NCBI RefSeq assembly: GCF_012516375.2
Contig: NZ_CP051204.2
Span: 2,914,001 to 2,978,000 of the forward strand
DNA length: 64,000 bases
Source of the DNA: Chitinophaga oryzae
Lineage (GTDB): Bacteria; Bacteroidota; Bacteroidia; Chitinophagales; Chitinophagaceae
Direction: 5' to 3'
The position numbers and the translations under genes are program-made. The notes under the pieces are model-generated. The model ran no database searches. It was given only the letters and a program-made list of their open reading frames with translations, and was not told the DNA's origin. Of this stretch, positions 1 through 64,000 are shown piece after piece. The stretch's first letter is position 1; every line of letters begins with the position of its first letter.

Positions 1-146
1 CCGGCAGGATAGAAGAAGAAACCACCGTGGGCGGCATGCCGGCCATCCGCCCCAGCATAGAAGGATGGGCAAGAGTATACGGCTACAACACTATTTCCAT
101 CGATCCGGAAGACGATCCTTACGCTTACGGACTACAGGTAATCTGA
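1..146 (+). CDS. 4-hydroxyproline 2-epimerase (proline racemase family), 3' end only
   Basis: This is the C-terminal 47 residues of a gene that begins outside the window. The frame reads from base 3 to the TGA at 144-146. The tail matches the end of the proline racemase/4-hydroxyproline epimerase family: an EEETTVGG stretch, then MPAIRPSIEG, then an ISIDPEDDPYAYG-type ending. Family enzymes convert trans-4-hydroxy-L-proline to cis-4-hydroxy-D-proline. The next gene starts 9 bp downstream and is a D-amino-acid dehydrogenase type flavoprotein, the expected second step of hydroxyproline catabolism, so the two probably form an operon. The catalytic cysteines are outside the window, so epimerase cannot be separated from racemase here. 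Confidence 0.75.
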   Translation, partial: GRIEEETTVGGMPAIRPSIEGWARVYGYNTISIDPEDDPYAYGLQVI

Positions 147-155
147 TAACAGACT

Positions 156-1405
156 ATGAAAGTAATCATCATCGGCGGCGGTATTATCGGGTTGGGCAGC
201 GCCTATTACCTGCAACAGGCAGGCTACAGCGTGACGGTGGTAGACCGGACAGATATGTTGCAGGGCTGTTCCTACGGCAACGCAGGATATGTGTGCCCAG
301 CCACTTTGTGCCGCTCGCTACTCCCGGCATTGTACGGCAGGGCCTCAAATGGATGCTGAACGCGTCCAGCCCTTTTTATATACAGCCTTCGCTTAACCGC
401 GACCTGGTCAACTGGGGCCTGAAATTTATGAAGAGCGCCACACGGCAGCATGTAGCGCGTTCGGCAGCTCCGCTGCGCGATATCGCCCTGCTCAGCAAAC
501 AGCTGTATGAGTCGTGGAACACTGTGCCCGGCCTGGATTTCGCTTATGCGCCTATCGGTATGATGGAACTGTTCCAGACAGAACAGAACGCCCACCATGC
601 CCATGAAACAGTGAAAGAGGCGGCGGAGTTGGGCATTGAAGCCCGCGTGCTGAACAGGGAACAGGTGTCGCAAATGGAACCGGATATGCCGCTGGAAGCG
701 CTGGGCGCAGTGTATTTTCCCGGCGACTCGCAGTTGTATCCCAACCTGCTGATGCGCAACCTGCTGGCTTACCTGGAGCAACAGGGCGTACAGTTCATGC
801 CGCACCAGGAGGTGACCGGCTTCACAGCCACCGGCAACCGGATCACCGGTGTACGTACTGCCGCCGCCACACTGGAAGCGGACCATGTGGTGCTGGCCGC
901 CGGTGTGTGGAGCACCGCCCTCGCCAGGGAATTGAAACTCAATATCCCCATGGTAGGCGGCAGAGGATATTCTGTTACGTTTGAAAATACGCCGTTCAAA
1001 GTACATCATTCCATCATCCTCAGCGAAGCAAGGGTGGCTATCTCTCCCATGGATGGCAACAAAATCCGCTTCGGAGGAACGATGGAAATCACCCCGTTGC
1101 ATACCCCTCCGCGGATGCGGCGCGTGCAGGGCATCTTCGACTCGGTGAAACGGTACTTCCCCGGCTTTGATATGGCAGTTCCGCCGGCAGACAAGGTATG
1201 GTACGGCTACCGGCCCTGCAGCGCCGACGGTCTGCCTTATATCGGGAACCTGTCCCGCTATCCCAATGTAACAGTTGCCACAGGTCATTCCATGCTGGGC
1301 ATCAGCCTCGGCGCGGCTACCGGGAAACTGGTGGCCGAACTGGTGGCCGGACAGCCGGCATCGATGGACCTGCGGCCTTTCCATCCCGAAAGGTTTGGGC
1401 GGTGA
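156..1405 (+). pseudogene. FAD-dependent D-amino-acid (D-hydroxyproline) dehydrogenase, frameshifted
   Basis: This is a DadA/DAO-family flavoprotein of about 416 residues. It begins with the FAD-binding motif MKVIIIGGGIIGLGSAYYL and an acidic residue after the second strand (VVDR). The reading frame breaks at the CCC run at 296-298. Before it the frame gives GCSYGNAGYVCP; after it the next frame continues with SHFVPLATPGIV. Adding one C restores the family-typical G(N)AGY..PSHF.PLA.PG stretch. The C-terminal half keeps the substrate domain and the closing GHSMLGISLGAATGKLVAEL FAD segment. Known relatives oxidise D-amino acids or cis-4-hydroxy-D-proline. The ATG at 156 lies 9 bp after the epimerase stop. 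It is either a real null allele or a homopolymer sequencing error; everything else looks intact. Confidence 0.8.
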
Positions 1406-1433
1406 AAGCCCGCATAAAATGAAACAACAAAAG

Positions 1434-1467
1434 AAGCCTTTAAACTACCCCGTTTAAAGGCTTTTTT
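1434..1467 (+). terminator. Rho-independent terminator after the hydroxyproline genes
   Basis: Perfect 12-bp inverted repeat (AAGCCTTTAAAC / GTTTAAAGGCTT) with a 6-nt loop, followed by a T run. It lies 29 bp after the dehydrogenase stop. Confidence 0.85.
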
Positions 1468-1673
1468 GTGCTTATAAGGACTCCTGCTGATTGATGGGGC
1501 CGTCATGATGAAGATCACCTGTTTTGCCGGTGAATAGGGCATTTGAAGGAATGAGAAGAGCAGGTAGTGCATGTATACCGTTTTAAAATGGAACCACCCT
1601 ATACGAAAACGGCTTTCGACGCTTTTAATAACAGGTAAAACACCCCGGCGCAGCAACGCCGGGGCGCGAGATA

Positions 1674-2030
1674 TTATCCCAGTATCTCCACTTCTTCCGG
1701 GATCACAAAGAAGAGTGTGCATCCGGAAGGACTGCTAACGGAATGTTTAAATCCCGGCGGCGTATACAGGTAGTCGCCGGCCGACAAAGTAACCTGCTCC
1801 AGTACCGCTTCCCCGCTTAAGACAAAAATTTCTTCTCCCGCAGGATGATTATGATACGGGTAGACAGCGCCCGGCTCAAATTTCAGCAGGATCGTTTTCG
1901 ACCGCTGACTGGCTTCGTCATACCGCAATGACTTAACAAAAATACCTTTGTAGTGAATGCCTTTTTCGATGAGCGGCAGCCAGTCTTGCTGGTTACTGTG
2001 CGTAATGTAGTGTTGGATGTCTGTATGCAT
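1674..2030 (-). CDS. ChrR-like cupin-domain protein
   Basis: A 118-residue single-domain cupin. Metal-ligand motif 1 is seen as PYHNHPAGEEIFVLSG (two His and a Glu) and motif 2 as GDYLYTPPGFKHS, so a mononuclear metal site is likely. The sequence resembles ChrR/anti-sigma-type and small dioxygenase-like cupins; the substrate is unknown. Its start is 2 bp from the stop of the upstream DoxX gene, which implies co-transcription. The AraC regulator at 2535-3329 is upstream on the same strand and may control both. There is no signal peptide, so it is probably cytoplasmic. Confidence 0.8.
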   Translation of the reverse strand: MHTDIQHYITHSNQQDWLPLIEKGIHYKGIFVKSLRYDEASQRSKTILLKFEPGAVYPYHNHPAGEEIFVLSGEAVLEQVTLSAGDYLYTPPGFKHSVSSPSGCTLFFVIPEEVEILG

Positions 2031-2032
2031 GA

Positions 2033-2452
2033 TTATGAATTTAATAATTGATCAATACTCCAGCGATAGGAGGGGAGGGTGGCCAGCAAAAAAGCGCCGG
2101 CGCTGAAGGCGAATACGGAATAGTCCAGCGGCTCTTTAATTCCGTAGGAGTATGTCATGGCCGCGGCGAACAACAGGGTGAGCGCTGCCGCAATGCAGGC
2201 GGCCAGCTGGGTTTTGAATCCCGTCAGCAGCATAATGCCCAGTGATGCTTCCAGGAAGGTGGCCACTACAGCGATAGCGGGTATTATTCGGGAAGGGGCG
2301 AAGGAGTTGACCTGTGCCGTGTATTGCAGAAAGTTATTCCAGCCGGAAGAGTGGCTTCCCCAGAGGTTTAACCGGCTGGCCACGGCCGACAGGAAGCCGG
2401 CTCCCAGTGAGAGCCGCAGCAGCAAAGCGGCGATGTCCTGATATGATTTCAT
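2033..2452 (-). CDS. DoxX family integral membrane protein
   Basis: A 139-residue hydrophobic protein with four predicted membrane segments. The N-terminal LLLRLSLGAGFL and central EASLGIMLLTGF stretches are typical of DoxX/DoxD-like quinone-linked membrane proteins. It is the first gene of a two-gene unit with the downstream cupin (2-bp gap). Family members are linked to redox and thiol stress, but the exact reaction is not defined by sequence. The pairing of DoxX, a small cupin and an AraC regulator suggests an inducible detoxification or oxidation unit; this is inference. Confidence 0.82.
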   Translation of the reverse strand: MKSYQDIAALLLRLSLGAGFLSAVASRLNLWGSHSSGWNNFLQYTAQVNSFAPSRIIPAIAVVATFLEASLGIMLLTGFKTQLAACIAAALTLLFAAAMTYSYGIKEPLDYSVFAFSAGAFLLATLPSYRWSIDQLLNS

Positions 2453-2534
2453 GTACTGTTTGTTTTTGACAGTACAAAGTTGGCTTTTCGGGAGGGGTTA
2501 GAGAATAGAGAATCCTGTAAAAAACATGTAACAT

Positions 2535-3329
2535 TTACAGGGCGTATTGTTCTTTATACTGTTTGGGAGATAACTGAGCCTGTTTTTTAAAGAAATTGGA
2601 GAAATAGAAAGGGTCGTTAAAGCCCAGTTTATAGGCGACTTCTTTTACCGTAAGGCTGCCATAGGTCAGCAGCCGCTTGGCTTCCGAAGTAACGAGGCTA
2701 TAGATCACGTTCTGGGCGGTTTTGCCGGCATGCAGGCGGGCCAGCTCGTTGAGTTTGGCTTCAGTAGTGCCCAGGAGAACGGCCAGTTGTTTCAGGGTGT
2801 AATTATGCTCAAAATTGTTTCTCACAGCTTCCAGGAACCGGAGGAAAAGCGCGTCGGGTTTCCAGATCTCATCGCCCCGTTGTACCTTGGCCCGGTTGAT
2901 GGCCACCAGTATCAGTGTTATGCGGCTATGTACGGAGATCAGGTATTGATAGGGCTGTTGGGCCACTTCTTCCTGTATCAGCGCCAGCTGCCTGTCTGCC
3001 ACGCCACTGCCGACGGATATCACTTCGTTCATCGCAAAATGACAGAAAAGGCCGTTGTGGAAAATCAGTTCTATGTCGTTATCATCCTTACAGAAAAAAT
3101 CGAGGGTGAATTCCAGCAGGTAGCCTGTAGCCTGGTGGTTTTCCCGGATATGATGTATCTGCCCGGAGGTGATGGTGATCACATCGCCGGCCCCCAAAGG
3201 GAAGTCACGGTGATCGACGGAGACCACCAGCGAGCCGGTATGGCAATACAGCAACACATACCGCATGATGCGGCGTGGTTTGTCCGGAAGCGGGTACTGG
3301 TCGAGTGGTGTAATGGTGATCATCGGCAT
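2535..3329 (-). CDS. AraC family transcriptional regulator
   Basis: 264 residues. The N-terminal half is a cupin-like sensory domain (PLGAGDVITITSGQIHHI). The C-terminal ~100 residues contain two helix-turn-helix units: YTLKQLAVLLGTTEAKLNEL, then the AraC signature VKEVAYKLGFNDPFYFSNFFKKQAQLSPKQY. It lies 82 bp upstream of the DoxX/cupin genes in the same direction and is a good candidate for their regulator. It also follows the secreted protein at 3339-4283 with a 9-bp gap, so it could be transcribed from that gene's promoter. The ligand is unknown. Confidence 0.9.
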   Translation of the reverse strand: MPMITITPLDQYPLPDKPRRIMRYVLLYCHTGSLVVSVDHRDFPLGAGDVITITSGQIHHIRENHQATGYLLEFTLDFFCKDDNDIELIFHNGLFCHFAMNEVISVGSGVADRQLALIQEEVAQQPYQYLISVHSRITLILVAINRAKVQRGDEIWKPDALFLRFLEAVRNNFEHNYTLKQLAVLLGTTEAKLNELARLHAGKTAQNVIYSLVTSEAKRLLTYGSLTVKEVAYKLGFNDPFYFSNFFKKQAQLSPKQYKEQYAL

Positions 3330-3338
3330 AAAATGAAA

Positions 3339-4283
3339 TTATTTAACCTGTATGGAGGCGGCCATTTTTTTAAAATGCTGAAGGTCGCCGGTGGTATCTT
3401 TTTTACTGATGGCCTGCAATACAATGGCCTGGTCGCCTTTTACCACCACGCAGCAATAGGCGGTCACGGGTTTGTTTTTGAGCTGTCCCTGTATCTCAAC
3501 CTGGTAAGCTTCGTTGTTATTGATACGGTCGCTGCTTTCCTGTTTTGTCTCCGGGTCGGTAAGGCCATACTCGCGGAATTTTCCCACCATCATCGCGGCA
3601 ATTTCTTTCGGAGGCGCGGTGTTGTCATTGGGAAACTGGGCCACCATCACAAACGGGCCGTCGGGATCTTCTTTGGTGTCTGCCCCGTTGACGGTGTAAA
3701 TATAGAGGCTGGCGGCATATTTAAAGAAACGGAAAGGTGTTTCTTTGGTGTCCATGGTAAAATTGGCCGTTTCAAAAGGATCTATTATCTGCTGCGGGTC
3801 GTACCAGATGCTGCGGAGGCAGGCCAGCATTTCCTTCCGGGCGGTTTCGTTGCCCGTGGGGTATACCGCCATGACAGAGGTGGAAAAGGTGGTGTCTCCG
3901 AAAACAAGTCCGAGGGTGATGTGGGTAGGAGCGCCCTGTGCCGCCACGAATTTGGCAGGGTAGCCATCGATATTAAGTTCCTGGTAATCGTACACCGTGG
4001 CGCCTTTTTCAACGAAAGCGGCTTTGCTGAAGGAGGCGGCGTTGGTATAGAAGTTACCGCCCGGCAGGTCGTACACATTGATCATGCCCCTCTCTTTGTG
4101 ATGGAGGCCGATAAAGTTTTTGGCGATAGTATACTGCGCCGGCGGTATCATATACAGATGCGTACCGGGGATACGTACATGCCGGGCCGTTTTGGTATTG
4201 CGGATGATACTGTCCAGCTTGTACTGGGAGCGGGCGCCGGCTGCCATGCATAATAACAGACAAAGCGACAGGAATGGTTTCAT
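3339..4283 (-). CDS. Secreted protein of unknown function
   Basis: 314 residues with a clear type I signal peptide (MKPFLSLCLLLCMAAGARSQ) and a soluble remainder, so it is periplasmic or exported. No catalytic motif was recognised. It contains evenly spread alpha/beta sequence with a VVKGDQAIVLQAISKKDTTG stretch near the end, and a short FKKMAASIQVK tail typical of PsbP/MOG1-like or DUF-type Bacteroidota proteins. It stands first in a minus-strand run with the AraC gene 9 bp behind it. Confidence 0.7.
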   Translation of the reverse strand: MKPFLSLCLLLCMAAGARSQYKLDSIIRNTKTARHVRIPGTHLYMIPPAQYTIAKNFIGLHHKERGMINVYDLPGGNFYTNAASFSKAAFVEKGATVYDYQELNIDGYPAKFVAAQGAPTHITLGLVFGDTTFSTSVMAVYPTGNETARKEMLACLRSIWYDPQQIIDPFETANFTMDTKETPFRFFKYAASLYIYTVNGADTKEDPDGPFVMVAQFPNDNTAPPKEIAAMMVGKFREYGLTDPETKQESSDRINNNEAYQVEIQGQLKNKPVTAYCCVVVKGDQAIVLQAISKKDTTGDLQHFKKMAASIQVK

Positions 4284-4458
4284 GTGTGATCGTTTACTAT
4301 CGGAAATGGTTGACAGGCGGGAGAAAAATGCCTTCCGCCCGCAGGTGGGACTGGGATCATGCTCCGGCGGTGTAAATGTCGGGTTTTATTTTGATTTTCT
4401 TATCGTGGTGTTATGGAGGGGTAAAAAGCCTTACAACCGCGTTGCAAGGCTCACTGTT

Positions 4459-4779
4459 TTACCAGCCAAAGCGGATGTAAAAAGTACCGTCATGGAAATC
4501 GATTCGTTCGGACAGGAATTTCTTCTTCTTCCACTGTTTCTTGTTTTTAGATACCAGCTTCCAGTTGGGATGAAACCTGTATTTCAGCTTTTCGGGCTTG
4601 TCTATGCCATCTTCATAGTATCGCATCCCTTCGTAAGGAAAGTCAGGGCAGCTCTTCTGGAAGATAGCGTGCCACCTGCAACGCGGACATGCGGCGTACA
4701 TTTCTTTTCTTACGAGATTGTACGTTCTCCGATGGTCAGTTGTTTTCAGGATTTTAAGTTTGCTCACTTGTAAACACAT
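4459..4779 (-). CDS. Small basic protein with a CPRC motif, unknown function
   Basis: 106 residues, rich in Lys, Arg and aromatic residues. It has a CPRC pair (ACPRCRW) and a third Cys (SCPDFPYEGM), suggesting a small zinc-binding fold, and a lysine cluster (KNKKQWKKKKF). There is no signal peptide. I do not recognise a named family. Amino acid composition and a plausible ATG support a real gene, but it could be a non-coding open frame. It stands alone between divergent genes. Confidence 0.5.
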   Translation of the reverse strand: MCLQVSKLKILKTTDHRRTYNLVRKEMYAACPRCRWHAIFQKSCPDFPYEGMRYYEDGIDKPEKLKYRFHPNWKLVSKNKKQWKKKKFLSERIDFHDGTFYIRFGW

Positions 4780-4933
4780 TTGGTGCTACAAGGCGTCGAA
4801 TGTTTTTTTCATGACATAGGTTTGGAGCGAAGATAGGAAAAGCGGTACAATCTCCGGAAAATAGTATTTTCATATAGCCTATGCTGCCCGGCAGCTTTGA
4901 CGATTGCTATTATACGTAAACTTGTTCCACTAT

Positions 4934-6310
4934 ATGAAGCTCGTTCCCCTTTTGTTGCTGACCACCGCCGTATGCGGCGTTGCCACCGCCCAGTCCCGGC
5001 AGGCGGCCATGATCGATTCTATGGTCCGCAGGGCGCACCGCCTCGGCGTGTTTAATGGCAACTTGCTGGTGGCCGATCGTCACAAAGTGCTGTATAAAAC
5101 GGCGATCGGCGCGGCAGATGTCACGGGCAACGTACCGCTGACGGTACAGCACCGTTTTCATATCGGCTCCATCGCAAAAGAATTTAACGCCGTGGGTATC
5201 ATGATGCTGAAAGCACAAGGGAAGTTAAGCCTCGGGGATAAAGTGTCGCGGTATGTACCGGGACTGCCTTCCTGGGCGGATAGTATCACCATACAGCACC
5301 TGTTGCAGTATACCAGCGGATTGCCGGATATCAACTGGAAAACGGCAAAATCCGATGCCGACATCCTGCAGGACCTGAAAGATCTGCCACAGCTGATGTT
5401 CCGGCCGGGAAGCAACTATGCCTATAACAATGCGAACGTATTCCTGCAGCGGCGGATCATTGAAAAGGTCACCGGTATGCCGTTTAATATGTTCGTGGAA
5501 AAGCAGCAATTGCAACCCTGCGGGATGACCGCCTCGCTGATAGACCCGACAGAAAAAGACAGCCTGGTGGCCATCGCTTTTAGTGATGACCGCAAACCGG
5601 ACGCGTTGTTTTATCCGATCTCCGGCTGGACGGCCGTTACGCTGGATGATTTCTATAAATGGTCGCAGAGCATCGACGGTTTCCGGCTGCTGTCTCCGGA
5701 AGATACCCGCACCATCCTGTATCCCGCAGGGCCGAACAAACAGGCGGGACTCGGTGGAGGAGAGATGAAAGGCGATCGCATCGTCCGGCATATGCACGAT
5801 GGCTCCAGCCTGCACTTCAATGCATTACTGGTCAGCGATCCGCCCAAAGGCCGTACCATCATCCTGATGACCAATAACAAACAGGGGAATTTATATGAGC
5901 TGAATGCCGCTATCCAGGCTATTCTCGACGGAAAACCCTGGCAACAGCCCAAAAAGCCGGCGGAACTTCTCTTTAAAGGAATGCTGGACACGCTGAACGC
6001 ACAGCAGTGCCTCGCACTGTATCAACAGTTGAAAAAACAACACACGGACCAGTACAACTTTGACAGCGAAGCGCCGCTTAATAACATCGGCTATTATTAC
6101 CTTGGTCACGACAGAACAGATGATGCCATTGCCATTTTTGAATACAATACCCGGCTGTTCCCTTCTTCCGGTAATGTCTTCGATAGCCTGGGAGAGGCCT
6201 ACTACAAAAAAGGGGACAAGCAAAAAGCGCTGGCGAATTATAAGCGCTCGTTGGCGCTGGACCCGGGGAATACCAATGCGAAAAACCTGGTAGCGGAGAT
6301 GGAGAAATAG
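4934..6310 (+). CDS. Secreted serine hydrolase (beta-lactamase class C/PBP4-like) with C-terminal TPRs
   Basis: 458 residues counted from the ATG at 4934, which begins directly with a signal peptide (MKLVPLLLLTTAVCGVATAQ); an upstream start at 4904 would add 10 residues in front. The serine beta-lactamase fold is shown by the SxxK nucleophile S79-I-A-K82 and a YxN motif at Y164-N-N166. The last ~90 residues (VFDSLGEAYYKKGDKQKALANYKRSLALDP) are TPR-like. This serine-hydrolase-plus-TPR architecture is common in Bacteroidota; substrates could be peptidoglycan peptides or esters. A second gene with the same architecture is at 55,925-57,427, but the two are divergent in sequence. Single gene, convergent with the hydrolase at 6320-7060. 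Confidence 0.85.
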   Translation: MKLVPLLLLTTAVCGVATAQSRQAAMIDSMVRRAHRLGVFNGNLLVADRHKVLYKTAIGAADVTGNVPLTVQHRFHIGSIAKEFNAVGIMMLKAQGKLSLGDKVSRYVPGLPSWADSITIQHLLQYTSGLPDINWKTAKSDADILQDLKDLPQLMFRPGSNYAYNNANVFLQRRIIEKVTGMPFNMFVEKQQLQPCGMTASLIDPTEKDSLVAIAFSDDRKPDALFYPISGWTAVTLDDFYKWSQSIDGFRLLSPEDTRTILYPAGPNKQAGLGGGEMKGDRIVRHMHDGSSLHFNALLVSDPPKGRTIILMTNNKQGNLYELNAAIQAILDGKPWQQPKKPAELLFKGMLDTLNAQQCLALYQQLKKQHTDQYNFDSEAPLNNIGYYYLGHDRTDDAIAIFEYNTRLFPSSGNVFDSLGEAYYKKGDKQKALANYKRSLALDPGNTNAKNLVAEMEK

Positions 6311-6319
6311 CAACCTGTG

Positions 6320-7060
6320 TTATTCGTTAAAATATTTCGTGATAATCTTACTGATGATATCAGCCTTATTAAAAACCATGATGTGCCCGCCGCCTTTAAT
6401 GCGGTAGTCGGGATGTACCAGCCTGCTGGCAATCACCCTGTCGGCCGTTCCATGTATCTGGATGGTGCGTTCGGGCATCTGTTTATTATCCCAGTAGGCA
6501 ATGCTCTTCAGCGCCCAGCGGAAAAAAGAGACGTCTGTTGCCTGCAGCAGTTTCTTTAGCGTTTTTTTGTCCACCCGGGTTTTGGCGCCAAAATAACTGT
6601 TCGTCAGGAAATTGGTGCCTCTCAGCAGCGAGCCCGGAATGATCCGGTACAGGCCCAGTTTCATGAAAAAGAACTGGAATTTGTTCAACTCATCTTTTGT
6701 TCTGACAGAGGAGATCAATACCATTTTTTCTATCCTGATTTGTTTGGAAACCTCTACGGCCACAATGCCACCGAAGGACAGCCCGATGATATAGGGATGT
6801 TCCGCCGTGATCTGGCTTTTGATCCGTCCTGCGTACTGTGCAATCGTTTCGTCGGGCAATGCCGGTATCCAGGAAATATAGACCCTGCGGTAACCCGGCA
6901 GCTGCAGGTTCATAAAAGCTGTGGAATCCGCTCCGATACCACTGAAAAAATAAATCGTCTTTTGTGCTTCTTTAACAGTGTCGGCAGGGTTTTGAGAAAA
7001 CCCGTGGAAACTGATGAACAGGAATAAAACAGCAAAAACCACTTTCACACGTTGCGCCAT
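6320..7060 (-). CDS. Alpha/beta hydrolase, exported
   Basis: 246 residues with an N-terminal hydrophobic signal segment (VVFAVLFLFISFHGFSQ). The nucleophile elbow G93-L-S95-F-G-G is clear. The catalytic His is likely in the GGGHIMVFNKAD stretch near residue 231, and the third residue lies near HGTADRVI. The function is an exported esterase or acyl hydrolase of unknown substrate. The stop is only 9 bp from the convergent serine hydrolase stop. Upstream lies the large hairpin at 7125-7172, so it probably has its own promoter just after it. Confidence 0.8.
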   Translation of the reverse strand: MAQRVKVVFAVLFLFISFHGFSQNPADTVKEAQKTIYFFSGIGADSTAFMNLQLPGYRRVYISWIPALPDETIAQYAGRIKSQITAEHPYIIGLSFGGIVAVEVSKQIRIEKMVLISSVRTKDELNKFQFFFMKLGLYRIIPGSLLRGTNFLTNSYFGAKTRVDKKTLKKLLQATDVSFFRWALKSIAYWDNKQMPERTIQIHGTADRVIASRLVHPDYRIKGGGHIMVFNKADIISKIITKYFNE

Positions 7061-7124
7061 AACCTCTTTTAATTTTACCTGAATTCACCGGAACGCTGTG
7101 CGCAGAAAATTCAGGAAACGGCCT

Positions 7125-7172
7125 AAAAAAGAGAGACTTATGAATTTTTACATTCATAAGTCTCTCTTTTTT
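7125..7172 (-). terminator. 21-bp perfect hairpin terminator of the cupin-DapA-ferredoxin operon
   Basis: Left arm 7125-7145, loop TTTTAC, right arm 7152-7172, perfectly complementary, with A and T runs on both sides so it can act in either direction. It lies about 100 bp after the ferredoxin stop and about 65 bp before the start of the alpha/beta hydrolase gene. Confidence 0.85.
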
Positions 7173-7268
7173 ATTTTTTAATATATTATATTTTTTGTCG
7201 GGAATTAAATTTAAACAGATTTTAAAAAGAACCGGCACAAAAATACCTAAATAATCTGAGAAGGGCGG

Positions 7269-7595
7269 CTACAAAGTGTCGTAATTTATCCTGATATGAC
7301 TGCTTTGCGGGCTGGCCACACAGGTTAGGATCAAGCCGCTTTCCAGGTGGGTTGCTGACAGCACATAGTTCCTTCTCAGGCGGACTTCCCCTTCCTGCAG
7401 TTGGCATACACAGGTGCCGCACTGCCCCCGGCAGCAGGAATATGGTACGGCTATCCCGGCGCTGAGCAGGGCATCGAGGAGGGGAATCTGTTCGTCCCAC
7501 GTCACCTGGCTTGTCACGCCTCCCAGCGTCACGGTCACCGTGATACCGGCCGTAGCGCTGTCCGGTCCGTCCGTTTTCAACGTATCGGTGTTCAT
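7269..7595 (-). CDS. 2Fe-2S ferredoxin (plant type)
   Basis: 108 residues. The cluster ligands are visible: C54, C59, C62 in CCRGQCGTC (CX4CX2C) and C92 in LILTCVA (CX29C), the plant/oxygenase-type [2Fe-2S] pattern. An additional Cys (C55) and Cys 64 flank the site. It would carry electrons to an oxygenase or reductase partner, yet no oxygenase or flavin reductase gene is adjacent. It is the last gene of a cupin-DapA-ferredoxin operon, 11 bp after the DapA gene. The N-terminal ~17 residues precede the fold and are unconserved-looking. Confidence 0.88.
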   Translation of the reverse strand: MNTDTLKTDGPDSATAGITVTVTLGGVTSQVTWDEQIPLLDALLSAGIAVPYSCCRGQCGTCVCQLQEGEVRLRRNYVLSATHLESGLILTCVASPQSSHIRINYDTL

Positions 7596-7606
7596 GGTCG
7601 TCTGCT

Positions 7607-8503
7607 TTAAGCCGTCACGGCGCCTTTTACCTCGTCAAGGATGTGGCTGAGTTCAGTTATTTCTTCCGGTGACAACGGTTGCAGCGGGCTTCTGAACTCG
7701 CCGCCTTCCACGCCGAGCAGTGTCAGTCCGGCTTTGACCGATCTGGGAAGGCCTTTGGCGACAATGAATTTTAACAGGTTGACCTGCCGGTAGAACAGTC
7801 TTTGAGCTTCGTGCAGATCGCCGCTTTGCACCGCTTCGTACAGCGCTATGTTCAGTTCCGGGACCAGGTTGGCCGCAGCGGTGCACCACCCCGTCGCTCC
7901 GGCGGCAAAGGCTGCCAGGGCCAAAGGATTGGAACCGTTATAAAACGCGACCTCTTCTCCCAGCGTCTTTCTTAAAAAATGCATGCGCTGCACGTCGCCG
8001 GTACTTTCCTTTATCATCGTTACGTTGGGTATTTCCAGCAATCGCTTCAACAACGCTGGCGACATGTCCACCCCGCTGGTGGCCGGGTTATTGTACACCA
8101 TAATGGGAATGGAGATTTTCGACGCAACGGCATCATAGTGTCTGATGATTTCGTTGTCGGTCAGTTTCCAGTAACTCATGGGAATGATCATGACCGCCGT
8201 GGCGCCCACCCGTTCTGCAAACTGCGCATGGTGAATGGTCTTCTGCGTGGTGAGGTTGGAAACACCCACCAGCGTTGGGGCACGGAACGCTACCTGTTCT
8301 ATGGCGGCAACGGTGACCGCCTCCTTCTCTTCATCGGTAAGATAGGGGAGCACGCCGGTACTTCCCAGGGGTGCAATGCCGTGGCAGCCGGCGACTACCA
8401 GGCGTTCCACCTGTTTTTTAAACAGCGGGATGTCCACTTTTTCTTCTTTGTCGAACGGCGTAACAGGATACGCGATCACCCCTTTAAATGGTGTTTTATT
8501 CAT
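7607..8503 (-). CDS. DapA/N-acetylneuraminate lyase family aldolase or deaminase
   Basis: 298 residues, full length for this TIM-barrel Schiff-base family. The catalytic Lys is K165 (TMIKEST), the conserved Tyr is Y137 (MVYNNPA), and the substrate loop is G47-STG-V (PLGSTGVLPYL) where DapA proper has GTTGE. The substrate is therefore probably not aspartate semialdehyde but another 2-oxo acid or imine. One family member deaminates 1-pyrroline-4-hydroxy-2-carboxylate in hydroxyproline breakdown, and hydroxyproline genes lie at the left edge of this window; the link is suggestive only. The operon partners are a cupin upstream (51 bp) and a ferredoxin downstream (11 bp). Confidence 0.88.
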   Translation of the reverse strand: MNKTPFKGVIAYPVTPFDKEEKVDIPLFKKQVERLVVAGCHGIAPLGSTGVLPYLTDEEKEAVTVAAIEQVAFRAPTLVGVSNLTTQKTIHHAQFAERVGATAVMIIPMSYWKLTDNEIIRHYDAVASKISIPIMVYNNPATSGVDMSPALLKRLLEIPNVTMIKESTGDVQRMHFLRKTLGEEVAFYNGSNPLALAAFAAGATGWCTAAANLVPELNIALYEAVQSGDLHEAQRLFYRQVNLLKFIVAKGLPRSVKAGLTLLGVEGGEFRSPLQPLSPEEITELSHILDEVKGAVTA

Positions 8504-8554
8504 AGTGTTTTGTTTTAAAGAAAGCGTCTTCCGGGGAAGACGCCGGATGAATCA

Positions 8555-9025
8555 TTAGAAATCCCTGCCTTCTTCCTCGCGGAGGGCTACGCCCAGGTTC
8601 TGCAGCTGCGGTGCGTTTTCGCAGGCAATGTATTTAGCGGGTTCGCTGTCGCTCAGGTTCTGGTGCTGATGCCACGCCCACGAGGGAATGTACACGGCGT
8701 CGCCGGCTTCCCATTCCACGCGCTCATCTTCCACCAGCGTCCAGCCTTTGCCTTCCAGCACATACAGCAGGGTTTCGTAAGTATGGCGGTGGCGATGGGT
8801 TTTCTGGCCGGGAAGTAAACCGCCGATCGTAAGGCTTACGTTTTTGCTCGGCAGGTCCACAAAAAATACCGGATGTTTCCTTTCGGCGGAAAACTGGCTG
8901 TGTACGCCCGCCCGCTCCACATTCTTGTGGATAACATGGGAGGGTTTGACGTAGGTTGGCCTGGCGAAGGTTTGATGAAAATCTTTTGAACTGAATTGTT
9001 TTTGTGCTGCTTCCGTTTTTGACAT
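8555..9025 (-). CDS. Cupin domain protein (gentisate dioxygenase-like cupin)
   Basis: 156 residues from the internal ATG at 9025 (MSKTEAAQKQF), preferred over a start at 9076 whose extra 17 residues look like leader sequence. The cupin motif is HRHRHTYETLLYVLEGKGW, then GDAVYIPSWAWHQHQN, giving a His-rich metal site. It resembles the C-terminal cupin of gentisate-type ring-cleavage dioxygenases but is only one domain long. It is the first gene of the operon with the DapA-family and ferredoxin genes, so it probably acts on, or senses, the same metabolite. Confidence 0.82.
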   Translation of the reverse strand: MSKTEAAQKQFSSKDFHQTFARPTYVKPSHVIHKNVERAGVHSQFSAERKHPVFFVDLPSKNVSLTIGGLLPGQKTHRHRHTYETLLYVLEGKGWTLVEDERVEWEAGDAVYIPSWAWHQHQNLSDSEPAKYIACENAPQLQNLGVALREEEGRDF

Positions 9026-9292
9026 AGCTGAAAGTTTTTTGTAATTGCACGATTGCAAAACAAAAGTACAGGGCATCCGGCAGGGCCAACTGGTACAGTT
9101 TCTATAAAGACCGGTAGTCCAGGCACAGGATGCGGAGGCAGGCCAACAAATTGTGTTTGTCTGCTGTTATTCTGCTGATGGGTTAACCCTGGTAAGCCCT
9201 GCTGCCCTATACCCGGATGGACGCTATCCCGATGAAAAAGGCAAGCTGTACCATTTTCGCGGGCCCTGTCACCTTATTGCTTATAAAAAAAT

Positions 9293-9955
9293 ATGTTTAC
9301 GTCGTTTATGGAAGGAGGAAAATTATATGTACAGTATGGCAGCGGACCTTTTTCCGCGCCTGCGGGCTGGAAGAACTTTGACGCTTCGCCTACCCTGCGG
9401 CTGCAGCAGTTGCCGCTCATCGGATCTTTACTGAAAAAGCGGATGCATGTTACCTTCCATCCGGACGTGCAGCGGGGAGATATTCTTGAAGGGTTGCCAG
9501 GGGTCAGGGACAATTCCTGTGATGGCGTGTATTGTTCGCATGTGCTGGAACATTTGTCATATGAGGACTGTCTTACGGCTATCCGTAATACCTACGCCAT
9601 GCTGAAGCCCGGTGGCCGTTTCCGCTGTGTGTTGCCCGACCTGGAAACAGCTGCGCGGAACTACCTCCATAACCTGCATGTGGAAGACAGCGAAGCCAAT
9701 ATGAAGTTCATGGAGGAAACCCTGCTGGGAAGACTGCAGCGGCAGCGCGGTATACGGCAGCTGGTGCAGTCAGCTTTCGGTAATAGGGAACACCTTTACA
9801 TGTGGGACCATATTTCGCTGGCACACCAGTTGCAGAAGGCGGGCTTCCGGGAGGTGCGCCGTTGCGCGTTCAACGACGCCGCTGATAAAATGTTCCGGCT
9901 GGTAGAAGAAGAAATACGGTTTAAAAACGCCGTCGCGCTGGAGGCGACAAAATAA
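9293..9955 (+). CDS. SAM-dependent methyltransferase (class I)
   Basis: 220 residues. It has an unusual start (YVQYGSGPFSAPAGWKNFDAS) in place of a canonical GxGxG motif. The GVYCSHVLEHLSYEDC and AMLKPGGRFRCVLPDLE motifs are typical of class I methyltransferases of the Methyltransf_11/ubiE type, often seen in glycan-linked loci. The acceptor is unknown. The start could be the ATG at 9293 or 9308. It is a single gene, with no terminator seen before the Rhs gene 139 bp downstream. Confidence 0.78.
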   Translation: MFTSFMEGGKLYVQYGSGPFSAPAGWKNFDASPTLRLQQLPLIGSLLKKRMHVTFHPDVQRGDILEGLPGVRDNSCDGVYCSHVLEHLSYEDCLTAIRNTYAMLKPGGRFRCVLPDLETAARNYLHNLHVEDSEANMKFMEETLLGRLQRQRGIRQLVQSAFGNREHLYMWDHISLAHQLQKAGFREVRRCAFNDAADKMFRLVEEEIRFKNAVALEATK

Positions 9956-10093
9956 TCTCACCCATATCATCAAATAATTAATTTATGCCCGGAATATCCG
10001 TTCCTGGTTAGGAATACTTATATTTATATACCATAAACTGTCCGAATCCATTTTGTTTAATCCGGTCAACTGAAAGACCCCCAAACCATATCG

Positions 10094-13000
10094 ATGCTGG
10101 TAACCAATAAACACTTTACGCCTGTCCTGGGACTGGATATTCACATTGTGATCCTCCTTGGTTTCCCGGTGCCGCTGCCACATCCCTACATCGGGCTGGT
10201 AATAGATCCGATGGACTATATCCCTTTCATGGGCGCTACCACGCGCATCAACCACGTGCCACGGGGGAAAAGCGACACCAGCGGCATGCTGGTATTTCTT
10301 TTTCACATCCCGATGGGAGGCCCGTTCCTGCTGGCGCCGATGATCGGGCACGACTCCGTGAACTTCTTCGGCAGTAAAAAAGTAAAAGTGGAAGGTAACC
10401 TGATGAGTCCTTCCGGGCACATGCTGATGACCTGCAATGATATCGGCATGCCGCTGTCTTTGCAGCCCGGTAAGAAATTTATTCCCATCCCCAGCCTGTA
10501 CCTGCCTACTTCGTATTCCATCCCGCTGTCTTTTGGCAAACCGGTGATGGTTGGCGGCCCTTTTGTGCCGGACTGGGCCGGTGTGTTGCTAAACCTTATC
10601 ATGTCGTTCGGGTTCGGAGCGCTGCTGAAAGGCGCCGGTAAACTGGGGAAGAAAGCACTGACCAAGTTCAATCACAAACTGCAAAAGAAGATAGGCAGCA
10701 ATAAGCTGAGCAGCATGCTCTGTAAGAAAGGACTGGAACCGGTGGACCTGGTGCAGGGCATCGTTATCTACGATTATACGGACTTTGAATTGCCGGGGCC
10801 TGTTCCACTCAAATGGGAGCGTTCCTGGAACAGCGACAGTCCCTTTGAAGGGCTGCTGGGCCGCGGTAATCACCTGAAGTACGATATGCGGCTGGAAGAG
10901 CTGCCACAGGAAGGCGTTACGGCAGTATTGCTGGGAGACGGCCGTACGGCTGTCTTTGATGCACTGCCTTTTGCCGGCAACACCGACTACAACCGGCATG
11001 AGAAGCTACAGCTTACCCGCACCCATCATGACGAATTTGCACTGTTTCAGCAGGACAACCGCTACACCTGTATTTTCCGTAAAGTACATCCGCAGGATGA
11101 GCAGTACCGTTTGATGAGCATCAGCACGGAATCCGATTTCCTGGTCACTTTCCATTACAATGCGGAGGGGCACCTGCTGCGGGTGACCGACAGCGCCGGC
11201 CGGCATCTGCTGATCACCAGCGATCCCCGGGGACGTATCCTCCGTGTCACCGGCCGCCATCGGGGAGAAGAAAAGATGCTGGTGCAATACGCCTACAGCG
11301 AAGAGGGTGACCTGGTAGCGGTGACAGACGCGCTCGACCAGACAACGCATATCGCCTACGAAGACCACCTGATGGTAAAAAAGACCGGACGTGACGGGGT
11401 GTCTTTCTATTGGGAATACGACAAGCAGCGCCGCTGCGTGCATTCTTATGGCGATGGCGGCGTTATGGAGGGCTTCATCGCCTATCATCCCAAAGAAGGC
11501 TATAATGAAGTGACCAACGCACAGGGACATACGACCACTTACTACTATACACCGGACTTTGTTGTGCACCAGGTAAAAAATCCGCTTGGCAATTCCGTTT
11601 TCTATGATTACACGGACGACATGGAAATTTACCGGGTGATTGATGCCGAAGGTAACGTTACCGGTTACACGTATGACGAAAGAGGCAATAAAACAGGCAT
11701 GGTAAAACCGGATGGCAGTGAAACAAGGGCCATCTACGACGAGCAGGGAAGACTGATCAGCGTCACCGACGCGGAGGGAAACAGCCGCACCTTTATCTAC
11801 TACGCCGGCTCCGGGCTGCTGCATACCATTACGGAAGGTGACGGCCGCATACGGATCTACCGGTATAATGAACATCAGCTGATAAGCCGGGTGGAAGAGG
11901 AGAATGACAGCTATACCGCCATCTCCTATGATGAAGATTACAACGTGCAAAGCGTCACCATGGCGGACGGCACCCATAGCGAATGGCGTTATGACGCCTG
12001 GGGACAGTGCCTGAAGGTGACCAATCCATTCCGGGAGCAGCAGCAGTTCCGCTATGATCTGCTGGGCCGCACCACCGATATCTGGCTGCCTGACGGTAAT
12101 CATATACAGCTGGAATATAACGCCTACAGCGAAGTAGTAACGGCGAAGGACAAACAACATGAGATACGTTACGAATACACCGCGCTGGGCAGCCTGAAAA
12201 AGCGGGATGAAAACGGCCGGAAAACACATTACGTTTATAATACCGACGAGCAGCTGACCGCTATCGTGAACCCGCTGGGAGAGACTTATCGCTTCGTCCG
12301 CAACGCAGCAGGCCAGATCGTTTCCGAGACAGGGTTCGACGGGCTGGTGCGGCATTTTGAGCGCGACGGTACCGGGCGCGTGGTCCGGGTACACCGCCCC
12401 GGTAACCAGTGGACCCATTTCGAATACAGCACCAACGGGGAGCTTTCCCGGGTGGAATGGAACGACGGCAGCTTTGAAACATTCAACTACAACCGCAACG
12501 GCCAGATCATAGAAGCGACCAACAATCACAGCCAGGTGCGGTTTGAAAGAGATGGGGCCGGCAATATCCTCACGGAATGGCAGGACGGTTGCGTGATCAA
12601 CAGCCGGTACAATTCCGATGGTAAACGTACAGCGCTGAAAAGCAGCCTGGGCGCGGACATCAAAATGCAATGGGACAGCTTCAGTGCGCTGACCGGCATT
12701 ACCGCCGCCACAGGAGAGCAGGACCCCTGGACAGCCCATATCCAGCGCAACCTGTTGGGACTGGAGATAGAACGTACTTTGCCGGGCGGCGTGAAAAGCA
12801 ACTGGAACTACCTTCCCGGCTCGTCTGCTGCCGGTACGCCGGATGCGCATCAGGTATACAGCAACGGCAGGACCACCCGCCATCGCCTCTATCACTGGGA
12901 TGCCAACCAACGGCTGCGGCAGGCCACCGATGCGCTTACACGCGGCACCGTCAACTACGGTTACGATGAATGGAGCCAGCTGGCATGGGCGCAATACGAA

Positions 13001-14236
13001 GATGGCAGCTACGATTACCGTTTGCCCGATAAAGGAGGGAATCTCTATAAAACACAAACCCGGAAAGACCGCAAATACGGGGAAGGGGGCCGCCTGGTGG
13101 AAACAGACAAAGCCCGCTTCCAGTATGACGAAGAGGGCCGTCTGCGCAAAAAGATCGTGACGACAGGCGGCACGCCGCAGCTATGGGAGTATGAATGGTA
13201 TGCCAACGGCATGCTGAAGGCCGTGCTGCGCCCCGACCAGAAAACGGTGTCTTTCCGTTATGATGCGCTGGCCCGGAGGACAGAGAAGGTCTTCAACGGC
13301 CGCGTTACCCGCTATGTTTGGGATACCAACAAACTATTGCACGAATGGTCATACCCGTTAACCGAAAAACCGGTGACGGCCGTCAATGAATATGGCGAGC
13401 TGGTGATGGACCGGCCCGAGCCGGTGCCGCCGGAAAGCCTCGTCACCTGGGTATTTGACGAAGGTACGATGTGCCCGGCCGCCAAGCTCACTGCCACAGA
13501 CCAGTATGCTATCATCACCGATCATATCGGCAGCCCCTGTGAAGCGTATAACCGTGAAGGTGAGAAAATATGGAGCGCCGAATTGGATATTTATGGAAAT
13601 GTGCGTAAGTTCGAAGGAAGCAAAGACTTCGTGCCGTTCCGTTTCCAGGGGCAGTATGAAGATGTGGAGACCGGTTTGTACTATAACCGTTTCCGTTACT
13701 ACAGCCCTGAAGAAGGACAGTATATCAGCCAGGACCCTATCGGCCTGGTGGGCAACGGTACTACCTTGTACGCTTATGTGAAAGACCCCAATGCCTATAT
13801 TGACCCGTTCGGACTGGAATGCCGCAAGGCGCAGTTAAGGGAACTGGGCGTGCCGGAAGGACCGGGCGTATATCATATCGAACATGACGGTAAAGTATAT
13901 ACGGGCTCTGCGGATAATCTGCTGGAAAGGCTGGCCAGCGGTGAGAAAAAACACAAAAAGGCGACAGAAATGCTCTTCGACGCGGAAGGTAAGCTGAGAG
14001 ATGACGTGACCCTCACCATCAAAAAAGTGGATATGGGAGATGTCAGCAAGGTGCCCATCTCGGAAAAAAGAGCTAAAAACCACGTGCTGCGCAGCTTTGA
14101 ACAGGAAGTAATGGATGACCAGGGCAACGTGCCGAAGATGAACGGATCACAGAACTCTATCCGGGCAGCTTCAGAAAACAGGGTGGACGAGTTCCTGGGA
14201 GAACGTAATACGGCCGGCGCAGACTGGATTGAATAA
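10094..14236 (+). CDS. PAAR-like/Rhs polymorphic toxin with GIY-YIG-type C-terminal domain
   Basis: 1,380 residues. Residues ~60-120 form a PAAR-like piercing-tip segment (GHDSVNFFGSKKVKVEG, then SPSGHMLMTCNDIGMPL). A hydrophobic stretch follows near 175-195, and then a DUF6531-type start at ~216-245 (LPGPVPLKWERSWNSDSP). About 900 residues of YD repeats (YDERGNKTG, YDEQGRLIS and similar) build the Rhs shell. The core ends with RFRYYSPEEGQYISQDPIGL (~1213) and DPFGLE (~1237). The last ~140 residues are the variable toxin: GVYHIEHDGKVYTGSADNL matches a GIY-YIG/URI nuclease start, with a later RSFEQEV glutamate. The PAAR-like head suggests delivery by a type VI or related contractile apparatus; none is encoded here. 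The downstream gene is the probable antidote. Confidence 0.88.
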   Translation: MLVTNKHFTPVLGLDIHIVILLGFPVPLPHPYIGLVIDPMDYIPFMGATTRINHVPRGKSDTSGMLVFLFHIPMGGPFLLAPMIGHDSVNFFGSKKVKVEGNLMSPSGHMLMTCNDIGMPLSLQPGKKFIPIPSLYLPTSYSIPLSFGKPVMVGGPFVPDWAGVLLNLIMSFGFGALLKGAGKLGKKALTKFNHKLQKKIGSNKLSSMLCKKGLEPVDLVQGIVIYDYTDFELPGPVPLKWERSWNSDSPFEGLLGRGNHLKYDMRLEELPQEGVTAVLLGDGRTAVFDALPFAGNTDYNRHEKLQLTRTHHDEFALFQQDNRYTCIFRKVHPQDEQYRLMSISTESDFLVTFHYNAEGHLLRVTDSAGRHLLITSDPRGRILRVTGRHRGEEKMLVQYAYSEEGDLVAVTDALDQTTHIAYEDHLMVKKTGRDGVSFYWEYDKQRRCVHSYGDGGVMEGFIAYHPKEGYNEVTNAQGHTTTYYYTPDFVVHQVKNPLGNSVFYDYTDDMEIYRVIDAEGNVTGYTYDERGNKTGMVKPDGSETRAIYDEQGRLISVTDAEGNSRTFIYYAGSGLLHTITEGDGRIRIYRYNEHQLISRVEEENDSYTAISYDEDYNVQSVTMADGTHSEWRYDAWGQCLKVTNPFREQQQFRYDLLGRTTDIWLPDGNHIQLEYNAYSEVVTAKDKQHEIRYEYTALGSLKKRDENGRKTHYVYNTDEQLTAIVNPLGETYRFVRNAAGQIVSETGFDGLVRHFERDGTGRVVRVHRPGNQWTHFEYSTNGELSRVEWNDGSFETFNYNRNGQIIEATNNHSQVRFERDGAGNILTEWQDGCVINSRYNSDGKRTALKSSLGADIKMQWDSFSALTGITAATGEQDPWTAHIQRNLLGLEIERTLPGGVKSNWNYLPGSSAAGTPDAHQVYSNGRTTRHRLYHWDANQRLRQATDALTRGTVNYGYDEWSQLAWAQYEDGSYDYRLPDKGGNLYKTQTRKDRKYGEGGRLVETDKARFQYDEEGRLRKKIVTTGGTPQLWEYEWYANGMLKAVLRPDQKTVSFRYDALARRTEKVFNGRVTRYVWDTNKLLHEWSYPLTEKPVTAVNEYGELVMDRPEPVPPESLVTWVFDEGTMCPAAKLTATDQYAIITDHIGSPCEAYNREGEKIWSAELDIYGNVRKFEGSKDFVPFRFQGQYEDVETGLYYNRFRYYSPEEGQYISQDPIGLVGNGTTLYAYVKDPNAYIDPFGLECRKAQLRELGVPEGPGVYHIEHDGKVYTGSADNLLERLASGEKKHKKATEMLFDAEGKLRDDVTLTIKKVDMGDVSKVPISEKRAKNHVLRSFEQEVMDDQGNVPKMNGSQNSIRAASENRVDEFLGERNTAGADWIE

Positions 14237-14262
14237 CGCATTTATATTTAAAAGCATCAGGA

Positions 14263-15186
14263 ATGTCTATCAGCTATATCGGTAAAATCATCCCATCGGG
14301 CGCTCCCCGGTGGCTTATGGGGCAAACACTGCACACCGCAGACAAAGAAAAGTTTAAAGGGTACAAGGACAGAGGACTGGAATGGGGCGTCATCGAAAAA
14401 AGCAAACTGGCGGACATCGATTTCCTGGAGCTATGGCCCGATGATAACAGCACCACCGCCATACCACCCGTAGTGGCCACGTTGCCCAACCTGAAAACAC
14501 TGATCATCCCTTCCTGGTTTGTGCCGCACCTCAAAGCGGAAGACCTGCCACGCGGCCTGGAAGCATTGCAGATAGGCGTCAACAGCGAGAACAAACCAAA
14601 GGTGAACTGGAATAAGGACCTGGTACTGCCGGATATCACCCTGCTGGATATGGGCCGCGTGATGTCTGACTTCCATGCCGGCAACTTCCCCGGGCTTTCC
14701 AATACGCTCACGATTACCCTGGGCAATAAAAAACTGGACCCTTCTGAAATCGGAAAATGCAAACAACTGAAAAATCTCTTCCTGCATAAGGCAGATACCG
14801 TGGAGACGCTCAGCCAGGCAGGCGCCGCCTCCCTGCGTTTCGCCGGCTGGATGGAAGGCAAGCATGAAGATTTCAAAGGACTGAAAGGTTATGGTGAGGT
14901 GCGCGACGCAGAAATAAAATGGAACAAAAAACTCACCTCGCTGGAAGGGCTGGAGCACCTCTCCAAACTGGAACAACTGGATATTTCAGACTGTTCCAAA
15001 CTGGAGCACCTCGGGAATATTATGCATATCAAAACCCTGCAGTGGTTCCGTATTATGGAGAGCGGCAAAGCCTGGACCACGCACATCGATGACATCAGGG
15101 CAAAATTTACCAAAGCCGGATTTGAAAAAATACGGTTTGAGCCGGATGGCAACTACTCGCTGCTGGAGATATGGAGAAAAGCATAA
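14263..15186 (+). CDS. Leucine-rich-repeat-like protein, probable immunity protein of the Rhs toxin
   Basis: 307 residues, starting 27 bp after the Rhs toxin stop. There is no signal peptide. The sequence contains several LRR-like segments: LPNLKTLIIPSW, LPRGLEALQIG, CKQLKNLFLHKADTVETL, LTSLEGLEHLSKLEQLDISDCSKLEHLGNI. The position immediately after a polymorphic toxin C-terminus is typical of an immunity gene, but LRR folds are not classic immunity folds for GIY-YIG toxins, so the role is inferred from synteny alone. It could also be an accessory or regulatory protein of the same unit. It is followed by a terminator at 15,217. Confidence 0.72.
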   Translation: MSISYIGKIIPSGAPRWLMGQTLHTADKEKFKGYKDRGLEWGVIEKSKLADIDFLELWPDDNSTTAIPPVVATLPNLKTLIIPSWFVPHLKAEDLPRGLEALQIGVNSENKPKVNWNKDLVLPDITLLDMGRVMSDFHAGNFPGLSNTLTITLGNKKLDPSEIGKCKQLKNLFLHKADTVETLSQAGAASLRFAGWMEGKHEDFKGLKGYGEVRDAEIKWNKKLTSLEGLEHLSKLEQLDISDCSKLEHLGNIMHIKTLQWFRIMESGKAWTTHIDDIRAKFTKAGFEKIRFEPDGNYSLLEIWRKA

Positions 15187-15216
15187 GCAGAAACACTGCT
15201 TTTAAAGATAAAAAGT

Positions 15217-15250
15217 ACCGCTTCCCTGGACAGGGAGGCGGTTTCTCTTT
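15217..15250 (+). terminator. Terminator of the Rhs toxin/immunity unit
   Basis: ACCGCTTCCCTG pairs with CAGGGAGGCGGT (one G-U pair, minimal loop), followed by a T-rich stretch, 30 bp after the immunity gene stop. Confidence 0.7.
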
Positions 15251-15378
15251 TAGCCTAATCCTTTTATCATCTAGAAAACCAAAAAAATATAATGTGGTCG
15301 ATTGTCGTCTTTCTAATAAAGACAGCCAAATTGTTTGACAGGTGCAGTGGGATTAAAAAAAAATATTGGTGAACGCCC

Positions 15379-15414
15379 AAAAGCCTTACAGCAACACATT
15401 GCTGTAAGGCTTTT
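15379..15414. terminator. 16-bp perfect hairpin, bidirectional terminator
   Basis: AAAAGCCTTACAGCAA and its complement separated by CACA, with A and T ends. It lies between the immunity gene and the minus-strand VOC gene, about 110 bp after the latter's stop. The rest of the 335-bp gap (15,187-15,521) holds nothing else recognisable. Confidence 0.8.
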
Positions 15415-15521
15415 ATCATTTAGATAGCTTGCGGGGAGATCAGCGGCCCTGTCGGGAAAATCAGGGTAAATAGTCGGCAGCCGGTAATAACGTTAGTGCA
15501 GCATGCTGCCCGTTCATTTTT

Positions 15522-15878
15522 CTATGCGCCTTGTCCAAAGGTTAGCAGGTTGTTGTCGGGATCAAGGAGGGAGAACTCTTTCTGCCCCCAGGGCCTAACC
15601 TGTAGTTTCCCATTTGGATGAATGTTTGTCCCATTATCCAGCAGTGACTGGTATAAAGCATCTATGTCATTGGTCCGGATATAAATTTGTCCGTAGTTCT
15701 CTTTGGGGTCAAGTTCTTTGAACTCAAAAAAATGAATTTGCAGACCGTCTTTTATGATCATCAGATAACCTGTGTAATCGACGTCTCCGAATAGCTGAAA
15801 GCCTAATTGGCCGACGTAGAAATCCTTTGTCAGGGCTTTGCTGCGCATGGGCAGCTTCGGATGAATGGCAGTAAGCAT
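15522..15878 (-). CDS. VOC superfamily (glyoxalase/bleomycin resistance-like) protein
   Basis: 118 residues with the two beta-alpha-beta-beta-beta modules of the vicinal-oxygen-chelate fold. The N-terminal module runs through KDFYVGQLGFQLFGDVDYTGYLMI and IHFFEFKE; the C-terminal module includes NDIDALYQSLLDNG and ends in RPWGQKEFSLLDPDNNLLTFGQ. It resembles small bleomycin-resistance or ring-cleavage dioxygenase-like proteins. Substrate and metal are not determinable. Single gene on the minus strand. Confidence 0.85.
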   Translation of the reverse strand: MLTAIHPKLPMRSKALTKDFYVGQLGFQLFGDVDYTGYLMIIKDGLQIHFFEFKELDPKENYGQIYIRTNDIDALYQSLLDNGTNIHPNGKLQVRPWGQKEFSLLDPDNNLLTFGQGA

Positions 15879-16041
15879 ATTTTTCGTTTTAGGTTGTTAC
15901 GAATGTAAGTATTACAGTGCCGTATATACGTAAATTCGTAAATATTTTGAACTATTCAGCCTGAAAAGCGTTATTGCTTCATCAGTTCTCCCGGGCATGA
16001 CCCTGAGATGAACAGTTTACCCTTCAAAAAAACCATCGCAT

Positions 16042-16278
16042 ATGGAAAACCCGATCACAGCAGAAGTCATTAACGTTATCAGCAGTTCTGCCGGCATTCC
16101 CCAGGAATCTATCACTGCCGACCGGTCATTGGACGACCTGGGGCTGAACTCCATTATGGCAGTTCAGCTGTGCTCAAAATTACAACAGCAGTTTGGCGTA
16201 GAGGCTGCCCCGGAAGAGATTTTCCGGATGGGAACAGTGGGGAAGATCGTTGATTACGTTGAAAGCAGGGCTAAGTAA
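16042..16278 (+). CDS. Stand-alone acyl/peptidyl carrier protein
   Basis: 78 residues. The phosphopantetheine attachment motif is D-LGLNS37-IMAVQL with S37 as the attachment site (LGLNSI rather than the LGADSL of fatty-acid ACP), resembling secondary-metabolite carrier domains. The fold end is present (APEEIFRMGTVGKIVDYV). No ketosynthase, adenylation or transferase gene is within reach, so its partner enzymes must be elsewhere. It is followed by a perfect terminator hairpin at 16,310, showing it is a monocistronic unit or the last gene of one. Confidence 0.88.
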   Translation: MENPITAEVINVISSSAGIPQESITADRSLDDLGLNSIMAVQLCSKLQQQFGVEAAPEEIFRMGTVGKIVDYVESRAK

Positions 16279-16309
16279 AGAAACGTATCAGGTAAATTTC
16301 ACCAACATG

Positions 16310-16344
16310 AAAAGCATTATACGGGAAGGTATAATGCTTTTTTC
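16310..16344 (+). terminator. Terminator after the carrier protein gene
   Basis: 13-bp perfect stem (AAAAGCATTATAC / GTATAATGCTTTT), 6-nt loop, T run. Confidence 0.85.
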
Positions 16345-16647
16345 GTTTGTGCCGGGTCGGCCTGCAATGCCCCTATGACAGAAAAAAAACCTGTATTCGT
16401 GGATATGCCCTCCGAACGGGGTGGTTATCTTTACAGCCATCGATGAGCAGACAAAACAGCGGAGGTAGTATTTCTTGCGGCATTGGAACATATACGCTAT
16501 GTTTGTAATTCGAGAATAACGTTCTGTATTAAGGGCATAACCCCCAACCGGCTATTATGGACCGCTTTAGGAATGGCAGTTTTGAAAAAATTATCTGGTA
16601 AAATAGTGAGGAGCAGGAAAAGAAGGTATGAAGGCAGGCCTTTACGT

Positions 16648-16770
16648 ATGACCTGCCGGCTGCTGATCATGTTGCTGATGGCTGCTTTTGTCTCTGCCCA
16701 AACACGGGAGGATTCGCTGCGCGGCGTGCTGGCGCAAAAAGGCCCGCCATTGGAGCAACGGATAAATTGA
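16648..16770 (+). pseudogene. Remnant: signal peptide and first residues of a secreted/sensor protein
   Basis: An open stretch from the ATG at 16,648 gives a convincing signal peptide (MTCRLLIMLLMAAFVSAQ), then TREDSLRGVLAQKGPPLEQRIN and a stop. The Q-T-x-x-DSLR..L start is how many exported Bacteroidota TPR histidine kinases begin, but nothing continues it in any frame before the next gene. It is probably the 5' stump of a deleted gene. An alternative is a genuine ~40-residue secreted peptide. The surrounding 16,345-16,830 holds no other gene I can support. Confidence 0.35.
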
Positions 16771-16831
16771 TATAACCCCTGCAGCAAAAAGAATCGCTGT
16801 TTCCGGGGATATCGCAGATGACGACCGACAC

Positions 16832-16839
16832 TAATTTTG
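16832..16839 (+). promoter_or_regulatory. Bacteroidota -7 promoter element (TAATTTTG)
   Basis: Exact match to the TAnnTTTG -7 consensus, 46 bp ahead of the start of the small membrane protein gene at 16,886. No good TTTG -33 box is seen at the usual distance. Confidence 0.4.
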
Positions 16840-16885
16840 TATTACAATCAATCGTATTTTTCAATCCAATTAAGCAATATTCATT

Positions 16886-17080
16886 ATGCAAAGAATCGGC
16901 TCCTTTTTAGTTATTATCGGCCTGGTGGCTATAGTCCTCGATTTCTTTAACCGCGTGCCCCGTATCCTGGCCTGGATCTACGAATGGGGAAATGGTCCGG
17001 CCTGGGCTATCAAGATTGGCCTTATCGTCCTGGGAGCCATCCTATACCTTATGGGCGGTAAGAACCTGCAGAAAGATTAA
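16886..17080 (+). CDS. Small two-helix membrane protein
   Basis: 64 residues with two hydrophobic helices (FLVIIGLVAIVLDFF and KIGLIVLGAILYLMGG) joined by an aromatic loop (PRILAWIYEWGNGPAW). It resembles short DUF-type inner-membrane proteins common in Chitinophagaceae. Function is unknown. A good promoter element upstream and a terminator downstream support expression as a single gene. Confidence 0.75.
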   Translation: MQRIGSFLVIIGLVAIVLDFFNRVPRILAWIYEWGNGPAWAIKIGLIVLGAILYLMGGKNLQKD

Positions 17081-17125
17081 AGAATAGCCCCCCGGCCTTT
17101 CGCCGTTGTCTTGTGAGGTACTTTA

Positions 17126-17160
17126 AAAACCCGTGAGGTTTCAACGCCTTACGGGTTTTG
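17126..17160 (+). terminator. Terminator after the small membrane protein
   Basis: AAAACCCGT pairs with ACGGGTTTT, extended by GAGG/CCTT, followed by T residues. Confidence 0.7.
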
Positions 17161-17232
17161 TCTTTGATGAGTGTTATACTTATCTAGTTATGGCGTGCCG
17201 GATGTTGTCCTGCCAATTTGCCGGAAATCGTT

Positions 17233-17240
17233 TATTTTTG
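17233..17240 (+). promoter_or_regulatory. Bacteroidota -7 promoter element (TATTTTTG)
   Basis: Matches TAnnTTTG, 61 bp ahead of the secreted protein gene at 17,302. The -33 box is weak. Confidence 0.4.
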
Positions 17241-17301
17241 TCCATTCAGAAAGGACTTAAATATAAGTTATAATTATAATTGGTAAGAAAATAAGGACTT
17301 C

Positions 17302-18594
17302 ATGCAAATTCCATTGAAATCTGTTCTGCTGCTGTTATTGCCATTTGCCAGCTTTGCGCAGAAAACTGTTGTACCCGGTAGCCCAGACATTAATACCAGC
17401 CGTTTGCAACCCGGAAAGTCATTGTTCACCATTTACTATGTGAAAGACAATAACTGGACAAAGAAGGGAACGTTTACCCATGAACTATCGGTTTCAGATA
17501 ATCAGCTGAGATTTGTGGCCGATTACATCGATGAAAAAGGAGAGTGGTACAGGAAAAGGACTTCTGTAGCAGATGCTAAAACGCTTAGCCCCGTGAGCTA
17601 TAAGTCTGAAGGACTCAAAAACTCGCTGGACCTTACTTTCGGAAGCACCGTTACCGGTAAGTACCGCGAGAAAGGTGGCAAGGATAAGCAGCTGACGATA
17701 AAGCCGGCGGGTAAGTTCGTTGACTTTAACGTGTCCGAGCTTCTTTTTACCACGTTACCACTGGATGTAGGTTATAAAGCCATTGTTCCGGAGTTTTACT
17801 ATGGCTCCAGTCCGGACAGCGTGTTATCCAATTACGTGATAAAAGACGTAAAAAGCTACATACAGCGTTCTCCTAAAACCGGAAACCATGAAAGCTGGCT
17901 GGTGAATGTGCTGGAAGAAGAGTCCGGCGCTATTTACACGTATATCATCGATAAAAAAGATCACCGGATCTGGCAGCGGGAGATGCCGGTAGGCAAAGGG
18001 ACCATAGAGATCTGCGTGAACGAGGAGCTGGATTACCAGCCGATAGCGGCGAAGTTTGACAAAGAGGAAAACCTGCGCATGCTGGAGAAAGGCAACAGTG
18101 TTATCACTGGTACCGCTTTCGCCAGGGACCGCGGCGGAAGTAAATTACAGGTGGTGAATATCAACAGGGCCCAATACGCTCCCAAAGGCACTGTGGTGAG
18201 CATTCTTCCTAATTCGGCCTATATCGAAGAATGGAAAGAAGTAAACCGGAAAATCCGGAAACGTAAAAAAATCCCCGAAGTGCCGATCGATCCTAACGTT
18301 GCCGCCTGTATTAAGAAAACGACCGTGTATGATGACAAAGGCCATTTCGAGTTTACTAACCTGATGCCGGGTGAATATATATTGCTCACTACTTTTGGCT
18401 ATACGCACCGTTATTCTTACAGCTACCAGTCAGGCACCTCCAACCTGGTGCACCCGAGTGGAGCGGTGCTGTCATCCAGCCCTGTTTACAGCCATGGAAG
18501 CGGTGCTACGGGCGCCACGGCAGAGATTGAAATGAAAGTGACTATCAGGAAAGATGGTGATAAAGTAGATGTTAATCTGAAAGATGTGCGGTAA
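17302..18594 (+). CDS. Secreted protein with a C-terminal carboxypeptidase-regulatory-like domain
   Basis: 430 residues. Signal peptide MQIPLKSVLLLLLPFASFAQ. The central part (residues ~35-200) resembles DUF3108-type beta-rich lipid or polymer-binding proteins (LFTIYYVKDNNW, then SLDLTFGSTVTG). The C-terminal part contains a carboxypeptidase-regulatory-like beta-sandwich turn: TVYDDKGHFEFTNLMPGEYILLTTFGY, the surface-protein module used in CarboxypepD_reg. A basic linker (NRKIRKRKKIPEVP) precedes it. It is probably periplasmic or outer-membrane-associated; function unknown. It has its own promoter element and a bidirectional terminator. Confidence 0.75.
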   Translation: MQIPLKSVLLLLLPFASFAQKTVVPGSPDINTSRLQPGKSLFTIYYVKDNNWTKKGTFTHELSVSDNQLRFVADYIDEKGEWYRKRTSVADAKTLSPVSYKSEGLKNSLDLTFGSTVTGKYREKGGKDKQLTIKPAGKFVDFNVSELLFTTLPLDVGYKAIVPEFYYGSSPDSVLSNYVIKDVKSYIQRSPKTGNHESWLVNVLEEESGAIYTYIIDKKDHRIWQREMPVGKGTIEICVNEELDYQPIAAKFDKEENLRMLEKGNSVITGTAFARDRGGSKLQVVNINRAQYAPKGTVVSILPNSAYIEEWKEVNRKIRKRKKIPEVPIDPNVAACIKKTTVYDDKGHFEFTNLMPGEYILLTTFGYTHRYSYSYQSGTSNLVHPSGAVLSSSPVYSHGSGATGATAEIEMKVTIRKDGDKVDVNLKDVR

Positions 18595-18628
18595 GAACTG
18601 TTGAGGAACATCTTTCCAAAAAGGAATA

Positions 18629-18672
18629 AATAAGGAAGCCTTCCGTCTGTTACAGCGGAAGGCTTCCTTATT
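18629..18672. terminator. 17-bp perfect hairpin, bidirectional terminator
   Basis: AATAAGGAAGCCTTCCG and its complement around a 10-nt loop. It lies between the convergent secreted-protein and terpene synthase genes and can serve both. Confidence 0.85.
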
Positions 18673-18690
18673 ATGGAGAAGGGAGAGGTC

Positions 18691-19650
18691 TTACTGATCA
18701 TATCTTCCTGAATGAAGGTGCCATAAATGATTGCCTTTGCACATGTGCAGGAGGTGGCCGGCATACTCCCTGAAAAGCCCGTTATAGGGCCCAAAATCCG
18801 GCGGGTTTTCTTTGAGCTGTAAAAATGTCTTCACCGTTTCAATATGGATACGTGCGGCTTCGGCATAGGCGTCTTCCAGGCTGCATTGATACGCCTGCCT
18901 GATCACCAGTACCAGGTTCATCATCTGTCCCGCGGCCAATTCCCTTTTGGCGGAATAATAATCGTGGCACCAGGATATTATAAGCGCGGCGTGCCGCCTG
19001 AGTTCCCTGACATGCGGATGGGACAGCAAAGCATAAGGCATAAAGGATGACATATAGAGCTCCACGATGTCCTGGTAAATATATATGCCGATCAAATGCT
19101 CGCGCAGGAACATATAATGCGGGACGGAGGGATAATGGTCAGGCGTAAAACAACGCTCCATGATCATCCCTTCATAAAAATAATTGAGGTTACAGCACCA
19201 GCGTTGCATCCATGCTGCCGGCGCCAGCGGCAGCAGCGCATCTCTGAACAGTTTAAACTGGTAAAGCAGGTCCCCTCTCTGGCAGGGGACATCCTGCCCC
19301 GCCATGATGGCTTCGCTTTTAAGCAGGTAAGGCCGCAGTTGATAGATATCGATGTTGTCAGTATAATCATCGTGAATGAATAACAGCAATACCAGTCTGG
19401 CGCCTATCGTTAATGCCTTACTGGTGGCCTGGGGATAAAAGCAGGAGGAAATCATCCCAAAACGGCATTGTTTGTAGAATGTCCGCTGCGTATCTGTGAG
19501 AAACAGGTATTCATGGTCTATCCAATTGCTGGTTTCTTCCTCTGTTTGCGCTTCCAGCGGATGGCGAAGCGGTTCCCCGTCCGTATCATAAGGATACTGT
19601 AAGGGGGCAGTGATACGGTAGACATAGGCTTTAGTTAAATTCAACGTCAC
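18691..19650 (-). CDS. Class I terpene synthase (bacterial terpene cyclase)
   Basis: 319 residues. The Mg-binding aspartate-rich motif is D94-D-Y-T-D98 (FIHDDYTDN), and the NSE-type triad is D230-YY-S233-AKR-E237. A candidate pyrophosphate-sensor Arg is R183, about 47 residues before the triad as usual in this family, and the C-terminal RY pair is R316-Y317. All hallmark residues are present, so the enzyme should be active on a prenyl diphosphate (probably C15 or C20; not decidable from sequence). There is no signal peptide. No prenyltransferase, P450 or methyltransferase is adjacent, so the product is presumably a plain hydrocarbon or alcohol. It is transcribed toward the hairpin at 18,629. 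Confidence 0.9.
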   Translation of the reverse strand: MTLNLTKAYVYRITAPLQYPYDTDGEPLRHPLEAQTEEETSNWIDHEYLFLTDTQRTFYKQCRFGMISSCFYPQATSKALTIGARLVLLLFIHDDYTDNIDIYQLRPYLLKSEAIMAGQDVPCQRGDLLYQFKLFRDALLPLAPAAWMQRWCCNLNYFYEGMIMERCFTPDHYPSVPHYMFLREHLIGIYIYQDIVELYMSSFMPYALLSHPHVRELRRHAALIISWCHDYYSAKRELAAGQMMNLVLVIRQAYQCSLEDAYAEAARIHIETVKTFLQLKENPPDFGPYNGLFREYAGHLLHMCKGNHLWHLHSGRYDQ

Positions 19651-19779
19651 AAATAAAAATACATTGTCTCACCGCGGGGAAAATTCATTGACGTGGTATC
19701 CGTCTTTTATAATTATCATTGGCTACCTTTATATGAAGGCAGCGGTCGGTTATCGTTGCCCGTTGATTTTATGTAAACT

Positions 19780-20481
19780 ATGATGATAGATTTATCCGGT
19801 GGTGAACAACATATTCGCTGTGTAGGGAGTTTTCAGGACCTGGTCGCCACGCCGTTTAGTGGAGAAATAAATGCAATTTGCTGGGCGCGTGAACTAACCG
19901 GCGATTTTTCTGAGATCGTCAGTAAGGTAACGCAGAGCGGAAATATAACGGAGATTGAACCTGCGGAACTTCTTGGACTTCAGTTGAGCGAAGAGGGAGC
20001 GCTTGCCCGTGACATGCTGTTACAAGATATGGCGCTATTGAAAGTACATGGGGCATTGCCCGTTCTAAATGTGATCAACTACTATGACAGGGATGATGCC
20101 TACCCGTTTTTTCCGACCGATGTTTATTCCTTTCACGTAGATCGCTCTCCGATACCTACCGATACCTTTTTATGCACCTACTATGGCGCGGCGAGTGATA
20201 TATTGCCTAATGCACAAGGCGAAAAAAAAGTGCTTATCCCGGAAATACGCGCGCAGCTCAGGAAGCTGTATCATGGAGCTGAGGAAGGTTTTGAATCGTT
20301 CCTGAGTGATAATTTTTTCGATCTGCATTATCAGGCTAAGCCTGAGGCGCGTCCCATAAACTTAGGGGTTGGTAACCTGTGGCGGCTGGCGGTGGACCAT
20401 CCTGAAAGCAAGGTGCCACCCTGCCTGCATCGTGCGCCAAAGGAAAGGCCCGGGGAGAGCAGGTTATTGTTGATTTGCTGA
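19780..20481 (+). CDS. DUF1826-like protein
   Basis: 233 residues. The C-terminal half shows features I associate with DUF1826: FHVDRSPIPTDTFLCTYYG, then a short PNAQGEKK stretch, an LAVDHPES turn and CLHRAPKERPGESRLLL. The His/Asp pair and the late His-Arg suggest a metal-binding cupin-like or oxygenase-like pocket, but the function is not known. The start could be either of the first two Met codons (19,780 or 19,783). The Crp-type regulator begins 20 bp downstream on the same strand, so the two are probably co-transcribed. Confidence 0.7.
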   Translation: MMIDLSGGEQHIRCVGSFQDLVATPFSGEINAICWARELTGDFSEIVSKVTQSGNITEIEPAELLGLQLSEEGALARDMLLQDMALLKVHGALPVLNVINYYDRDDAYPFFPTDVYSFHVDRSPIPTDTFLCTYYGAASDILPNAQGEKKVLIPEIRAQLRKLYHGAEEGFESFLSDNFFDLHYQAKPEARPINLGVGNLWRLAVDHPESKVPPCLHRAPKERPGESRLLLIC

Positions 20482-20500
20482 CTTTAAATGTTATATTAAG

Positions 20501-21019
20501 ATGGCAGAATGGCAAAAATTCAGTCACCTGTTCAAGCGGGAGGAAATACCTGCAAAAACGGTCTTATTACAGGAAGGAGAGATTGCCAGAAAAGTTTATT
20601 TTATTGAAAAGGGATGTTGCAGGCTTTCTTTCAACAACGATGGTAAAGATATTACTTTCCAGTTTTTCTTTGAGGGGGAAGGTGTTTCCTCTGCCGAAAG
20701 TTTCCGGTACGATAAACCCAGTCTCTATTCCATAGAGAGCCTTGAGCCATCTGTCGTCCATTCCCTCACGAAAGCAGATTATCTTACAATCGTTGAAAGC
20801 TCACCCGTTATTAAACAAGACATGGAAGAACAGACTTTTCAGCGGCTTGCCTATGTGGAGAAGCTTTTTCTGTCCAGGATCAAAAACAGTCCCGAAGAAC
20901 GATACAGGGAACTGCTGCAGCAATATCCCCGGATCCTTCAAAGAGTACCGCAACACTATATTGCTTCCTTCCTGGGCATCACTTCTGTTTCACTCAGCCG
21001 GATCAGGAACAGGCGTTAG
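20501..21019 (+). CDS. Crp/Fnr family transcriptional regulator
   Basis: 172 residues. A cyclic-nucleotide-binding-like domain (ARKVYFIEKGCCRLSFNNDGKDITFQFFFEGE) is followed by a short effector region and a reduced C-terminal HTH (VPQHYIASFLGITSVSLSRIRN). It lacks the Fnr cysteines. Proteins of this small subgroup often sit next to the gene they regulate. Here an epoxide hydrolase gene follows 83 bp downstream and a DUF1826-like gene lies 20 bp upstream; either could be a target. Confidence 0.88.
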   Translation: MAEWQKFSHLFKREEIPAKTVLLQEGEIARKVYFIEKGCCRLSFNNDGKDITFQFFFEGEGVSSAESFRYDKPSLYSIESLEPSVVHSLTKADYLTIVESSPVIKQDMEEQTFQRLAYVEKLFLSRIKNSPEERYRELLQQYPRILQRVPQHYIASFLGITSVSLSRIRNRR

Positions 21020-21102
21020 ATTAATTAACAATTGTTATCGTCCTCCATTTGTATAATGATGAATTTTGACCTAAGAAATTAAACAATCAAAATTTGAAAG
21101 CT

Positions 21103-22278
21103 ATGCAAAAGTTCACGATCCGGATTCCTGACAAGGACCTTGAATATCTTCATCAAAGACTCTCCAATGCCCGTTGGTTTGACTCCGCAATTGAAAGCGG
21201 CTGGGAAAAAGGTGTACCTGCCGGCTATCTGAAAGAAATGACTGGCTATTGGCTGAATAAATTTGACTGGAAAAAACAAGAGGCTATTCTCAATCAGTTC
21301 CCACAGTTCATAACAACCATTGATGGACAGAATATCCATTATCTGCATGTTAAATCACCGAAGCCGGGGGCTGTTCCTTTGATGCTTATTCATGGCTGGC
21401 CGGGTTCTTTTGCAGATTTTATCAAAGTTATCCGGCCGCTTACCGATCCGCAGGACGGCCAAATAGCTTTTGACCTGGTTATTCCATCTATCCCGGGTTT
21501 TGGTTTTTCCACGCCTGTAAAAGAAAAGGGGTGGAATATGATAAAAATTGCGACTGCTTTCACTACTTTAATGACGCAGCTGGGTTACGAAAAGTTTGCA
21601 GTTCATGGGGGTGATATGGGAGCCGGCATTGCAGGTATCATGTCTGGTGTGGCCGCATACAACCTGATCGGCACGCATATAAATACTGATTTCTTTGCGG
21701 TAGCAGGACTGGGAATGTTCCCTTCCGACACATCGTCTTTTACAAAGGAAGAAAACGTGCGGCTCGACCGAATGAAAGCCTACAAAAAAGATGGAACGGC
21801 CTATTTGGACATCCAGGCTACAAGACCTCATACTATTGGCTCCGCATTGTCGGACAGCCCGGTTGGGCAGCTGGCCTGGATGGTGGAGAAATATAAAGAA
21901 TGGACAGATGCGGACAAAAAACTGCCCGAGGACGCCATCGATACAGATCAGCTATTGACAAACGTTTCCCTGTACTGGTTCAATCAAACAGGAGCGTCCG
22001 CCGCAGAGGTCCTTGCCGAAAATATGAGCATGGCTTTTGACTGGTGTGGTGACAGTTCACAGAAAACCAGTCAATGGGCACCGCCGAAGATTCCGTCGGC
22101 CATCGCCTGCTTTGGTAAAAAGGAAGATGAGTCTCTGCTGAAAAAATTGACGTCGCTGATGGGAGTGCCGGATAGATGGGCCTTCTATGGCAGCGGTTGT
22201 CATTTTCCGGCCATGGAGGCGCCGGAATTACTGGTTCAGGATATCAGGCAATTTTATTCGGGTGTTGCAGGCAAATAA
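21103..22278 (+). CDS. Epoxide hydrolase (EHN-type alpha/beta hydrolase)
   Basis: 391 residues from the ATG at 21,103 (an upstream TTG at 21,094 would add three). The N-terminal EHN domain (FTIRIPDKDLEYLHQRLSNA) is typical of juvenile-hormone/microsomal-type epoxide hydrolases. The oxyanion motif is HGWPGS (97-102), the nucleophile is D171 in HGGDMGAG, and the His is in SGCHFPAMEAPE near the C-terminus. It should open epoxides to diols. It lies downstream of the Crp-like regulator and is convergent with the SDR gene 12 bp beyond its stop. The Chitinophaga-type context with nearby SDR suggests detoxification or catabolism of an epoxide-forming substrate. Confidence 0.88.
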   Translation: MQKFTIRIPDKDLEYLHQRLSNARWFDSAIESGWEKGVPAGYLKEMTGYWLNKFDWKKQEAILNQFPQFITTIDGQNIHYLHVKSPKPGAVPLMLIHGWPGSFADFIKVIRPLTDPQDGQIAFDLVIPSIPGFGFSTPVKEKGWNMIKIATAFTTLMTQLGYEKFAVHGGDMGAGIAGIMSGVAAYNLIGTHINTDFFAVAGLGMFPSDTSSFTKEENVRLDRMKAYKKDGTAYLDIQATRPHTIGSALSDSPVGQLAWMVEKYKEWTDADKKLPEDAIDTDQLLTNVSLYWFNQTGASAAEVLAENMSMAFDWCGDSSQKTSQWAPPKIPSAIACFGKKEDESLLKKLTSLMGVPDRWAFYGSGCHFPAMEAPELLVQDIRQFYSGVAGK

Positions 22279-22290
22279 TGAAAGATAACG

Positions 22291-23049
22291 TTATTGAGCG
22301 GTCCAGCCGCCGTCAACCGGGAGGGCAGTGCCTGTAACAAATGATGCGGCATCGGAGCAAAGCCATACTACGGCTGCCGCCACTTCTGCAGGTTCCCCCA
22401 TACGTCCCACCGGTTCCATTTCCCGAAAATGCTGTTCTACTTGTTTGTCATTCCCGGTAAAGCGGTCTATCATAGGTGTTTTTATAACGCCCGGGCAAAC
22501 AGCATTTACACGGATACCGGATTTAGCATACTCCAGCGCGGCCGTCCTGGTAAGCCCTACAACACCGTGTTTACTGGCTACGTAGGCAGGGAGTAAAGGA
22601 AAGCCGACCAGTCCGGCTACAGATGCGCAATTAACGATGGCGCCGCTACCTTGTTGTAACATATGATAGAGCTCATGTTTCATACATAACCAAATGCCGG
22701 TCAGGTTCACAGCCAGCGTTCTTTGCCAGTTCTCCTGTGTGCACTCCTGTGTAGTGGCGGAAACCCCCTCGATGCCTGCGTTGTTGAACGCGAAGTCGAC
22801 CCTGCCGTATATGCCAACGGATTTGCCGACCATCGCCGCAACGTCAGAATCCTTGCTCACATCACATTTAATAAACGTGGCCTCGCCACCATTCGCTTCT
22901 ATTTGGCGGAGCGTCTCCCTGTCCGGATCTTCCACGCAATCTGCAATGACCACTGCCGCACCCTCTTGAGCAAAGGCGATGGCTGCAGCGCGGCCAATAC
23001 CGAAACTCCCGCCCGTAATAATGGCCACTTTATTATGAAATATTGCCAT
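22291..23049 (-). CDS. Short-chain dehydrogenase/reductase (SDR)
   Basis: 252 residues. The cofactor motif is TGGSFGIGRA (the standard TGxxxGIG), followed by VVIADC with an acidic residue favouring NAD. The catalytic motif is YVASKHG with the preceding Ser in VNCASVAG. NNAGIEG and the C-terminal FVTGTALPVDGGWTAQ are typical of the classical family. The substrate is unknown. It is convergent with the epoxide hydrolase and could act on its diol product; this is inference from position. Confidence 0.9.
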   Translation of the reverse strand: MAIFHNKVAIITGGSFGIGRAAAIAFAQEGAAVVIADCVEDPDRETLRQIEANGGEATFIKCDVSKDSDVAAMVGKSVGIYGRVDFAFNNAGIEGVSATTQECTQENWQRTLAVNLTGIWLCMKHELYHMLQQGSGAIVNCASVAGLVGFPLLPAYVASKHGVVGLTRTAALEYAKSGIRVNAVCPGVIKTPMIDRFTGNDKQVEQHFREMEPVGRMGEPAEVAAAVVWLCSDAASFVTGTALPVDGGWTAQ

Positions 23050-23090
23050 GGTTTAAGATTTTATATTCTGGTACAATGCAAATATCATCA

Positions 23091-23495
23091 TCATTCATTG
23101 TCATTGTCCGATGCATCCGGTAATTGAAATGGGCGGCTTTTTGCCGGTTTGCCTGCATTGTTCAACTCTTCCAGGGTCCAGTTATCTGTCCTGATGGTTT
23201 CCAGCCATAACGTTCCTGCTTTACGCAGTATTTGCACGTTCAGCCCGAAGATGTGGCTAAAGTCATATTCTACTGCAGCAGCTGTGCGATAGTAGCTGAT
23301 ATCGATCCAACCGCAGGCATACCGCGTTCGTATTTTTTCGATAAGCGTGTCCGGCGATATTTTCTCGTCCTCAGGCGAGTATTCACCTTCGGCATGTGGT
23401 TTCCTGAAAAACTCCAGTTTCAGGAACGGATATATGGTTTGGAACCTGTCCTGTATGTCCGCTACAACCGCTTCTTCGCTAATATATATCTGCAT
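23091..23495 (-). CDS. Conserved hypothetical protein
   Basis: 134 residues, soluble, no signal peptide. The middle has a GWIDISYYRTAAAVEYDFSH stretch and a FGLNVQILRKAGTLWLET segment; the C-terminus is acidic and polar. I know of no named family. It is 41 bp upstream of the SDR gene on the same strand, so it may be co-transcribed. Composition and a clean start support a real gene. Confidence 0.65.
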   Translation of the reverse strand: MQIYISEEAVVADIQDRFQTIYPFLKLEFFRKPHAEGEYSPEDEKISPDTLIEKIRTRYACGWIDISYYRTAAAVEYDFSHIFGLNVQILRKAGTLWLETIRTDNWTLEELNNAGKPAKSRPFQLPDASDNDNE

Positions 23496-23630
23496 AAAAA
23501 CGGGTTTGTTTTAATACAATTATAGCATCGTTTTGGGTATAGGAAAATGAGGGTAATCACACTGTTTCATGATAGCGGTCATAATATCGGGGATGCAATT
23601 GTGGTAAATTGATTTCTTAATGTTTAACCT

Positions 23631-24392
23631 ATGATTATAAATAGCGAAGCACCGCAACTTGCGGTTAAGAAGGAACTACCCGGGTATGAAGAGAAGTACT
23701 TTTTGGAAGGCCCGCGCTCGAGACTAAAAGAATTGTTCTTTTCTATTAAAGTGTTGTTTGAATTTATACGTGGGTTCAGGGTATTGCATTTTGCCGGACC
23801 TTGTATCGCTGTATTTGGATCAGCAAGGGTAAAACCGGGATCAGACTATTACGAATTGGGGCGAAAAACAGGAGCGGGTATTGCAGGACTTGGTTTTACC
23901 GTCATGACAGGTGGCGGCCCGGGGATTATGGAGGCTGCTAACAGAGGCGCCAAAGAAGCTGGTGGTAAATCGGTGGGTTGTAATATTAGTCTGCCGAAGG
24001 AACAGATGGCTAATGACTACCTGGACCTGCGTTATAATTGCAAGTATTTTTTTGTGCGTAAAGTGCTTATGTTCAAATATTCTTACGGGTTCGTTATCCT
24101 GCCAGGAGGAGTAGGTACCCTGGATGAGTTTTCTGAGGCGCTTACCTTGATTCAAACCCATAAAATTCTCAATTTCCCATTGGTGTTGATGAATCGCGGA
24201 TATTGGGAACCATTGATGCCATTGTTTCATAAAATGATCGAAAATTATATGATATCACCCGATGATTTAAAGTATATCCTGATAACGGATTCCATTGACG
24301 ATGCGATGAAACATCTTCAGCAATATGCTGTCGAGCAGTATCATGCAAAACGGGTAAAGGAATTCCGCCGGATTGCGCTTTTCGGAGAATAG
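23631..24392 (+). CDS. LOG family protein (TIGR00730; nucleoside monophosphate phosphoribohydrolase-like)
   Basis: 253 residues. The Rossmann-like fold has GGGPGIMEAANRGAKEAGG and the signature PGGVGTLDEFSEAL (PGGxGTxxE), both characteristic of LOG/lysine decarboxylase-like proteins. Bacterial members hydrolyse nucleoside 5'-monophosphates to base and ribose 5-phosphate. An N-terminal ~45-residue extension (SIKVLFEFIRGFRVLHFAGP) is typical of the longer subgroup. It is monocistronic, ending in the hairpin at 24,453. Confidence 0.9.
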   Translation: MIINSEAPQLAVKKELPGYEEKYFLEGPRSRLKELFFSIKVLFEFIRGFRVLHFAGPCIAVFGSARVKPGSDYYELGRKTGAGIAGLGFTVMTGGGPGIMEAANRGAKEAGGKSVGCNISLPKEQMANDYLDLRYNCKYFFVRKVLMFKYSYGFVILPGGVGTLDEFSEALTLIQTHKILNFPLVLMNRGYWEPLMPLFHKMIENYMISPDDLKYILITDSIDDAMKHLQQYAVEQYHAKRVKEFRRIALFGE

Positions 24393-24452
24393 GCAACTGC
24401 CGGCATGCGCTATTTCGGAAAATTGCACAAAGCGCCGGAGAATACTGAAAAG

Positions 24453-24493
24453 AAAGAAGCACTTACCATTATATGTAAGTGCTTCTTTTTATG
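24453..24493. terminator. Hairpin terminator between LOG and SusD genes
   Basis: 14-bp stem (AAAGAAGCACTTAC / GTAAGTGCTTCTTT) with an 8-nt loop and T run, between convergent genes. The stem core GCACTTAC..GTAAGTGC recurs in the tRNA-Pro terminators at 54,305 and 57,732. Confidence 0.85.
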
Positions 24494-26185
24494 TTACTGC
24501 CCTTTCCCGAAGTCGGGAGCGGCTTTATCATACCAGATGCGCTGTGAACTCAGGGTAGGCAAGTCCTGCGCATTGGGGGTGAATCCCTGTTGCTGCATGG
24601 CGGCCGACCAGTTGGCCCTGTTCACTTCTCCGGGATCTATCAGCCAGAAACGGCGTGGGACCAGCTCGTGGAATGGTTCCCTGCCATAGTAGGCCGAACC
24701 GGTTTTCGGGTATCCGGTACGTCTGCAAAATACGTATGCCTCATTAGGCTGCCGGTACATTCCCAGGTATTGCTGGATATAGATCTTTTCCAGGTTATTG
24801 ACGCCATTGAATTTCACCAGCGGATTAGCCAGGTAGTTGTTGATCTCTGTTGCTCCATCGCCGGAATAAGCGGTGGTGGAGCCTGCGGCTACTGCTATGG
24901 CGTTCATGGTCTGTATCGAGGAGGCGACTCCTTTTTTGTACCAGTCTTCCGCGCTGCCTTTGGTATCCACTCCGCCGGCATAACCTTTCTGGATAAACTC
25001 AGCGATATAAAAACAGGTTTCTGCATGGGTAACGGCAACATCCAGGAACTTACCGGTTGCCTGGTTTAGTTGAGGAGAGAAAAACCTGCGGTTGATAGGG
25101 GAGATCAGGGAGTATTTTGTGAACTGGCTCACAGGCAGCGGGTTCCCGATATAGGACGCCACGTCGGGATTGGTGGTCCAGTCGGCAGGTCCTCCCTGGT
25201 ACATGATCAGCGGATCGTTCGGATCAATGAATGCAGGAAGCGACACCTGGTATTTAGCCAATGAATCTTTATAACTGCCCACCAGGTCATTTTTTTCGAA
25301 ATATACCGGTAACCGGGGATCATTGGTTTTCTTAAGGAAATTCATGATAGACGTACTGGCGTACCTGCGGCTACGGTAGTCGATATCTCCCCCGGTGCCG
25401 AAAGGAACATAGGTGGCATTCACATACCTGACCTGCGAGTCATAGTCGCTAATGGGGCCGATAGCATCTTTCATTACTTCCTGGAAGATGGCCTGGCATT
25501 TTGCCTTGTCTGCGTTCTCTAACCTGGCGGCTATACGAAGTTTAAGCGTATTGGCCAGTTTCACCCATTTTACCCAGTCGCTCTGGTAAAAAATATCAGA
25601 TGGTCCGTACACCATTTGCGTTACCATGGAATTGTCAGACAGTACTTTAATAGCCTCATCGAGCTGCCCCAGCCAGTTGGCGAAAAGGGCCGGCTGTTCA
25701 TCATAAACCGGGTTGTATTTCTGTTCATACCGTCCTCTTACTGCCTCGCTAAAGGGCACAGACCCGTTCATGTCTGTTACTTTGATGCCGTGCAGCACCA
25801 TCAGGATGTTGGTCACTACCTTTATTTTCTGGTACTTTTCCTTGTCGGGCATAGCGTCCACCTGTCGCCTGATTTCGTTCAGATTGGGTAATACCTGGAG
25901 GTAGTAATTATTGTACCGTGTATTTACGTTGTTGGTAATTTCATACGGGCTGGAAGTCACATGTTGCGTAAAGCGCATCAGCTGTTCCATGCTTTCCCAT
26001 ACCCATTCGGTACCCTGGTAGGTAAAGATTTTGTCTTCCGAATAGCTGAGCAGGAATTTTACATCCGGTTTGCTCACCAGGCTTGGGTCGGTGTTGATAT
26101 CGCCAAAATTTTTGGAACAGGATGCGGCGCCCAGCAGGGCCAGTGCTATGCAAACCTTTATATATCGGTGTTTTATATTTTTCAT
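24494..26185 (-). CDS. SusD/RagB-type outer-membrane lipoprotein (SusD-like_2)
   Basis: 563 residues from the ATG at 26,185 (the open frame goes back 8 residues further). The lipoprotein signal is ALLGAASC, so the protein is anchored and probably surface-exposed. The architecture is that of SusD-like_2 (DVKFLLSYSEDKIFTYQG, then a TPR-like helical core with YNNYYLQVLPNLNEIR and a C-terminal AYGREPFHELVPRRFW segment). It forms the substrate-capturing lid on the adjacent SusC transporter, whose gene is immediately upstream. No glycoside hydrolase, peptidase or regulator gene is adjacent, so the cargo cannot be named. Confidence 0.9.
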   Translation of the reverse strand: MKNIKHRYIKVCIALALLGAASCSKNFGDINTDPSLVSKPDVKFLLSYSEDKIFTYQGTEWVWESMEQLMRFTQHVTSSPYEITNNVNTRYNNYYLQVLPNLNEIRRQVDAMPDKEKYQKIKVVTNILMVLHGIKVTDMNGSVPFSEAVRGRYEQKYNPVYDEQPALFANWLGQLDEAIKVLSDNSMVTQMVYGPSDIFYQSDWVKWVKLANTLKLRIAARLENADKAKCQAIFQEVMKDAIGPISDYDSQVRYVNATYVPFGTGGDIDYRSRRYASTSIMNFLKKTNDPRLPVYFEKNDLVGSYKDSLAKYQVSLPAFIDPNDPLIMYQGGPADWTTNPDVASYIGNPLPVSQFTKYSLISPINRRFFSPQLNQATGKFLDVAVTHAETCFYIAEFIQKGYAGGVDTKGSAEDWYKKGVASSIQTMNAIAVAAGSTTAYSGDGATEINNYLANPLVKFNGVNNLEKIYIQQYLGMYRQPNEAYVFCRRTGYPKTGSAYYGREPFHELVPRRFWLIDPGEVNRANWSAAMQQQGFTPNAQDLPTLSSQRIWYDKAAPDFGKGQ

Positions 26186-26219
26186 GATCTTGTTTTTTGA
26201 TGTTGCCATAAACCATTCA

Positions 26220-29200
26220 TCAGAATCCTACCCTGATAGTACCTGCAATCGAGCGGATCATAGGTAAAAATCCTTCTTCACCAGCGTAAGCGGTGTTGTT
26301 GGAGTTGTTGGAAGCGGGGTTGTAGTTGTAGGGAAGGCTGTTATAGAGGTACAACAGGTCGCGGCCTACAACAGCCACGCTCAGGTTATTCAGCATCAGT
26401 TTTTTGCAGATATTGGCCGGGAACTGATAGGCCAGCGATACCTGCCGTAATGATACCCAGGTATTCTTTTTGATCCAGTAATCGGCTACACCTGTGGAGG
26501 AAGAACCATAGCGGTAGTAGAACTGCGGCGCATGGGTAGGCTCTACATATCCTTTTTCGTAGGCCTGTGCATAGGTCATGCCGCCTACGTCCACCTGTGA
26601 TCCGTCAGGCTGTGTTATCATCTGGCCTTTCGGGAATACGCCATCCGGGATCAGGCCATCGTCGTAGGTCTGGCCATCGTATTTGCTGGTCCAGGTAATA
26701 CCGCCGGTGGCGGCATCGCGCCCTGCCAGTGTGTTGGGGAACACGCCGGTGTGGGTGCCGTAGCGGTAGGTAAGGAGCACGAAATCGCCTCCTATTTTAG
26801 CATCCAGCAGCACATTCAGGGAGAAACCTTTATAACGGAAGGTATTGCCCCAGCCGGCCCTGAATTTGGCATTGATATCGCCTACGTCCTGCCAGGTATT
26901 GCTGCGGGCCGGGAATGCGGCGCGGGCATCAGAGCGCCAGGCCAGTACCGGTTTGCCGTTGTTGGGGTCATCTACCGGGTTGCCATTGGCATCTTTGGCC
27001 TGGTACGGGCTGGAATGGATCAATGTGCGTAACACGCCATATGACTTGCCTACTACCGCCCAGGTGCTTATTTCGCCGATATTGGCTCCCAGCTCGTATT
27101 CTGTCCGCCCGGGGTATAAGTCCTTAATAAGGTTGCGGTTGAAGGAGTAGTTTAGATTGGTGCTCCATTCAAAGTTTTTTGTTTTAACCGGTGTCCCGTC
27201 GATCATCAGTTCAAGTCCCCTGTTCTGGATATTACCTGCATTGATGATAATCCCTTCCTGTCCGCTTTCGGGAGGGGTGGCCACATCCAGGATCTGGTCC
27301 CTGGTATTGTCCTGGTAAACGGATATATCAAAACCAATCCTGTTTTGCAGGAAACGCACTTCGGCGCCTAATTCCTTGGCTACTTTCCGTTGCGGCCTCA
27401 GGTTAGGCTGTATGACCATGAACTTACCGGTGAGCGGGTCGCGGTAGCGGCTATACGTCGACATAGGAATATCGGTTCCGTTGGACGAAGTGAAGCCGTT
27501 GAAGGTGAATCCCGGGTTGATGGTGAACGGGTCGGTGTCGTTACCCAGTGCAGCAAGGTTTCCTCTCAGCTTACCATAACTGATCCATGAAGGCAGTTTA
27601 AATGTTTCGGAGAATAGCCACGACAAGCTGACGGCCGGGTAGTTGTAAAAAAAGTTACCGCCACCGTTGGTGTAGGCCAGGGCAGAGGACCAGTCGCCCC
27701 GGAAGGTGGCCTGCAGGAACAGCTGATTTTTCCAGGCCAGGTCGGCGCTGGCATAAAGGGAATTAAAAGCTTTTTTGGTTTTAAGTCCACCTTTGGGTTC
27801 CATTTTTTGTGCAGAATTGCCCAGGAAGAACTGCCCCGGGTAGTTCAGTCCGCCGACGGTTTCGCTGTAGTTAAAGGTCGTCTGGAAACGCTGGGTTTCG
27901 CCGCCTATGTAACCGCTCAGGTCCAGGTCTTTCATAAGGGTTTTATTGATCATCAGCATCCATTTGAGGAAATAGCTTTCCTTGCTGGTATGTCCGAGGC
28001 CATAAAGACCGCCTTTGAAATCGGGGCTTTGCCCAAGTTCCTTGTTTTCATTTTTAGTATACAGGTTATTGACGTTGCCTTCCAGTAACAGTTTAGCCCA
28101 GGGGGTTATAGTAGCGGTAAGGGCTATACGTCCGCGGATGGTTTGTTCATTCTGCAGGTATTCGTTTTCGAAGAGGCTGAACCAGAAACGGGATTCCGGC
28201 GCCTTGTTGGGCTCATTAGGGTCTGCCGGATTGGGAGCTCCCCCGAGCACGCTGGTGTAGTGGGCTTTCTGCATCCAGTATTTCGTATCGTAGTTACGGG
28301 GAAGGACCCACGAAAACAGTTTCCCGAAGTTATAGGAAGCGAAGGCATCCAGTCCGCCGAGCCGGGGAGGGTTTTTGCCGGCAAAGTCGGTGTAGTTGGC
28401 GCTGATGTCGGCACTGAGGAATCTGTTGATGGTATGGGTAACCCGTACGTCGAAGCTGTTTTTTAACAGGCTGTTTTTGGCGACGATCCCCTGGCTTTGA
28501 TCGCGGGTATAGGATACCCTGAAGGTTGATCTGTCATTACCGCCATCCAGGGCTATATTGGTCGCGGAGCCATTCCCGTTCTGGAATGCATCCATGAAGT
28601 TATCGGGCTGGGCTACATATTTAGTGGGAGTGCCATCGTAATTCAGGACATCCTGCCCGGCGAAACGGGGGCCCCAGTTTTCCAGCTCACGGCCTATCTG
28701 TTTATCGATATAAGGTTTGCCGGTAGTGGGGTCTGTGGGAAATACCTTGGTCCTCCAGCGTTCATTCGATTTATAATTGGGGTCGCGGTTGTCGGTAAAG
28801 AAGTAACCTACGGTGCCGCCCCCGAATTCGTTCTGGAAGTCCGGGCCGGCGTAGGGACGGAAGGTGTTGAACGTCTGGCTAACGTTAACGCCTATTCCTT
28901 TTCGTTCCCGTCCTTTTTTACTGGTGATGAGGATCACGCCGTTGATGGCCCTGGAGCCATACAAAGCCGCTGCGGAAGAGCCTTTCAGTACGGTAACGGA
29001 CTCAAAGTCTTCCATGTTCAGGTTTTTCAGGTCGTTACCAAAGTCACGGCCCGTGCCGCTGAAGGTATTGTTTTCCACGATCACCCCATCTATCACAAAT
29101 ATGGGCTGGTTGTTGGTGCCCAGTGTGGAGTTACCGCGGATCACAATTTTGGAGCTGCCGAAGAGTCCTCCGCCGCCCTGGTCAATCTGTACCCCGGCCA

Positions 29201-29651
29201 CCTTACCCTGTAAGGCATTTACCGGGTTTACCTCGTTGGTAACGGCGAGGTCGGCGCCTTTGATCTCCGTGGTGGCATATCCCAGGCTTTTCTTCGTCTT
29301 GGTTACACCGAGGGCTGTTACAACGACCTCTCCGAGTTGTTTGTTATCTTCCGTAACCGTTACATTCACGATGCTCCGGTTGTTGATAGGTACTTCCTGT
29401 TTAAGATAGCCAATGGCATTAAACACCAGGATGCCGCTACCAGGCGCGGTGATAATGTAATTACCCTGGGCGTCCGTTACAGCCCCGGTTTTTGAATCCT
29501 TCAGCATAATGGATACTCCCGGAATGGGTTCGCCCCTGACGGAGCTGACTTTCCCGATGATTTTGCCGGTTTGTGCCATTACTGTGCTCCAGTAGAGTAA
29601 CAGATACAATACTATTGCCCCGGATCTGCAGGGGCGTGAACATGTCCACAT
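26220..29651 (-). CDS. SusC/RagA family TonB-linked outer-membrane receptor
   Basis: 1,143 residues. Signal peptide, then a CarboxypepD_reg-like domain (TGKIIGKVSSVRGEPIPGVSIMLKD), then the plug, with LGEVVVTALGV TonB box region and ALQGKVAGVQI, and the VLKGSSAAALYGSRAINGVILI hallmark of the SusC plug. A 22-strand barrel follows and ends with the terminal FRVGF-type residue. It lacks an STN domain, so it is not controlled by FecR-type signalling. It imports an unknown ligand together with the SusD lipoprotein encoded next. The pair ends at the terminator at 24,453. Confidence 0.93.
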   Translation of the reverse strand: MWTCSRPCRSGAIVLYLLLYWSTVMAQTGKIIGKVSSVRGEPIPGVSIMLKDSKTGAVTDAQGNYIITAPGSGILVFNAIGYLKQEVPINNRSIVNVTVTEDNKQLGEVVVTALGVTKTKKSLGYATTEIKGADLAVTNEVNPVNALQGKVAGVQIDQGGGGLFGSSKIVIRGNSTLGTNNQPIFVIDGVIVENNTFSGTGRDFGNDLKNLNMEDFESVTVLKGSSAAALYGSRAINGVILITSKKGRERKGIGVNVSQTFNTFRPYAGPDFQNEFGGGTVGYFFTDNRDPNYKSNERWRTKVFPTDPTTGKPYIDKQIGRELENWGPRFAGQDVLNYDGTPTKYVAQPDNFMDAFQNGNGSATNIALDGGNDRSTFRVSYTRDQSQGIVAKNSLLKNSFDVRVTHTINRFLSADISANYTDFAGKNPPRLGGLDAFASYNFGKLFSWVLPRNYDTKYWMQKAHYTSVLGGAPNPADPNEPNKAPESRFWFSLFENEYLQNEQTIRGRIALTATITPWAKLLLEGNVNNLYTKNENKELGQSPDFKGGLYGLGHTSKESYFLKWMLMINKTLMKDLDLSGYIGGETQRFQTTFNYSETVGGLNYPGQFFLGNSAQKMEPKGGLKTKKAFNSLYASADLAWKNQLFLQATFRGDWSSALAYTNGGGNFFYNYPAVSLSWLFSETFKLPSWISYGKLRGNLAALGNDTDPFTINPGFTFNGFTSSNGTDIPMSTYSRYRDPLTGKFMVIQPNLRPQRKVAKELGAEVRFLQNRIGFDISVYQDNTRDQILDVATPPESGQEGIIINAGNIQNRGLELMIDGTPVKTKNFEWSTNLNYSFNRNLIKDLYPGRTEYELGANIGEISTWAVVGKSYGVLRTLIHSSPYQAKDANGNPVDDPNNGKPVLAWRSDARAAFPARSNTWQDVGDINAKFRAGWGNTFRYKGFSLNVLLDAKIGGDFVLLTYRYGTHTGVFPNTLAGRDAATGGITWTSKYDGQTYDDGLIPDGVFPKGQMITQPDGSQVDVGGMTYAQAYEKGYVEPTHAPQFYYRYGSSSTGVADYWIKKNTWVSLRQVSLAYQFPANICKKLMLNNLSVAVVGRDLLYLYNSLPYNYNPASNNSNNTAYAGEEGFLPMIRSIAGTIRVGF

Positions 29652-29988
29652 ACATTTTATTTTGATGGTTGATAATAAAAAAACTATAAGTGTCCTGATT
29701 TGCGTGCTATTGATTCACTGCGTTCATAAGGGAGATTTACGGTAATGTTTTGTGTATAGGAAAATGCAGGATAACATTACGCCGGAGGAAAGAAGGTATT
29801 ATTATTTGCTTTTCACGAGTCTTGTCGTCGTACTATATAACAAACGGCATCCATTAATGTTCGTGGTCATTGTCACTGATGAAGCGACAGCAATTGCAGC
29901 ATTTTTTTTGAAAATAAATAAAACAATCCGGAATTAATAATTATCTTTAAGGCGGATGCCTGTATCTGCAACAGGTGTATCTGTCTTT

Positions 29989-30027
29989 CTGCCTTTATTC
30001 ATTCCATCCTGCCTTTATTTATTCCAT
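29989..30027. repeat. Two tandem copies of a 20-bp sequence upstream of the HAD gene
   Basis: CTGCCTTTATTCATTCCAT at 29,989 is repeated with one change at 30,009 (period 20). It lies 62 bp before the HAD-IIA start inside the 29,652-30,089 gap. It could be a regulator site or a simple slippage repeat. The gap otherwise holds no supportable gene. Confidence 0.6.
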
Positions 30028-30089
30028 TTTTTTCTGATAGCGTTCGCTTATTTATTTATTGAATATAATTAACCAAACATCTGATTGCT

Positions 30090-30908
30090 ATGAAAAAAAA
30101 GGGATTTCTAATTGACATGGATGGCGTAATCTATAAAGGCAGTGAGCCCATTCCCGGGGCGGTAGATTTTATCAACGGTCTCAGAGACAAAGGGTTGCCT
30201 TTCCTCTTCCTCACCAACAACAGCCAGAGAACCAGCAGGGATGTTTGTTACAAGCTGAATAAAATGGGCTTTAGGGTCAATGATACAGATATTTTCACCT
30301 GTGCCATGGCCACAGCCAGGTACCTGGCATCCCGGAAGGAAAACGGTACCGCCTATGTGATAGGTGAGGGGGGCTTGCTGACAGAATTGCACAATGCGGG
30401 TTATTCCATTGTAGATGACCAGCCGGATTATGTGATTATCGGCGAAGGCAGAACGATCATGCTGGAATCTGTGGATAAGGCTATTAATATGATCATGAAG
30501 GGCTCTAAGCTCATTGCCACCAACCTGGACCCCAATTGCCCGATGGGAGGCGGCAAGTACCGGGTTGGCTGTGGCGCACTGGTAGCCATGCTCGAATTTG
30601 CCACTGGTATCAAAGCTTTCAGCGTAGGAAAACCAAGCCCGGTGATGATGCGCATGGCAAGAAAAGCGCTGCAGCTCACCACAGATGAAACAGTGATGAT
30701 AGGAGATACCATGGGAACGGATATCCTGGGGGCAGGCTCCATGGGTTTCACTACCGTACTTACATTAACAGGGGTGACCCGGGAAGAAGACCTGGAACAT
30801 TTCGGCTATGCTCCTGATTTTGTTATCCGGTCTATTAAAGACTTGCTGGACGAAGAACTGTTTATGCGGGTGATGGGAGCATCTGCACTCGTTACAAATG
30901 AATATTAA
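30090..30908 (+). CDS. HAD-IIA family phosphatase (NagD/4-nitrophenylphosphatase-like)
   Basis: 272 residues. The catalytic motif I is D9-M-D11-GVIY, the cap follows, and motif IV is GDTMGTDILGA. The RTSR and FLTNNSQRTS stretches are motif II of this subfamily. Members dephosphorylate small phosphates such as nucleoside monophosphates, phosphoglycolate or p-nitrophenyl phosphate; the specificity cannot be set from sequence. Single gene, closed by a strong terminator at 30,921. Confidence 0.88.
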   Translation: MKKKGFLIDMDGVIYKGSEPIPGAVDFINGLRDKGLPFLFLTNNSQRTSRDVCYKLNKMGFRVNDTDIFTCAMATARYLASRKENGTAYVIGEGGLLTELHNAGYSIVDDQPDYVIIGEGRTIMLESVDKAINMIMKGSKLIATNLDPNCPMGGGKYRVGCGALVAMLEFATGIKAFSVGKPSPVMMRMARKALQLTTDETVMIGDTMGTDILGAGSMGFTTVLTLTGVTREEDLEHFGYAPDFVIRSIKDLLDEELFMRVMGASALVTNEY

Positions 30909-30920
30909 ACGGATTAGAGG

Positions 30921-30960
30921 AACTTGTAACCATCAGGCTTCGGTATGATGGTTACAAGTT
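30921..30960 (+). terminator. Terminator after the HAD phosphatase
   Basis: 15-bp perfect stem (AACTTGTAACCATCA and its complement), 10-nt loop; the following T run is short. Confidence 0.7.
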
Positions 30961-31409
30961 GTTCCCAGCCAGGCATGCCCCTTGATTAGGTCTTTCCTTC
31001 CGCTTCCTAAACCGAAGCGGAGAGGCAGGGAACAACGGGTAGTTGCCCTGGAAATTCCTTTATGATAATGATATGTTAATGTTTTTTTTAACTAAAAAAA
31101 AACATTAACCTTTGTGATAGAATTGAGAGCCAAATGACTTTAAGCGACATTTTGTTCCGAGAGCAAATTGGTGTCGGTTTTAAGATTGTCTTTTATTTGA
31201 TTGTTATTTAAGCTATATCTCCTATAGCTCCCCCTTTTTAGCTATATTCTTGAATCTCCTAACTATTTAACGCACCGCGTCCGGCGAATAATATACCTAT
31301 GTGGTTATACTGTGTTTTTCAACAGTACAGCCGGTTGCGGTATTTACTCTCCTCTCGGAATACATGTTCTTTACAGCACGGAGTATTTTTTTGTTCACAA
31401 AAAAAATCG

Positions 31410-34400
31410 ATGTTTATGAACGCAGTATCTCTAACCAATTATCTTTTTCTTACTCCACGTTTACATCTGAGATGCCTAATCCTTCTCTTATCCGTCATTT
31501 TCTTCAACTGAACTATCTCACAGATCAACGCTCAATCAGCCAATTTAGATCAGGGTGCCAATGGCAAACTAACAGCTCCTGTATCACCTGTAGATTGGGT
31601 AAATGGTAATCTGAACGACCAGCAGGCGCATTTCCTGGAGGGGTATTCTGTTCCCTACCGGGCGGTATTAACGAACCTGGTGGTTAATAAAACCTATACA
31701 CTGGTTATTGGACTAGACGTCATGAATAGTGGGAAACATGCCCTGGATTACATTACCCATTTTCAGCGGCTGGAGCCTCATGGAGTATTCCTGCATGCGG
31801 CAGAAACTGTAAATCCGTTGTTGAATATTACCGGCTTTCCTCCCGGTTATTTTACCTCCACGGATGTTGAACCTATTCCGGCGCCATCCAGTGCGGGTTC
31901 GCCCGTTGCCGGACAGCCCACTGCCAGTTTCAATTCCCTGCCGGCTGCCGAAAGGGTGATGACAGGGTACAACGCAAATATAACCAGCGTTGTGTATGCG
32001 TCTGAAGGCAGCCTTACCGCTTCGCAATCTGAAACTGTGGTCAATATTACTTTTATAGCATTAAAAGAAACCGTTGTATTGGCATGGGGAGGCCATATTG
32101 CCAGCGTGATCGACTGGGGGAAAGATCCGGTTACCGGTGAAACCAACTCTGCTTCCGCTATCAATGGTTCCCCTTACCACATGCGGTTGAAAAACTGGAT
32201 CATTGATGGTAATGTCGTCAGCATCGGTAATCAGGACAGATCCCTGAAAACCAATGCTGTTTTCATTCCGCCCCAATGCACTGTCAGCGGGCCCACTACC
32301 GGTTGCGTAGAGACAACTTCACTCAGCTACACATCAACCGTAGATGATGCGTCAGGGCTCACCTACCTGTGGAGTATTACCGGAAGTAATACTGCCAACG
32401 CCAAGATTGTCAATAACACCGTTGCCAATATACAGGTGGTGCCTGTGGGTGCTGCATTTACAGCAGGAACATTCACACTTCGGTTGATTGTTACCCGCAA
32501 CGGGCTTTCCGATACCTGTTATCTGAACTCGCATGTTTCCCCGGGTGATATTGTCACTATCTCGAAAGTGATGGTGAATGCCGGTACAGATCAGACTATC
32601 ACCAATCTTGATACCGCTTTCCTGAGTGCATCAGCAAGCGGGGGCACAACTCCTTATGCATTCAGCTGGAGCCCTGTTACAGGCCTTTCCGATCCAAATA
32701 TTTTCAACCCCGAATTTGTGCCACCGTCTACAGGAACATTCCAGTTTGTGGTAACTGCTACTGACAAGAATGGCTGCTCCGGCAAAGACACCGTAGTAAT
32801 AACTGTTGTCCAGCATCCGGAAGCGCCGTGCTTAATTGATGGCCCGGATCCGGTTTGTCCGGGTTCAGTGAACGTTTATCAGGGTCCTCTGTCCGGGGTA
32901 GGTTCCTATAAATGGAGCATCACCGGTAATGGAAGCATCACCGGTGCTACCACTAAAGATACTGTAACCGTAATGGCCGGAAATACCTGCGGTGCATACA
33001 CGCTGCAATTGATGACCACCTCTCCCGATGGCAAGGTAACCAAGACCTGCGAACATACATTTTATGTAAAAGACACCATCGCACCGGTTTTGTCCGGTAC
33101 TGCAGCGGACGTGAATATCAGCTGTTCTAAAGATCTGCCGGCTGCACCGGTAATAACAGCTTCTGATAATTGCCTGGCAAATGTGCAGGTGCAGATGAGC
33201 CAGCATACAATAGACAGTACTTGCGTGAACAAGTATACACTGGTACGCAAATGGTGGGCGGTAGATGCCTGCGGCAACACCTCTGATACGCTTAAACAAA
33301 CGATCACTGTAAATGACAACGTCAAACCTGTGATCACTGCGGACTTTGATAAAGAAGTGAGCGTACAGTGTCTGGGCGACATACCGGCATTGCCTGCACC
33401 TACGGCAACAGACAATTGTGATGCCACCGTTACACCGGTTTATAGTGAAACCGGTAGTGGCAGCGCCTGTGATTCAACGATTGTCCGCACCTGGGTATTC
33501 ACAGACGTTTGCGGCAACAGCGACTCTGTCAAACAAACTATTCATATAAAAGACAATACCGCACCGGTACTCTCCGGTGAAGTAACAGATTTGCAACTGA
33601 GTTGTGCCAAAGACATACCCGGCCCGCAAACAATAACCGCCAAAGATAATTGCGGTAATGCGACTGTTTATTACAGTGCGGAAACAACCGACAGCACCTG
33701 TGTGAACAAGTTTACACTGGTACGCAAATGGTGGGCGGTAGATGCCTGCGGCAACACCTCTGATACGCTTAAACAAACGATCACTGTAAATGACAACGTC
33801 AAACCTGTGATCACTGCGGACTTTGATAAAGAAGTGAGCGTACAGTGTCTGGGCGACATACCGGCATTGCCTGCGCCTACGGCAACAGACAATTGTGATG
33901 CAACCCTTACACCGGTGTATAGTGAAATCGGTAGCGGCAGCGCCTGTGATTCAACGATTGTCCGTACCTGGATATTCACAGACGTTTGCGGTAACAGCGA
34001 CTCCGTCAAACAAACTGTCCATATAAAGGACAATACCGCACCGGTACTCTCCGGTGAAGTAACAGATTTACAACTGAGTTGCGCCAAAGACATACCCGGC
34101 CCGCAAACAATAACCGCCAAAGATAATTGCGGTAATGCGACTGTTTATTACAGTGCGGAAACAACCGACAGCACCTGTGTGAACAAGTTTACACTGTCAC
34201 GCAAATGGTGGGCGGTAGATGCCTGTGGCAATAAGTCTGATACGCTTAGACAAACCATTGTGGTGAATGATAACACTGCTCCGGTAGTGGTAACTAAGGG
34301 AGATGATAAACTGATAAATTGCGGAGCGGCTGTCATATTTGATACACCAACCTTTAGCGATAATTGTGGTGGTCAGGTATATGTAACTACCAACGACAGG

Positions 34401-35516
34401 AAAGAAGGAAGCAATTGTCCGTTCACCTATATCCGGCGCTGGACAGCTACAGATGAATGCGGCAATGCTACCTATGTAGAACAGGCTATTACCGTTAGCT
34501 GCTGCGCCAGCTATTGCACCTATACACAGGGATTTTATGGTAACAAGAATGGACTGGGTTGCACTCCGGGAGGCGGAAGCTTCACAGCTAAACAAATGAT
34601 GACGCAGGTATTGGATGCACAGGCGGGTGATTCTGTATTCTTCGGACTGAAAACAACAGGTAAATTCTTTACCCTTTTCCTGAGCGACATCACCAGTGAT
34701 AACATATTCTACATGTTGCCGGGCGGTAGTACACCGCTTGCACTGAAAGGATATGCTACTTACAGCAAACCTTCCACCTGGAGTAATGTGCCGATTTCAA
34801 CTGCTAAGTCTACCTTCGGTAAGATTAACAATGCATTACTGGCACAGACAATGGCCCTGTTCTTTAATATGGGCGTTACTCCGACACTGTCAGGGTTAAC
34901 GATCCAGGGAGACACCTTGTTCACCGCCAAGCTCACCGCTTGCGGCAGCACTACACCGGTATCCAAAATAGATACCTTCAGGTTGCCTAAAAATGTGGTA
35001 AACTATCTGGGGTCTATAGGACAGTCTACCGTACAGGGCTTGTATGTATTGGCTAACCAGTACCTGGGAGGCCAAACCGTCACCGGAATCAGTGTTTCAG
35101 ATGTAAACGCGGCGGTAGATGCAATCAATAATGGATTTGATAAATGTGCCGTATTGGTAGGATGGGGTAAATCTGTAACAACGCTTAATAATGCTGCCGT
35201 TGTTATGGCCGTCAATCAGGAGCAGGCAATAATCAATGAGAAACCGGCAGTATCGAAGCTGACTGTTAGTGTATTCCCGAATCCGTACTCAGATGTGATC
35301 ACGTTCCGTTATGTAGCGCCGGAAGCCGGTAAGGTACAGCTGGAACTGTATGATCTCCAGGGACGATTGTTGGCTGTTGCCTTCAGGGGTGAAGTTAGCA
35401 AGGGCGGTATGCAGCAGATAGAGTACCGTGTGCCGGACAATAACAGGGTGGTATTAATTTATAAATTAACCGTGGGACAATCTACCACTACAGGAAAAAT
35501 TGTTCCTTTTAAATAA
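31410..35516 (+). pseudogene. Giant secreted HYR/PKD-repeat protein with T9SS sorting domain, nonsense codon in signal peptide
   Basis: The true frame begins at the ATG at 31,410 (or 31,416). It gives a signal peptide (HLRCLILLLSVIFFN), then TGA at 31,509-31,511, then TISQINAQSANLDQG and the mature protein in the same frame; a Trp codon at the TGA would complete a standard signal peptide ending ..INAQ. The open frame after the TGA has no ATG until far downstream, only a GTG at 31,680. The body has PKD-like domains and HYR-like repeats (W-W-A-V-DACGN, VxDNTAPVLSG). The C-terminus is a type A T9SS sorting domain (VFPNPYSDVITFRY). Full length would be 1,368 residues. It is probably a cell-surface adhesin or scaffold, inactivated here unless the TGA is a sequencing error. 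Confidence 0.78.
33241..34194 (+). repeat. Two near-identical 477-bp tandem repeats, plus a partial third
   Basis: Units 33,241-33,717 and 33,718-34,194 each encode 159 residues (two HYR-like modules). The third starts at 34,195 and diverges after ~70 bp. The copies differ only at scattered positions (for example TVTPVYSETG versus TLTPVYSEIG), so this is recent duplication or gene conversion inside the surface protein gene. Confidence 0.9.
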
Positions 35517-35543
35517 GTTGACTCCGGGATAAATAGACAGGTT

Positions 35544-35579
35544 ACCAGGAAGCTCCGCCCTAAAGCGGGGCTTCCTGGT
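35544..35579 (+). terminator. Terminator after the T9SS protein
   Basis: ACCAGGAAGC pairs with GCTTCCTGGT, extended by a GC-rich inner arm (CCGC / GCGG), 28 bp after the stop. Confidence 0.7.
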
Positions 35580-35808
35580 TTGTAAGCCTGCGGTAGGAGG
35601 GTACTGAAAAGTAGGGAAGTATGGATGAGGCTGTAGTGTAAGTCAATGGACGGCAGGCCGTAGCCACAAAGCACATTAGCGCAACCCCAAAAGCTGTCAT
35701 TTCTGCTACGCCGACAAAAAGTATGGTTTCGGCTAAACCAAACATGGATTTGGATAAATTTTTCTCCCTTTTCCAGCGGTACTTTGTGTCAATAAAAGCA
35801 ATCAACAC

Positions 35809-36699
35809 ATGAAAGTATTTGTTACGGGAGCGTCCGGGTTCGTAGGTACCGCTGTTGTGCAGGAATTAATAAAGGCCGGCCACCAGGTACTGGGGCTGGC
35901 ACGTTCAAAAGCATCAGCAGACAAATTGGAAGCGGCGGGCGCTCAGGCTCATCTCGGCGACCTGGAAGACCTGGACAGTCTTCGACAAGGCGCAGCCGAA
36001 AGCGATGGTGTGGCCCATTGCGGTTTTGTCCACGATTTTACCCGCTTTGCCGAAATTTGCGCCATCGATGAGCGGGCCATAGAAACGATAGCCAGCGTAC
36101 TGGCGGGTACAGACCGTCCATTAATTGTCACTTCAGGGACCGCATTGGTAAGGCCTGGGGCCGTGGCGACTGAAGACATGCCTTCACCGTTCAACCCCGC
36201 CTGGCCCCGTGCTTCCGAACGGGCAGCGGAAGCAGCTGCGGCTGCAGGCGTGCGTGCGGCTATACTGCGTTTGCCGCCTTCGGTACATGGGAAGGAAGAT
36301 AAACACGGCTTTATCCCCATCCTGGTGAACCTGGCACGGGAAAAAGGTTTCTCAGCCTACATCGGCGAAGGCCAGAACCGCTGGAATGCCGGGCACCGGT
36401 TGGACGCTGCGCTACTGTACCGTTTAGCTTTGGAGCAAGCGGCGCCCGGAGCACGTTTCCACGCCAATACAGAGGAAGGTGTAACCGTTAAAAGCATTGC
36501 CGCAGCCATTGGCCGACAATTGAACCTGCCAGTAAAGTCCATCCCCGCTGAACAAGCCGCCGAGCATTTTGGCTGGTTTGCCCAAATGGCAGCGATCGAC
36601 TGTCCATCTTCCAGCAAGTGGACACAGGAGCACCTGAACTGGCGCCCGTCAAACCCGCTCCTGTTAAATGATATCGATAACGGCATTTATACTCAATAA
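35809..36699 (+). CDS. NAD-dependent epimerase/dehydratase-like extended SDR
   Basis: 296 residues with the Rossmann start MKVFVTGASGFVGTAVVQEL (TGxxGFxG). The usual YxxxK pair is not apparent, so the fold may be an atypical SDR used as a reductase. Residues favouring NADP follow (GLARSKASADKL). The stop (36,697-36,699) is followed by one base and the ATG of the next gene, so the two genes are translationally coupled. The AraC gene 37,640 is third in the run. Such small sets often form an inducible reductase unit. Confidence 0.85.
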   Translation: MKVFVTGASGFVGTAVVQELIKAGHQVLGLARSKASADKLEAAGAQAHLGDLEDLDSLRQGAAESDGVAHCGFVHDFTRFAEICAIDERAIETIASVLAGTDRPLIVTSGTALVRPGAVATEDMPSPFNPAWPRASERAAEAAAAAGVRAAILRLPPSVHGKEDKHGFIPILVNLAREKGFSAYIGEGQNRWNAGHRLDAALLYRLALEQAAPGARFHANTEEGVTVKSIAAAIGRQLNLPVKSIPAEQAAEHFGWFAQMAAIDCPSSSKWTQEHLNWRPSNPLLLNDIDNGIYTQ

Positions 36700-36700
36700 A

Positions 36701-37627
36701 ATGAAGCTTATTGTAACTGGCTCTTTGGGTAATATCAGCAAACCGCTGACGGAAATATTGGTAGCCCAGGGACACGACGTAACCGTAGTGAGCAGTGACA
36801 GGAATAAACAGGCAGCCATTGAAGCCCTGGGGGCTTCGGCTGCCATCGGCTCCATTGCCGATGTTGATTTCCTTACAGCCATATTCCGGGACGCGGATGC
36901 GGTTTATGCTATGATCCCGCTCAGCTTTACAGAACCGGACCTGGGCGATTATTTACGCCGGATGGCGCGGAACTATGTCCAGGCGTTAAAGATAGCAAAG
37001 ACGAAGCGCGTAGTCGTAATGAGTGGTTGGGTAGCCGATCTGATAAAAGCCGAAAGTGTGGAAAGCGAGTTTGAAGGCCTGGAGGCTTCTATGACCATTA
37101 TGCGTCCCGGATCATTTTACACAAACTTTTATCAGAGCATCGACCTGATCAAAGGGAAAGGGCTGATGGGCAAACTGCTTACGCTGCGCTATTCCGGCCT
37201 TTGGGCATTGCTGACCGGAAAGACCGGCCTGCTGATGGGCAACTATGGCGGAGATGACCGGATCATTTTTGTCTCGCCAAAAGACATTGCCGATGCAGTG
37301 GCCGAAGAACTTGTGTTGATACCAGCGCAAAACACTATCCGGTATGTGGGCAGTGAGGAACTGACCTGTAACGAAGCGGCCCGCATCATTGGAACGGCCA
37401 TTAACAAGCCCTGGCTGAAATGGGTGTTGCTGACAGATAAAGCCATGCTGCAGGGGTTAAAAATGGCTAACGTGCCCGGAAAGCTAGCCGAAACTTTAGT
37501 GGAGATGCAGGCTGCCATGCACAGTGGCAAACCACTGGAAAATTTTCATCGGAATCAACCGAAAATGGGCAAAGTTAAACTTTCAGCATTCGCAAAGGAG
37601 TTTGCCCAGGCATACCAGCAAAAATGA
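36701..37627 (+). CDS. NmrA-like / NAD(P)H-binding protein
   Basis: 308 residues from the ATG at 36,701; an open frame reaches back to 36,668 inside the preceding gene, but the 36,701 start gives a proper Rossmann start (MKLIVTGSLGNISKPLTEIL). The family typically contains quinone-oxidoreductase-like and redox-sensor proteins of the NmrA type. FVSPKDIADAVAEEL and the MRPGSFYTNF motif are typical. It is coupled to the upstream epimerase gene (1-bp gap) and followed 12 bp later by the AraC gene, so all three are probably one operon. Confidence 0.85.
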   Translation: MKLIVTGSLGNISKPLTEILVAQGHDVTVVSSDRNKQAAIEALGASAAIGSIADVDFLTAIFRDADAVYAMIPLSFTEPDLGDYLRRMARNYVQALKIAKTKRVVVMSGWVADLIKAESVESEFEGLEASMTIMRPGSFYTNFYQSIDLIKGKGLMGKLLTLRYSGLWALLTGKTGLLMGNYGGDDRIIFVSPKDIADAVAEELVLIPAQNTIRYVGSEELTCNEAARIIGTAINKPWLKWVLLTDKAMLQGLKMANVPGKLAETLVEMQAAMHSGKPLENFHRNQPKMGKVKLSAFAKEFAQAYQQK

Positions 37628-37639
37628 TTACCTTGTATC

Positions 37640-38566
37640 ATGAGCAATACATCGCTTCTTCGTTTCAGCGCAATCAGTGAGTATCATTGTGCCGCCGGCC
37701 TGCCCAAACCGGCGCACCCGCTGATCAGTGTTGTCCGCTTGGAAAATGTCAATATGCCCATTGCCGAGATCCCCTTCCGCCTGGTCGGTGATTTTTACTG
37801 GATCTCGATGAAAAGGAAGCAGCATATTAAATTCCGGTACGGTCAGCAAACCGGCGGATTTGATGAAGGCGTGTTGTTCTTCATGTCACCCGGTCAGTTG
37901 TTTGGCGTGGAAAGTGTGGAGCATGCGGCGGATTTTCAAAAGCCCGAAGGCTGGATGATCCTGATCCACCCTGATTTTTTATGGAATACATCGCTTGCCA
38001 AAAATATCAAGCAGTACGAGTTCTTCAGCTATTCAGTGAACGAAGCGCTGTATCTTTCCGAAAAGGAAGAATTGATGCTTACCGCGATCGTGAATCAGAT
38101 CGAACACGAATACAGCACGGCTATTGACCACTTCAGCCAGGATGTGATCATTGCACAATTGGAGTTATTGTTAACCTATTCTCAACGGTTCTATCAGCGG
38201 CAATTTATTACCCATAAAAAAGCCAATCATGAACTGCTGACACGCCTGGAAAATTACCTGAGCAGTTATTTTAACAGCGGTGCTTTAGCAAGCCAGGGCT
38301 TGCCAAGCGTAACGCGTATCGCCGAAACATTGAACATTTCGCCAGGTTACCTGAGCAGCATCCTCAAAACGCTAACCGGGCAAAACATGCAGCAACACCT
38401 GCACCATAAACTGATAGAGCTGGCCAAGGAAAAACTCACCACCACCAACCTCAGCATCAGCGAGATAGCTTATGAACTCGGATTTGAGCACCTGCAGTCC
38501 TTCAGCAAATTGTTTAAAACGAAGACCAACCTGTCGCCGCTGGAATTTCGGACGTCATTCAATTGA
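37640..38566 (+). CDS. AraC family transcriptional regulator
   Basis: 308 residues. The N-terminal ligand domain (GVLFFMSPGQLFGVE) is followed by two C-terminal HTHs: TRIAETLNISPGYLSSILKTLTG and LSISEIAYELGFEHLQSFSKLFKTKTNLSPLEF. It lies 12 bp after the NmrA-like gene and likely autoregulates the three-gene reductase set. Its 3' end overlaps by 12 bp the open frame on the opposite strand at 38,555. Confidence 0.88.
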   Translation: MSNTSLLRFSAISEYHCAAGLPKPAHPLISVVRLENVNMPIAEIPFRLVGDFYWISMKRKQHIKFRYGQQTGGFDEGVLFFMSPGQLFGVESVEHAADFQKPEGWMILIHPDFLWNTSLAKNIKQYEFFSYSVNEALYLSEKEELMLTAIVNQIEHEYSTAIDHFSQDVIIAQLELLLTYSQRFYQRQFITHKKANHELLTRLENYLSSYFNSGALASQGLPSVTRIAETLNISPGYLSSILKTLTGQNMQQHLHHKLIELAKEKLTTTNLSISEIAYELGFEHLQSFSKLFKTKTNLSPLEFRTSFN

Positions 38567-38830
38567 AGTGGCCCGGATACGCTGCAGGACTGCCTGGAAT
38601 ACCCCCAATCGATTAACTTGCCAATAAGTCGGGCTGTAATAGCGCAACAGGTCCATGGCCGGGGAAACATTTATAGTCGCTTCATCATTTAAAGCGCAGC
38701 TGACTAAACTATCTGTTACATCATTATAACTACAGTTGTAGTCCGTCTTGAATACACCATCACATTCCACAGCGCCATCCGGCTTGCCCGTTTTCTCTAA
38801 TTTTAAACTGCCCGATTTTTCGGTACAAGG
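38555..38830 (-). pseudogene. Fragment of an unidentified coding frame next to the integration site
   Basis: A 91-codon open frame without an ATG runs from an upstream stop at 38,831-38,833 to 38,555. It contains three Cys in a CDGVFKTDYNCSYNDVTDSLVSC stretch-like arrangement (C23, C32 and C45 of the fragment) and an LLRYYSPTYWQV segment, so composition is protein-like. It starts about 20 bp from the partial tRNA-Pro copy at 38,853 and so was probably truncated when segment A or an older element integrated. No family recognised. Confidence 0.3.
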
Positions 38831-38852
38831 TCATAAGTGCTTGATTTTGCTC

Positions 38853-38899
38853 GTCGGGACGACTAGATTCGAACTCGCGACCCCTTGCACCCCATGCAA
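38853..38899 (-). repeat. Partial tRNA-Pro copy (left attachment site of segment A)
   Basis: 47 bp identical, apart from one base, to 57,770-57,816 (3' half of tRNA-Pro: T arm, acceptor 3' strand, variable loop and anticodon stem-loop). Even the sequence further left, AAGTGCTT at 38,835 and a 10-bp spacer, matches the right arm of the tRNA terminator. The 5' half of the tRNA is missing, so it cannot be functional. Confidence 0.9.
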
Positions 38900-38998
38900 A
38901 TGGATATAGAATATAAATAGCTCAAGTTGAATATATTTATATTGATAAATAGCTAATTAAATATTATAATTTATGTAATTTAAATCTGGCTAAATTAT

Positions 38999-39047
38999 TT
39001 TGGCCTATCTGTAGAGGATATTGGGAGGATACTGGGGCGATACTGAG
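38999..39047. repeat. Putative integrase arm-type repeats, left end of segment A
   Basis: TTTGGCCTATCT followed by three imperfect direct repeats: GAGGATATTGG (39,014), GAGGATACTGG (39,025) and GCGATACTGAG (39,037). The same 12-mer and related repeats lie at the same distance (~100 bp) inside the att copy of segment B at 54,492. The remaining 38,900-39,290 gap is AT-rich and has no gene I support. Confidence 0.5.
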
Positions 39048-39295
39048 AGTGATTATGGGGGATTTGGGTTGACGAGCAACGGTATTTATCAACCACAAAC
39101 CTTTTCTTACAATCATATAATGTAAAAAATCTATTTATTGAAAGAGTCGAAGCTTCGCTGATGCCTATATATCCTTTTGCTCACAGGTTAACCACTTACC
39201 GGGGAACTCAACAGTTCATTAATTGCGGATTATTGTATTACTCCGGAATTATAATTATCATTGCTGATCAATCAAGGTTTTTATTAGCGAAATCG

Positions 39296-39889
39296 ATGGC
39301 AATGGGTGGTTCCCCTAAAGACAATGGAAAGCTTTTAGCTGATATTGCTCGGCGAGATCAAAAAGCTTTCCGTATGATCTATGATACTTACGGCAAGAAG
39401 GTATACACCTACGCTTTACAGTTGCTGCACTCGGAGACAGAAGCGGAAGAAATGGTGCAGGATGTTTTTTTGAAGCTCTGGCTCATGGGCGATCGCATCC
39501 TTGAAATAGGAAACCTGGAATCCTATCTGCGGACAACAACGAAACACCGGTCTTTAAACGTGCTGCGCAGGCTCGTGCTCGAAGGGAGAATGGAAAAAGC
39601 CCTTGGCCAGGAATGGAAGGAGGAAAATACTGAGATGGAAGATGAAATTCTTATTCAGGATGTACGCGATATACTCAACCGTGCCATCGAATCTTTACCC
39701 AAACAACAGAAGGAGGCCTATATATTATGTCAACAACGGGGATTAAAATATGAGGAGGCCGCTCAACAACTGAACCTTTCCCCTTTGACTGTACAAACCC
39801 ATGTTAAACGTGCGCTGAGGTCCGTGCGCGCTTTCGTCAAAGCTAATACCGACATAGCGGCCATTTTGATTATATTAAAGCTGGTCTGA
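39296..39889 (+). CDS. ECF RNA polymerase sigma factor (segment A)
   Basis: 197 residues from the ATG at 39,296; the open frame extends further back to 39,161 but the added stretch is not sigma-like. Region 2 is DQKAFRMIYDTYGKKVYTYALQ to VQDVFLKLW; region 4 is LPKQQKEAYILCQQRGLKYEEAAQQLNLSPLTVQTHVKRAL. It is paired with the FecR-type anti-sigma factor gene 165 bp downstream and with an STN-bearing SusC, giving the classical cell-surface signalling set: ligand binding at SusC, FecR release, sigma activation of the operon. Confidence 0.9.
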   Translation: MAMGGSPKDNGKLLADIARRDQKAFRMIYDTYGKKVYTYALQLLHSETEAEEMVQDVFLKLWLMGDRILEIGNLESYLRTTTKHRSLNVLRRLVLEGRMEKALGQEWKEENTEMEDEILIQDVRDILNRAIESLPKQQKEAYILCQQRGLKYEEAAQQLNLSPLTVQTHVKRALRSVRAFVKANTDIAAILIILKLV

Positions 39890-40054
39890 TTATTTTCCGG
39901 GTTTATTCCTTCTCTGACGGGCTTTTATCCAGGCAAATGCGGCTTTTTAAACCGGCCATAAATATTTTAAAAAAAATCTTCGAACGCTGTACCTCGAACT
40001 TAGGTGCTCAGGTGTCTATATATGAAATAAGCCGCCAAACGGTTCTTCTATCAT

Positions 40055-41218
40055 ATGGATACCAATAACATTGACGCACTGTATAAGCGATATTTGGAAA
40101 AAAACATGTCTCCACAGGAGCTGGAGGAGTTTCGGCTGCTCATACTCGATACCGGTAGAGAAGATATGCTGGACGAGCGAATGGAAAGACATTGGAATGA
40201 ATTAACCGAGGATGCGATGGTTTTTTTGCCGGGAAATAAGGCGGATCAGCTATTCGGCAGGATTATCAGTCAGCCGCTGCCCAAGGCACGGAAGGTAAGG
40301 CTCTTGCCGCGCATCGCCATTGCCGCCGCCGCCGTCGGTATCATCGCTCTGGGCATTTCTCTGTTCTTTACTCCCCATAAATTTAAAGCTGCTATGGAGC
40401 CGGGAAATCAGACACTTGGCGCACCCGGCACGAACAGCGCGACGCTTACCCTTTCTAATGGCAGGGCCATCAGGCTTTCTGATGCGGCCAGTGGCAAACT
40501 GGCAGCGGATGCCGGTGTAGTGATCAGTAAGTCGCCCACAGGGCAGCTTATATATGAGATCAAAGGAAATTCCGGACACGGAGGGATCAATAAACTATCC
40601 ACCGCCAACGGCGAAACTTACCAGGTCCGCCTGCCGGATGGATCCGATGTCTGGCTGAATGCTGCTTCCAGTCTTAGCTACGCGCCAGACCTGTTACGTG
40701 ATGGGAAGCGCTCCGTTCAACTTGAAGGAGAAGCCTATTTCAGCATCACCAAAGACCAGGCGCACCCGTTCATTGTTCAAAGCAAAGATCAGCAGATTGA
40801 AGTGCTCGGCACCCAGTTCAATGTCAATGCGTATGCGGATGAGCCTGTGGTGGCCACGACACTACTTAAAGGGTCTGTGAGCATCACTGCAGGTGGGCAG
40901 AAGAAAAAGATCCATCCGGGTGAGCAGGCGCAATCAAGCGCCGGGCGGCTGGCCGTACAGAAAGTTGAAGTTGACAATATTATTGACTGGAAAAACGGTG
41001 ACTTTGCACTGAATCACGTCGAGTTTAAAACAGCCATGAGAAAGATTGCCAGATGGTACGATATGGAAGTTGTCTATGACCAGGGTGTTCCGGACAACCT
41101 GGAGTCTGGTGGCTGGATATCCAGACAACAGCCGCTATCAGCCGTGCTTAAGTCTATCGAAGCGTCAGGATTGGTAAAGTTCAGGGTTGAAGGCCGAAAA
41201 ATTTATGTAATGCAATAA
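40055..41218 (+). CDS. FecR family anti-sigma factor (segment A)
   Basis: 387 residues. Cytoplasmic N-terminal part (YLEKNMSPQELEEFRLL), one transmembrane helix (~90-110, PRIAIAAAAVGIIALGISLFF), and a periplasmic FecR domain (SDVWLNAASSLSYAPDL, then EGEAYFSITKDQAHPFIVQ and LGTQFNVNAYADEP). The DUF4974-type tail ends in IDWKNGDFALNHVEFKTAMRKIARWYDMEV. It would sense the STN domain of the SusC protein and release the upstream sigma factor. Confidence 0.92.
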   Translation: MDTNNIDALYKRYLEKNMSPQELEEFRLLILDTGREDMLDERMERHWNELTEDAMVFLPGNKADQLFGRIISQPLPKARKVRLLPRIAIAAAAVGIIALGISLFFTPHKFKAAMEPGNQTLGAPGTNSATLTLSNGRAIRLSDAASGKLAADAGVVISKSPTGQLIYEIKGNSGHGGINKLSTANGETYQVRLPDGSDVWLNAASSLSYAPDLLRDGKRSVQLEGEAYFSITKDQAHPFIVQSKDQQIEVLGTQFNVNAYADEPVVATTLLKGSVSITAGGQKKKIHPGEQAQSSAGRLAVQKVEVDNIIDWKNGDFALNHVEFKTAMRKIARWYDMEVVYDQGVPDNLESGGWISRQQPLSAVLKSIEASGLVKFRVEGRKIYVMQ

Positions 41219-41232
41219 TTTAATAGAATAAT

Positions 41233-42150
41233 ATGAAGCGACTTCTTTTTTTTATAATCATCTTTCTGGCGGCCATTTCAACCTTTGCTCAGGAAAATCA
41301 TCCGGTTTCCTGGAAATTCAGTAGTACAAAGATAGCGCCCTTAACTTATCAAATCAAATTGCACGCTTCTGTTCGGGAGCCCTATCACATTTACCCACAA
41401 GGTTCAGCAGGTGGTATGGGAATGCCTACAGAATTTTTGTTTGATGAGGATAACCATGTAGAATTTGTTGGAGAGATGGAAGAGAAAGGAGATGAGCAGA
41501 AAGGTACGGAGAGTCTGACTTATTACGCAAAAGGAGTAACCTTTACACAGATACTCAAACTGAAGTCTGAGAGGAAGACCACTTTAGCCTTTGCCATTAA
41601 ATATATGGCCTGTACCAATCAGATGTGTCTTCCGCCGTCAAAAAAGCACTTTACGTTGGAATTGGATGATCAGGGCAAAGAAGCTGTAATAGTTAAAAAA
41701 GAAGAGGCTGGACCATCTAAAGAGACGGTGGCTTTTGAATATGAGGATTTCAAGATGGCTGACATGGAAGGGAAAACGATAGCTTCTAAAAATATTACTT
41801 CAAAAAATAAGTATACGTTTATTGACTTTTGGGCAAGCTGGTGTGCTCCATGCAGGGCGCAAGGCCGGGAATTGATCCCGATATACAACAACTATAAATC
41901 TAAAGGTTTTGATGTAATTGCGATATCCCTGGATACTGACGTCAAAGCCTGGAAGAAAGCAACGCAGGCTGATGGCTATACCTGGACGAATTTGAGTGAT
42001 CTGAAGGGCTTTGAATCGCCGATCAGTAAAAAATATAACATTATTGCGATCCCCAGAAACCTATTGATTGATCGGAAGGGGAATATTATTGCCATGGACT
42101 TGCATGGTAAGGCGCTGGAAGCCAAACTCGCCGAATTATTTAAGATATAA
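41233..42150 (+). CDS. DsbD N-terminal-like/TlpA fusion thiol-disulfide protein
   Basis: 305 residues with a signal peptide (MKRLLFFIIIFLAAISTFAQ). Residues ~25-150 resemble the DsbD alpha domain, which in DsbD receives electrons from the membrane domain and passes them to partners; the motif is YMACTNQMCLPPSKKHFTLEL. Residues ~165-305 are a TlpA/thioredoxin domain with C204-AP-C207 (FIDFWASWCAPCRAQG) and a cis-Pro region (IIAIPRNLLIDRKG). There is no membrane domain between them, an unusual two-domain exported fusion. It lies 14 bp after FecR and before SusC, so is part of the induced set. Confidence 0.82.
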   Translation: MKRLLFFIIIFLAAISTFAQENHPVSWKFSSTKIAPLTYQIKLHASVREPYHIYPQGSAGGMGMPTEFLFDEDNHVEFVGEMEEKGDEQKGTESLTYYAKGVTFTQILKLKSERKTTLAFAIKYMACTNQMCLPPSKKHFTLELDDQGKEAVIVKKEEAGPSKETVAFEYEDFKMADMEGKTIASKNITSKNKYTFIDFWASWCAPCRAQGRELIPIYNNYKSKGFDVIAISLDTDVKAWKKATQADGYTWTNLSDLKGFESPISKKYNIIAIPRNLLIDRKGNIIAMDLHGKALEAKLAELFKI

Positions 42151-42227
42151 TATAGAGAATGCCTAAGCCTGACTATAAACATAAACCAACCATACATGCA
42201 GGGAAATTACCATAAACCCTAAAAAGA

Positions 42228-42253
42228 ACCAGTCCCACTTAGTTGGGACTGGT
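42228..42253 (+). other. Hairpin between the TlpA fusion and susC
   Basis: 10-bp perfect stem (ACCAGTCCCA / TGGGACTGGT) with a 6-nt loop and no T run. It is either a weak terminator or an mRNA processing/attenuation element ahead of the SusC gene. Confidence 0.55.
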
Positions 42254-42338
42254 ATAGCCTGGAATCAACTAAAAATGTAACTACAGCAGCCTGGTCCGTG
42301 GAAAGTCAAGGCACGCTGTGATCAACCAAACTAAACGA

Positions 42339-45300
42339 ATGTACAAAAATTCTAACAGCTACCTGGGAGCACGCAATCCTCTCAGGTTTAAAATCATGTG
42401 GATAATGCGATTTACCACCGTCATACTAATAGCATCTATTATGCAGGTCAGTGCTTCCACATTCGGCCAGCAAATCACCATCGACCGGAAAAATGCTTCT
42501 TTAGAGTCGCTGATAAAAGAAATACGGGCGCAAAGCAGCTATGATTTCTTTTATGACGGGAAAATAATTCCTAAAAACAAGCTGGTTGACATCAGCTTGA
42601 AAAATGCTGACATCAACGAAGCACTCAAAAAGATTTTGGCTGGCTCTTCACTCAGCTATACCATAGAAGGTAAAATCGTGACCATCCGGAAAAGTATGCC
42701 TTCAATTATTGATAAGGTCACTACTCTGTTTGCTAAGATAGATATAAAGGGAATAGTGGCTGATGAGCAAGGCAAACCTTTACCGGGAGCCTCTGTGTTT
42801 ATCAAGGATTCCGAGATCAGAACGACCACGAATAAAGATGGTGAATTTTTCTTGCAAAATGTGGAAGACAGTGCCACTGTACTGATTGGTTATGTTGGCT
42901 ACCAGCCGGTCCAGCGTACCGCTTCACGCGATATGGGAACAATTCAAATGACGCCTTCAACCAGCAACCTGAAGGAAGTAGAAATTAAATTCAATACGGG
43001 TTACCAGGAAATATCCCGGGAGCGCGCCGCTGGATCGTTTGCGAAGCCAGATCTTAAAGTGATGCTTAACCGGACCAGTACTCCAAATATTTTAACGCGT
43101 TTGGAAGGATTGGTTCCGGGCTTGACTACCCGTGGCCCGGGCGGTTTACTTGTACGCGGCCAGAGCTCTCTGCCAACCGGCGACAACCCCTTAACTACTA
43201 CCAGACCCTTAATTGTAATTGATGGGATTGAATTTGAAGGAAACATTGAACAGGTGAACCAGCAGGATGTTGAAGATATCACCATCTTGAAGGATGCAAC
43301 TTCAGCCTCCATCTGGGGTGCAAAAGCAGCAAACGGCGTCATCGTAATTACCACAAAAAAAGGAAAAGCAGGTGATCGGCTGACGTTCAATTACGACGGC
43401 TATTACGCCTTTCAGGGGCGTCCGGACCTTGATTATGTAAAGCGAATGAATTCGCAGCAGTTTATCGCCCTCTCCAGGGAACTGTTTCCACAATTTTTTC
43501 CATCTTTCCCGGACTGGGAAACTGTTAACACTACCTTTGGAAACCTGCCTCATCTGCAGATACAATATGACCGCGCCCGAAACCTGATTACCCAGGCGCA
43601 GGCGGATTTTAAACTGGACAGTCTGGCCAAACTCTCCAATACCGGTCAGATTGCAGATTTTTTTGTTAGAAACGCAGGCACGATAAACCAGACATTATCG
43701 GTTTCCGGAGGAGGAAAGGTGCATACCTTTTATGGTTCATTAAATCACATTGGTACGCAGAGCAATACACCGGGAGAACAATACAATCAGTACAAAATCA
43801 ATCTGAACAACAACCTGATCATCAATAAGAGAATAACGGCTTTCATCAATGCAGACCTGACCAACACAGTGACCAGAAACAGTAATACCTATAAGGCCGA
43901 CCGTAACATTGTTCCTTATCAAATGTTCAAGGATGCAAATGGCAATCCTCTGAACATTAATTATTTAGGCAACTATAAAAATATTCCCCTTCCGGATTCC
44001 ATCAGGGCCCTCTACCAGTCACTAAGCCGCATCAACCTCGACTATAATCCAGTGCTTGAACAGGACAGGGCTTACAGTAGCAGCAATGGGATTTTTGCCA
44101 GACTGGTCGGGGGAGTCAAGGTAAACCTTTTGAAGGGACTGGATTTCCAGGGTACTTATGGTTATAACCTGGGCAACACCAATACACGGACAGTGAGGCT
44201 GCAAGACAATTATGAAATGAGGACCCAGGTGGTGGAATTTACGCAAGCAGAAGACGCTACAGCCACTCCCGTTTACAACCTTCCACAAATAGGCGGCAGC
44301 TTGATTACCACGACCAGCTCCACCAGGGCCTGGACAATAAGAAACCAATTGGTGTTTAACCGCGATTGGAAGCAGCATCAGTTCACCCTCATGGCAGGAC
44401 AACAAGCCACCAGCAGCACGCCGGTTACTACAACAGCAACTTATTATGGCTGGGAAGATCAGCTGCAAACTTCAAGACCAGTAGATCTGGCACGTTTAGG
44501 TGAAGGAATTAATGGGGTCAGCGGACTGGCAACATTACCCAACAACGTTGGTGGTTCAGAGGGACGCATTGCCAGGACCACTTCCTATTTTGCTAACCTG
44601 GGTTATACTTTCGATAGAAAATATACTTTGAACGCCAGTTGGAGAATCGATGAGAGTAATTTGTTCGGGCGGGATAAATCTGCACAGAACAGGCCAGTTT
44701 ACAGCATTGGCGGTAAATGGGCTTTAGGTAGTGAAGGATTTATGGAAACGGCGACCTGGCTCAGTCAACTGGATGTTCGTATGACCTATGGAATTACCGG
44801 TAATGCCCCTTTTGTGGGAGCGGCAGCGTCTTACGATATCCTGACTGCTCAAAGTGCTCCTAATTATGTGACGGGAGCAGGCTATTTATTAAGTTCCCCT
44901 CGCAACACCAGACTGACCTGGGAAGGCACAAAGGTTTACAATGTTGGTGTGGACTTTTCCATATTTGAAGATCGGTTGAGCGGATCAATTGATGGATATA
45001 TTAAGAAAACAGAAGACCTGATTGGTCAACTGGCCACTTCGCCGCTGTCTGGTTATGACAATGTCATTGGCAATTACGGTAATTTAGATAATAAAGGGAT
45101 AGACATTGGATTGAATTCCATAAACATCAGCACTAGTGATTTTAGCTGGACTACAGGGCTGACCTTTAGCTACAATAAAAACAAATTGACGCTTCTGCGT
45201 CAGAATCCGCCGGTTACAGGAGATGAACTGACTTTGCGGGAAAGGATGGTAGGTTATCCTTTATATACACTCTTCATTTACAATTATGGAGGCTTAAATG

Positions 45301-45893
45301 CTAATGGGGATCCGCAAGTTAGACTTGCAGATGGTACAGTAACCTCCGAAATCAATGTAACTAAACCAGAAGATATTCTTTACGCAGGTACTACCCAACC
45401 CGTCTGGTCAGGTGGGCTTCAGAATAATTTTCGGTATAAATCCTTCAATCTGAGTGCAAGCATAATTTACAGCGGAGGTTATACCATCACCAACAACAGC
45501 AATCCCGCAACAAATGAATCCATTCTCGGTACCAATGGGCTGCCATTGGAATTTTTGAACCGCTGGAAGGTCCCGGGTGATGAGCAAAGAACCGATATAC
45601 CAAGATATGTACCTTCGGGTGACCTGGCAAGTGCCCGCAATATCGGTTACTTTAATCAGTCTCAGCGATACGCCTTAAACGGAGCATATATCAAACTCCG
45701 CGACATCACTTTGTCCTATAGCCTTCCACAAACGTTGGTAAAATCAATTCTTGCACAGGGTGTTTCCTTCCGGTTCCAGGTGAATAATTTATTGTTATGG
45801 ACAGCCAATAAAAACGGCATAGATCCGGAATTTTTAGGAACGACACGGGACGCTCAGGGAACAATCAGTCTGGGTGCACACATTAGTTTTTAA
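42339..45893 (+). CDS. SusC/RagA family TonB-linked receptor with STN domain (segment A)
   Basis: 1,184 residues from the ATG at 42,339 (a GTG at 42,318 is in frame). Long signal region (IMWIMRFTTVILIASIMQVSAS). The STN domain follows (residues ~50-115: ASLESLIKEIRAQSSYDFFYDGK, SLKNADINEALKKILAGSSLSYTI), then CarboxypepD_reg (IKGIVADEQGKPLPGASVFIKD), then the plug (ILKDATSASIWGAKAANGVIVI). The barrel ends in a C-terminal Phe. The STN domain couples ligand capture to FecR/sigma. The SusD gene begins 19 bp after its stop. Confidence 0.93.
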   Translation: MYKNSNSYLGARNPLRFKIMWIMRFTTVILIASIMQVSASTFGQQITIDRKNASLESLIKEIRAQSSYDFFYDGKIIPKNKLVDISLKNADINEALKKILAGSSLSYTIEGKIVTIRKSMPSIIDKVTTLFAKIDIKGIVADEQGKPLPGASVFIKDSEIRTTTNKDGEFFLQNVEDSATVLIGYVGYQPVQRTASRDMGTIQMTPSTSNLKEVEIKFNTGYQEISRERAAGSFAKPDLKVMLNRTSTPNILTRLEGLVPGLTTRGPGGLLVRGQSSLPTGDNPLTTTRPLIVIDGIEFEGNIEQVNQQDVEDITILKDATSASIWGAKAANGVIVITTKKGKAGDRLTFNYDGYYAFQGRPDLDYVKRMNSQQFIALSRELFPQFFPSFPDWETVNTTFGNLPHLQIQYDRARNLITQAQADFKLDSLAKLSNTGQIADFFVRNAGTINQTLSVSGGGKVHTFYGSLNHIGTQSNTPGEQYNQYKINLNNNLIINKRITAFINADLTNTVTRNSNTYKADRNIVPYQMFKDANGNPLNINYLGNYKNIPLPDSIRALYQSLSRINLDYNPVLEQDRAYSSSNGIFARLVGGVKVNLLKGLDFQGTYGYNLGNTNTRTVRLQDNYEMRTQVVEFTQAEDATATPVYNLPQIGGSLITTTSSTRAWTIRNQLVFNRDWKQHQFTLMAGQQATSSTPVTTTATYYGWEDQLQTSRPVDLARLGEGINGVSGLATLPNNVGGSEGRIARTTSYFANLGYTFDRKYTLNASWRIDESNLFGRDKSAQNRPVYSIGGKWALGSEGFMETATWLSQLDVRMTYGITGNAPFVGAAASYDILTAQSAPNYVTGAGYLLSSPRNTRLTWEGTKVYNVGVDFSIFEDRLSGSIDGYIKKTEDLIGQLATSPLSGYDNVIGNYGNLDNKGIDIGLNSINISTSDFSWTTGLTFSYNKNKLTLLRQNPPVTGDELTLRERMVGYPLYTLFIYNYGGLNANGDPQVRLADGTVTSEINVTKPEDILYAGTTQPVWSGGLQNNFRYKSFNLSASIIYSGGYTITNNSNPATNESILGTNGLPLEFLNRWKVPGDEQRTDIPRYVPSGDLASARNIGYFNQSQRYALNGAYIKLRDITLSYSLPQTLVKSILAQGVSFRFQVNNLLLWTANKNGIDPEFLGTTRDAQGTISLGAHISF

Positions 45894-45912
45894 TTATCAA
45901 ATAAAGTCAGAT

Positions 45913-47400
45913 ATGAAAATTTTTGGAAAATACATTTTCGGTTCATTCGCGGTGACGGTACTGCTAATTTCGGTATCCTGTAAACGTGAGTTCCTGGAAA
46001 TTGTACCTAAAGGTCAGGCGATTGCTATCACCACAGCCGACTATGAGAAACTATTGAATGCCAATTATTTGGCAACCGAGTTCACGGCAGGTGTATATCA
46101 GGGCGATGAGATGGCAGCATTGCAACCTGATTTTAATAACCTGAATGGCACTGATTTGCTTCGGCAGCAACGTTTGTTCAGGTATGAAGCGCGGGTATAT
46201 AATGCTGCTGACTTGCCCAGCGAGATTACAGGGGAAACAAACTATATCAGGAAACTTTATCTTTTTAATAAAGTCATTAATGAAGTTATGGATTCTAAAG
46301 GCGGAAGCGAAGGACAGAAACGTGCATTGCTCGCTGAAGCCAGGGTGGGGCGGGCAATATGTAACTTCATGTTCTTATCCGATTTCACCAAACCCTATAA
46401 TGCTGCTACTGCAGGCACCGATTTGGGTATCCCAAACCTTACTGTAGCAGATGTAAATCAAAAGGATTTTAAAAGAGGTACTTTGCAGGCAGGATATGAT
46501 CTGGTAATAAGTGATTTAACTGAATCTTTGCCTGATTTGGGTGCGCTTACCCATCGCCGCAAGATCTCCAGATTGGCTGCAGAATTTTACCTCTCAAGGG
46601 TTTATATGACGATGAATAATTTCGCCGCAGCCAAGACACATCTTGACGCCGCGTTTGTAGAGGTTCAAAAGGCTCAGATTCCTATGAAACTGTATGATTA
46701 TACAGTGGTTCTGGACCCCAAAAATCCAGGTGCAGCAGGATCCTGGTTTCCGGAAGGCCCTTTAGGTCTGTCCAATGTCCCTATTGCAGCCAACAATACA
46801 GAAATTATTTATAATATCAATGCAGGTTGGTTTCAATTTCAAGCTGTTAATGCATTTGTTTTTAGTCCGCAAACCGCTGCCTTATATGCTCCAACTGACA
46901 GCCGTCTAAACTTGTATTCTCCTTACAAGTTGTCTACGACTACAGCATATCCACTGGGAATGAGACGCCGGAATACAAATTTCTTTGACGGAATAAATGT
47001 AGGCCCCTCGCTACCTGATTTATATTTAATGCGTGCAGAGTGTAAGGCTAGGTCAAATGACCTGGCCGGGGCAGTAACCGATTTGGAGGTTTTGCGCACC
47101 AAACGAATTGCTGGCCCAGCCGCCGTTGTTCCTTCCGGCATTGCTGCAAGCCAACAAGCGCTTGTAAAATTTATTTTGGATGAACGCATTCGCGAATTCG
47201 CCATCACTGGTTTACGCTGGCTGGATATGCGTCGTCTTTCTGTCGACCCGGTATACAGCAATCACATTGATTTTACACACCGGATTTACGGTCCGAACGG
47301 CGTAGTGACGGCTACGTATCAACTTAAGCCTGAAAGGTTCGCCCTTAAATTTGGAGAGCGGATGCTTAATGAAAACAAAGGTTTAGAAGAAAATCCATAG
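45913..47400 (+). CDS. SusD/RagB-type outer-membrane lipoprotein (segment A)
   Basis: 495 residues from the ATG at 45,913; an open frame reaches back over the susC end but MKIFGKYIFG begins the signal peptide and lipobox VLLISVSC with C23 as the lipid site. The TPR-like SusD core includes KLYLFNKVINEVMDSKGGSEGQKRALLAEARVGRAICNFMFLSDFTKPYN and the C-terminal half ends in AITGLRWLDMRRLSVDPVY. It is the surface capture subunit for the adjacent SusC. Followed by a 12-bp perfect hairpin. Confidence 0.92.
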   Translation: MKIFGKYIFGSFAVTVLLISVSCKREFLEIVPKGQAIAITTADYEKLLNANYLATEFTAGVYQGDEMAALQPDFNNLNGTDLLRQQRLFRYEARVYNAADLPSEITGETNYIRKLYLFNKVINEVMDSKGGSEGQKRALLAEARVGRAICNFMFLSDFTKPYNAATAGTDLGIPNLTVADVNQKDFKRGTLQAGYDLVISDLTESLPDLGALTHRRKISRLAAEFYLSRVYMTMNNFAAAKTHLDAAFVEVQKAQIPMKLYDYTVVLDPKNPGAAGSWFPEGPLGLSNVPIAANNTEIIYNINAGWFQFQAVNAFVFSPQTAALYAPTDSRLNLYSPYKLSTTTAYPLGMRRRNTNFFDGINVGPSLPDLYLMRAECKARSNDLAGAVTDLEVLRTKRIAGPAAVVPSGIAASQQALVKFILDERIREFAITGLRWLDMRRLSVDPVYSNHIDFTHRIYGPNGVVTATYQLKPERFALKFGERMLNENKGLEENP

Positions 47401-47417
47401 CATAAAATAACAATAAA

Positions 47418-47447
47418 CAAATTGCTGCCGACATAGGCAGCAATTTG
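47418..47447 (+). other. Hairpin between susD and the next TlpA gene
   Basis: 12-bp perfect stem (CAAATTGCTGCC and its complement), 6-nt loop, no T run; a likely RNA-processing or partial terminator element lowering expression of distal genes relative to susCD. Confidence 0.6.
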
Positions 47448-47462
47448 AAATTCAACAGCGAT

Positions 47463-48548
47463 ATGAATAGACTAATGATCTGGGCAGCAGTTTGTATGTT
47501 GCCAGTGTTGTCAAATGCACAAACCACTTATCATATTGAAGGACAGTTGCCAACTGGCCATCAGGCAGTTAAAGCGGTCATGTCTTACCCGCCTGATGAT
47601 AAAGGAGGGGAATATAAATCGGACACCGCGCTGATCACAAATGGACAATTTGGGTTCAGCGGTAAGATCGGAAGGCCTCAACTTGCTGAGCTCAACTTAA
47701 TCATGCCGCGTTCTAAGGCGAAGCCGGATCGGCAAAAATCATCAGACGAAGGTGGAAACATGAAAAATGTGGGCTTATTTTACCTTGACGGGGACATCAA
47801 TGTAACCTTCGATCGTGAAGGAATGGCGTCCTATGCGGGTGGGGGAAATGAACAAAAAGCATGGCAGTATTATGGGAGTGAGGTTAGCAAACGATCAAAA
47901 GCTGCAGATGAAAACACGGACGGTATAGCGCTTGTTGCGGATGCAGCCAGGGATGTGATCCGTAACTATCCCGACAGTTACGTCAGCGTTGATCTATTAG
48001 ATATTTTTACCCAGGCAGCTATTAATCCTGACCTTGTCGGACCGATGTATGATGGATTGAGCAAGCGCATGCAGCAATCTGAGAAGGTGCTGAAATGGAA
48101 ACCGAAATTGGACAAGGCAAGAGATCTTGTAAGCGGTAATGTCGAGGCTCCTGACTTTACCATTAATGATACACAAGGTAAGCCAGTTTCCTTAAGTGCT
48201 TACAGGGGCAACTATGTTTTGGTTGATTTTTGGGCCAGCTGGTGCGTGCCTTGTCGTCAGGAGAACCCCAATGTTTTAGCCGCCTACGAAAAGTATAAGG
48301 ACAAGGGGTTTAAAGTATTGGGTATTTCGCTGGATACTGACAGAAAGTTGTGGTTAAAAGCCATCAAGGAAGATAAGTTGCCCTGGAGGCAGGTTTGCGA
48401 CTTTAAGGCTGACCAAGGTAAGGCTGCAAAGGCCTACGAGATCTCTAGTATACCCTCCAATGTATTGATCGATCCCAACGGCAAAATTGTGGGTAAAGAC
48501 CTTAGAGGCGGTGAGCTCCATGACCGCCTGGCAGCATTAATCAAATAA
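47463..48548 (+). CDS. DUF4369/TlpA thiol-disulfide protein
   Basis: 361 residues from the ATG at 47,463 (a TTG at 47,445 is in frame). Exported (MNRLMIWAAVCMLPVLSNAQ). The N-terminal part (HIEGQLPTGHQAVKAVMSY, then the GNMKNVGLFYLDGDINVTF strand) resembles DUF4369. The C-terminal TlpA-like thioredoxin fold has C261-VP-C264 (LVDFWASWCVPCRQEN) and the SSIPSNVLIDPNGK cis-Pro region. Typical Bacteroidota disulfide/thiol oxidoreductase associated with SusCD loci. It starts 62 bp after SusD stop. Confidence 0.88.
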   Translation: MNRLMIWAAVCMLPVLSNAQTTYHIEGQLPTGHQAVKAVMSYPPDDKGGEYKSDTALITNGQFGFSGKIGRPQLAELNLIMPRSKAKPDRQKSSDEGGNMKNVGLFYLDGDINVTFDREGMASYAGGGNEQKAWQYYGSEVSKRSKAADENTDGIALVADAARDVIRNYPDSYVSVDLLDIFTQAAINPDLVGPMYDGLSKRMQQSEKVLKWKPKLDKARDLVSGNVEAPDFTINDTQGKPVSLSAYRGNYVLVDFWASWCVPCRQENPNVLAAYEKYKDKGFKVLGISLDTDRKLWLKAIKEDKLPWRQVCDFKADQGKAAKAYEISSIPSNVLIDPNGKIVGKDLRGGELHDRLAALIK

Positions 48549-48557
48549 ATATGAAAC

Positions 48558-48605
48558 CATCATAGGCATACCAGCTTACAAACGGCAATGAATATGCCTA
48601 TGATG
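48558..48605 (+). other. Long-loop inverted repeat between TlpA genes
   Basis: 13-bp perfect stem (CATCATAGGCATA and complement) with a 22-nt loop, in the 88-bp gap between the second and third TlpA genes; no T run. Confidence 0.55.
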
Positions 48606-48636
48606 TCTTCATAATAATTTAAAAAAATATATACTG

Positions 48637-49902
48637 ATGAAAAAAATAGTCTTTTTGCTTTTGATGATTTCCAGCACTGGCTGGGCACAACAGACTGCAA
48701 AAAAAAACAAATACGGGATCAATGAGTTCATGTTGATAGAGAGGGTTGAAGACCAGGAAAAAAAATACAATGAAGTTCTTAAAGAGCCTGCTGAAAACCT
48801 GACACCTACTGCCTTAAATGATCTTCGGGCGGAACTGGCTTATATGTGGTTGGCGAAAGGGAATGTAGAACGTTATAGGTTTTATAAAGCGACCAAGCCG
48901 AAATTTTCTTTCCGCCAGGCGCTTTATCTATCTTACGCCGTAGAGAAACTGCTTGATGAAAAACGGCAGTATGAGGACGCCGCGCAAATTTCCCAGGAAC
49001 TATTAAACGACGCCGGCACAGAAAGGACTTGCGTATTGTTGGAGGTAAACGCGGCTGCCAATGCCAGGCTGGGCCATGTAGATGTGGCCAAAAAACAGAT
49101 AGCCAGGTCAGATGCTGATAAAGGAAGTGCGGACCGGCTAATTAAGTATTTCAAGGATTCTCAATCGAATTATTTGAATCGCCTGGCTATCGTAAAGTTG
49201 GCTGCGGGAGAGGATCAACAAGCCTACGATATCCTCGTCAAAGCTTTTAGAGAGGCCGAGAGCAACCCGTATATGGTGGATACATTTAAAGAAGCATTTA
49301 AAAAAGTAAAAGGAACGGAGGACGGATTTGAAGATGAGCTCCAATCACTGAAAAGGGAAGCTTACCAAAAATACTATAAAGAAGTTGAGAAGTCCTATGT
49401 GACGTCTGCACGACAGACCCTGGATGGAATCATTCCTGATCCAAACGATGCCAGAAAAAAATTGACCACCTTCCGTGCTACAAAACCCGTTCACGGGGTC
49501 ACTATGAATAACCTCGAGGGAAAAATGGTTGATCTCGGCGATCAAAAGGGAAAGATCCTTGCGCTGGATTTTTGGACCACCCTGTGTACGCCCTGCGTTG
49601 CGGCTTTCGCCGGATTTGAGAAAGTGGTTGCTGATTACAGGAAAGATGAATTCCAGTTGTTCGTTGTGAACTTGTTTGAGAACGACCAGACCGTTAAGGC
49701 TTTTGCTGCACAGAAACCCGTCAGACTTGACGTCTTAAGGGATGAAGAGAATAAGGGATACGATGTTCGCGCAACGCCAACTAAAATCGTGTTTGATCCG
49801 ATGGGGAATATCAGGTTCTTCGCCACCGGTTATGCCGGGTCTACCGACCGGGAATACTATAAGCTGAAAGCCATGGTCGAAATCATAAAAGCACGTAGTT
49901 AG
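48637..49902 (+). CDS. Exported TlpA-like protein with helical N-terminal region (paralogue 1)
   Basis: 421 residues; signal peptide MKKIVFLLLMISSTGWAQ. Residues ~20-280 are helical and repeat-like (LRAELAYMWLAKGNVERYRFYKATKPKF; ACVLLEVNAAANARLGH), followed by a thioredoxin domain with C317-TP-C320 (LDFWTTLCTPCVAAFAG) and RATPTKIVFDPMGN. It starts a tightly spaced run of four genes (10, 3 and -4 bp gaps). It is a clear paralogue of the next gene (RAELAYMWL/RAQLAVDWL, KGNVERYRFYKATKPKF/KGNIDKYHFYKNTNPKF, FWTTLCTPCVAAF/FWSTACKPCVAAF). Confidence 0.87.
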   Translation: MKKIVFLLLMISSTGWAQQTAKKNKYGINEFMLIERVEDQEKKYNEVLKEPAENLTPTALNDLRAELAYMWLAKGNVERYRFYKATKPKFSFRQALYLSYAVEKLLDEKRQYEDAAQISQELLNDAGTERTCVLLEVNAAANARLGHVDVAKKQIARSDADKGSADRLIKYFKDSQSNYLNRLAIVKLAAGEDQQAYDILVKAFREAESNPYMVDTFKEAFKKVKGTEDGFEDELQSLKREAYQKYYKEVEKSYVTSARQTLDGIIPDPNDARKKLTTFRATKPVHGVTMNNLEGKMVDLGDQKGKILALDFWTTLCTPCVAAFAGFEKVVADYRKDEFQLFVVNLFENDQTVKAFAAQKPVRLDVLRDEENKGYDVRATPTKIVFDPMGNIRFFATGYAGSTDREYYKLKAMVEIIKARS

Positions 49903-49912
49903 TCGAAAGGAT

Positions 49913-51124
49913 ATGAGAATATTAGTTGTAATGATGATACTGATGTCCACGTATGTATACGGGCAGAAGTCGCAAAAGGAGAATGCTAAAAAATTTAATG
50001 CCCTTGTAAACGTTGAGGACCAGGAACGGTTCTATAATGAACTCCGCTCAAAATATCCTGCTGACCCGGCAAAGCCAGCGTCGTATGGTGAATATCGTGC
50101 GCAGTTGGCAGTCGACTGGCTGAGGAAAGGGAATATAGATAAATATCATTTCTACAAGAACACCAATCCCAAATTTACGAGCATTCAATTGTTTGAACTT
50201 TCTAACCTGCTTGAATCCTGGGTCGACGATGATCAGCATATTGAATGGGTACAGCAAATCTCAGAACAGGTTTTGGGCGAAATCGCGCTCAAAAGACACG
50301 ATGATAACTTTGACCGACAGGAGATTTTGCTTGAAGTGAATGCCCTGGCCAATGCCAAACTTGGCAACTTGGCTATCGCGATGGAGAATATCAAAAAGTC
50401 GGATAAAAATGCCATGTTCAGGAAAATGCCTTACTTCAGAAATTCCAATGCCAATTACCTGAACCGTCTGAGTTTAATCTTAATGGCAGCTGGCCAACAT
50501 CAACAGGCATTTGATACCTTGTCTAACGCGGTGCGTACGGCCGTCTCCACGCCAAAAACAATTACCAGTTTAAAGTTGGCCTACCAGAAGGTAAAAGGCA
50601 GCACAGCCGGGATGGACAAATTTATCAGTTCACTACAGGAGGAAGCCTATCAAAAAATTGCAAAGGAAGTCGCCGAAGCCTGGATGGCCGATACTAAACC
50701 TGTACCGGATGTCTCTTTAACAGATTTGAATGGCAAGACCATTAAGTTAACTGATTACAAGGGTAAAATTGTGGTAATTGATTTTTGGAGTACAGCTTGC
50801 AAACCATGCGTTGCCGCATTTCCGGCATTCGAGCGTGTGATCGACTTGTATGGTGAGGGACCTTTCCAGTTGTTTGTGATCAATGAGGGGGAAAGCCCGG
50901 AGATCGTGAAACCCTTTATGGAAAAGAAAGGGTACAAACTGGATGTGTTATTTGATCAGGATGAAACAATTTTCAAAGCGCTGGGCGCATTGGGTACTCC
51001 TCAGAAATTTATCATTGATGCGAAGGGAAACATCACTCAAACAGGAATAGGTTATGCCGGTTCGGATGACAAGGAATTTTATAAGTTGAAAGCTATGGTG
51101 GAACTTGCCAAAGCAAAATCTTGA
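49913..51124 (+). CDS. Exported TlpA-like protein with helical N-terminal region (paralogue 2)
   Basis: 403 residues; short hydrophobic signal (MRILVVMMILMSTYVYGQ). Same layout as the previous gene: helical first 270 residues, then a thioredoxin domain with C296-KP-C299 (VIDFWSTACKPCVAAFPAF) and a GTPQKFIIDAKGN cis-Pro region. It differs in its CKPC active site, so the redox potential or partner probably differs. It starts 10 bp after its paralogue, indicating a tandem duplication followed by divergence. Confidence 0.87.
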   Translation: MRILVVMMILMSTYVYGQKSQKENAKKFNALVNVEDQERFYNELRSKYPADPAKPASYGEYRAQLAVDWLRKGNIDKYHFYKNTNPKFTSIQLFELSNLLESWVDDDQHIEWVQQISEQVLGEIALKRHDDNFDRQEILLEVNALANAKLGNLAIAMENIKKSDKNAMFRKMPYFRNSNANYLNRLSLILMAAGQHQQAFDTLSNAVRTAVSTPKTITSLKLAYQKVKGSTAGMDKFISSLQEEAYQKIAKEVAEAWMADTKPVPDVSLTDLNGKTIKLTDYKGKIVVIDFWSTACKPCVAAFPAFERVIDLYGEGPFQLFVINEGESPEIVKPFMEKKGYKLDVLFDQDETIFKALGALGTPQKFIIDAKGNITQTGIGYAGSDDKEFYKLKAMVELAKAKS

Positions 51125-51127
51125 TGG

Positions 51128-52807
51128 ATGATGTTAAAGGGTTTACAACTGAGTTTAATCAGCCTGTTTTGTTTTGTTCTCACAAGCTGTAGCGCGCAAC
51201 CTAATCCAGCAGCTGGAAACATTGAAAAGCTCATAGCGAATGTGGTTGACAAGGCAATGGCAAGCAGCGTTTACATCATCGAATGGGACACGTTAAAAAA
51301 TCAGGTTCAAAAGGACATTGATGAGACAAGTGGCTTCACAGGAGTAGTGGTTTCTGCTGAAGGGCACATTCTGACTGTATCACATGCCGCAATGCCCAAC
51401 CAAATTTATAGGGTATCATTTCCGGATGGGAGCAAACATATCGCCGTTGGCCTGGGCCGGATCGGATTACAGGATGGGGAAAAAGATTATGATATGGCAA
51501 TGGTCAAAATCCTGAAGCCTGGAAAATGGCCTTTCTCCAGGATGGCGCCCAGCCAGGAGTTAAAAATAAACCAGCCGGTAGTGAGCATCTCCTATCCAGG
51601 TGCGTTTTTTAAGCAAACGCCAAATGTCCGCTTCGGGCGAATCTCTGATATAGATATGAGCGACGGTTTTATTGAGTCTTCAGCTAAAATGGAACCTGGT
51701 GATTCCGGCGGTCCTTTGTTTGATGCGCAAGGACGGGTGGTGGGGGTACACAGCTGGATCAAGGAAAAGGAGGATCAAAATTATGATGTTCCGGCTGATC
51801 ATTTTCTTAAATACTGGACAGCACTGAATGTTGCCAAAGATTATACAGAATTTCCTGCCGCCGACGAGTTTCCAGCCGCAGCGTCTTCCATACTGATACC
51901 AACCGTTCCTTCATTGGAAGAGGTGGCCGGAATTTCAGTGCAAAACCGAAAAAGCGTGGTGATGCTGAGGAGTAGCCGTGGGACGCAACAATTATCGATT
52001 CAGGGGACCCTGCTTGGTTTCAACGGGGCTACCTATATTGTCAGTAAGAGTTCTATGGTTGGAAACAACCCCAGGGTTAAAACAGGCAATAGCACCGTGG
52101 TCGCTCAGATTCTAAAAAGAGATAAAGAGAATGACCTTGTACTGTTAAGTGTATCCGGAAAGGTGGGAGGTGGGATCAGGTTAGCAACTGACGCTAAAGA
52201 TCCGGTCCTGAAGCAAGGCGATCTGGGTAAGATACTCCTCTCGGCTATAGCTAACGATTCAATTAAAATTGGGGTGCTCAGCGCCACCTATGTTGATGTG
52301 CCTTTAAATGCGAGTCAGGGTTATCTGGGTGCGCGTGCAGCTTATCAGGATGGAAAAATAACCATCAGGCGAATTGACAAAAATAGTGCAGGCGGGGCTT
52401 CATTGCTGAGGCAAAAGGACCAGGTTATTAAAATCAATGGTGTTGCGGTGAATACGGCGGCAGATTATGATCGGGAATTTGCTAAGTATCTGGCGGCCGA
52501 TTCAATTTCTATGAACATCGTCAGAAAAGGTAAGCCCATGCAGTTGAGCGTTTACCTTGAAGGTCAGCCGACAGAGAGCCATGCTTCTTACGCATATCCA
52601 GGCGGAAGGAGTGCCCGTTCAGACGGTTTCAGGAATGTATTGGTCCATGATGCAGCCATTAAAGCAACTGAATGCGGGAGTCCGGTATTTGACAGCGAAG
52701 GCAATTTCTATGGTGTAAATATTGCCCGGCGAAGTCGCACTTCAACGCTGCTAATGCCCGTAGCCACACTCTCACAATTTTTAAAAACATTAACAAATAG
52801 CAAATGA
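51128..52807 (+). CDS. Two-domain trypsin-like/PDZ exported lipoprotein
   Basis: 559 residues; lipobox LTSC at C21 indicates a lipoprotein. First trypsin-like domain (residues ~70-240): H86 (ILTVSHAA), D122 (KDYDMAMV), S193 (EPGDSGGPLFD); all three catalytic residues present. A PDZ domain follows at about residues 395-465 (GYLGARAAYQDGKITIRRIDKNSAGGASLLRQKDQVIKING). A second chymotrypsin-fold copy spans the remaining sequence, its nucleophile region being ATECGSPVFDSEG at ~513-525 in place of GDSGGP, so it is probably inactive. An HtrA-like periplasmic protease architecture. 3 bp after the upstream gene, and overlapping the next by 4 bp. Confidence 0.85.
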   Translation: MMLKGLQLSLISLFCFVLTSCSAQPNPAAGNIEKLIANVVDKAMASSVYIIEWDTLKNQVQKDIDETSGFTGVVVSAEGHILTVSHAAMPNQIYRVSFPDGSKHIAVGLGRIGLQDGEKDYDMAMVKILKPGKWPFSRMAPSQELKINQPVVSISYPGAFFKQTPNVRFGRISDIDMSDGFIESSAKMEPGDSGGPLFDAQGRVVGVHSWIKEKEDQNYDVPADHFLKYWTALNVAKDYTEFPAADEFPAAASSILIPTVPSLEEVAGISVQNRKSVVMLRSSRGTQQLSIQGTLLGFNGATYIVSKSSMVGNNPRVKTGNSTVVAQILKRDKENDLVLLSVSGKVGGGIRLATDAKDPVLKQGDLGKILLSAIANDSIKIGVLSATYVDVPLNASQGYLGARAAYQDGKITIRRIDKNSAGGASLLRQKDQVIKINGVAVNTAADYDREFAKYLAADSISMNIVRKGKPMQLSVYLEGQPTESHASYAYPGGRSARSDGFRNVLVHDAAIKATECGSPVFDSEGNFYGVNIARRSRTSTLLMPVATLSQFLKTLTNSK

Positions 52808-54213
52808 AAAAAATAGTTTTTACTGTACTGATGCTCAGCTGCTTGAGCACAGTGGCACAACAAAGCAAAAAAGATACAAATTCTGCATTAGCCTCATTAA
52901 AGCATACAAAAGATAAGACGCTCCTTAACCAGAAGATAAAAGCGTTGGAAAATGGTTCCGATCAGGACTTGTGGACATTGATCCAGTATTATGATAAAAA
53001 TGAAGTTAAAAAAGATGCGGTCACCAGGATGCTGCTTCAAAAGTATCCCCAAAGTAAAAACGCCCAAATGGCGAGAATCACTTCCTTTCTTAAGTTCAAA
53101 GGAGTGGAGGACATAGAAGCTCATCTGCAAAACATGATCAAAGATTACCCTAATGTCAATTTAGATTTGGAGAAAAGCTTTGTGGCCAATATGTACGCTA
53201 ATGAGATGAATACTGCGAAAATACTGCAATATCTGAACTCCATTGACGATCCGGGATTTCGGTTACAGGCCTTACTAGCGGCCACTGAGGAAATGGCTGC
53301 AATAAATAATACAAAGGCCCTGGAGTTTGCCTCCGGCGAATTGGAAAGTGCCAAAAAAATGAAAGATATGACAGCCTTAAATGGGCCGCGGAAAATAGAT
53401 CCCAAATCTGCGTATGATAATTTTATTAACCTCTATGGTAAGCTACTCTTTAAAGCCGGAAAAAATGAAGAAGCCTTCCGTTATACTGCGGAAGCTTATC
53501 ATAACATTAAGAAAAAGGACGAGGAACTGATTGAAAACTATGCTTTTCTGTCCAGCCTGAAAGGTGACTACGTACAGGCTTTACCCATATTGGCAAAAGC
53601 GGTAGAGGGAGGGAAGTTCGAGCAGAAGTACATCGACCAGGTCAAAAAAGGTTATACAAAGCTAAACCCCGATAAGGATGCGGATGCCTACGTCGAGGGG
53701 TTGAAAAATACATTTATCAAAAAAATCAGGGCAAATATTTCTTCAATGATGGTTCATGAAGCGGCACCTGATTTTACGGTAACAGATGTGAACGGGAAAA
53801 AAGTTTCGCTGGCGGATTTTAAAGGCAAAACCATTGTGTTGGATTTTTGGGCAACCTGGTGTGGTCCATGTGTGGAGTCATTCCCGGCTATGCAGATGGC
53901 TGCAAACCGCTATATTAATGACCCGGATGTAAAATTTCTTTTCATTTATACCTGGAATAACGTACCGGATTTGTTGAATGACGGCAAAAAATTTCTGGCC
54001 AGTCGCAACTATACCTTCGATTTGTATTTGGATCCAAGAAATCCAGACACCAAGCAGAGTGCAGCTGCAGATGCTTTCAAAATTGATGGGATCCCAGCCA
54101 AATTTATCATTGATGGTAAGGGAAGGATCAGGTTTAAAGTATCAGGATTTGACGGGAAGGCTGAGGTCGCGGCAGAAGAAGTTGTACAGATGGTTGAAAT
54201 GGCCCGCAAATAG
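52804..54213 (+). CDS. Exported TlpA-like protein with TPR-like N-terminal region
   Basis: 469 residues; signal peptide MKKIVFTVLMLSCLSTVAQ. Residues ~30-290 are TPR/helical repeats (AKILQYLNSIDDPGFRLQALLAA; YALENY-type stretches). The thioredoxin domain has C353-GP-C356 (VLDFWATWCGPCVESFPAM) and a FKIDGIPAKFIIDGKGR cis-Pro region; this is the only one with the classical CGPC. The start overlaps the stop of the protease gene (ATGA), so the two are translationally coupled. Last gene of segment A. Confidence 0.88.
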   Translation: MKKIVFTVLMLSCLSTVAQQSKKDTNSALASLKHTKDKTLLNQKIKALENGSDQDLWTLIQYYDKNEVKKDAVTRMLLQKYPQSKNAQMARITSFLKFKGVEDIEAHLQNMIKDYPNVNLDLEKSFVANMYANEMNTAKILQYLNSIDDPGFRLQALLAATEEMAAINNTKALEFASGELESAKKMKDMTALNGPRKIDPKSAYDNFINLYGKLLFKAGKNEEAFRYTAEAYHNIKKKDEELIENYAFLSSLKGDYVQALPILAKAVEGGKFEQKYIDQVKKGYTKLNPDKDADAYVEGLKNTFIKKIRANISSMMVHEAAPDFTVTDVNGKKVSLADFKGKTIVLDFWATWCGPCVESFPAMQMAANRYINDPDVKFLFIYTWNNVPDLLNDGKKFLASRNYTFDLYLDPRNPDTKQSAAADAFKIDGIPAKFIIDGKGRIRFKVSGFDGKAEVAAEEVVQMVEMARK

Positions 54214-54288
54214 CTATGACCAAACTTAATACAGTCGGCGAAAAAGAGATAGCTCATCCGCTCCGGAAAAAGCGCCATAAAATGAGCA

Positions 54289-54300
54289 GGAGGGTACTAA
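54289..54300. repeat. GGAGGGTACTAA motif, right end of segment A
   Basis: Immediately precedes the tRNA-Pro terminator copy; matches the GGAGGGTACTG repeats found at the ends of both segments (54,506 and 57,699) and at 35,596. Confidence 0.55.
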
Positions 54301-54304
54301 AAAC

Positions 54305-54340
54305 AAAAAAGCACTTACAATTATATGTAAGTGCTTTTTT
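54305..54340 (-). terminator. Copy of the tRNA-Pro terminator at the segment A/B junction
   Basis: AAAAAAGCACTTAC stem with complement, 8-nt loop. Nearly identical to the terminator of the intact tRNA at 57,732 and in the same relation to the tRNA copy, so it was carried along in the duplicated attachment sequence. Confidence 0.85.
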
Positions 54341-54345
54341 GTGAA

Positions 54346-54389
54346 GTCGGGACGACTAGATTCGAACTAGCGACCCTTGCACCCCATGC
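54346..54389 (-). repeat. Partial tRNA-Pro copy (junction of segments A and B)
   Basis: The 3' half of tRNA-Pro (same as 57,770-57,813) with one C missing in the run CGACCCTTGC; the 5' half is absent. Serves as right end of segment A and left end of segment B. Confidence 0.88.
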
Positions 54390-54491
54390 GAACTGTAATG
54401 AATTTAAAATAAGCCAATTTAGCAATAATATTCTTATATTATAGCTGTTTACATAATATTTAATTTGTTAATTTAAGTTGTTTTAAACTAC

Positions 54492-54531
54492 TTTGGCCTA
54501 TCTTTGGAGGGTACTGAGAGGGTACTGGAGG
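54492..54531. repeat. Putative integrase arm-type repeats, left end of segment B
   Basis: TTTGGCCTATCT (54,492-54,503) followed by two GGAGGGTACTG-type repeats (54,506-54,531). The layout matches the left end of segment A at 38,999. Confidence 0.55.
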
Positions 54532-54660
54532 AATGACAAAAGGATAGAGTAGTATAGCCTGGATAGTCTAACTGTGATTGATTGGATCTAAAATTATCTT
54601 GAATATAGATAATAATAGCGTTTGCTTAACGGAAACAACAGACTGCGGCTAGAATGTTAT

Positions 54661-54984
54661 TTAAGCAATTCGACAGACGGTCCAACATCTGCCTGTGTAC
54701 TTAGTAGCTCCAGGACCTGGGCGGGTTATGCAACCGGCCTTTGGATCATCATAGGTAGGGTCACCATTGGATGGGCGACATGCTGCTGTTACCCCGTCAG
54801 CTGCCGCAGTTTGCTGTTGATTTTCAAGCTGGCAATGGTTTCTCTTTACCTATAAACAACTTTCTGCCGAATTCCTCAGCATAATTGGCTTAATCTCTGA
54901 TTTATTTAAAGTCTTTGCAATTAGATCAATTATTATCAGTAGACTGGCATTTACTAATTTCGCATCCGGAATAATAAAGCGCAT
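54661..54984 (-). pseudogene. Possible decayed Cys-rich natural-product precursor peptide
   Basis: One continuous minus-strand frame of 107 codons interrupted by a single TAG (54,850-54,852). Before it: a leader-like helix with LIAKTLNKSEIKPIM, reminiscent of the SE(M/L)K..I(G)G leaders of Bacteroidota precursor peptides, though the GG is absent. After it: a Cys-rich tail with AACRPSNGDPTYDDPKAGC and GRCWTVCRIA before the stop. The assigned ATG (54,984) overlaps the nadC start on the other strand and may not be the true start. No modifying enzymes are present. The identification is tentative. Confidence 0.3.
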
Positions 54985-55822
54985 GACAACACAAGAATTC
55001 ATTGCCGCAGCATTGCTGGAAGATGTGGGCAGCGGCGATTACTCTACGCTGGCATCCATCCCGGCCGATGCAAAAGGCAAAGCTGCACTCAAAATAAAGG
55101 AAAAGGGCATACTGGCAGGTATGCAGTTGGCACAGGAAATTTTCCATCACCTGGAAGAAAGCGCAAAATTTACCCTTTTTAAAAAGGACGGCGATGCGGT
55201 GGACAACGGCGAAACCGCATTTACCGTTGAATCGAGTGTGCACACCATACTAAAGGCCGAACGCCTGGTGCTGAATTGCATGCAGCGCATGAGCGGTATT
55301 GCCACCCTTACCAATAGGTATGCTGATAAGATAAATGGCTACAAAACCAAAATACTCGATACCCGCAAAACTACCCCGCTGTTCCGCGAATACGAGAAGC
55401 AGGCGGTGCGCATTGGTGGTGGTTACAACCTCCGCATGGGACTGTACGATATGATCATGCTGAAAGACAATCATATCGATTTCTGCGGAGGCATTGAGCC
55501 AGCCATACAAAAAACCAACGAGTACCTGGCGGCCAACAATCTCGACCTGAAAATAGAAGTGGAAACCCGCAACCTGGATGATGTGCGCCGTGTGCTTGCC
55601 GTAGGCAATGTACACCGCATCATGCTCGATAACTACTCGCCCGAGATGGTAGAAGAAGCAATTAAGCTGATCAGCGGCAGGTACGAAACAGAAGCATCGG
55701 GCGGCATCAATCTCGACAATATTATTTCATACGCCCGTACTGGTGTAGACTATGTATCTTGCGGCGCTATTATAAATCATGCCGTGAGCATGGACCTCAG
55801 TTTAAAAGCTCAATTGGTATGA
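54983..55822 (+). CDS. nadC: Nicotinate-nucleotide diphosphorylase (carboxylating), NadC
   Basis: 279 residues, full length. Quinolinate phosphoribosyltransferase: ALLEDVGSGDYST N-terminus, the catalytic core with LNCMQRMSGIATLTNRY and the substrate-binding DTRKTTPLFREYEKQAVRIGGGYNLRMGL stretch, the ML-K-DNHI Lys-Asp motif, and the EVETRNLDD and MLDNYSPE metal/phosphate-site motifs. It catalyses quinolinate to nicotinate mononucleotide in de novo NAD synthesis. It lies inside segment B, away from nadA/nadB, and could be an extra copy. No adjacent NAD gene. Confidence 0.93.
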   Translation: MTTQEFIAAALLEDVGSGDYSTLASIPADAKGKAALKIKEKGILAGMQLAQEIFHHLEESAKFTLFKKDGDAVDNGETAFTVESSVHTILKAERLVLNCMQRMSGIATLTNRYADKINGYKTKILDTRKTTPLFREYEKQAVRIGGGYNLRMGLYDMIMLKDNHIDFCGGIEPAIQKTNEYLAANNLDLKIEVETRNLDDVRRVLAVGNVHRIMLDNYSPEMVEEAIKLISGRYETEASGGINLDNIISYARTGVDYVSCGAIINHAVSMDLSLKAQLV

Positions 55823-55924
55823 TGAAGAAGCTCCTTGTATTCACCATCAACCCAAAATTGGGCATACACAGGCAGAAGTGGTAATTATACCCTTTAATTG
55901 TCGCATCATTGTAATATAAATAGC

Positions 55925-57427
55925 ATGGTAAAAAAATGTTTTCTTGGAGGAAATTCATCCATTATGACTAGCATGTTGAAGGCTGGCCTTATAGCATTGC
56001 TGATTTTCTCTTGTAAGGTTAGTGCTGTGGGGCAGGTAGACAGTATTGATTCTTTTCTTCAAAACCAGATGCAGGAGCGCAGAATTCCCGGATTACAACT
56101 AGCGATTGTAAAACATGGAAAAATTATTAAAACGGGTAATTATGGACTGGCAAATCTGCAGGACTCAATCCCGGTAAGCGACAAAACTGTTTTTACTATT
56201 AATTCAATCACGAAGGCATTTACGGGTGTTGCTATTATCCAATTGCTGGAAGCCGGGAAACTAAAATTGGATGCACCCATTTCTGAATACCTTACTGACC
56301 TGCCTGACACATGGAAGTCATTAACGGTTCAGCAACTCTTGTCGCATATTTCGGGCATCCCGGATATTGTAAATGAAGAAGAATCCGTTTTAATAAGCGG
56401 CGATCCGGAAGAAGCCTGGAATGCCATACTTCGAATGCCCAATGAGTTTAAGGCTGGAGAGAAATTTAGCTATAACCAAACCAATTATTTACTTCTCGGC
56501 CGCATTATCGATAAATTAAGCGGTATGTCGTTCCAGGAGTTCATTACCAAAGAACAATTGGAAAAAGTAGGTATGCCGAAGACCATACAATCAGGTTTTG
56601 GTGCTACAAAGAACATTGTAGCCCATGCAGCTTGTAGTTACCAATATCAAAAAGGTCAACTCAGGAATATGTTCTTTTCGTTTCCGCCTTTCTTGCAAAC
56701 TGCTGCCGGAATGAGCTCAACAGCAAAAGAACTGGCAGATTGGATCATTGCTTTACAAAGTATGCAGTTATTAAAAAAAACGGAAAGCCTTCGGACACTC
56801 TGGACACCTGCAGTACTGAATACAGGCGAAACAGCTGGTTTTAGCAGCTTGCTTAATGGATATGCCGCAGGCTGGCCGGTTGTTAAAAGAACAGATCATC
56901 CGGCTCTGGCACCCGTTGGTGGTAATCGTTCGGCTGTATTTGTATACCCCAATGATAATCTTTCCATTATCGTGCTTACAAATCTATCTGGGGCGACGCC
57001 GGATGTATTCATTGACGAACTCGCCGGATTGTTTATTCCGGATATGAAAGAAGCGAATGGTTTTGGCCTTTCAGCATCCCTAAGATCGTTAAAAGTTACC
57101 TTGGATAAGGTGGGATACAAAAATGCCATAGAAGAAGTAAAGAAACTGAAGAAAACAAAGAGTGGCTTTACTGCAATGGAGAAAGAAATAAATAGCTGGG
57201 GATATAAGTTGATCTCACAAAAAAGGATCGCTGAGGCGCTGGAAATATTTAAGCTGAATGTTTATTTGTATCCCGCAAGCGCCAATGCATTTGATAGCCT
57301 GGGCGAGATCTGTGAAGAGCTGGGCGATTCTCAACTCGCTATTAAAAATTATGAACAGTCTCTGAAACTGGATCCTCAAAATAAGAATGCAGACCAACAT
57401 ATAAAAAAGCTCAGATCTGGTGAATAA
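55925..57427 (+). CDS. Secreted serine hydrolase (beta-lactamase family) with C-terminal TPRs (segment B)
   Basis: 500 residues from the ATG at 55,925; 55,964 is an equally possible start giving a shorter signal peptide (MLKAGLIALLIFSC). Beta-lactamase-like catalytic motif: SITK (VFTINSITKAFTGVAI), YNQ (KFSYNQTNYLLLG). The C-terminal ~110 residues contain TPR-like helices (FDSLGEICEELGDSQLAIKNYEQSLKLDPQN). Architecture parallels the gene at 4,934 but sequence is divergent. Exported. It follows nadC with 100 bp between them. Confidence 0.85.
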   Translation: MVKKCFLGGNSSIMTSMLKAGLIALLIFSCKVSAVGQVDSIDSFLQNQMQERRIPGLQLAIVKHGKIIKTGNYGLANLQDSIPVSDKTVFTINSITKAFTGVAIIQLLEAGKLKLDAPISEYLTDLPDTWKSLTVQQLLSHISGIPDIVNEEESVLISGDPEEAWNAILRMPNEFKAGEKFSYNQTNYLLLGRIIDKLSGMSFQEFITKEQLEKVGMPKTIQSGFGATKNIVAHAACSYQYQKGQLRNMFFSFPPFLQTAAGMSSTAKELADWIIALQSMQLLKKTESLRTLWTPAVLNTGETAGFSSLLNGYAAGWPVVKRTDHPALAPVGGNRSAVFVYPNDNLSIIVLTNLSGATPDVFIDELAGLFIPDMKEANGFGLSASLRSLKVTLDKVGYKNAIEEVKKLKKTKSGFTAMEKEINSWGYKLISQKRIAEALEIFKLNVYLYPASANAFDSLGEICEELGDSQLAIKNYEQSLKLDPQNKNADQHIKKLRSGE

Positions 57428-57698
57428 GCCATTTGTCCAGCCGCCCTTTCAACAAAGCACCTAACTCAGCGACAAGCCGCAGATCGCCTAGTGCCTGTTG
57501 ATAGCTCAGAATTAATTGGTGAATGACGTTTAGGGGTTTCTCATATCGCCTTCCGCAAATTGAAGCGCTGAGTAGTATCCAGATAAAAGATGTTACGGAA
57601 ATATATACACTGATTGGATTGCTTCACATGTAGGTCTGCCAATGATTTCCCATCCAATTATACTGAAAACTACTCTCATAAGGCTTCCAAAATGGGCT

Positions 57699-57720
57699 GG
57701 AGGTTACTGGGAGGGTACTG
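57699..57720. repeat. GGAGGGTACTG-type repeats, right end of segment B
   Basis: GGAGGTTACTG and GGAGGGTACTG in tandem (22 bp), directly before the tRNA terminator. The 57,428-57,698 stretch has no gene I can support. Confidence 0.55.
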
Positions 57721-57731
57721 AAAACAAAAAA

Positions 57732-57759
57732 AAGCACTTACAATAATATGTAAGTGCTT
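57732..57759 (-). terminator. Terminator of tRNA-Pro
   Basis: 10-bp stem (AAGCACTTAC / GTAAGTGCTT), 8-nt loop; on the minus strand it is followed by a run of eight T. It starts 11 bp beyond the tRNA 3' end. Confidence 0.85.
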
Positions 57760-57770
57760 CATTTGTATAG

Positions 57771-57844
57771 TCGGGACGACTAGATTCGAACTAGCGACCC
57801 CTTGCACCCCATGCAAGTGCGCTACCGGGCTGCGCTACGTCCCG
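57771..57844 (-). tRNA. tRNA-Pro (anticodon GGG)
   Basis: 74 nt on the minus strand. Acceptor stem CGGGACG / CGTCCCG with discriminator A; the first pair C1-G72 is typical of bacterial tRNA-Pro. The anticodon arm is CTTGC-ATGGGGT-GCAAG with U33 and anticodon GGG; the T arm carries TTCGAAT. CCA is not encoded. It is intact and lies at the right border of two segments that begin with partial copies of its 3' half, so it is an integration site whose 3' end was restored by each insertion. Confidence 0.93.
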
Positions 57845-58024
57845 AAACTTTTTTCCGGTGTGTTTCCCGTTTGACGGGGATGCAAAAGTAGGTAATTATT
57901 TGAATTAAAAAAATATTGCCACACTTTTTTTCAAAAAAAGTTGGTTTAACTACTTGGTTGTCTTTGCAAAACAATGTAGGAATAACGAATATTAAACGCA
58001 GATTTATTCATTCCTGACTGATAA

Positions 58025-58192
58025 TCAGTCTCTCCGCGAACCCCTCGTGATGAAATAAATAATTAATCCTACTACCAGCGCCACGATAAAGATACCGGTC
58101 CATACGCCGGCCTTAAAGATACCACCAACCACTTCACAGCTGGCCATCGATATGGCGATCATTACTAACAGAAGATAAGAGAGCTTTTTCAT
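58025..58192 (-). CDS. Small lipoprotein/membrane peptide
   Basis: 55 residues, too short for most callers: MKKLSYLLLVMIAISMASC with a lipobox, then EVVGGIFKAGVW and a transmembrane helix (GIFIVALVVGLIIYFI) ending in RGSRRD. Very similar short lipoproteins are common in Chitinophagaceae, sometimes annotated as phosphatidate cytidylyltransferase-like, but no catalytic domain is present. Divergent from the ECF sigma gene with shared upstream DNA. Function unknown. Confidence 0.7.
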   Translation of the reverse strand: MKKLSYLLLVMIAISMASCEVVGGIFKAGVWTGIFIVALVVGLIIYFITRGSRRD

Positions 58193-58292
58193 GGATGTAT
58201 TTTTAAATGAACGCGATACACATCCCGTACCAAAAAATATTTGTATTTGTCAGAATAATTGCACAGCTTTATCCAACTCAACCAAAATTGTT

Positions 58293-58904
58293 ATGAACAC
58301 AGGGAAAGCAGTACGAACAGACCTCAAAGTGGTGCCTTCCCATTCCTCACTTTGGGGACGACTACTGGAGGGAGATCGCCACGCCTTCGCCGAAATATAT
58401 GAAACCCATGTTGACCACCTCTATCATTACGGCATGCATTTCTGCCGCGATCATGAAAGGGTGAACGACAACATCCAGGACCTGTTCCAGGACCTCTGGC
58501 TTACCAGGGAACACCTGAGCCCGCAGGTACAGCATATCCGCTATTACCTGATCAGCAGCCTGCGCCGCCGCCTGCTTCGTTCCCTGCAGCGCGACCGCCG
58601 ATGGCAATACCGCGACTCCTGGGAGGGATTCGAATTCGAGTTCACCACTCCGCAGGAGAATAAACTGATACTCGAAGAGACTGCGGCTGAACAAAAAAAA
58701 TTACTCCAGGCCGCCCTGGGCAACCTTACCCGCCGGCAACGGGAGGCCATCTATCTCCGCTTCTACCAGAACCTCGGTTATAATGAAGTCGCCGGTATCA
58801 TGTCCATGCAGGTGGATTCCGTGTACAACACCATCTCCAAAGCCATCGCTATCCTCAAAAAGAACCTCCCTTTCCCGCTGCTGTTGCTGTTTTTAGGAAG
58901 ATGA
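58293..58904 (+). CDS. ECF RNA polymerase sigma factor (right-end Sus locus)
   Basis: 203 residues from the ATG at 58,293 (the open frame starts at 58,191, where the extra 34 residues are Cys-rich and not sigma-like). Region 2 is EGDRHAFAEIYETHVDHLYHYGMHF and DLFQDLW; region 4 is LGNLTRRQREAIYLRFYQNLGYNEVAGIMSMQVDSVYNTISKA. Paired with the FecR gene 66 bp downstream. It should activate the STN-bearing SusC/SusD unit at 60,064-64,000. Confidence 0.9.
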   Translation: MNTGKAVRTDLKVVPSHSSLWGRLLEGDRHAFAEIYETHVDHLYHYGMHFCRDHERVNDNIQDLFQDLWLTREHLSPQVQHIRYYLISSLRRRLLRSLQRDRRWQYRDSWEGFEFEFTTPQENKLILEETAAEQKKLLQAALGNLTRRQREAIYLRFYQNLGYNEVAGIMSMQVDSVYNTISKAIAILKKNLPFPLLLLFLGR

Positions 58905-58970
58905 AAAAAATCTTTCCAAAAAATGATGAGAAAAGACCCGTTACCTGCTCTTTAGTAAAAAGACCGCTAC

Positions 58971-59987
58971 TTGGCCCGTAAAGATTATTCATCCTACACC
59001 GCCCGTGACTTTGCCCTGGACGAAGATTTCCAGCAATGGGTACTGCAACCGGCCACCCGGAACGTGTTCTGGGAACGATGGCTCGAACAGCACCCTGAAA
59101 AGGAAAACGATGTCCGCGAAGCGCGGCAACTGCTGCAAGGCATCAGTTTCACATCGTTTCAGCTCTCAACAGGGCAGAAGGAAGCGCTGTGGGAGGCTAT
59201 CTGCGGCGGGCTGGAAGGGGAGGCGCCATCCTCACAGGAGCCCGCCCGCACCAACTGGCGGCAACTGTGGAAATACGCGGCCGCCCTGCTGCTGGGCATG
59301 CTGATCGCCGGCGGATGGTACTGGTGGAAAGCTGCGCCGAAAAATACCATTCTCAGCTCCCATACCCGCCTCGGAGAGGTGAAAACATTCCTGCTGCCCG
59401 ACAGTTCGGAAGTAACGCTCAACGCCAATTCCCGCCTGTTATACGCCTCCACGGGCAAACACCGGGAAGTATGGATCGACGGTGAAGCTTTTTTTCATGT
59501 AAAACACACGGCGTCCCACCGGAAATTTATTGTGCATACCTATGACAACGTTCATGTGGAAGTACTGGGCACACAGTTTAATGTCAACAGCGCCGGAAAA
59601 GAAGTGGTGGTGGTATTGCAACAAGGGAAAATACAGCTTAGCATTGAAGGCCGTAATACGTCTCTCGCCCTGCAACCGGGAGACATCGTACGGTACAACA
59701 AACAGGACGGCGATTTCACCAAAAGCAGCGTCAATGCCGATCAGTATGTGTCCTGGCATACCGGCCGCCTCGTCATGGAAGACTATTCCCTCGCCGATGC
59801 CGCTACCTTCATGCAACAGGTGTTCGGTAAAACCATCATCGTTCCGGATACCCAGCTGCTGAAATATAAAGTGTCGGGCTCCATGCCCATCATCTATAAT
59901 GCTGATACCATGCTGGTTCAGCTGGAGAAGGTTTTCCGAATGAAATTCAACCAAAAAGGCGACGAAGTCTGGATTCAAAAGAAATAA
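58971..59987 (+). CDS. FecR family anti-sigma factor (right-end Sus locus)
   Basis: 338 residues with a TTG start at 58,971. An N-terminal cytoplasmic part, a transmembrane helix at ~residues 105-125 (KYAAALLLGMLIAGGWYWW), and the periplasmic FecR domain (GEVKTFLLPDSSEVTLNANSRLLY; EVWIDGEAFFHVKHTASHRKFIVHT; LGTQFNVNSAGKEVVVVL) with a DUF4974-like end. It mediates the signal from the STN domain of the downstream SusC to the sigma factor. Confidence 0.92.
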   Translation: MARKDYSSYTARDFALDEDFQQWVLQPATRNVFWERWLEQHPEKENDVREARQLLQGISFTSFQLSTGQKEALWEAICGGLEGEAPSSQEPARTNWRQLWKYAAALLLGMLIAGGWYWWKAAPKNTILSSHTRLGEVKTFLLPDSSEVTLNANSRLLYASTGKHREVWIDGEAFFHVKHTASHRKFIVHTYDNVHVEVLGTQFNVNSAGKEVVVVLQQGKIQLSIEGRNTSLALQPGDIVRYNKQDGDFTKSSVNADQYVSWHTGRLVMEDYSLADAATFMQQVFGKTIIVPDTQLLKYKVSGSMPIIYNADTMLVQLEKVFRMKFNQKGDEVWIQKK

Positions 59988-60063
59988 TACCCGCGTAAAA
60001 GGCAGGCCACCTTTTACAGCAACCAAAGTCTCATAATTATATTAATCGTCAAAACCTGTTCAC

Positions 60064-63000
60064 ATGAAGAGAGGTTTACGTGTGGCGCTACTGCCCTCTT
60101 TAGCCCTGTATTTCCTGTTTCAATCGGTTGCGGCCCCGGCTCTGGCCGCAGGAAGCAACCGGACGGTCCCCCTGCATCCCGGGAACATGGACCAACCCGA
60201 CGAATCTTCCCTGAAAGATGTGCTGCACCTGATAGAAGAACGTTTTAATGTATCTATCGCTTACAAAAGCAACCTGGTAAAAAGTAAACGGGTACAACTG
60301 TCCGTCACCAGCTGCCAGACACCGGAAGAAGCGCTGCATAAAGCACTGGCGCCATTTAACCTGCATTTCGAAAAGCTGAGGGAACACTTTTACATGATCA
60401 CCGAAAAGCCGGCGGCCACCGCACCCGCCGCCTCCTCAGCCCCTGTGCAGCAGCGCCCGGTGAAAGGCACGGTGAAAGATGAAAAGGGAAACCCCATCGC
60501 CGGCGTTACCGTAAAAGTACCCGGCACCAGCATCGGCACCGTCACCAACGCTGACGGCGTCTATTCCATTTCCGTCCCCGGCAGAAGCGACGATCAGCTG
60601 GAAGTGACTTTCATCGGCTTTGAGTCACAGCGTGTAGCCGTCGGCGATAGGCAGCTGGTGAACTTCGTCCTCAAAGAAGGCGCCAGCGCGCTCAATGAAA
60701 TTGTGGTCACCGGCTACACCACCCAGAAGAAAAAAGACCTCACCGGCGCGGTAGCAGTGGTCAACATCGAACAACTGAACCGCCAGCCCACCGCACAGGT
60801 AACAGAACAGCTGCAGGGACAGGCCTCCGGGGTAACGGTCATCGGCTCCGGTCAACCAGGGGAAGCACCCCAGATCCGGATCCGCGGTATAAACACCTTC
60901 GGCTCCAACTCCCCGCTGTATGTGGTAGACGGCGTTCCTACGACAGACATCGCCGACCTCAACCCCAACGATGTGGCCAGCCTGCAGGTACTGAAAGATG
61001 CAGGCGCCGCCTCCATCTACGGCGCCCGGGCTTCCAACGGCGTGATCGTCATCACCACCCGCAGAGGCTCCGGTAAAATATCTGTCCACTACGACGGATA
61101 CTACGGCCGCCAATACCCGAAAAAAGGCAACGTCTGGAACACCCTCAATCCCACCGAACAGGCTCAGCTCCGCTGGATGGCCTACACCAACTCCGGCCTT
61201 AATCCGCATACCCCTCAATATGGTAACGGCAACGCACCGGTCATCCCGGACTATATCACGCCCGACGGCGGCATGGAAGGAGATCCCGACACCGACCCCT
61301 CCAAATATTATGTGAATCCCAACTTTACTGATCAAAACGATTATAACAACTTTCACCGTATTGTACGTGCCAACAAGGCCGGGACTGACTGGTATCACGA
61401 AGTCTTCCGCCCGGCCCCCATCACCAGCCACAACGTCGCGGTAAGCGGTGGCGGGGATCGCGGCAATTACCTCTTTTCCCTCAATTATTTTAATCAACAG
61501 GGTACGCTGCTGAACACCTATCTGAAAAGATATACGATCCGCTCCAATACCCAGTACAACATCACTGATCACATCAGAGTGGGGGAAAATCTCGCTTTTT
61601 CGATGACGGAAAACCCTGCTGTGGAAATTAACAGCTCCGACGCGGCCATCGGCCACGCCATGCGCGAACAAAGCATCATACCGGTGTACGACATTATGGG
61701 CAATTTTGCTGGCTCCTGGGGCGATGCCCTCGGAGACGCCCAGAACCCGGTAGCAATGCAGGCTCGCACCAGAAACAACAAAGGCCTTAACACCCGTTTG
61801 TTTGGTAACATCTACGGAGAAGTGGACTTCCTGAAATACCTCACCTTCCGCACCAGCTTCGGTGGTGAGATCTATTCCGGGTGGTCCCACTCCTTCACCT
61901 ACCCGCAGTACGAGAACAAAGAGAACAACACCTCCAACTCCTACTCGGAAGGCTCCAACAACGGTCACAGCTGGACCTGGACCAATACGCTCACCTATCA
62001 TCAGCGCTTCAACAATACCCACGACCTGAAAATACTGGCCGGCACGGAAGCATTCGACAGCCGTAGCCGCTCCGTTGGCGGGACCACCAAAGACTACTTT
62101 ACGTTCGATCCCAACTTCCCGGACCTCAGCACCGGTACCGGCACGCAAACCAACTACAGCAGCCGCGCACAGGAAGGGCTCTACTCGCTCCTCGGCAGGG
62201 TAGACTACTCCTTCCGCGATAAATACCTCGTCAGCGCTACCATACGCCGCGACGGTTCCTCCAAATTCATCAACAACCGCTTCGGCTGGTTCCCGGCAAT
62301 AACCGCCGGCTGGCGCCTCTCCGAAGAAGCCTTCATGAAACAGCTCACCTGGATCACCGACCTCAAAATCCGCGGCGGCTGGGGTATCATGGGCAACCAG
62401 CTCAATCTCAGCGTCAACAACGGTTACTTCCTCTACGGCGGCAAACGCAGCGCCACCTACTACGATCTCGCAGGCACCAACAACGGCCTTAACGCGGGTT
62501 TCGCAGGTATGCAGATCGGCAACCCCGACGCTAAATGGGAGAGCGACGTCAACGCCAACATCGGCCTGGACGCTTCCCTGTTCAAAGGTGAACTGGACTT
62601 CTCATTCGACTATTACCGCAAGGATATCAAAGACCTGCTCTACGATCCCGAACTGCCGGGCCTCGCCGGCACCGCCGCACAGCCCTTTGTCAACATCGCG
62701 CAGATGAAAAATCATGGCTTCGATTTTTCCGTCGGTTGGCATAAACAGTTCAGCAAAAAACTGAAACTGAACGTCACCGGTACACTCACCACCTACAAAA
62801 ACGAAATCATGAAAATCGCCGACGGAGTAGACTACTTCGACGGCGACAGCCGCCGCTTCGATGGCAGCAACATCATCCGCAATGCGGTAGGACAGCCGGT
62901 TTCCTCCTTCTTCGGCTACCAGATCGATGGCTTCTGGAACAGCGCCAAAGAAGTGACCGACGCCGATGATAAAGTGAAAAAAGCCACCAACGATCCGGAA

Positions 63001-63609
63001 GCTTTCTACCAGGAAGGCGCCGGTATGGGCCGCTTCCGCTATAAAGATGTCAACGGCGACGGCCGCATCACGCCGGATGACCGCACCTTCCTCGGTAATC
63101 CCAACCCGGACTTCACCTACGGTATCAACATCGGCGTAAACTACCAGCACTTCGATTTCAATATCTTCCTCTTCGGTACCCACGGCAACCAGATCTGGAA
63201 TAACGTACGCTGGTGGCGCGATTTCTATTCATCTTTTGAAAGCGCCAAAAGCAAAACTGCCCTGTATGACTCCTGGCGTCCCGACCACCAGAACGCTAAA
63301 GCGCCTATCCAGGAAGTGGACGGCTCTGTCAGCACACAAGGCGTCCCCAACTCTTACATGGTGGAAAATGGCGCCTACCTGCGTGCTAAAAACGTAACAC
63401 TCGGTTATACATTGCCCGCTGGTTCACTGTCACGGCTACACGTACAGAAGTTCCGGGTATATGTCCAGGCGGCCAACCTGTTCACCATCACCAAATACTC
63501 CGGTATAGATCCTGAAATCGGTGGTTCCAATATCACCGACTTCGGCGTGGATGAAGGCGCTTATCCCAACCAGCGCCAGTTCCTCATCGGGGTGAACCTG
63601 GCCTTTTAA
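60064..63609 (+). CDS. SusC/RagA family TonB-linked receptor with STN domain (right-end locus)
   Basis: 1,181 residues. Signal peptide, STN (SSLKDVLHLIEERFNVSIAYKSNLVKS to PFNLHFEKLREHFYMI), CarboxypepD_reg (VKGTVKDEKGNPIAGVTVKV), TonB-box region (LNEIVVTGYTTQKKKDLTG) and plug (VLKDAGAASIYGARASNGVIVI), then barrel ending in ..LIGVNLAF. FecR-controlled transporter with an unknown ligand. The start is 77 bp after the FecR stop. GC-richer than the segment A equivalent. Confidence 0.94.
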   Translation: MKRGLRVALLPSLALYFLFQSVAAPALAAGSNRTVPLHPGNMDQPDESSLKDVLHLIEERFNVSIAYKSNLVKSKRVQLSVTSCQTPEEALHKALAPFNLHFEKLREHFYMITEKPAATAPAASSAPVQQRPVKGTVKDEKGNPIAGVTVKVPGTSIGTVTNADGVYSISVPGRSDDQLEVTFIGFESQRVAVGDRQLVNFVLKEGASALNEIVVTGYTTQKKKDLTGAVAVVNIEQLNRQPTAQVTEQLQGQASGVTVIGSGQPGEAPQIRIRGINTFGSNSPLYVVDGVPTTDIADLNPNDVASLQVLKDAGAASIYGARASNGVIVITTRRGSGKISVHYDGYYGRQYPKKGNVWNTLNPTEQAQLRWMAYTNSGLNPHTPQYGNGNAPVIPDYITPDGGMEGDPDTDPSKYYVNPNFTDQNDYNNFHRIVRANKAGTDWYHEVFRPAPITSHNVAVSGGGDRGNYLFSLNYFNQQGTLLNTYLKRYTIRSNTQYNITDHIRVGENLAFSMTENPAVEINSSDAAIGHAMREQSIIPVYDIMGNFAGSWGDALGDAQNPVAMQARTRNNKGLNTRLFGNIYGEVDFLKYLTFRTSFGGEIYSGWSHSFTYPQYENKENNTSNSYSEGSNNGHSWTWTNTLTYHQRFNNTHDLKILAGTEAFDSRSRSVGGTTKDYFTFDPNFPDLSTGTGTQTNYSSRAQEGLYSLLGRVDYSFRDKYLVSATIRRDGSSKFINNRFGWFPAITAGWRLSEEAFMKQLTWITDLKIRGGWGIMGNQLNLSVNNGYFLYGGKRSATYYDLAGTNNGLNAGFAGMQIGNPDAKWESDVNANIGLDASLFKGELDFSFDYYRKDIKDLLYDPELPGLAGTAAQPFVNIAQMKNHGFDFSVGWHKQFSKKLKLNVTGTLTTYKNEIMKIADGVDYFDGDSRRFDGSNIIRNAVGQPVSSFFGYQIDGFWNSAKEVTDADDKVKKATNDPEAFYQEGAGMGRFRYKDVNGDGRITPDDRTFLGNPNPDFTYGINIGVNYQHFDFNIFLFGTHGNQIWNNVRWWRDFYSSFESAKSKTALYDSWRPDHQNAKAPIQEVDGSVSTQGVPNSYMVENGAYLRAKNVTLGYTLPAGSLSRLHVQKFRVYVQAANLFTITKYSGIDPEIGGSNITDFGVDEGAYPNQRQFLIGVNLAF

Positions 63610-63637
63610 TCGTTGCTCATTCTAAAAAAACAGGACC

Positions 63638-64000
63638 ATGAAAACATTGTATCATATAGCACTGGGCGCTTCTTTCACCGTACTGCTACTAGCAGGCTGC
63701 AGCAAGAGTTTCCTCGAGCGTCAGCCACAATCTACCTTACAGGAAGAAGCCCTGACCAATAAAAAAGGCGTCAACACCCTGCTCATAGGCGCTTATGCCG
63801 CGCTCGACGGACAGGATTACAACGATGACATGATCAACCTCTCCGGCGGCAGCGGTTATGCTGTATCTCCGGACAACTGGATCTACGGCAGCGTGGCCGG
63901 CGGCGATGCCCACAAAGGCAGCGACCCCAGCGACGCCGCTTCCATCCTCCAGATCGTCACCTTCGCCGCCAACTCGAGCAACGGCTTCTTCAACGATAAA
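63638..64000 (+). CDS. SusD/RagB-type lipoprotein, truncated by window end
   Basis: 121 residues seen from the ATG at 63,638. Lipoprotein signal with LLLAGC; then the SusD start (SKSFLERQPQSTLQEEALTNKKGVNTLLIGAYAALDG). The gene continues past 64,000. It is the capture subunit for the SusC gene 28 bp upstream. Confidence 0.9.
   Translation, partial: MKTLYHIALGASFTVLLLAGCSKSFLERQPQSTLQEEALTNKKGVNTLLIGAYAALDGQDYNDDMINLSGGSGYAVSPDNWIYGSVAGGDAHKGSDPSDAASILQIVTFAANSSNGFFNDK

Follow-up and report, generated by a model that had tools for sequence, protein, structure and literature searches.

For islands that lack an integrase, the helper often goes unnamed. Cis-mobilisable elements (CIMEs) were defined in Streptococcus (PMC5704250, PMC7563491), and the available part of the latter report describes tandems in S. 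salivarius in which the unit nearer the target is the less decayed (PMC7563491). For Dehalococcoides, the available part of one report mentions 15 ssrA islands without an integration module, called possible CIMEs (PMC3146451). Here we analysed a 64-kb window (the whole stretch of DNA under study) of the 8.36-Mb genome of a Chitinophaga, a soil bacterium, in which two segments, A and B, are stacked at a tRNA gene, and we found that both terminate in one shared cassette carrying arm-like repeats. The tRNA gene, its partial copies and the two segments are as follows.

38853..38899, minus strand: copy of the tRNA-Pro 3' half with one mismatch, left att of segment A
38900..54345: segment A, without integrase, ten genes, ends partly decayed, 15.5 kb, GC 0.443
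54346..54389, minus strand: copy of the tRNA-Pro 3' half with one C missing, A/B junction
54390..57769: segment B, without integrase, two genes, both ends complete, 3.4 kb, GC 0.424
57770..57844, minus strand: intact tRNA-Pro(GGG) (ARAGORN), whose 3' half and terminator serve as attR of segment B, its end on the tRNA side

ARAGORN placed a single tRNA in the window, this tRNA-Pro(GGG), beginning at 57770 and not at 57771 as given in a preliminary description. The two same-orientation copies of its 3' half claimed there, one with a mismatch and one with a missing base, were both recovered. The terminal 22 nt at the tRNA 3' end are found unchanged at three places (38853, 54346 and 57770), all in the same sense, against a mean of 0.00 matches in 100 shuffles, thus ruling out chance repeats. 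A 30-nt version searched over the whole genome with up to three mismatches, a ceiling above which copies escape detection, matched only these three places; a degenerate version added one place among those listed, at 2519138 with two mismatches, which we take to be another tRNA. The order of the segments is tandem, so that of the "two nested or tandem insertions" first proposed, the nested form was rejected.

Both segments have a lower GC content than their flanks, and all their cargo genes lie on the plus strand. The first eight lines below hold the ten genes of A (three redoxin-like genes share one line), the last two lines those of B.

39161..39889, plus strand: ECF-type sigma-70 family sigma factor
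40055..41218, plus strand: FecR anti-sigma factor
41233..42150, plus strand: thioredoxin-like protein
42318..45893, plus strand: SusC-like TonB-dependent receptor
45874..47400, plus strand: SusD-like lipoprotein
47445..51124, plus strand: three AhpC-TSA/redoxin-like genes (47445-48548, 48637-49902, 49913-51124)
51128..52807, plus strand: trypsin/PDZ protease
52804..54213, plus strand: AhpC-TSA/redoxin-like protein
54983..55822, plus strand: second nadC (quinolinate phosphoribosyltransferase), 69% to the genome's other copy
55898..57427, plus strand: serine hydrolase of the beta-lactamase/esterase family (PF00144) with TPRs

The segment ends carry terminators and short repeats.

38834..38852 (about): 3' half of a terminator resembling the one at the right end of the ICE (integrative conjugative element; TAAGTGCTTGATTTTGCTC)
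39012..39045, plus strand: arm repeats at the left end of A, in three degenerate copies, with TTTGGCCTATCT before them at 38999-39010
54289..54299, plus strand: arm at the right end of A, in one copy (C. eiseniae retains two, each of 11 bp, at this position)
54304..54342: terminator hairpin, complete, A right end
54506..54527, plus strand: tandem arm repeat at the left end of B, GGAGGGTACTGAGAGGGTACTG, with TTTGGCCTATCT before it at 54492-54503
57699..57720, plus strand: B right tandem arm repeat GGAGGTTACTGGGAGGGTACTG
57727..57759: terminator hairpin, complete, B right end, now the terminator of the tRNA

As had been noted, each tRNA copy carries a whole or partial terminator: the hairpin is whole at the A/B junction, as it is at the intact tRNA, and reduced to its 3' half at the left att of A, where it may be what is left of the right end of an older element beyond A. 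In both segments, tandem copies of an 11-bp arm-like repeat, GGAGGKTACTG, stand 128-129 bp inward of the left att core; at the right end of B the same arms stand 103 bp ahead of the core, and A has lost one arm at its right end. Left-hand distances from core to arm measure 128, 129, 130 and 128 bp in four elements, which come from three genomes of two genera, and 116 bp at an odd site in genome G009; on the right, five elements give 103, 101, 101, 109 and 125 bp. The double-arm pattern gave six matches in 5 of 79 genomes of the genus (reversed control, 0), five of them no further than about 130 bp from a copy or fragment of tRNA-Pro and one, that of G009, not at a tRNA; in the genome studied here it was found at this locus only. 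Neither type of arm repeat was found in viral contigs, and an archaeal match of the pattern, with no tRNA in its 8 kb, was taken as chance.

The left and right ends of B share a 23-nt stretch with two mismatches, and those of an ICE in Mucilaginibacter sp. dw_454 an exact 25-mer, each matched by none of 100 shuffles; the same test on A alone failed, being equalled by 13 of 100 shuffles. When end cassettes were compared between elements, the six left pairings of A, B, G003 and Mucilaginibacter all beat the best of 30 shuffles, as did the 15 right pairings of A, B, C. eiseniae A, G084, Mucilaginibacter and a MAG, the margin being one point for A-G003 on the left and A-Mucilaginibacter on the right. 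Pairs with a differently armed C. eiseniae segment did so in 0 of 4 cases on the left and 1 of 6, by one point, on the right. The ends of A and B are homologous to those of integrase-bearing ICEs, and this strong similarity is confined to the end cassette. We rejected the view that GGAGGGTACTG is merely a common motif of the genus: with up to one mismatch it occurs 25 times in 822 kb (window plus fetched sequence) versus 5, 8 and 14 times for three scrambled controls, and att sites account for five of its seven exact matches, the remaining two being at 35596 and in contig 49 of G009.

No PF00589 integrase was found in the 64-kb window, in agreement with the earlier claim for both segments, and a Pfam search of the ten main genes of A and both genes of B (small ORFs left out) revealed no integrase, conjugation or mobilisation gene. 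The GGAGGKTACTG arms also terminate an ICE at tRNA-Pro in the congener G084, the same tRNA that A and B occupy, and the Mucilaginibacter ICE, which is 93 kb long and sits at tRNA-Ala. Their integrases, P0001 (G084) and P0002 (Mucilaginibacter), are 66-68% identical and both adjoin collinear tra genes; over at least 200 aa, none of the others among the 40 integrases compared was more than 28% identical to either. The left att of the G084 element was sought and not found. P0001-type integrases were not found at E up to 1e-40 in the arm-bearing genomes G003, G027 and G009, and arms and integrase therefore coincide in two elements only. With at most four candidates scored per genome among the matches listed, a 49% relative of P0001 in G318 had no arm pair within about 20 kb. 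Against plasmids (156 records), P0001 matches were all below 60%, with at most 28% identity among the eight matches listed.

The genome itself encodes eight PF00589 integrases, of which two are XerC/D-like and six are other tyrosine recombinases, all outside the window and the nearest about 313 kb past its end. Together with the complete ends of B, the latter six could be taken to mean that B is still active as a satellite, with a resident integrase moving it in trans. We find this quite unlikely, since none of the eight closely resembles the P0001 clade (no match at E up to 1e-40; blastp stretches of less than 200 aa at 30% identity or below) and the double arm has no second occurrence in the genome.

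A comparison of gene content with relatives, which the preliminary description had set as a test, revealed both a near-empty site and a different insert. In the congener G011, the site is near-empty and window positions 20.5-57.7 kb are missing at the locus; no att remnant was found at the left hotspot border (20.5 kb). In C. eiseniae, cargo A is present with 91-94% nucleotide identity, equal to that of the flanks, while a 4.25-kb IetAS-like segment, a compact two-gene unit with both pairs of its own arms complete, stands in the place of B; its arms, AGTTTTAGTYTGGTTTTAGTTT, were found among 155 loci in its own only. Because it is shared at backbone identity, A is old and was probably present in a common ancestor with C. 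eiseniae. The proposed left boundary of A at 38853 stands in this genome but gains no confirmation from C. eiseniae, where the shared cargo begins at 39146 and no att copy at the left end of A was found in the 40 kb read. Shared cargo at backbone identity is also what one would expect if the tRNA fragments were chance or segmental duplications among ordinary, vertically inherited genes, an account that the shuffles, the arms and terminators sitting at the copies, the low GC and the differing sites in G011 and C. eiseniae render extremely improbable.

Across the genus, 8 of 11 measured fragment-to-tRNA segments lack an integrase, as judged with our own profile built from 40 sequences (one included twice), which may miss odd integrases and serine recombinases; the listing of tRNA-Pro places is short of the G084 and G085 rows, and the sequences compared do not include the G025 tRNA array. 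Most of the integrase-less segments have decayed ends, and at tRNA-Pro most of those other than A and B show no matching arms. Other small gene sets occupy the same slot in related species, and some resemble phage-defence systems.

Decay alone, by which A and B would be the remains of two successive ICEs of the arm-bearing family, with deleted cores and no later mobility, is a real possibility that we hold to be somewhat less than even. CIMEs are described, in the available part of one report, as products of such decay (PMC5704250), and the missing arm of A, its probable ancestral presence and the lack of matching arms in most comparable segments all fit. However, neither A nor B yielded a recognisable ICE gene, the strong resemblance to ICE ends stops at the end cassettes, and B, like the segment in its place in C. 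eiseniae, is a compact unit of two genes with both arm pairs complete.

Three of five loci read that are related to the B genes lie within 0.6 kb of another tRNA: nadC adjoins tRNA-Pro(TGG) in G084, and the hydrolase adjoins tRNA-Leu in G004 and tRNA-Lys in G085, none of them with an att duplication. The other two, in G077 and G029, had no tRNA in the 15 kb read. With nadC sought in six genomes only, a common origin of the B genes was rejected.

We consider it probable that A and B are CIME-like, non-autonomous segments stacked at the 3' end of tRNA-Pro(GGG), with the ends of an ICE family and an integrase from outside. A and then B would have entered by successive site-specific integrations, each restoring the tRNA 3' half and terminator, and therefore the newest, B, would adjoin the tRNA and the older A lie further out. 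Their ends constitute the cassette of one ICE family, namely, an att core that falls in the anticodon arm of the tRNA, 11-bp arms in tandem on both sides and a terminator. The recombinase that made the insertions was probably a tyrosine integrase of the P0001/P0002 clade, its donor being an ICE that may have been lost from this genome or never have resided in it. The choice between "satellite or decayed island" left earlier is thereby partly resolved: the ends are those of an ICE family, complete in B and short of one arm in A. Either the ICE core was lost or cargo was captured between ICE ends, we infer; decay alone is the former of these two origins, and the probabilities of the two explanations therefore overlap. 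B could presumably move again upon entry of an ICE bearing an integrase of this clade. A bolder reading, which we think doubtful, is that tRNA-Pro(GGG) in Chitinophaga is a cassette slot in which one- or two-gene units between att, terminator and ICE-type arms are swapped by integrases supplied in trans; these units would comprise defence-like pairs (IetAS, PDC-M66) and metabolic pairs (nadC plus hydrolase), a strategy akin to that of MITEs or integrons for tyrosine-integrase elements.

A single ICE family and a single integrase clade are indicated by the arms and the distances at which they stand, and island mobility can therefore be reduced to a simple two-plasmid test. The small defence-like systems in the same tRNA slot of relatives bear on how such systems spread in Bacteroidota.

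Among known kinds of element, A and B are likely best classed as CIME-like, in this case with an ICE family as likely source and a likely integrase. They retain attL and attR (complete in B, one right arm short in A) and no integrase, conjugation or mobilisation genes among the genes searched, and their end cassettes match an ICE family, internal ICE genes not being recognised in either. Lacking an integrase of their own, they are neither IMEs nor satellites of the kind that encodes one, and, with no conjugation module, not ICEs. Like CIMEs as the available texts describe them, they are flanked by att copies at the 3' end of a target gene, have accreted in tandem, lack integrase and transfer genes, and have the more decayed unit further from the target; unlike those of Streptococcus, they occupy a tRNA-Pro site in Chitinophaga, and their arm-type repeats and likely cognate integrase can be named. 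The Dehalococcoides islands, in the part of the report available, are likewise in tandem at an RNA gene, some without an integration module, but involve a serine recombinase and ssrA (PMC3146451) instead of a tyrosine integrase and tRNA-Pro or tRNA-Ala. CALIN arrays and MITEs, as portrayed in the available part of PMC11389934, are similarly non-autonomous, keep their recombination sites and need a helper enzyme, although they belong to other recombination systems. With the Bacteroidetes-type TraM/TraN elements, the ICEs of G084 and Mucilaginibacter sp. dw_454, A and B share tandem arms, nearly the same spacing and a similar terminator, whereas those ICEs hold the integrase and tra genes that A and B do not.

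A search of the C. oryzae genome (a single contig of 8.36 Mb, in which the window spans bases 2914001-2978000) recovered the two same-sense copies of the tRNA-Pro(GGG) 3' half reported in the preliminary description and no others elsewhere at up to three mismatches. Identity to the tRNA stops in the anticodon arm, at CACCCCATGC. The segments that these copies delimit, A (38900-54345, 15.5 kb) and B (54390-57769, 3.4 kb), carry the same terminal cassette at their ends, a feature absent from that description. On the left, the tRNA copy is followed by about 115 bp of AT-rich DNA, TTTGGCCTATCT and tandem 11-bp repeats (GGAGGKTACTG), here called arms; on the right, an arm repeat is followed by a hairpin terminator and the tRNA end.

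38853-38899, same sense as the tRNA: tRNA-Pro 3'-half copy, one mismatch
39012-39045: left arm repeats of A, degenerate
54289-54299: right arm of A, one copy
54346-54389, same sense as the tRNA: tRNA-Pro 3'-half copy, one base missing
54506-54527: left arm repeats of B
57699-57720: right arm of B, two copies
57770-57844, minus strand: intact tRNA-Pro(GGG)

Between A and B, about 130 bp align at the left ends and 57 bp at the right ends. At the locus, the congener G027 is identical in sequence to C. eiseniae DSM 22224 (NZ_FUWZ01000003.1) and goes by that name below. Since C. eiseniae (G027) has two arm copies at the right end of A, versus one in C. oryzae, A most likely lost one 11-bp arm in C. 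oryzae.

Related genomes provided both a nearly empty site and a different insert, the kinds of variation that the preliminary description had proposed looking for. Around the locus, C. eiseniae is 91 to 94% identical to C. oryzae at the nucleotide level, and it shares window positions 19.5-30.96 kb and 39.15-54.39 kb at this same identity as the right flank, so that the cargo of A most likely predates the split of the two species. Positions 30.96-39.15 kb, including the left tRNA copy of A, are missing from this place. In place of B, on the tRNA side of A, C. eiseniae has a 4.25-kb segment bounded by a tRNA fragment, with other tandem arms that are alike at both ends (22 nt, 1 mismatch; 0 of 100 shuffles), two genes matching the IetA and IetS defense models and no integrase found. 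In G011, the left-flank gene (19780-20481) ends 1.9 kb from the tRNA, and the right flank is also kept; a degenerate tRNA fragment and the tRNA bound a 0.8-kb segment, and window positions 20.5-57.7 kb were not found in the 20 kb read. In G084, an integrative conjugative element (ICE) occupies the tRNA, and the right flank is that of C. oryzae.

The double arm matched six times in 5 of the 79 genus genomes, C. oryzae included, and its reversed control not at all. For five matches, a tRNA-Pro copy was no more than about 130 bp away (C. oryzae twice, G003, C. eiseniae and G084). The sixth, on contig 49 of G009 (L038:1294-1313), had no tRNA and a 12-nt tRNA-Ala-like core 116 bp before it, and may be an insertion of this element family at a secondary site. 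The core immediately follows a 597-aa ORF that is acyl-CoA-dehydrogenase-like by eye. A looser exact pattern, run against the genome_contigs collection (described as 84,980 species), matched five stretches: an archaeal one with no tRNA within its 8 kb, one from C. eiseniae, two element ends from Mucilaginibacter sp. dw_454 and one stretch from a Bacteroidetes MAG. Both Mucilaginibacter ends and the MAG match are located at tRNA-Ala(GGC) or a fragment of it, and the core TTGCA..CCATGC is common to tRNA-Pro and tRNA-Ala. The Mucilaginibacter ends enclose a 93-kb element with an integrase (P0002), a row of tra genes collinear with that of G084 and an 80% match to the MobC of G003, where the MobC gene follows the left end. 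The G084 element encodes integrase P0001, TraM and TraN above the NCBIfam cutoffs and TraJ just under (285 versus 290 bits). P0001 and P0002 are 66 to 68% identical; among 40 integrases compared, no other exceeded 28% to either over at least 200 aa.

Core and arm were separated on the left side of four elements by 128, 129, 130 and 128 bp (116 at G009), and on the right side of five by 103, 101, 101, 109 and 125 bp. With the tRNA copies excluded, all 6 left and all 15 right pairs of end pieces within the family scored higher than every one of 30 shuffles, two of them by only one point. Against the C. eiseniae segment, whose arms differ, this held for 0 of 4 left and 1 of 6 right pairs. Only the arms, spacer and terminator are strongly alike; in a few right-end comparisons with Mucilaginibacter and the MAG, the alignment extends 60 to 70 bp inward at low similarity.

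The absence of an integrase, as described earlier, was borne out: none of the eight PF00589 proteins of the genome lies in the window, and none is close to P0001. Relatives of P0001 at E ≤1e-40 occurred in 3 of the 79 genus genomes, G084 itself, G082 (38%) and G034 (40%). At E ≤1e-120, at least 1 of 395 class genomes, G318 (49%), had one among the few candidates scored per genome, with no arm pair in the 40 kb read around it. G003, C. eiseniae and G009 have arms without a P0001-type integrase, which speaks against a one-to-one link.

In the tRNA-Pro listing of the 79 genomes, at least 16 have two or more same-sense copies inside 60 kb; in G003, a fragment lies 276 kb away. Among 11 fragment-to-tRNA segments measured, three held an integrase, with arms matching at both ends in G072 (0 of 100 shuffles), G080 (2 of 100) and, more weakly, G039 (6 of 100). 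No integrase was found in the other eight. Of these, just B and the IetAS-like segment of C. eiseniae have complete ends (each 0 of 100), and arms did not match at both ends in A (13 of 100), G011 (33), G028 (68), G041 (93), G046 (99) or G074 (64), so that, judged by their arms, most integrase-less segments look decayed. Their cargo includes a PDC-M66A/B candidate defense pair (G028), a SMEK-domain protein whose residues 1-173 match a defense model (G041), a KAP NTPase with weak likeness to QatA (G046) and DUF7151 (G011). Whole tRNA-Pro(GGG)-type duplications, about 7 to 18 kb apart in G009, G005, G021, G048 and G051 (L040, L041, L109-L110, L114, L115), form another pattern than the 3'-fragment segments, and a 113-bp tandem array in G025 (contig 21:157581-158175) holds six tRNA-Pro-like matches.

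Segment A encodes a sigma factor, FecR, a thioredoxin-like protein, a SusC/SusD pair, four AhpC-TSA/redoxin-like proteins and a trypsin/PDZ protease, which we read as a regulated outer membrane import locus plus redox enzymes. The MAG (L056:21-4047), which has the arms and terminator of the family at tRNA-Ala, shows sigma/FecR/SusC-like genes (by eye) next to them, a cargo resembling that of A. Segment B encodes a second nadC, which is 69% identical to the other copy of the genome and 90% to a G084 copy. Its other gene is for a PF00144 hydrolase with TPRs that has an 89% identical relative in G004. The hydrolase had no PADLOC match, and since PF00144 includes esterases and peptidases too, we do not claim a resistance role for it. 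Relatives of the two B genes also lie within 0.6 kb 3' of tRNA-Pro(TGG), tRNA-Leu(CAG) and tRNA-Lys(CTT), with no att duplication at these loci:

L147:6716-7915, B-gene relative beside a tRNA
L148:5988-8117, B-gene relative beside a tRNA
L151:6821-8090, B-gene relative beside a tRNA

A half terminator left of A (38834) resembles the ICE terminator and suggests a still older, truncated unit. Three genes, two NAD-binding and one AraC, separate it from a single exact arm repeat, GGAGGGTACTGAAAA (35596-35606), which is right-end-like, lacks terminator and att, and may be a right end split from an older element. At 24437-24483, GGAGAATACTGAAAA is followed by a GCACTTAC/GTAAGTGC hairpin as at ICE right ends, without att; C. 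eiseniae (L093) has a diverged version beside an approximately 1.1-kb insert missing in C. oryzae. The 40 kb read of C. eiseniae showed no counterpart of a large HYR/PKD-repeat protein (31680-35516), whose 477-bp internal repeats (33207-34274) are 82 to 95% alike.

When units integrate one after another into the 3' half of a tRNA, the newest ends up adjoining it. A would have inserted first, followed by B in C. oryzae and, independently, by the IetAS-like segment in C. eiseniae. For Chitinophaga, we found no account of ICEs in connection with tRNAs and integrases, and, on genomic islands in that setting, only work with titles on other subjects; on cis-mobilizable elements (CIMEs) and Bacteroidetes, we found just a general review and Pseudomonas toxin-antitoxin work. 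In literature of partial coverage, this is weak evidence of novelty. CIMEs are defined (PMC5704250) as having lost integration and transfer genes while keeping att sites; A and B, which may derive from ICEs by deletion, fit this definition. In CIME tandems (PMC7563491), the more decayed unit is farther from the target, and the C. oryzae locus obeys this rule of decay with distance.
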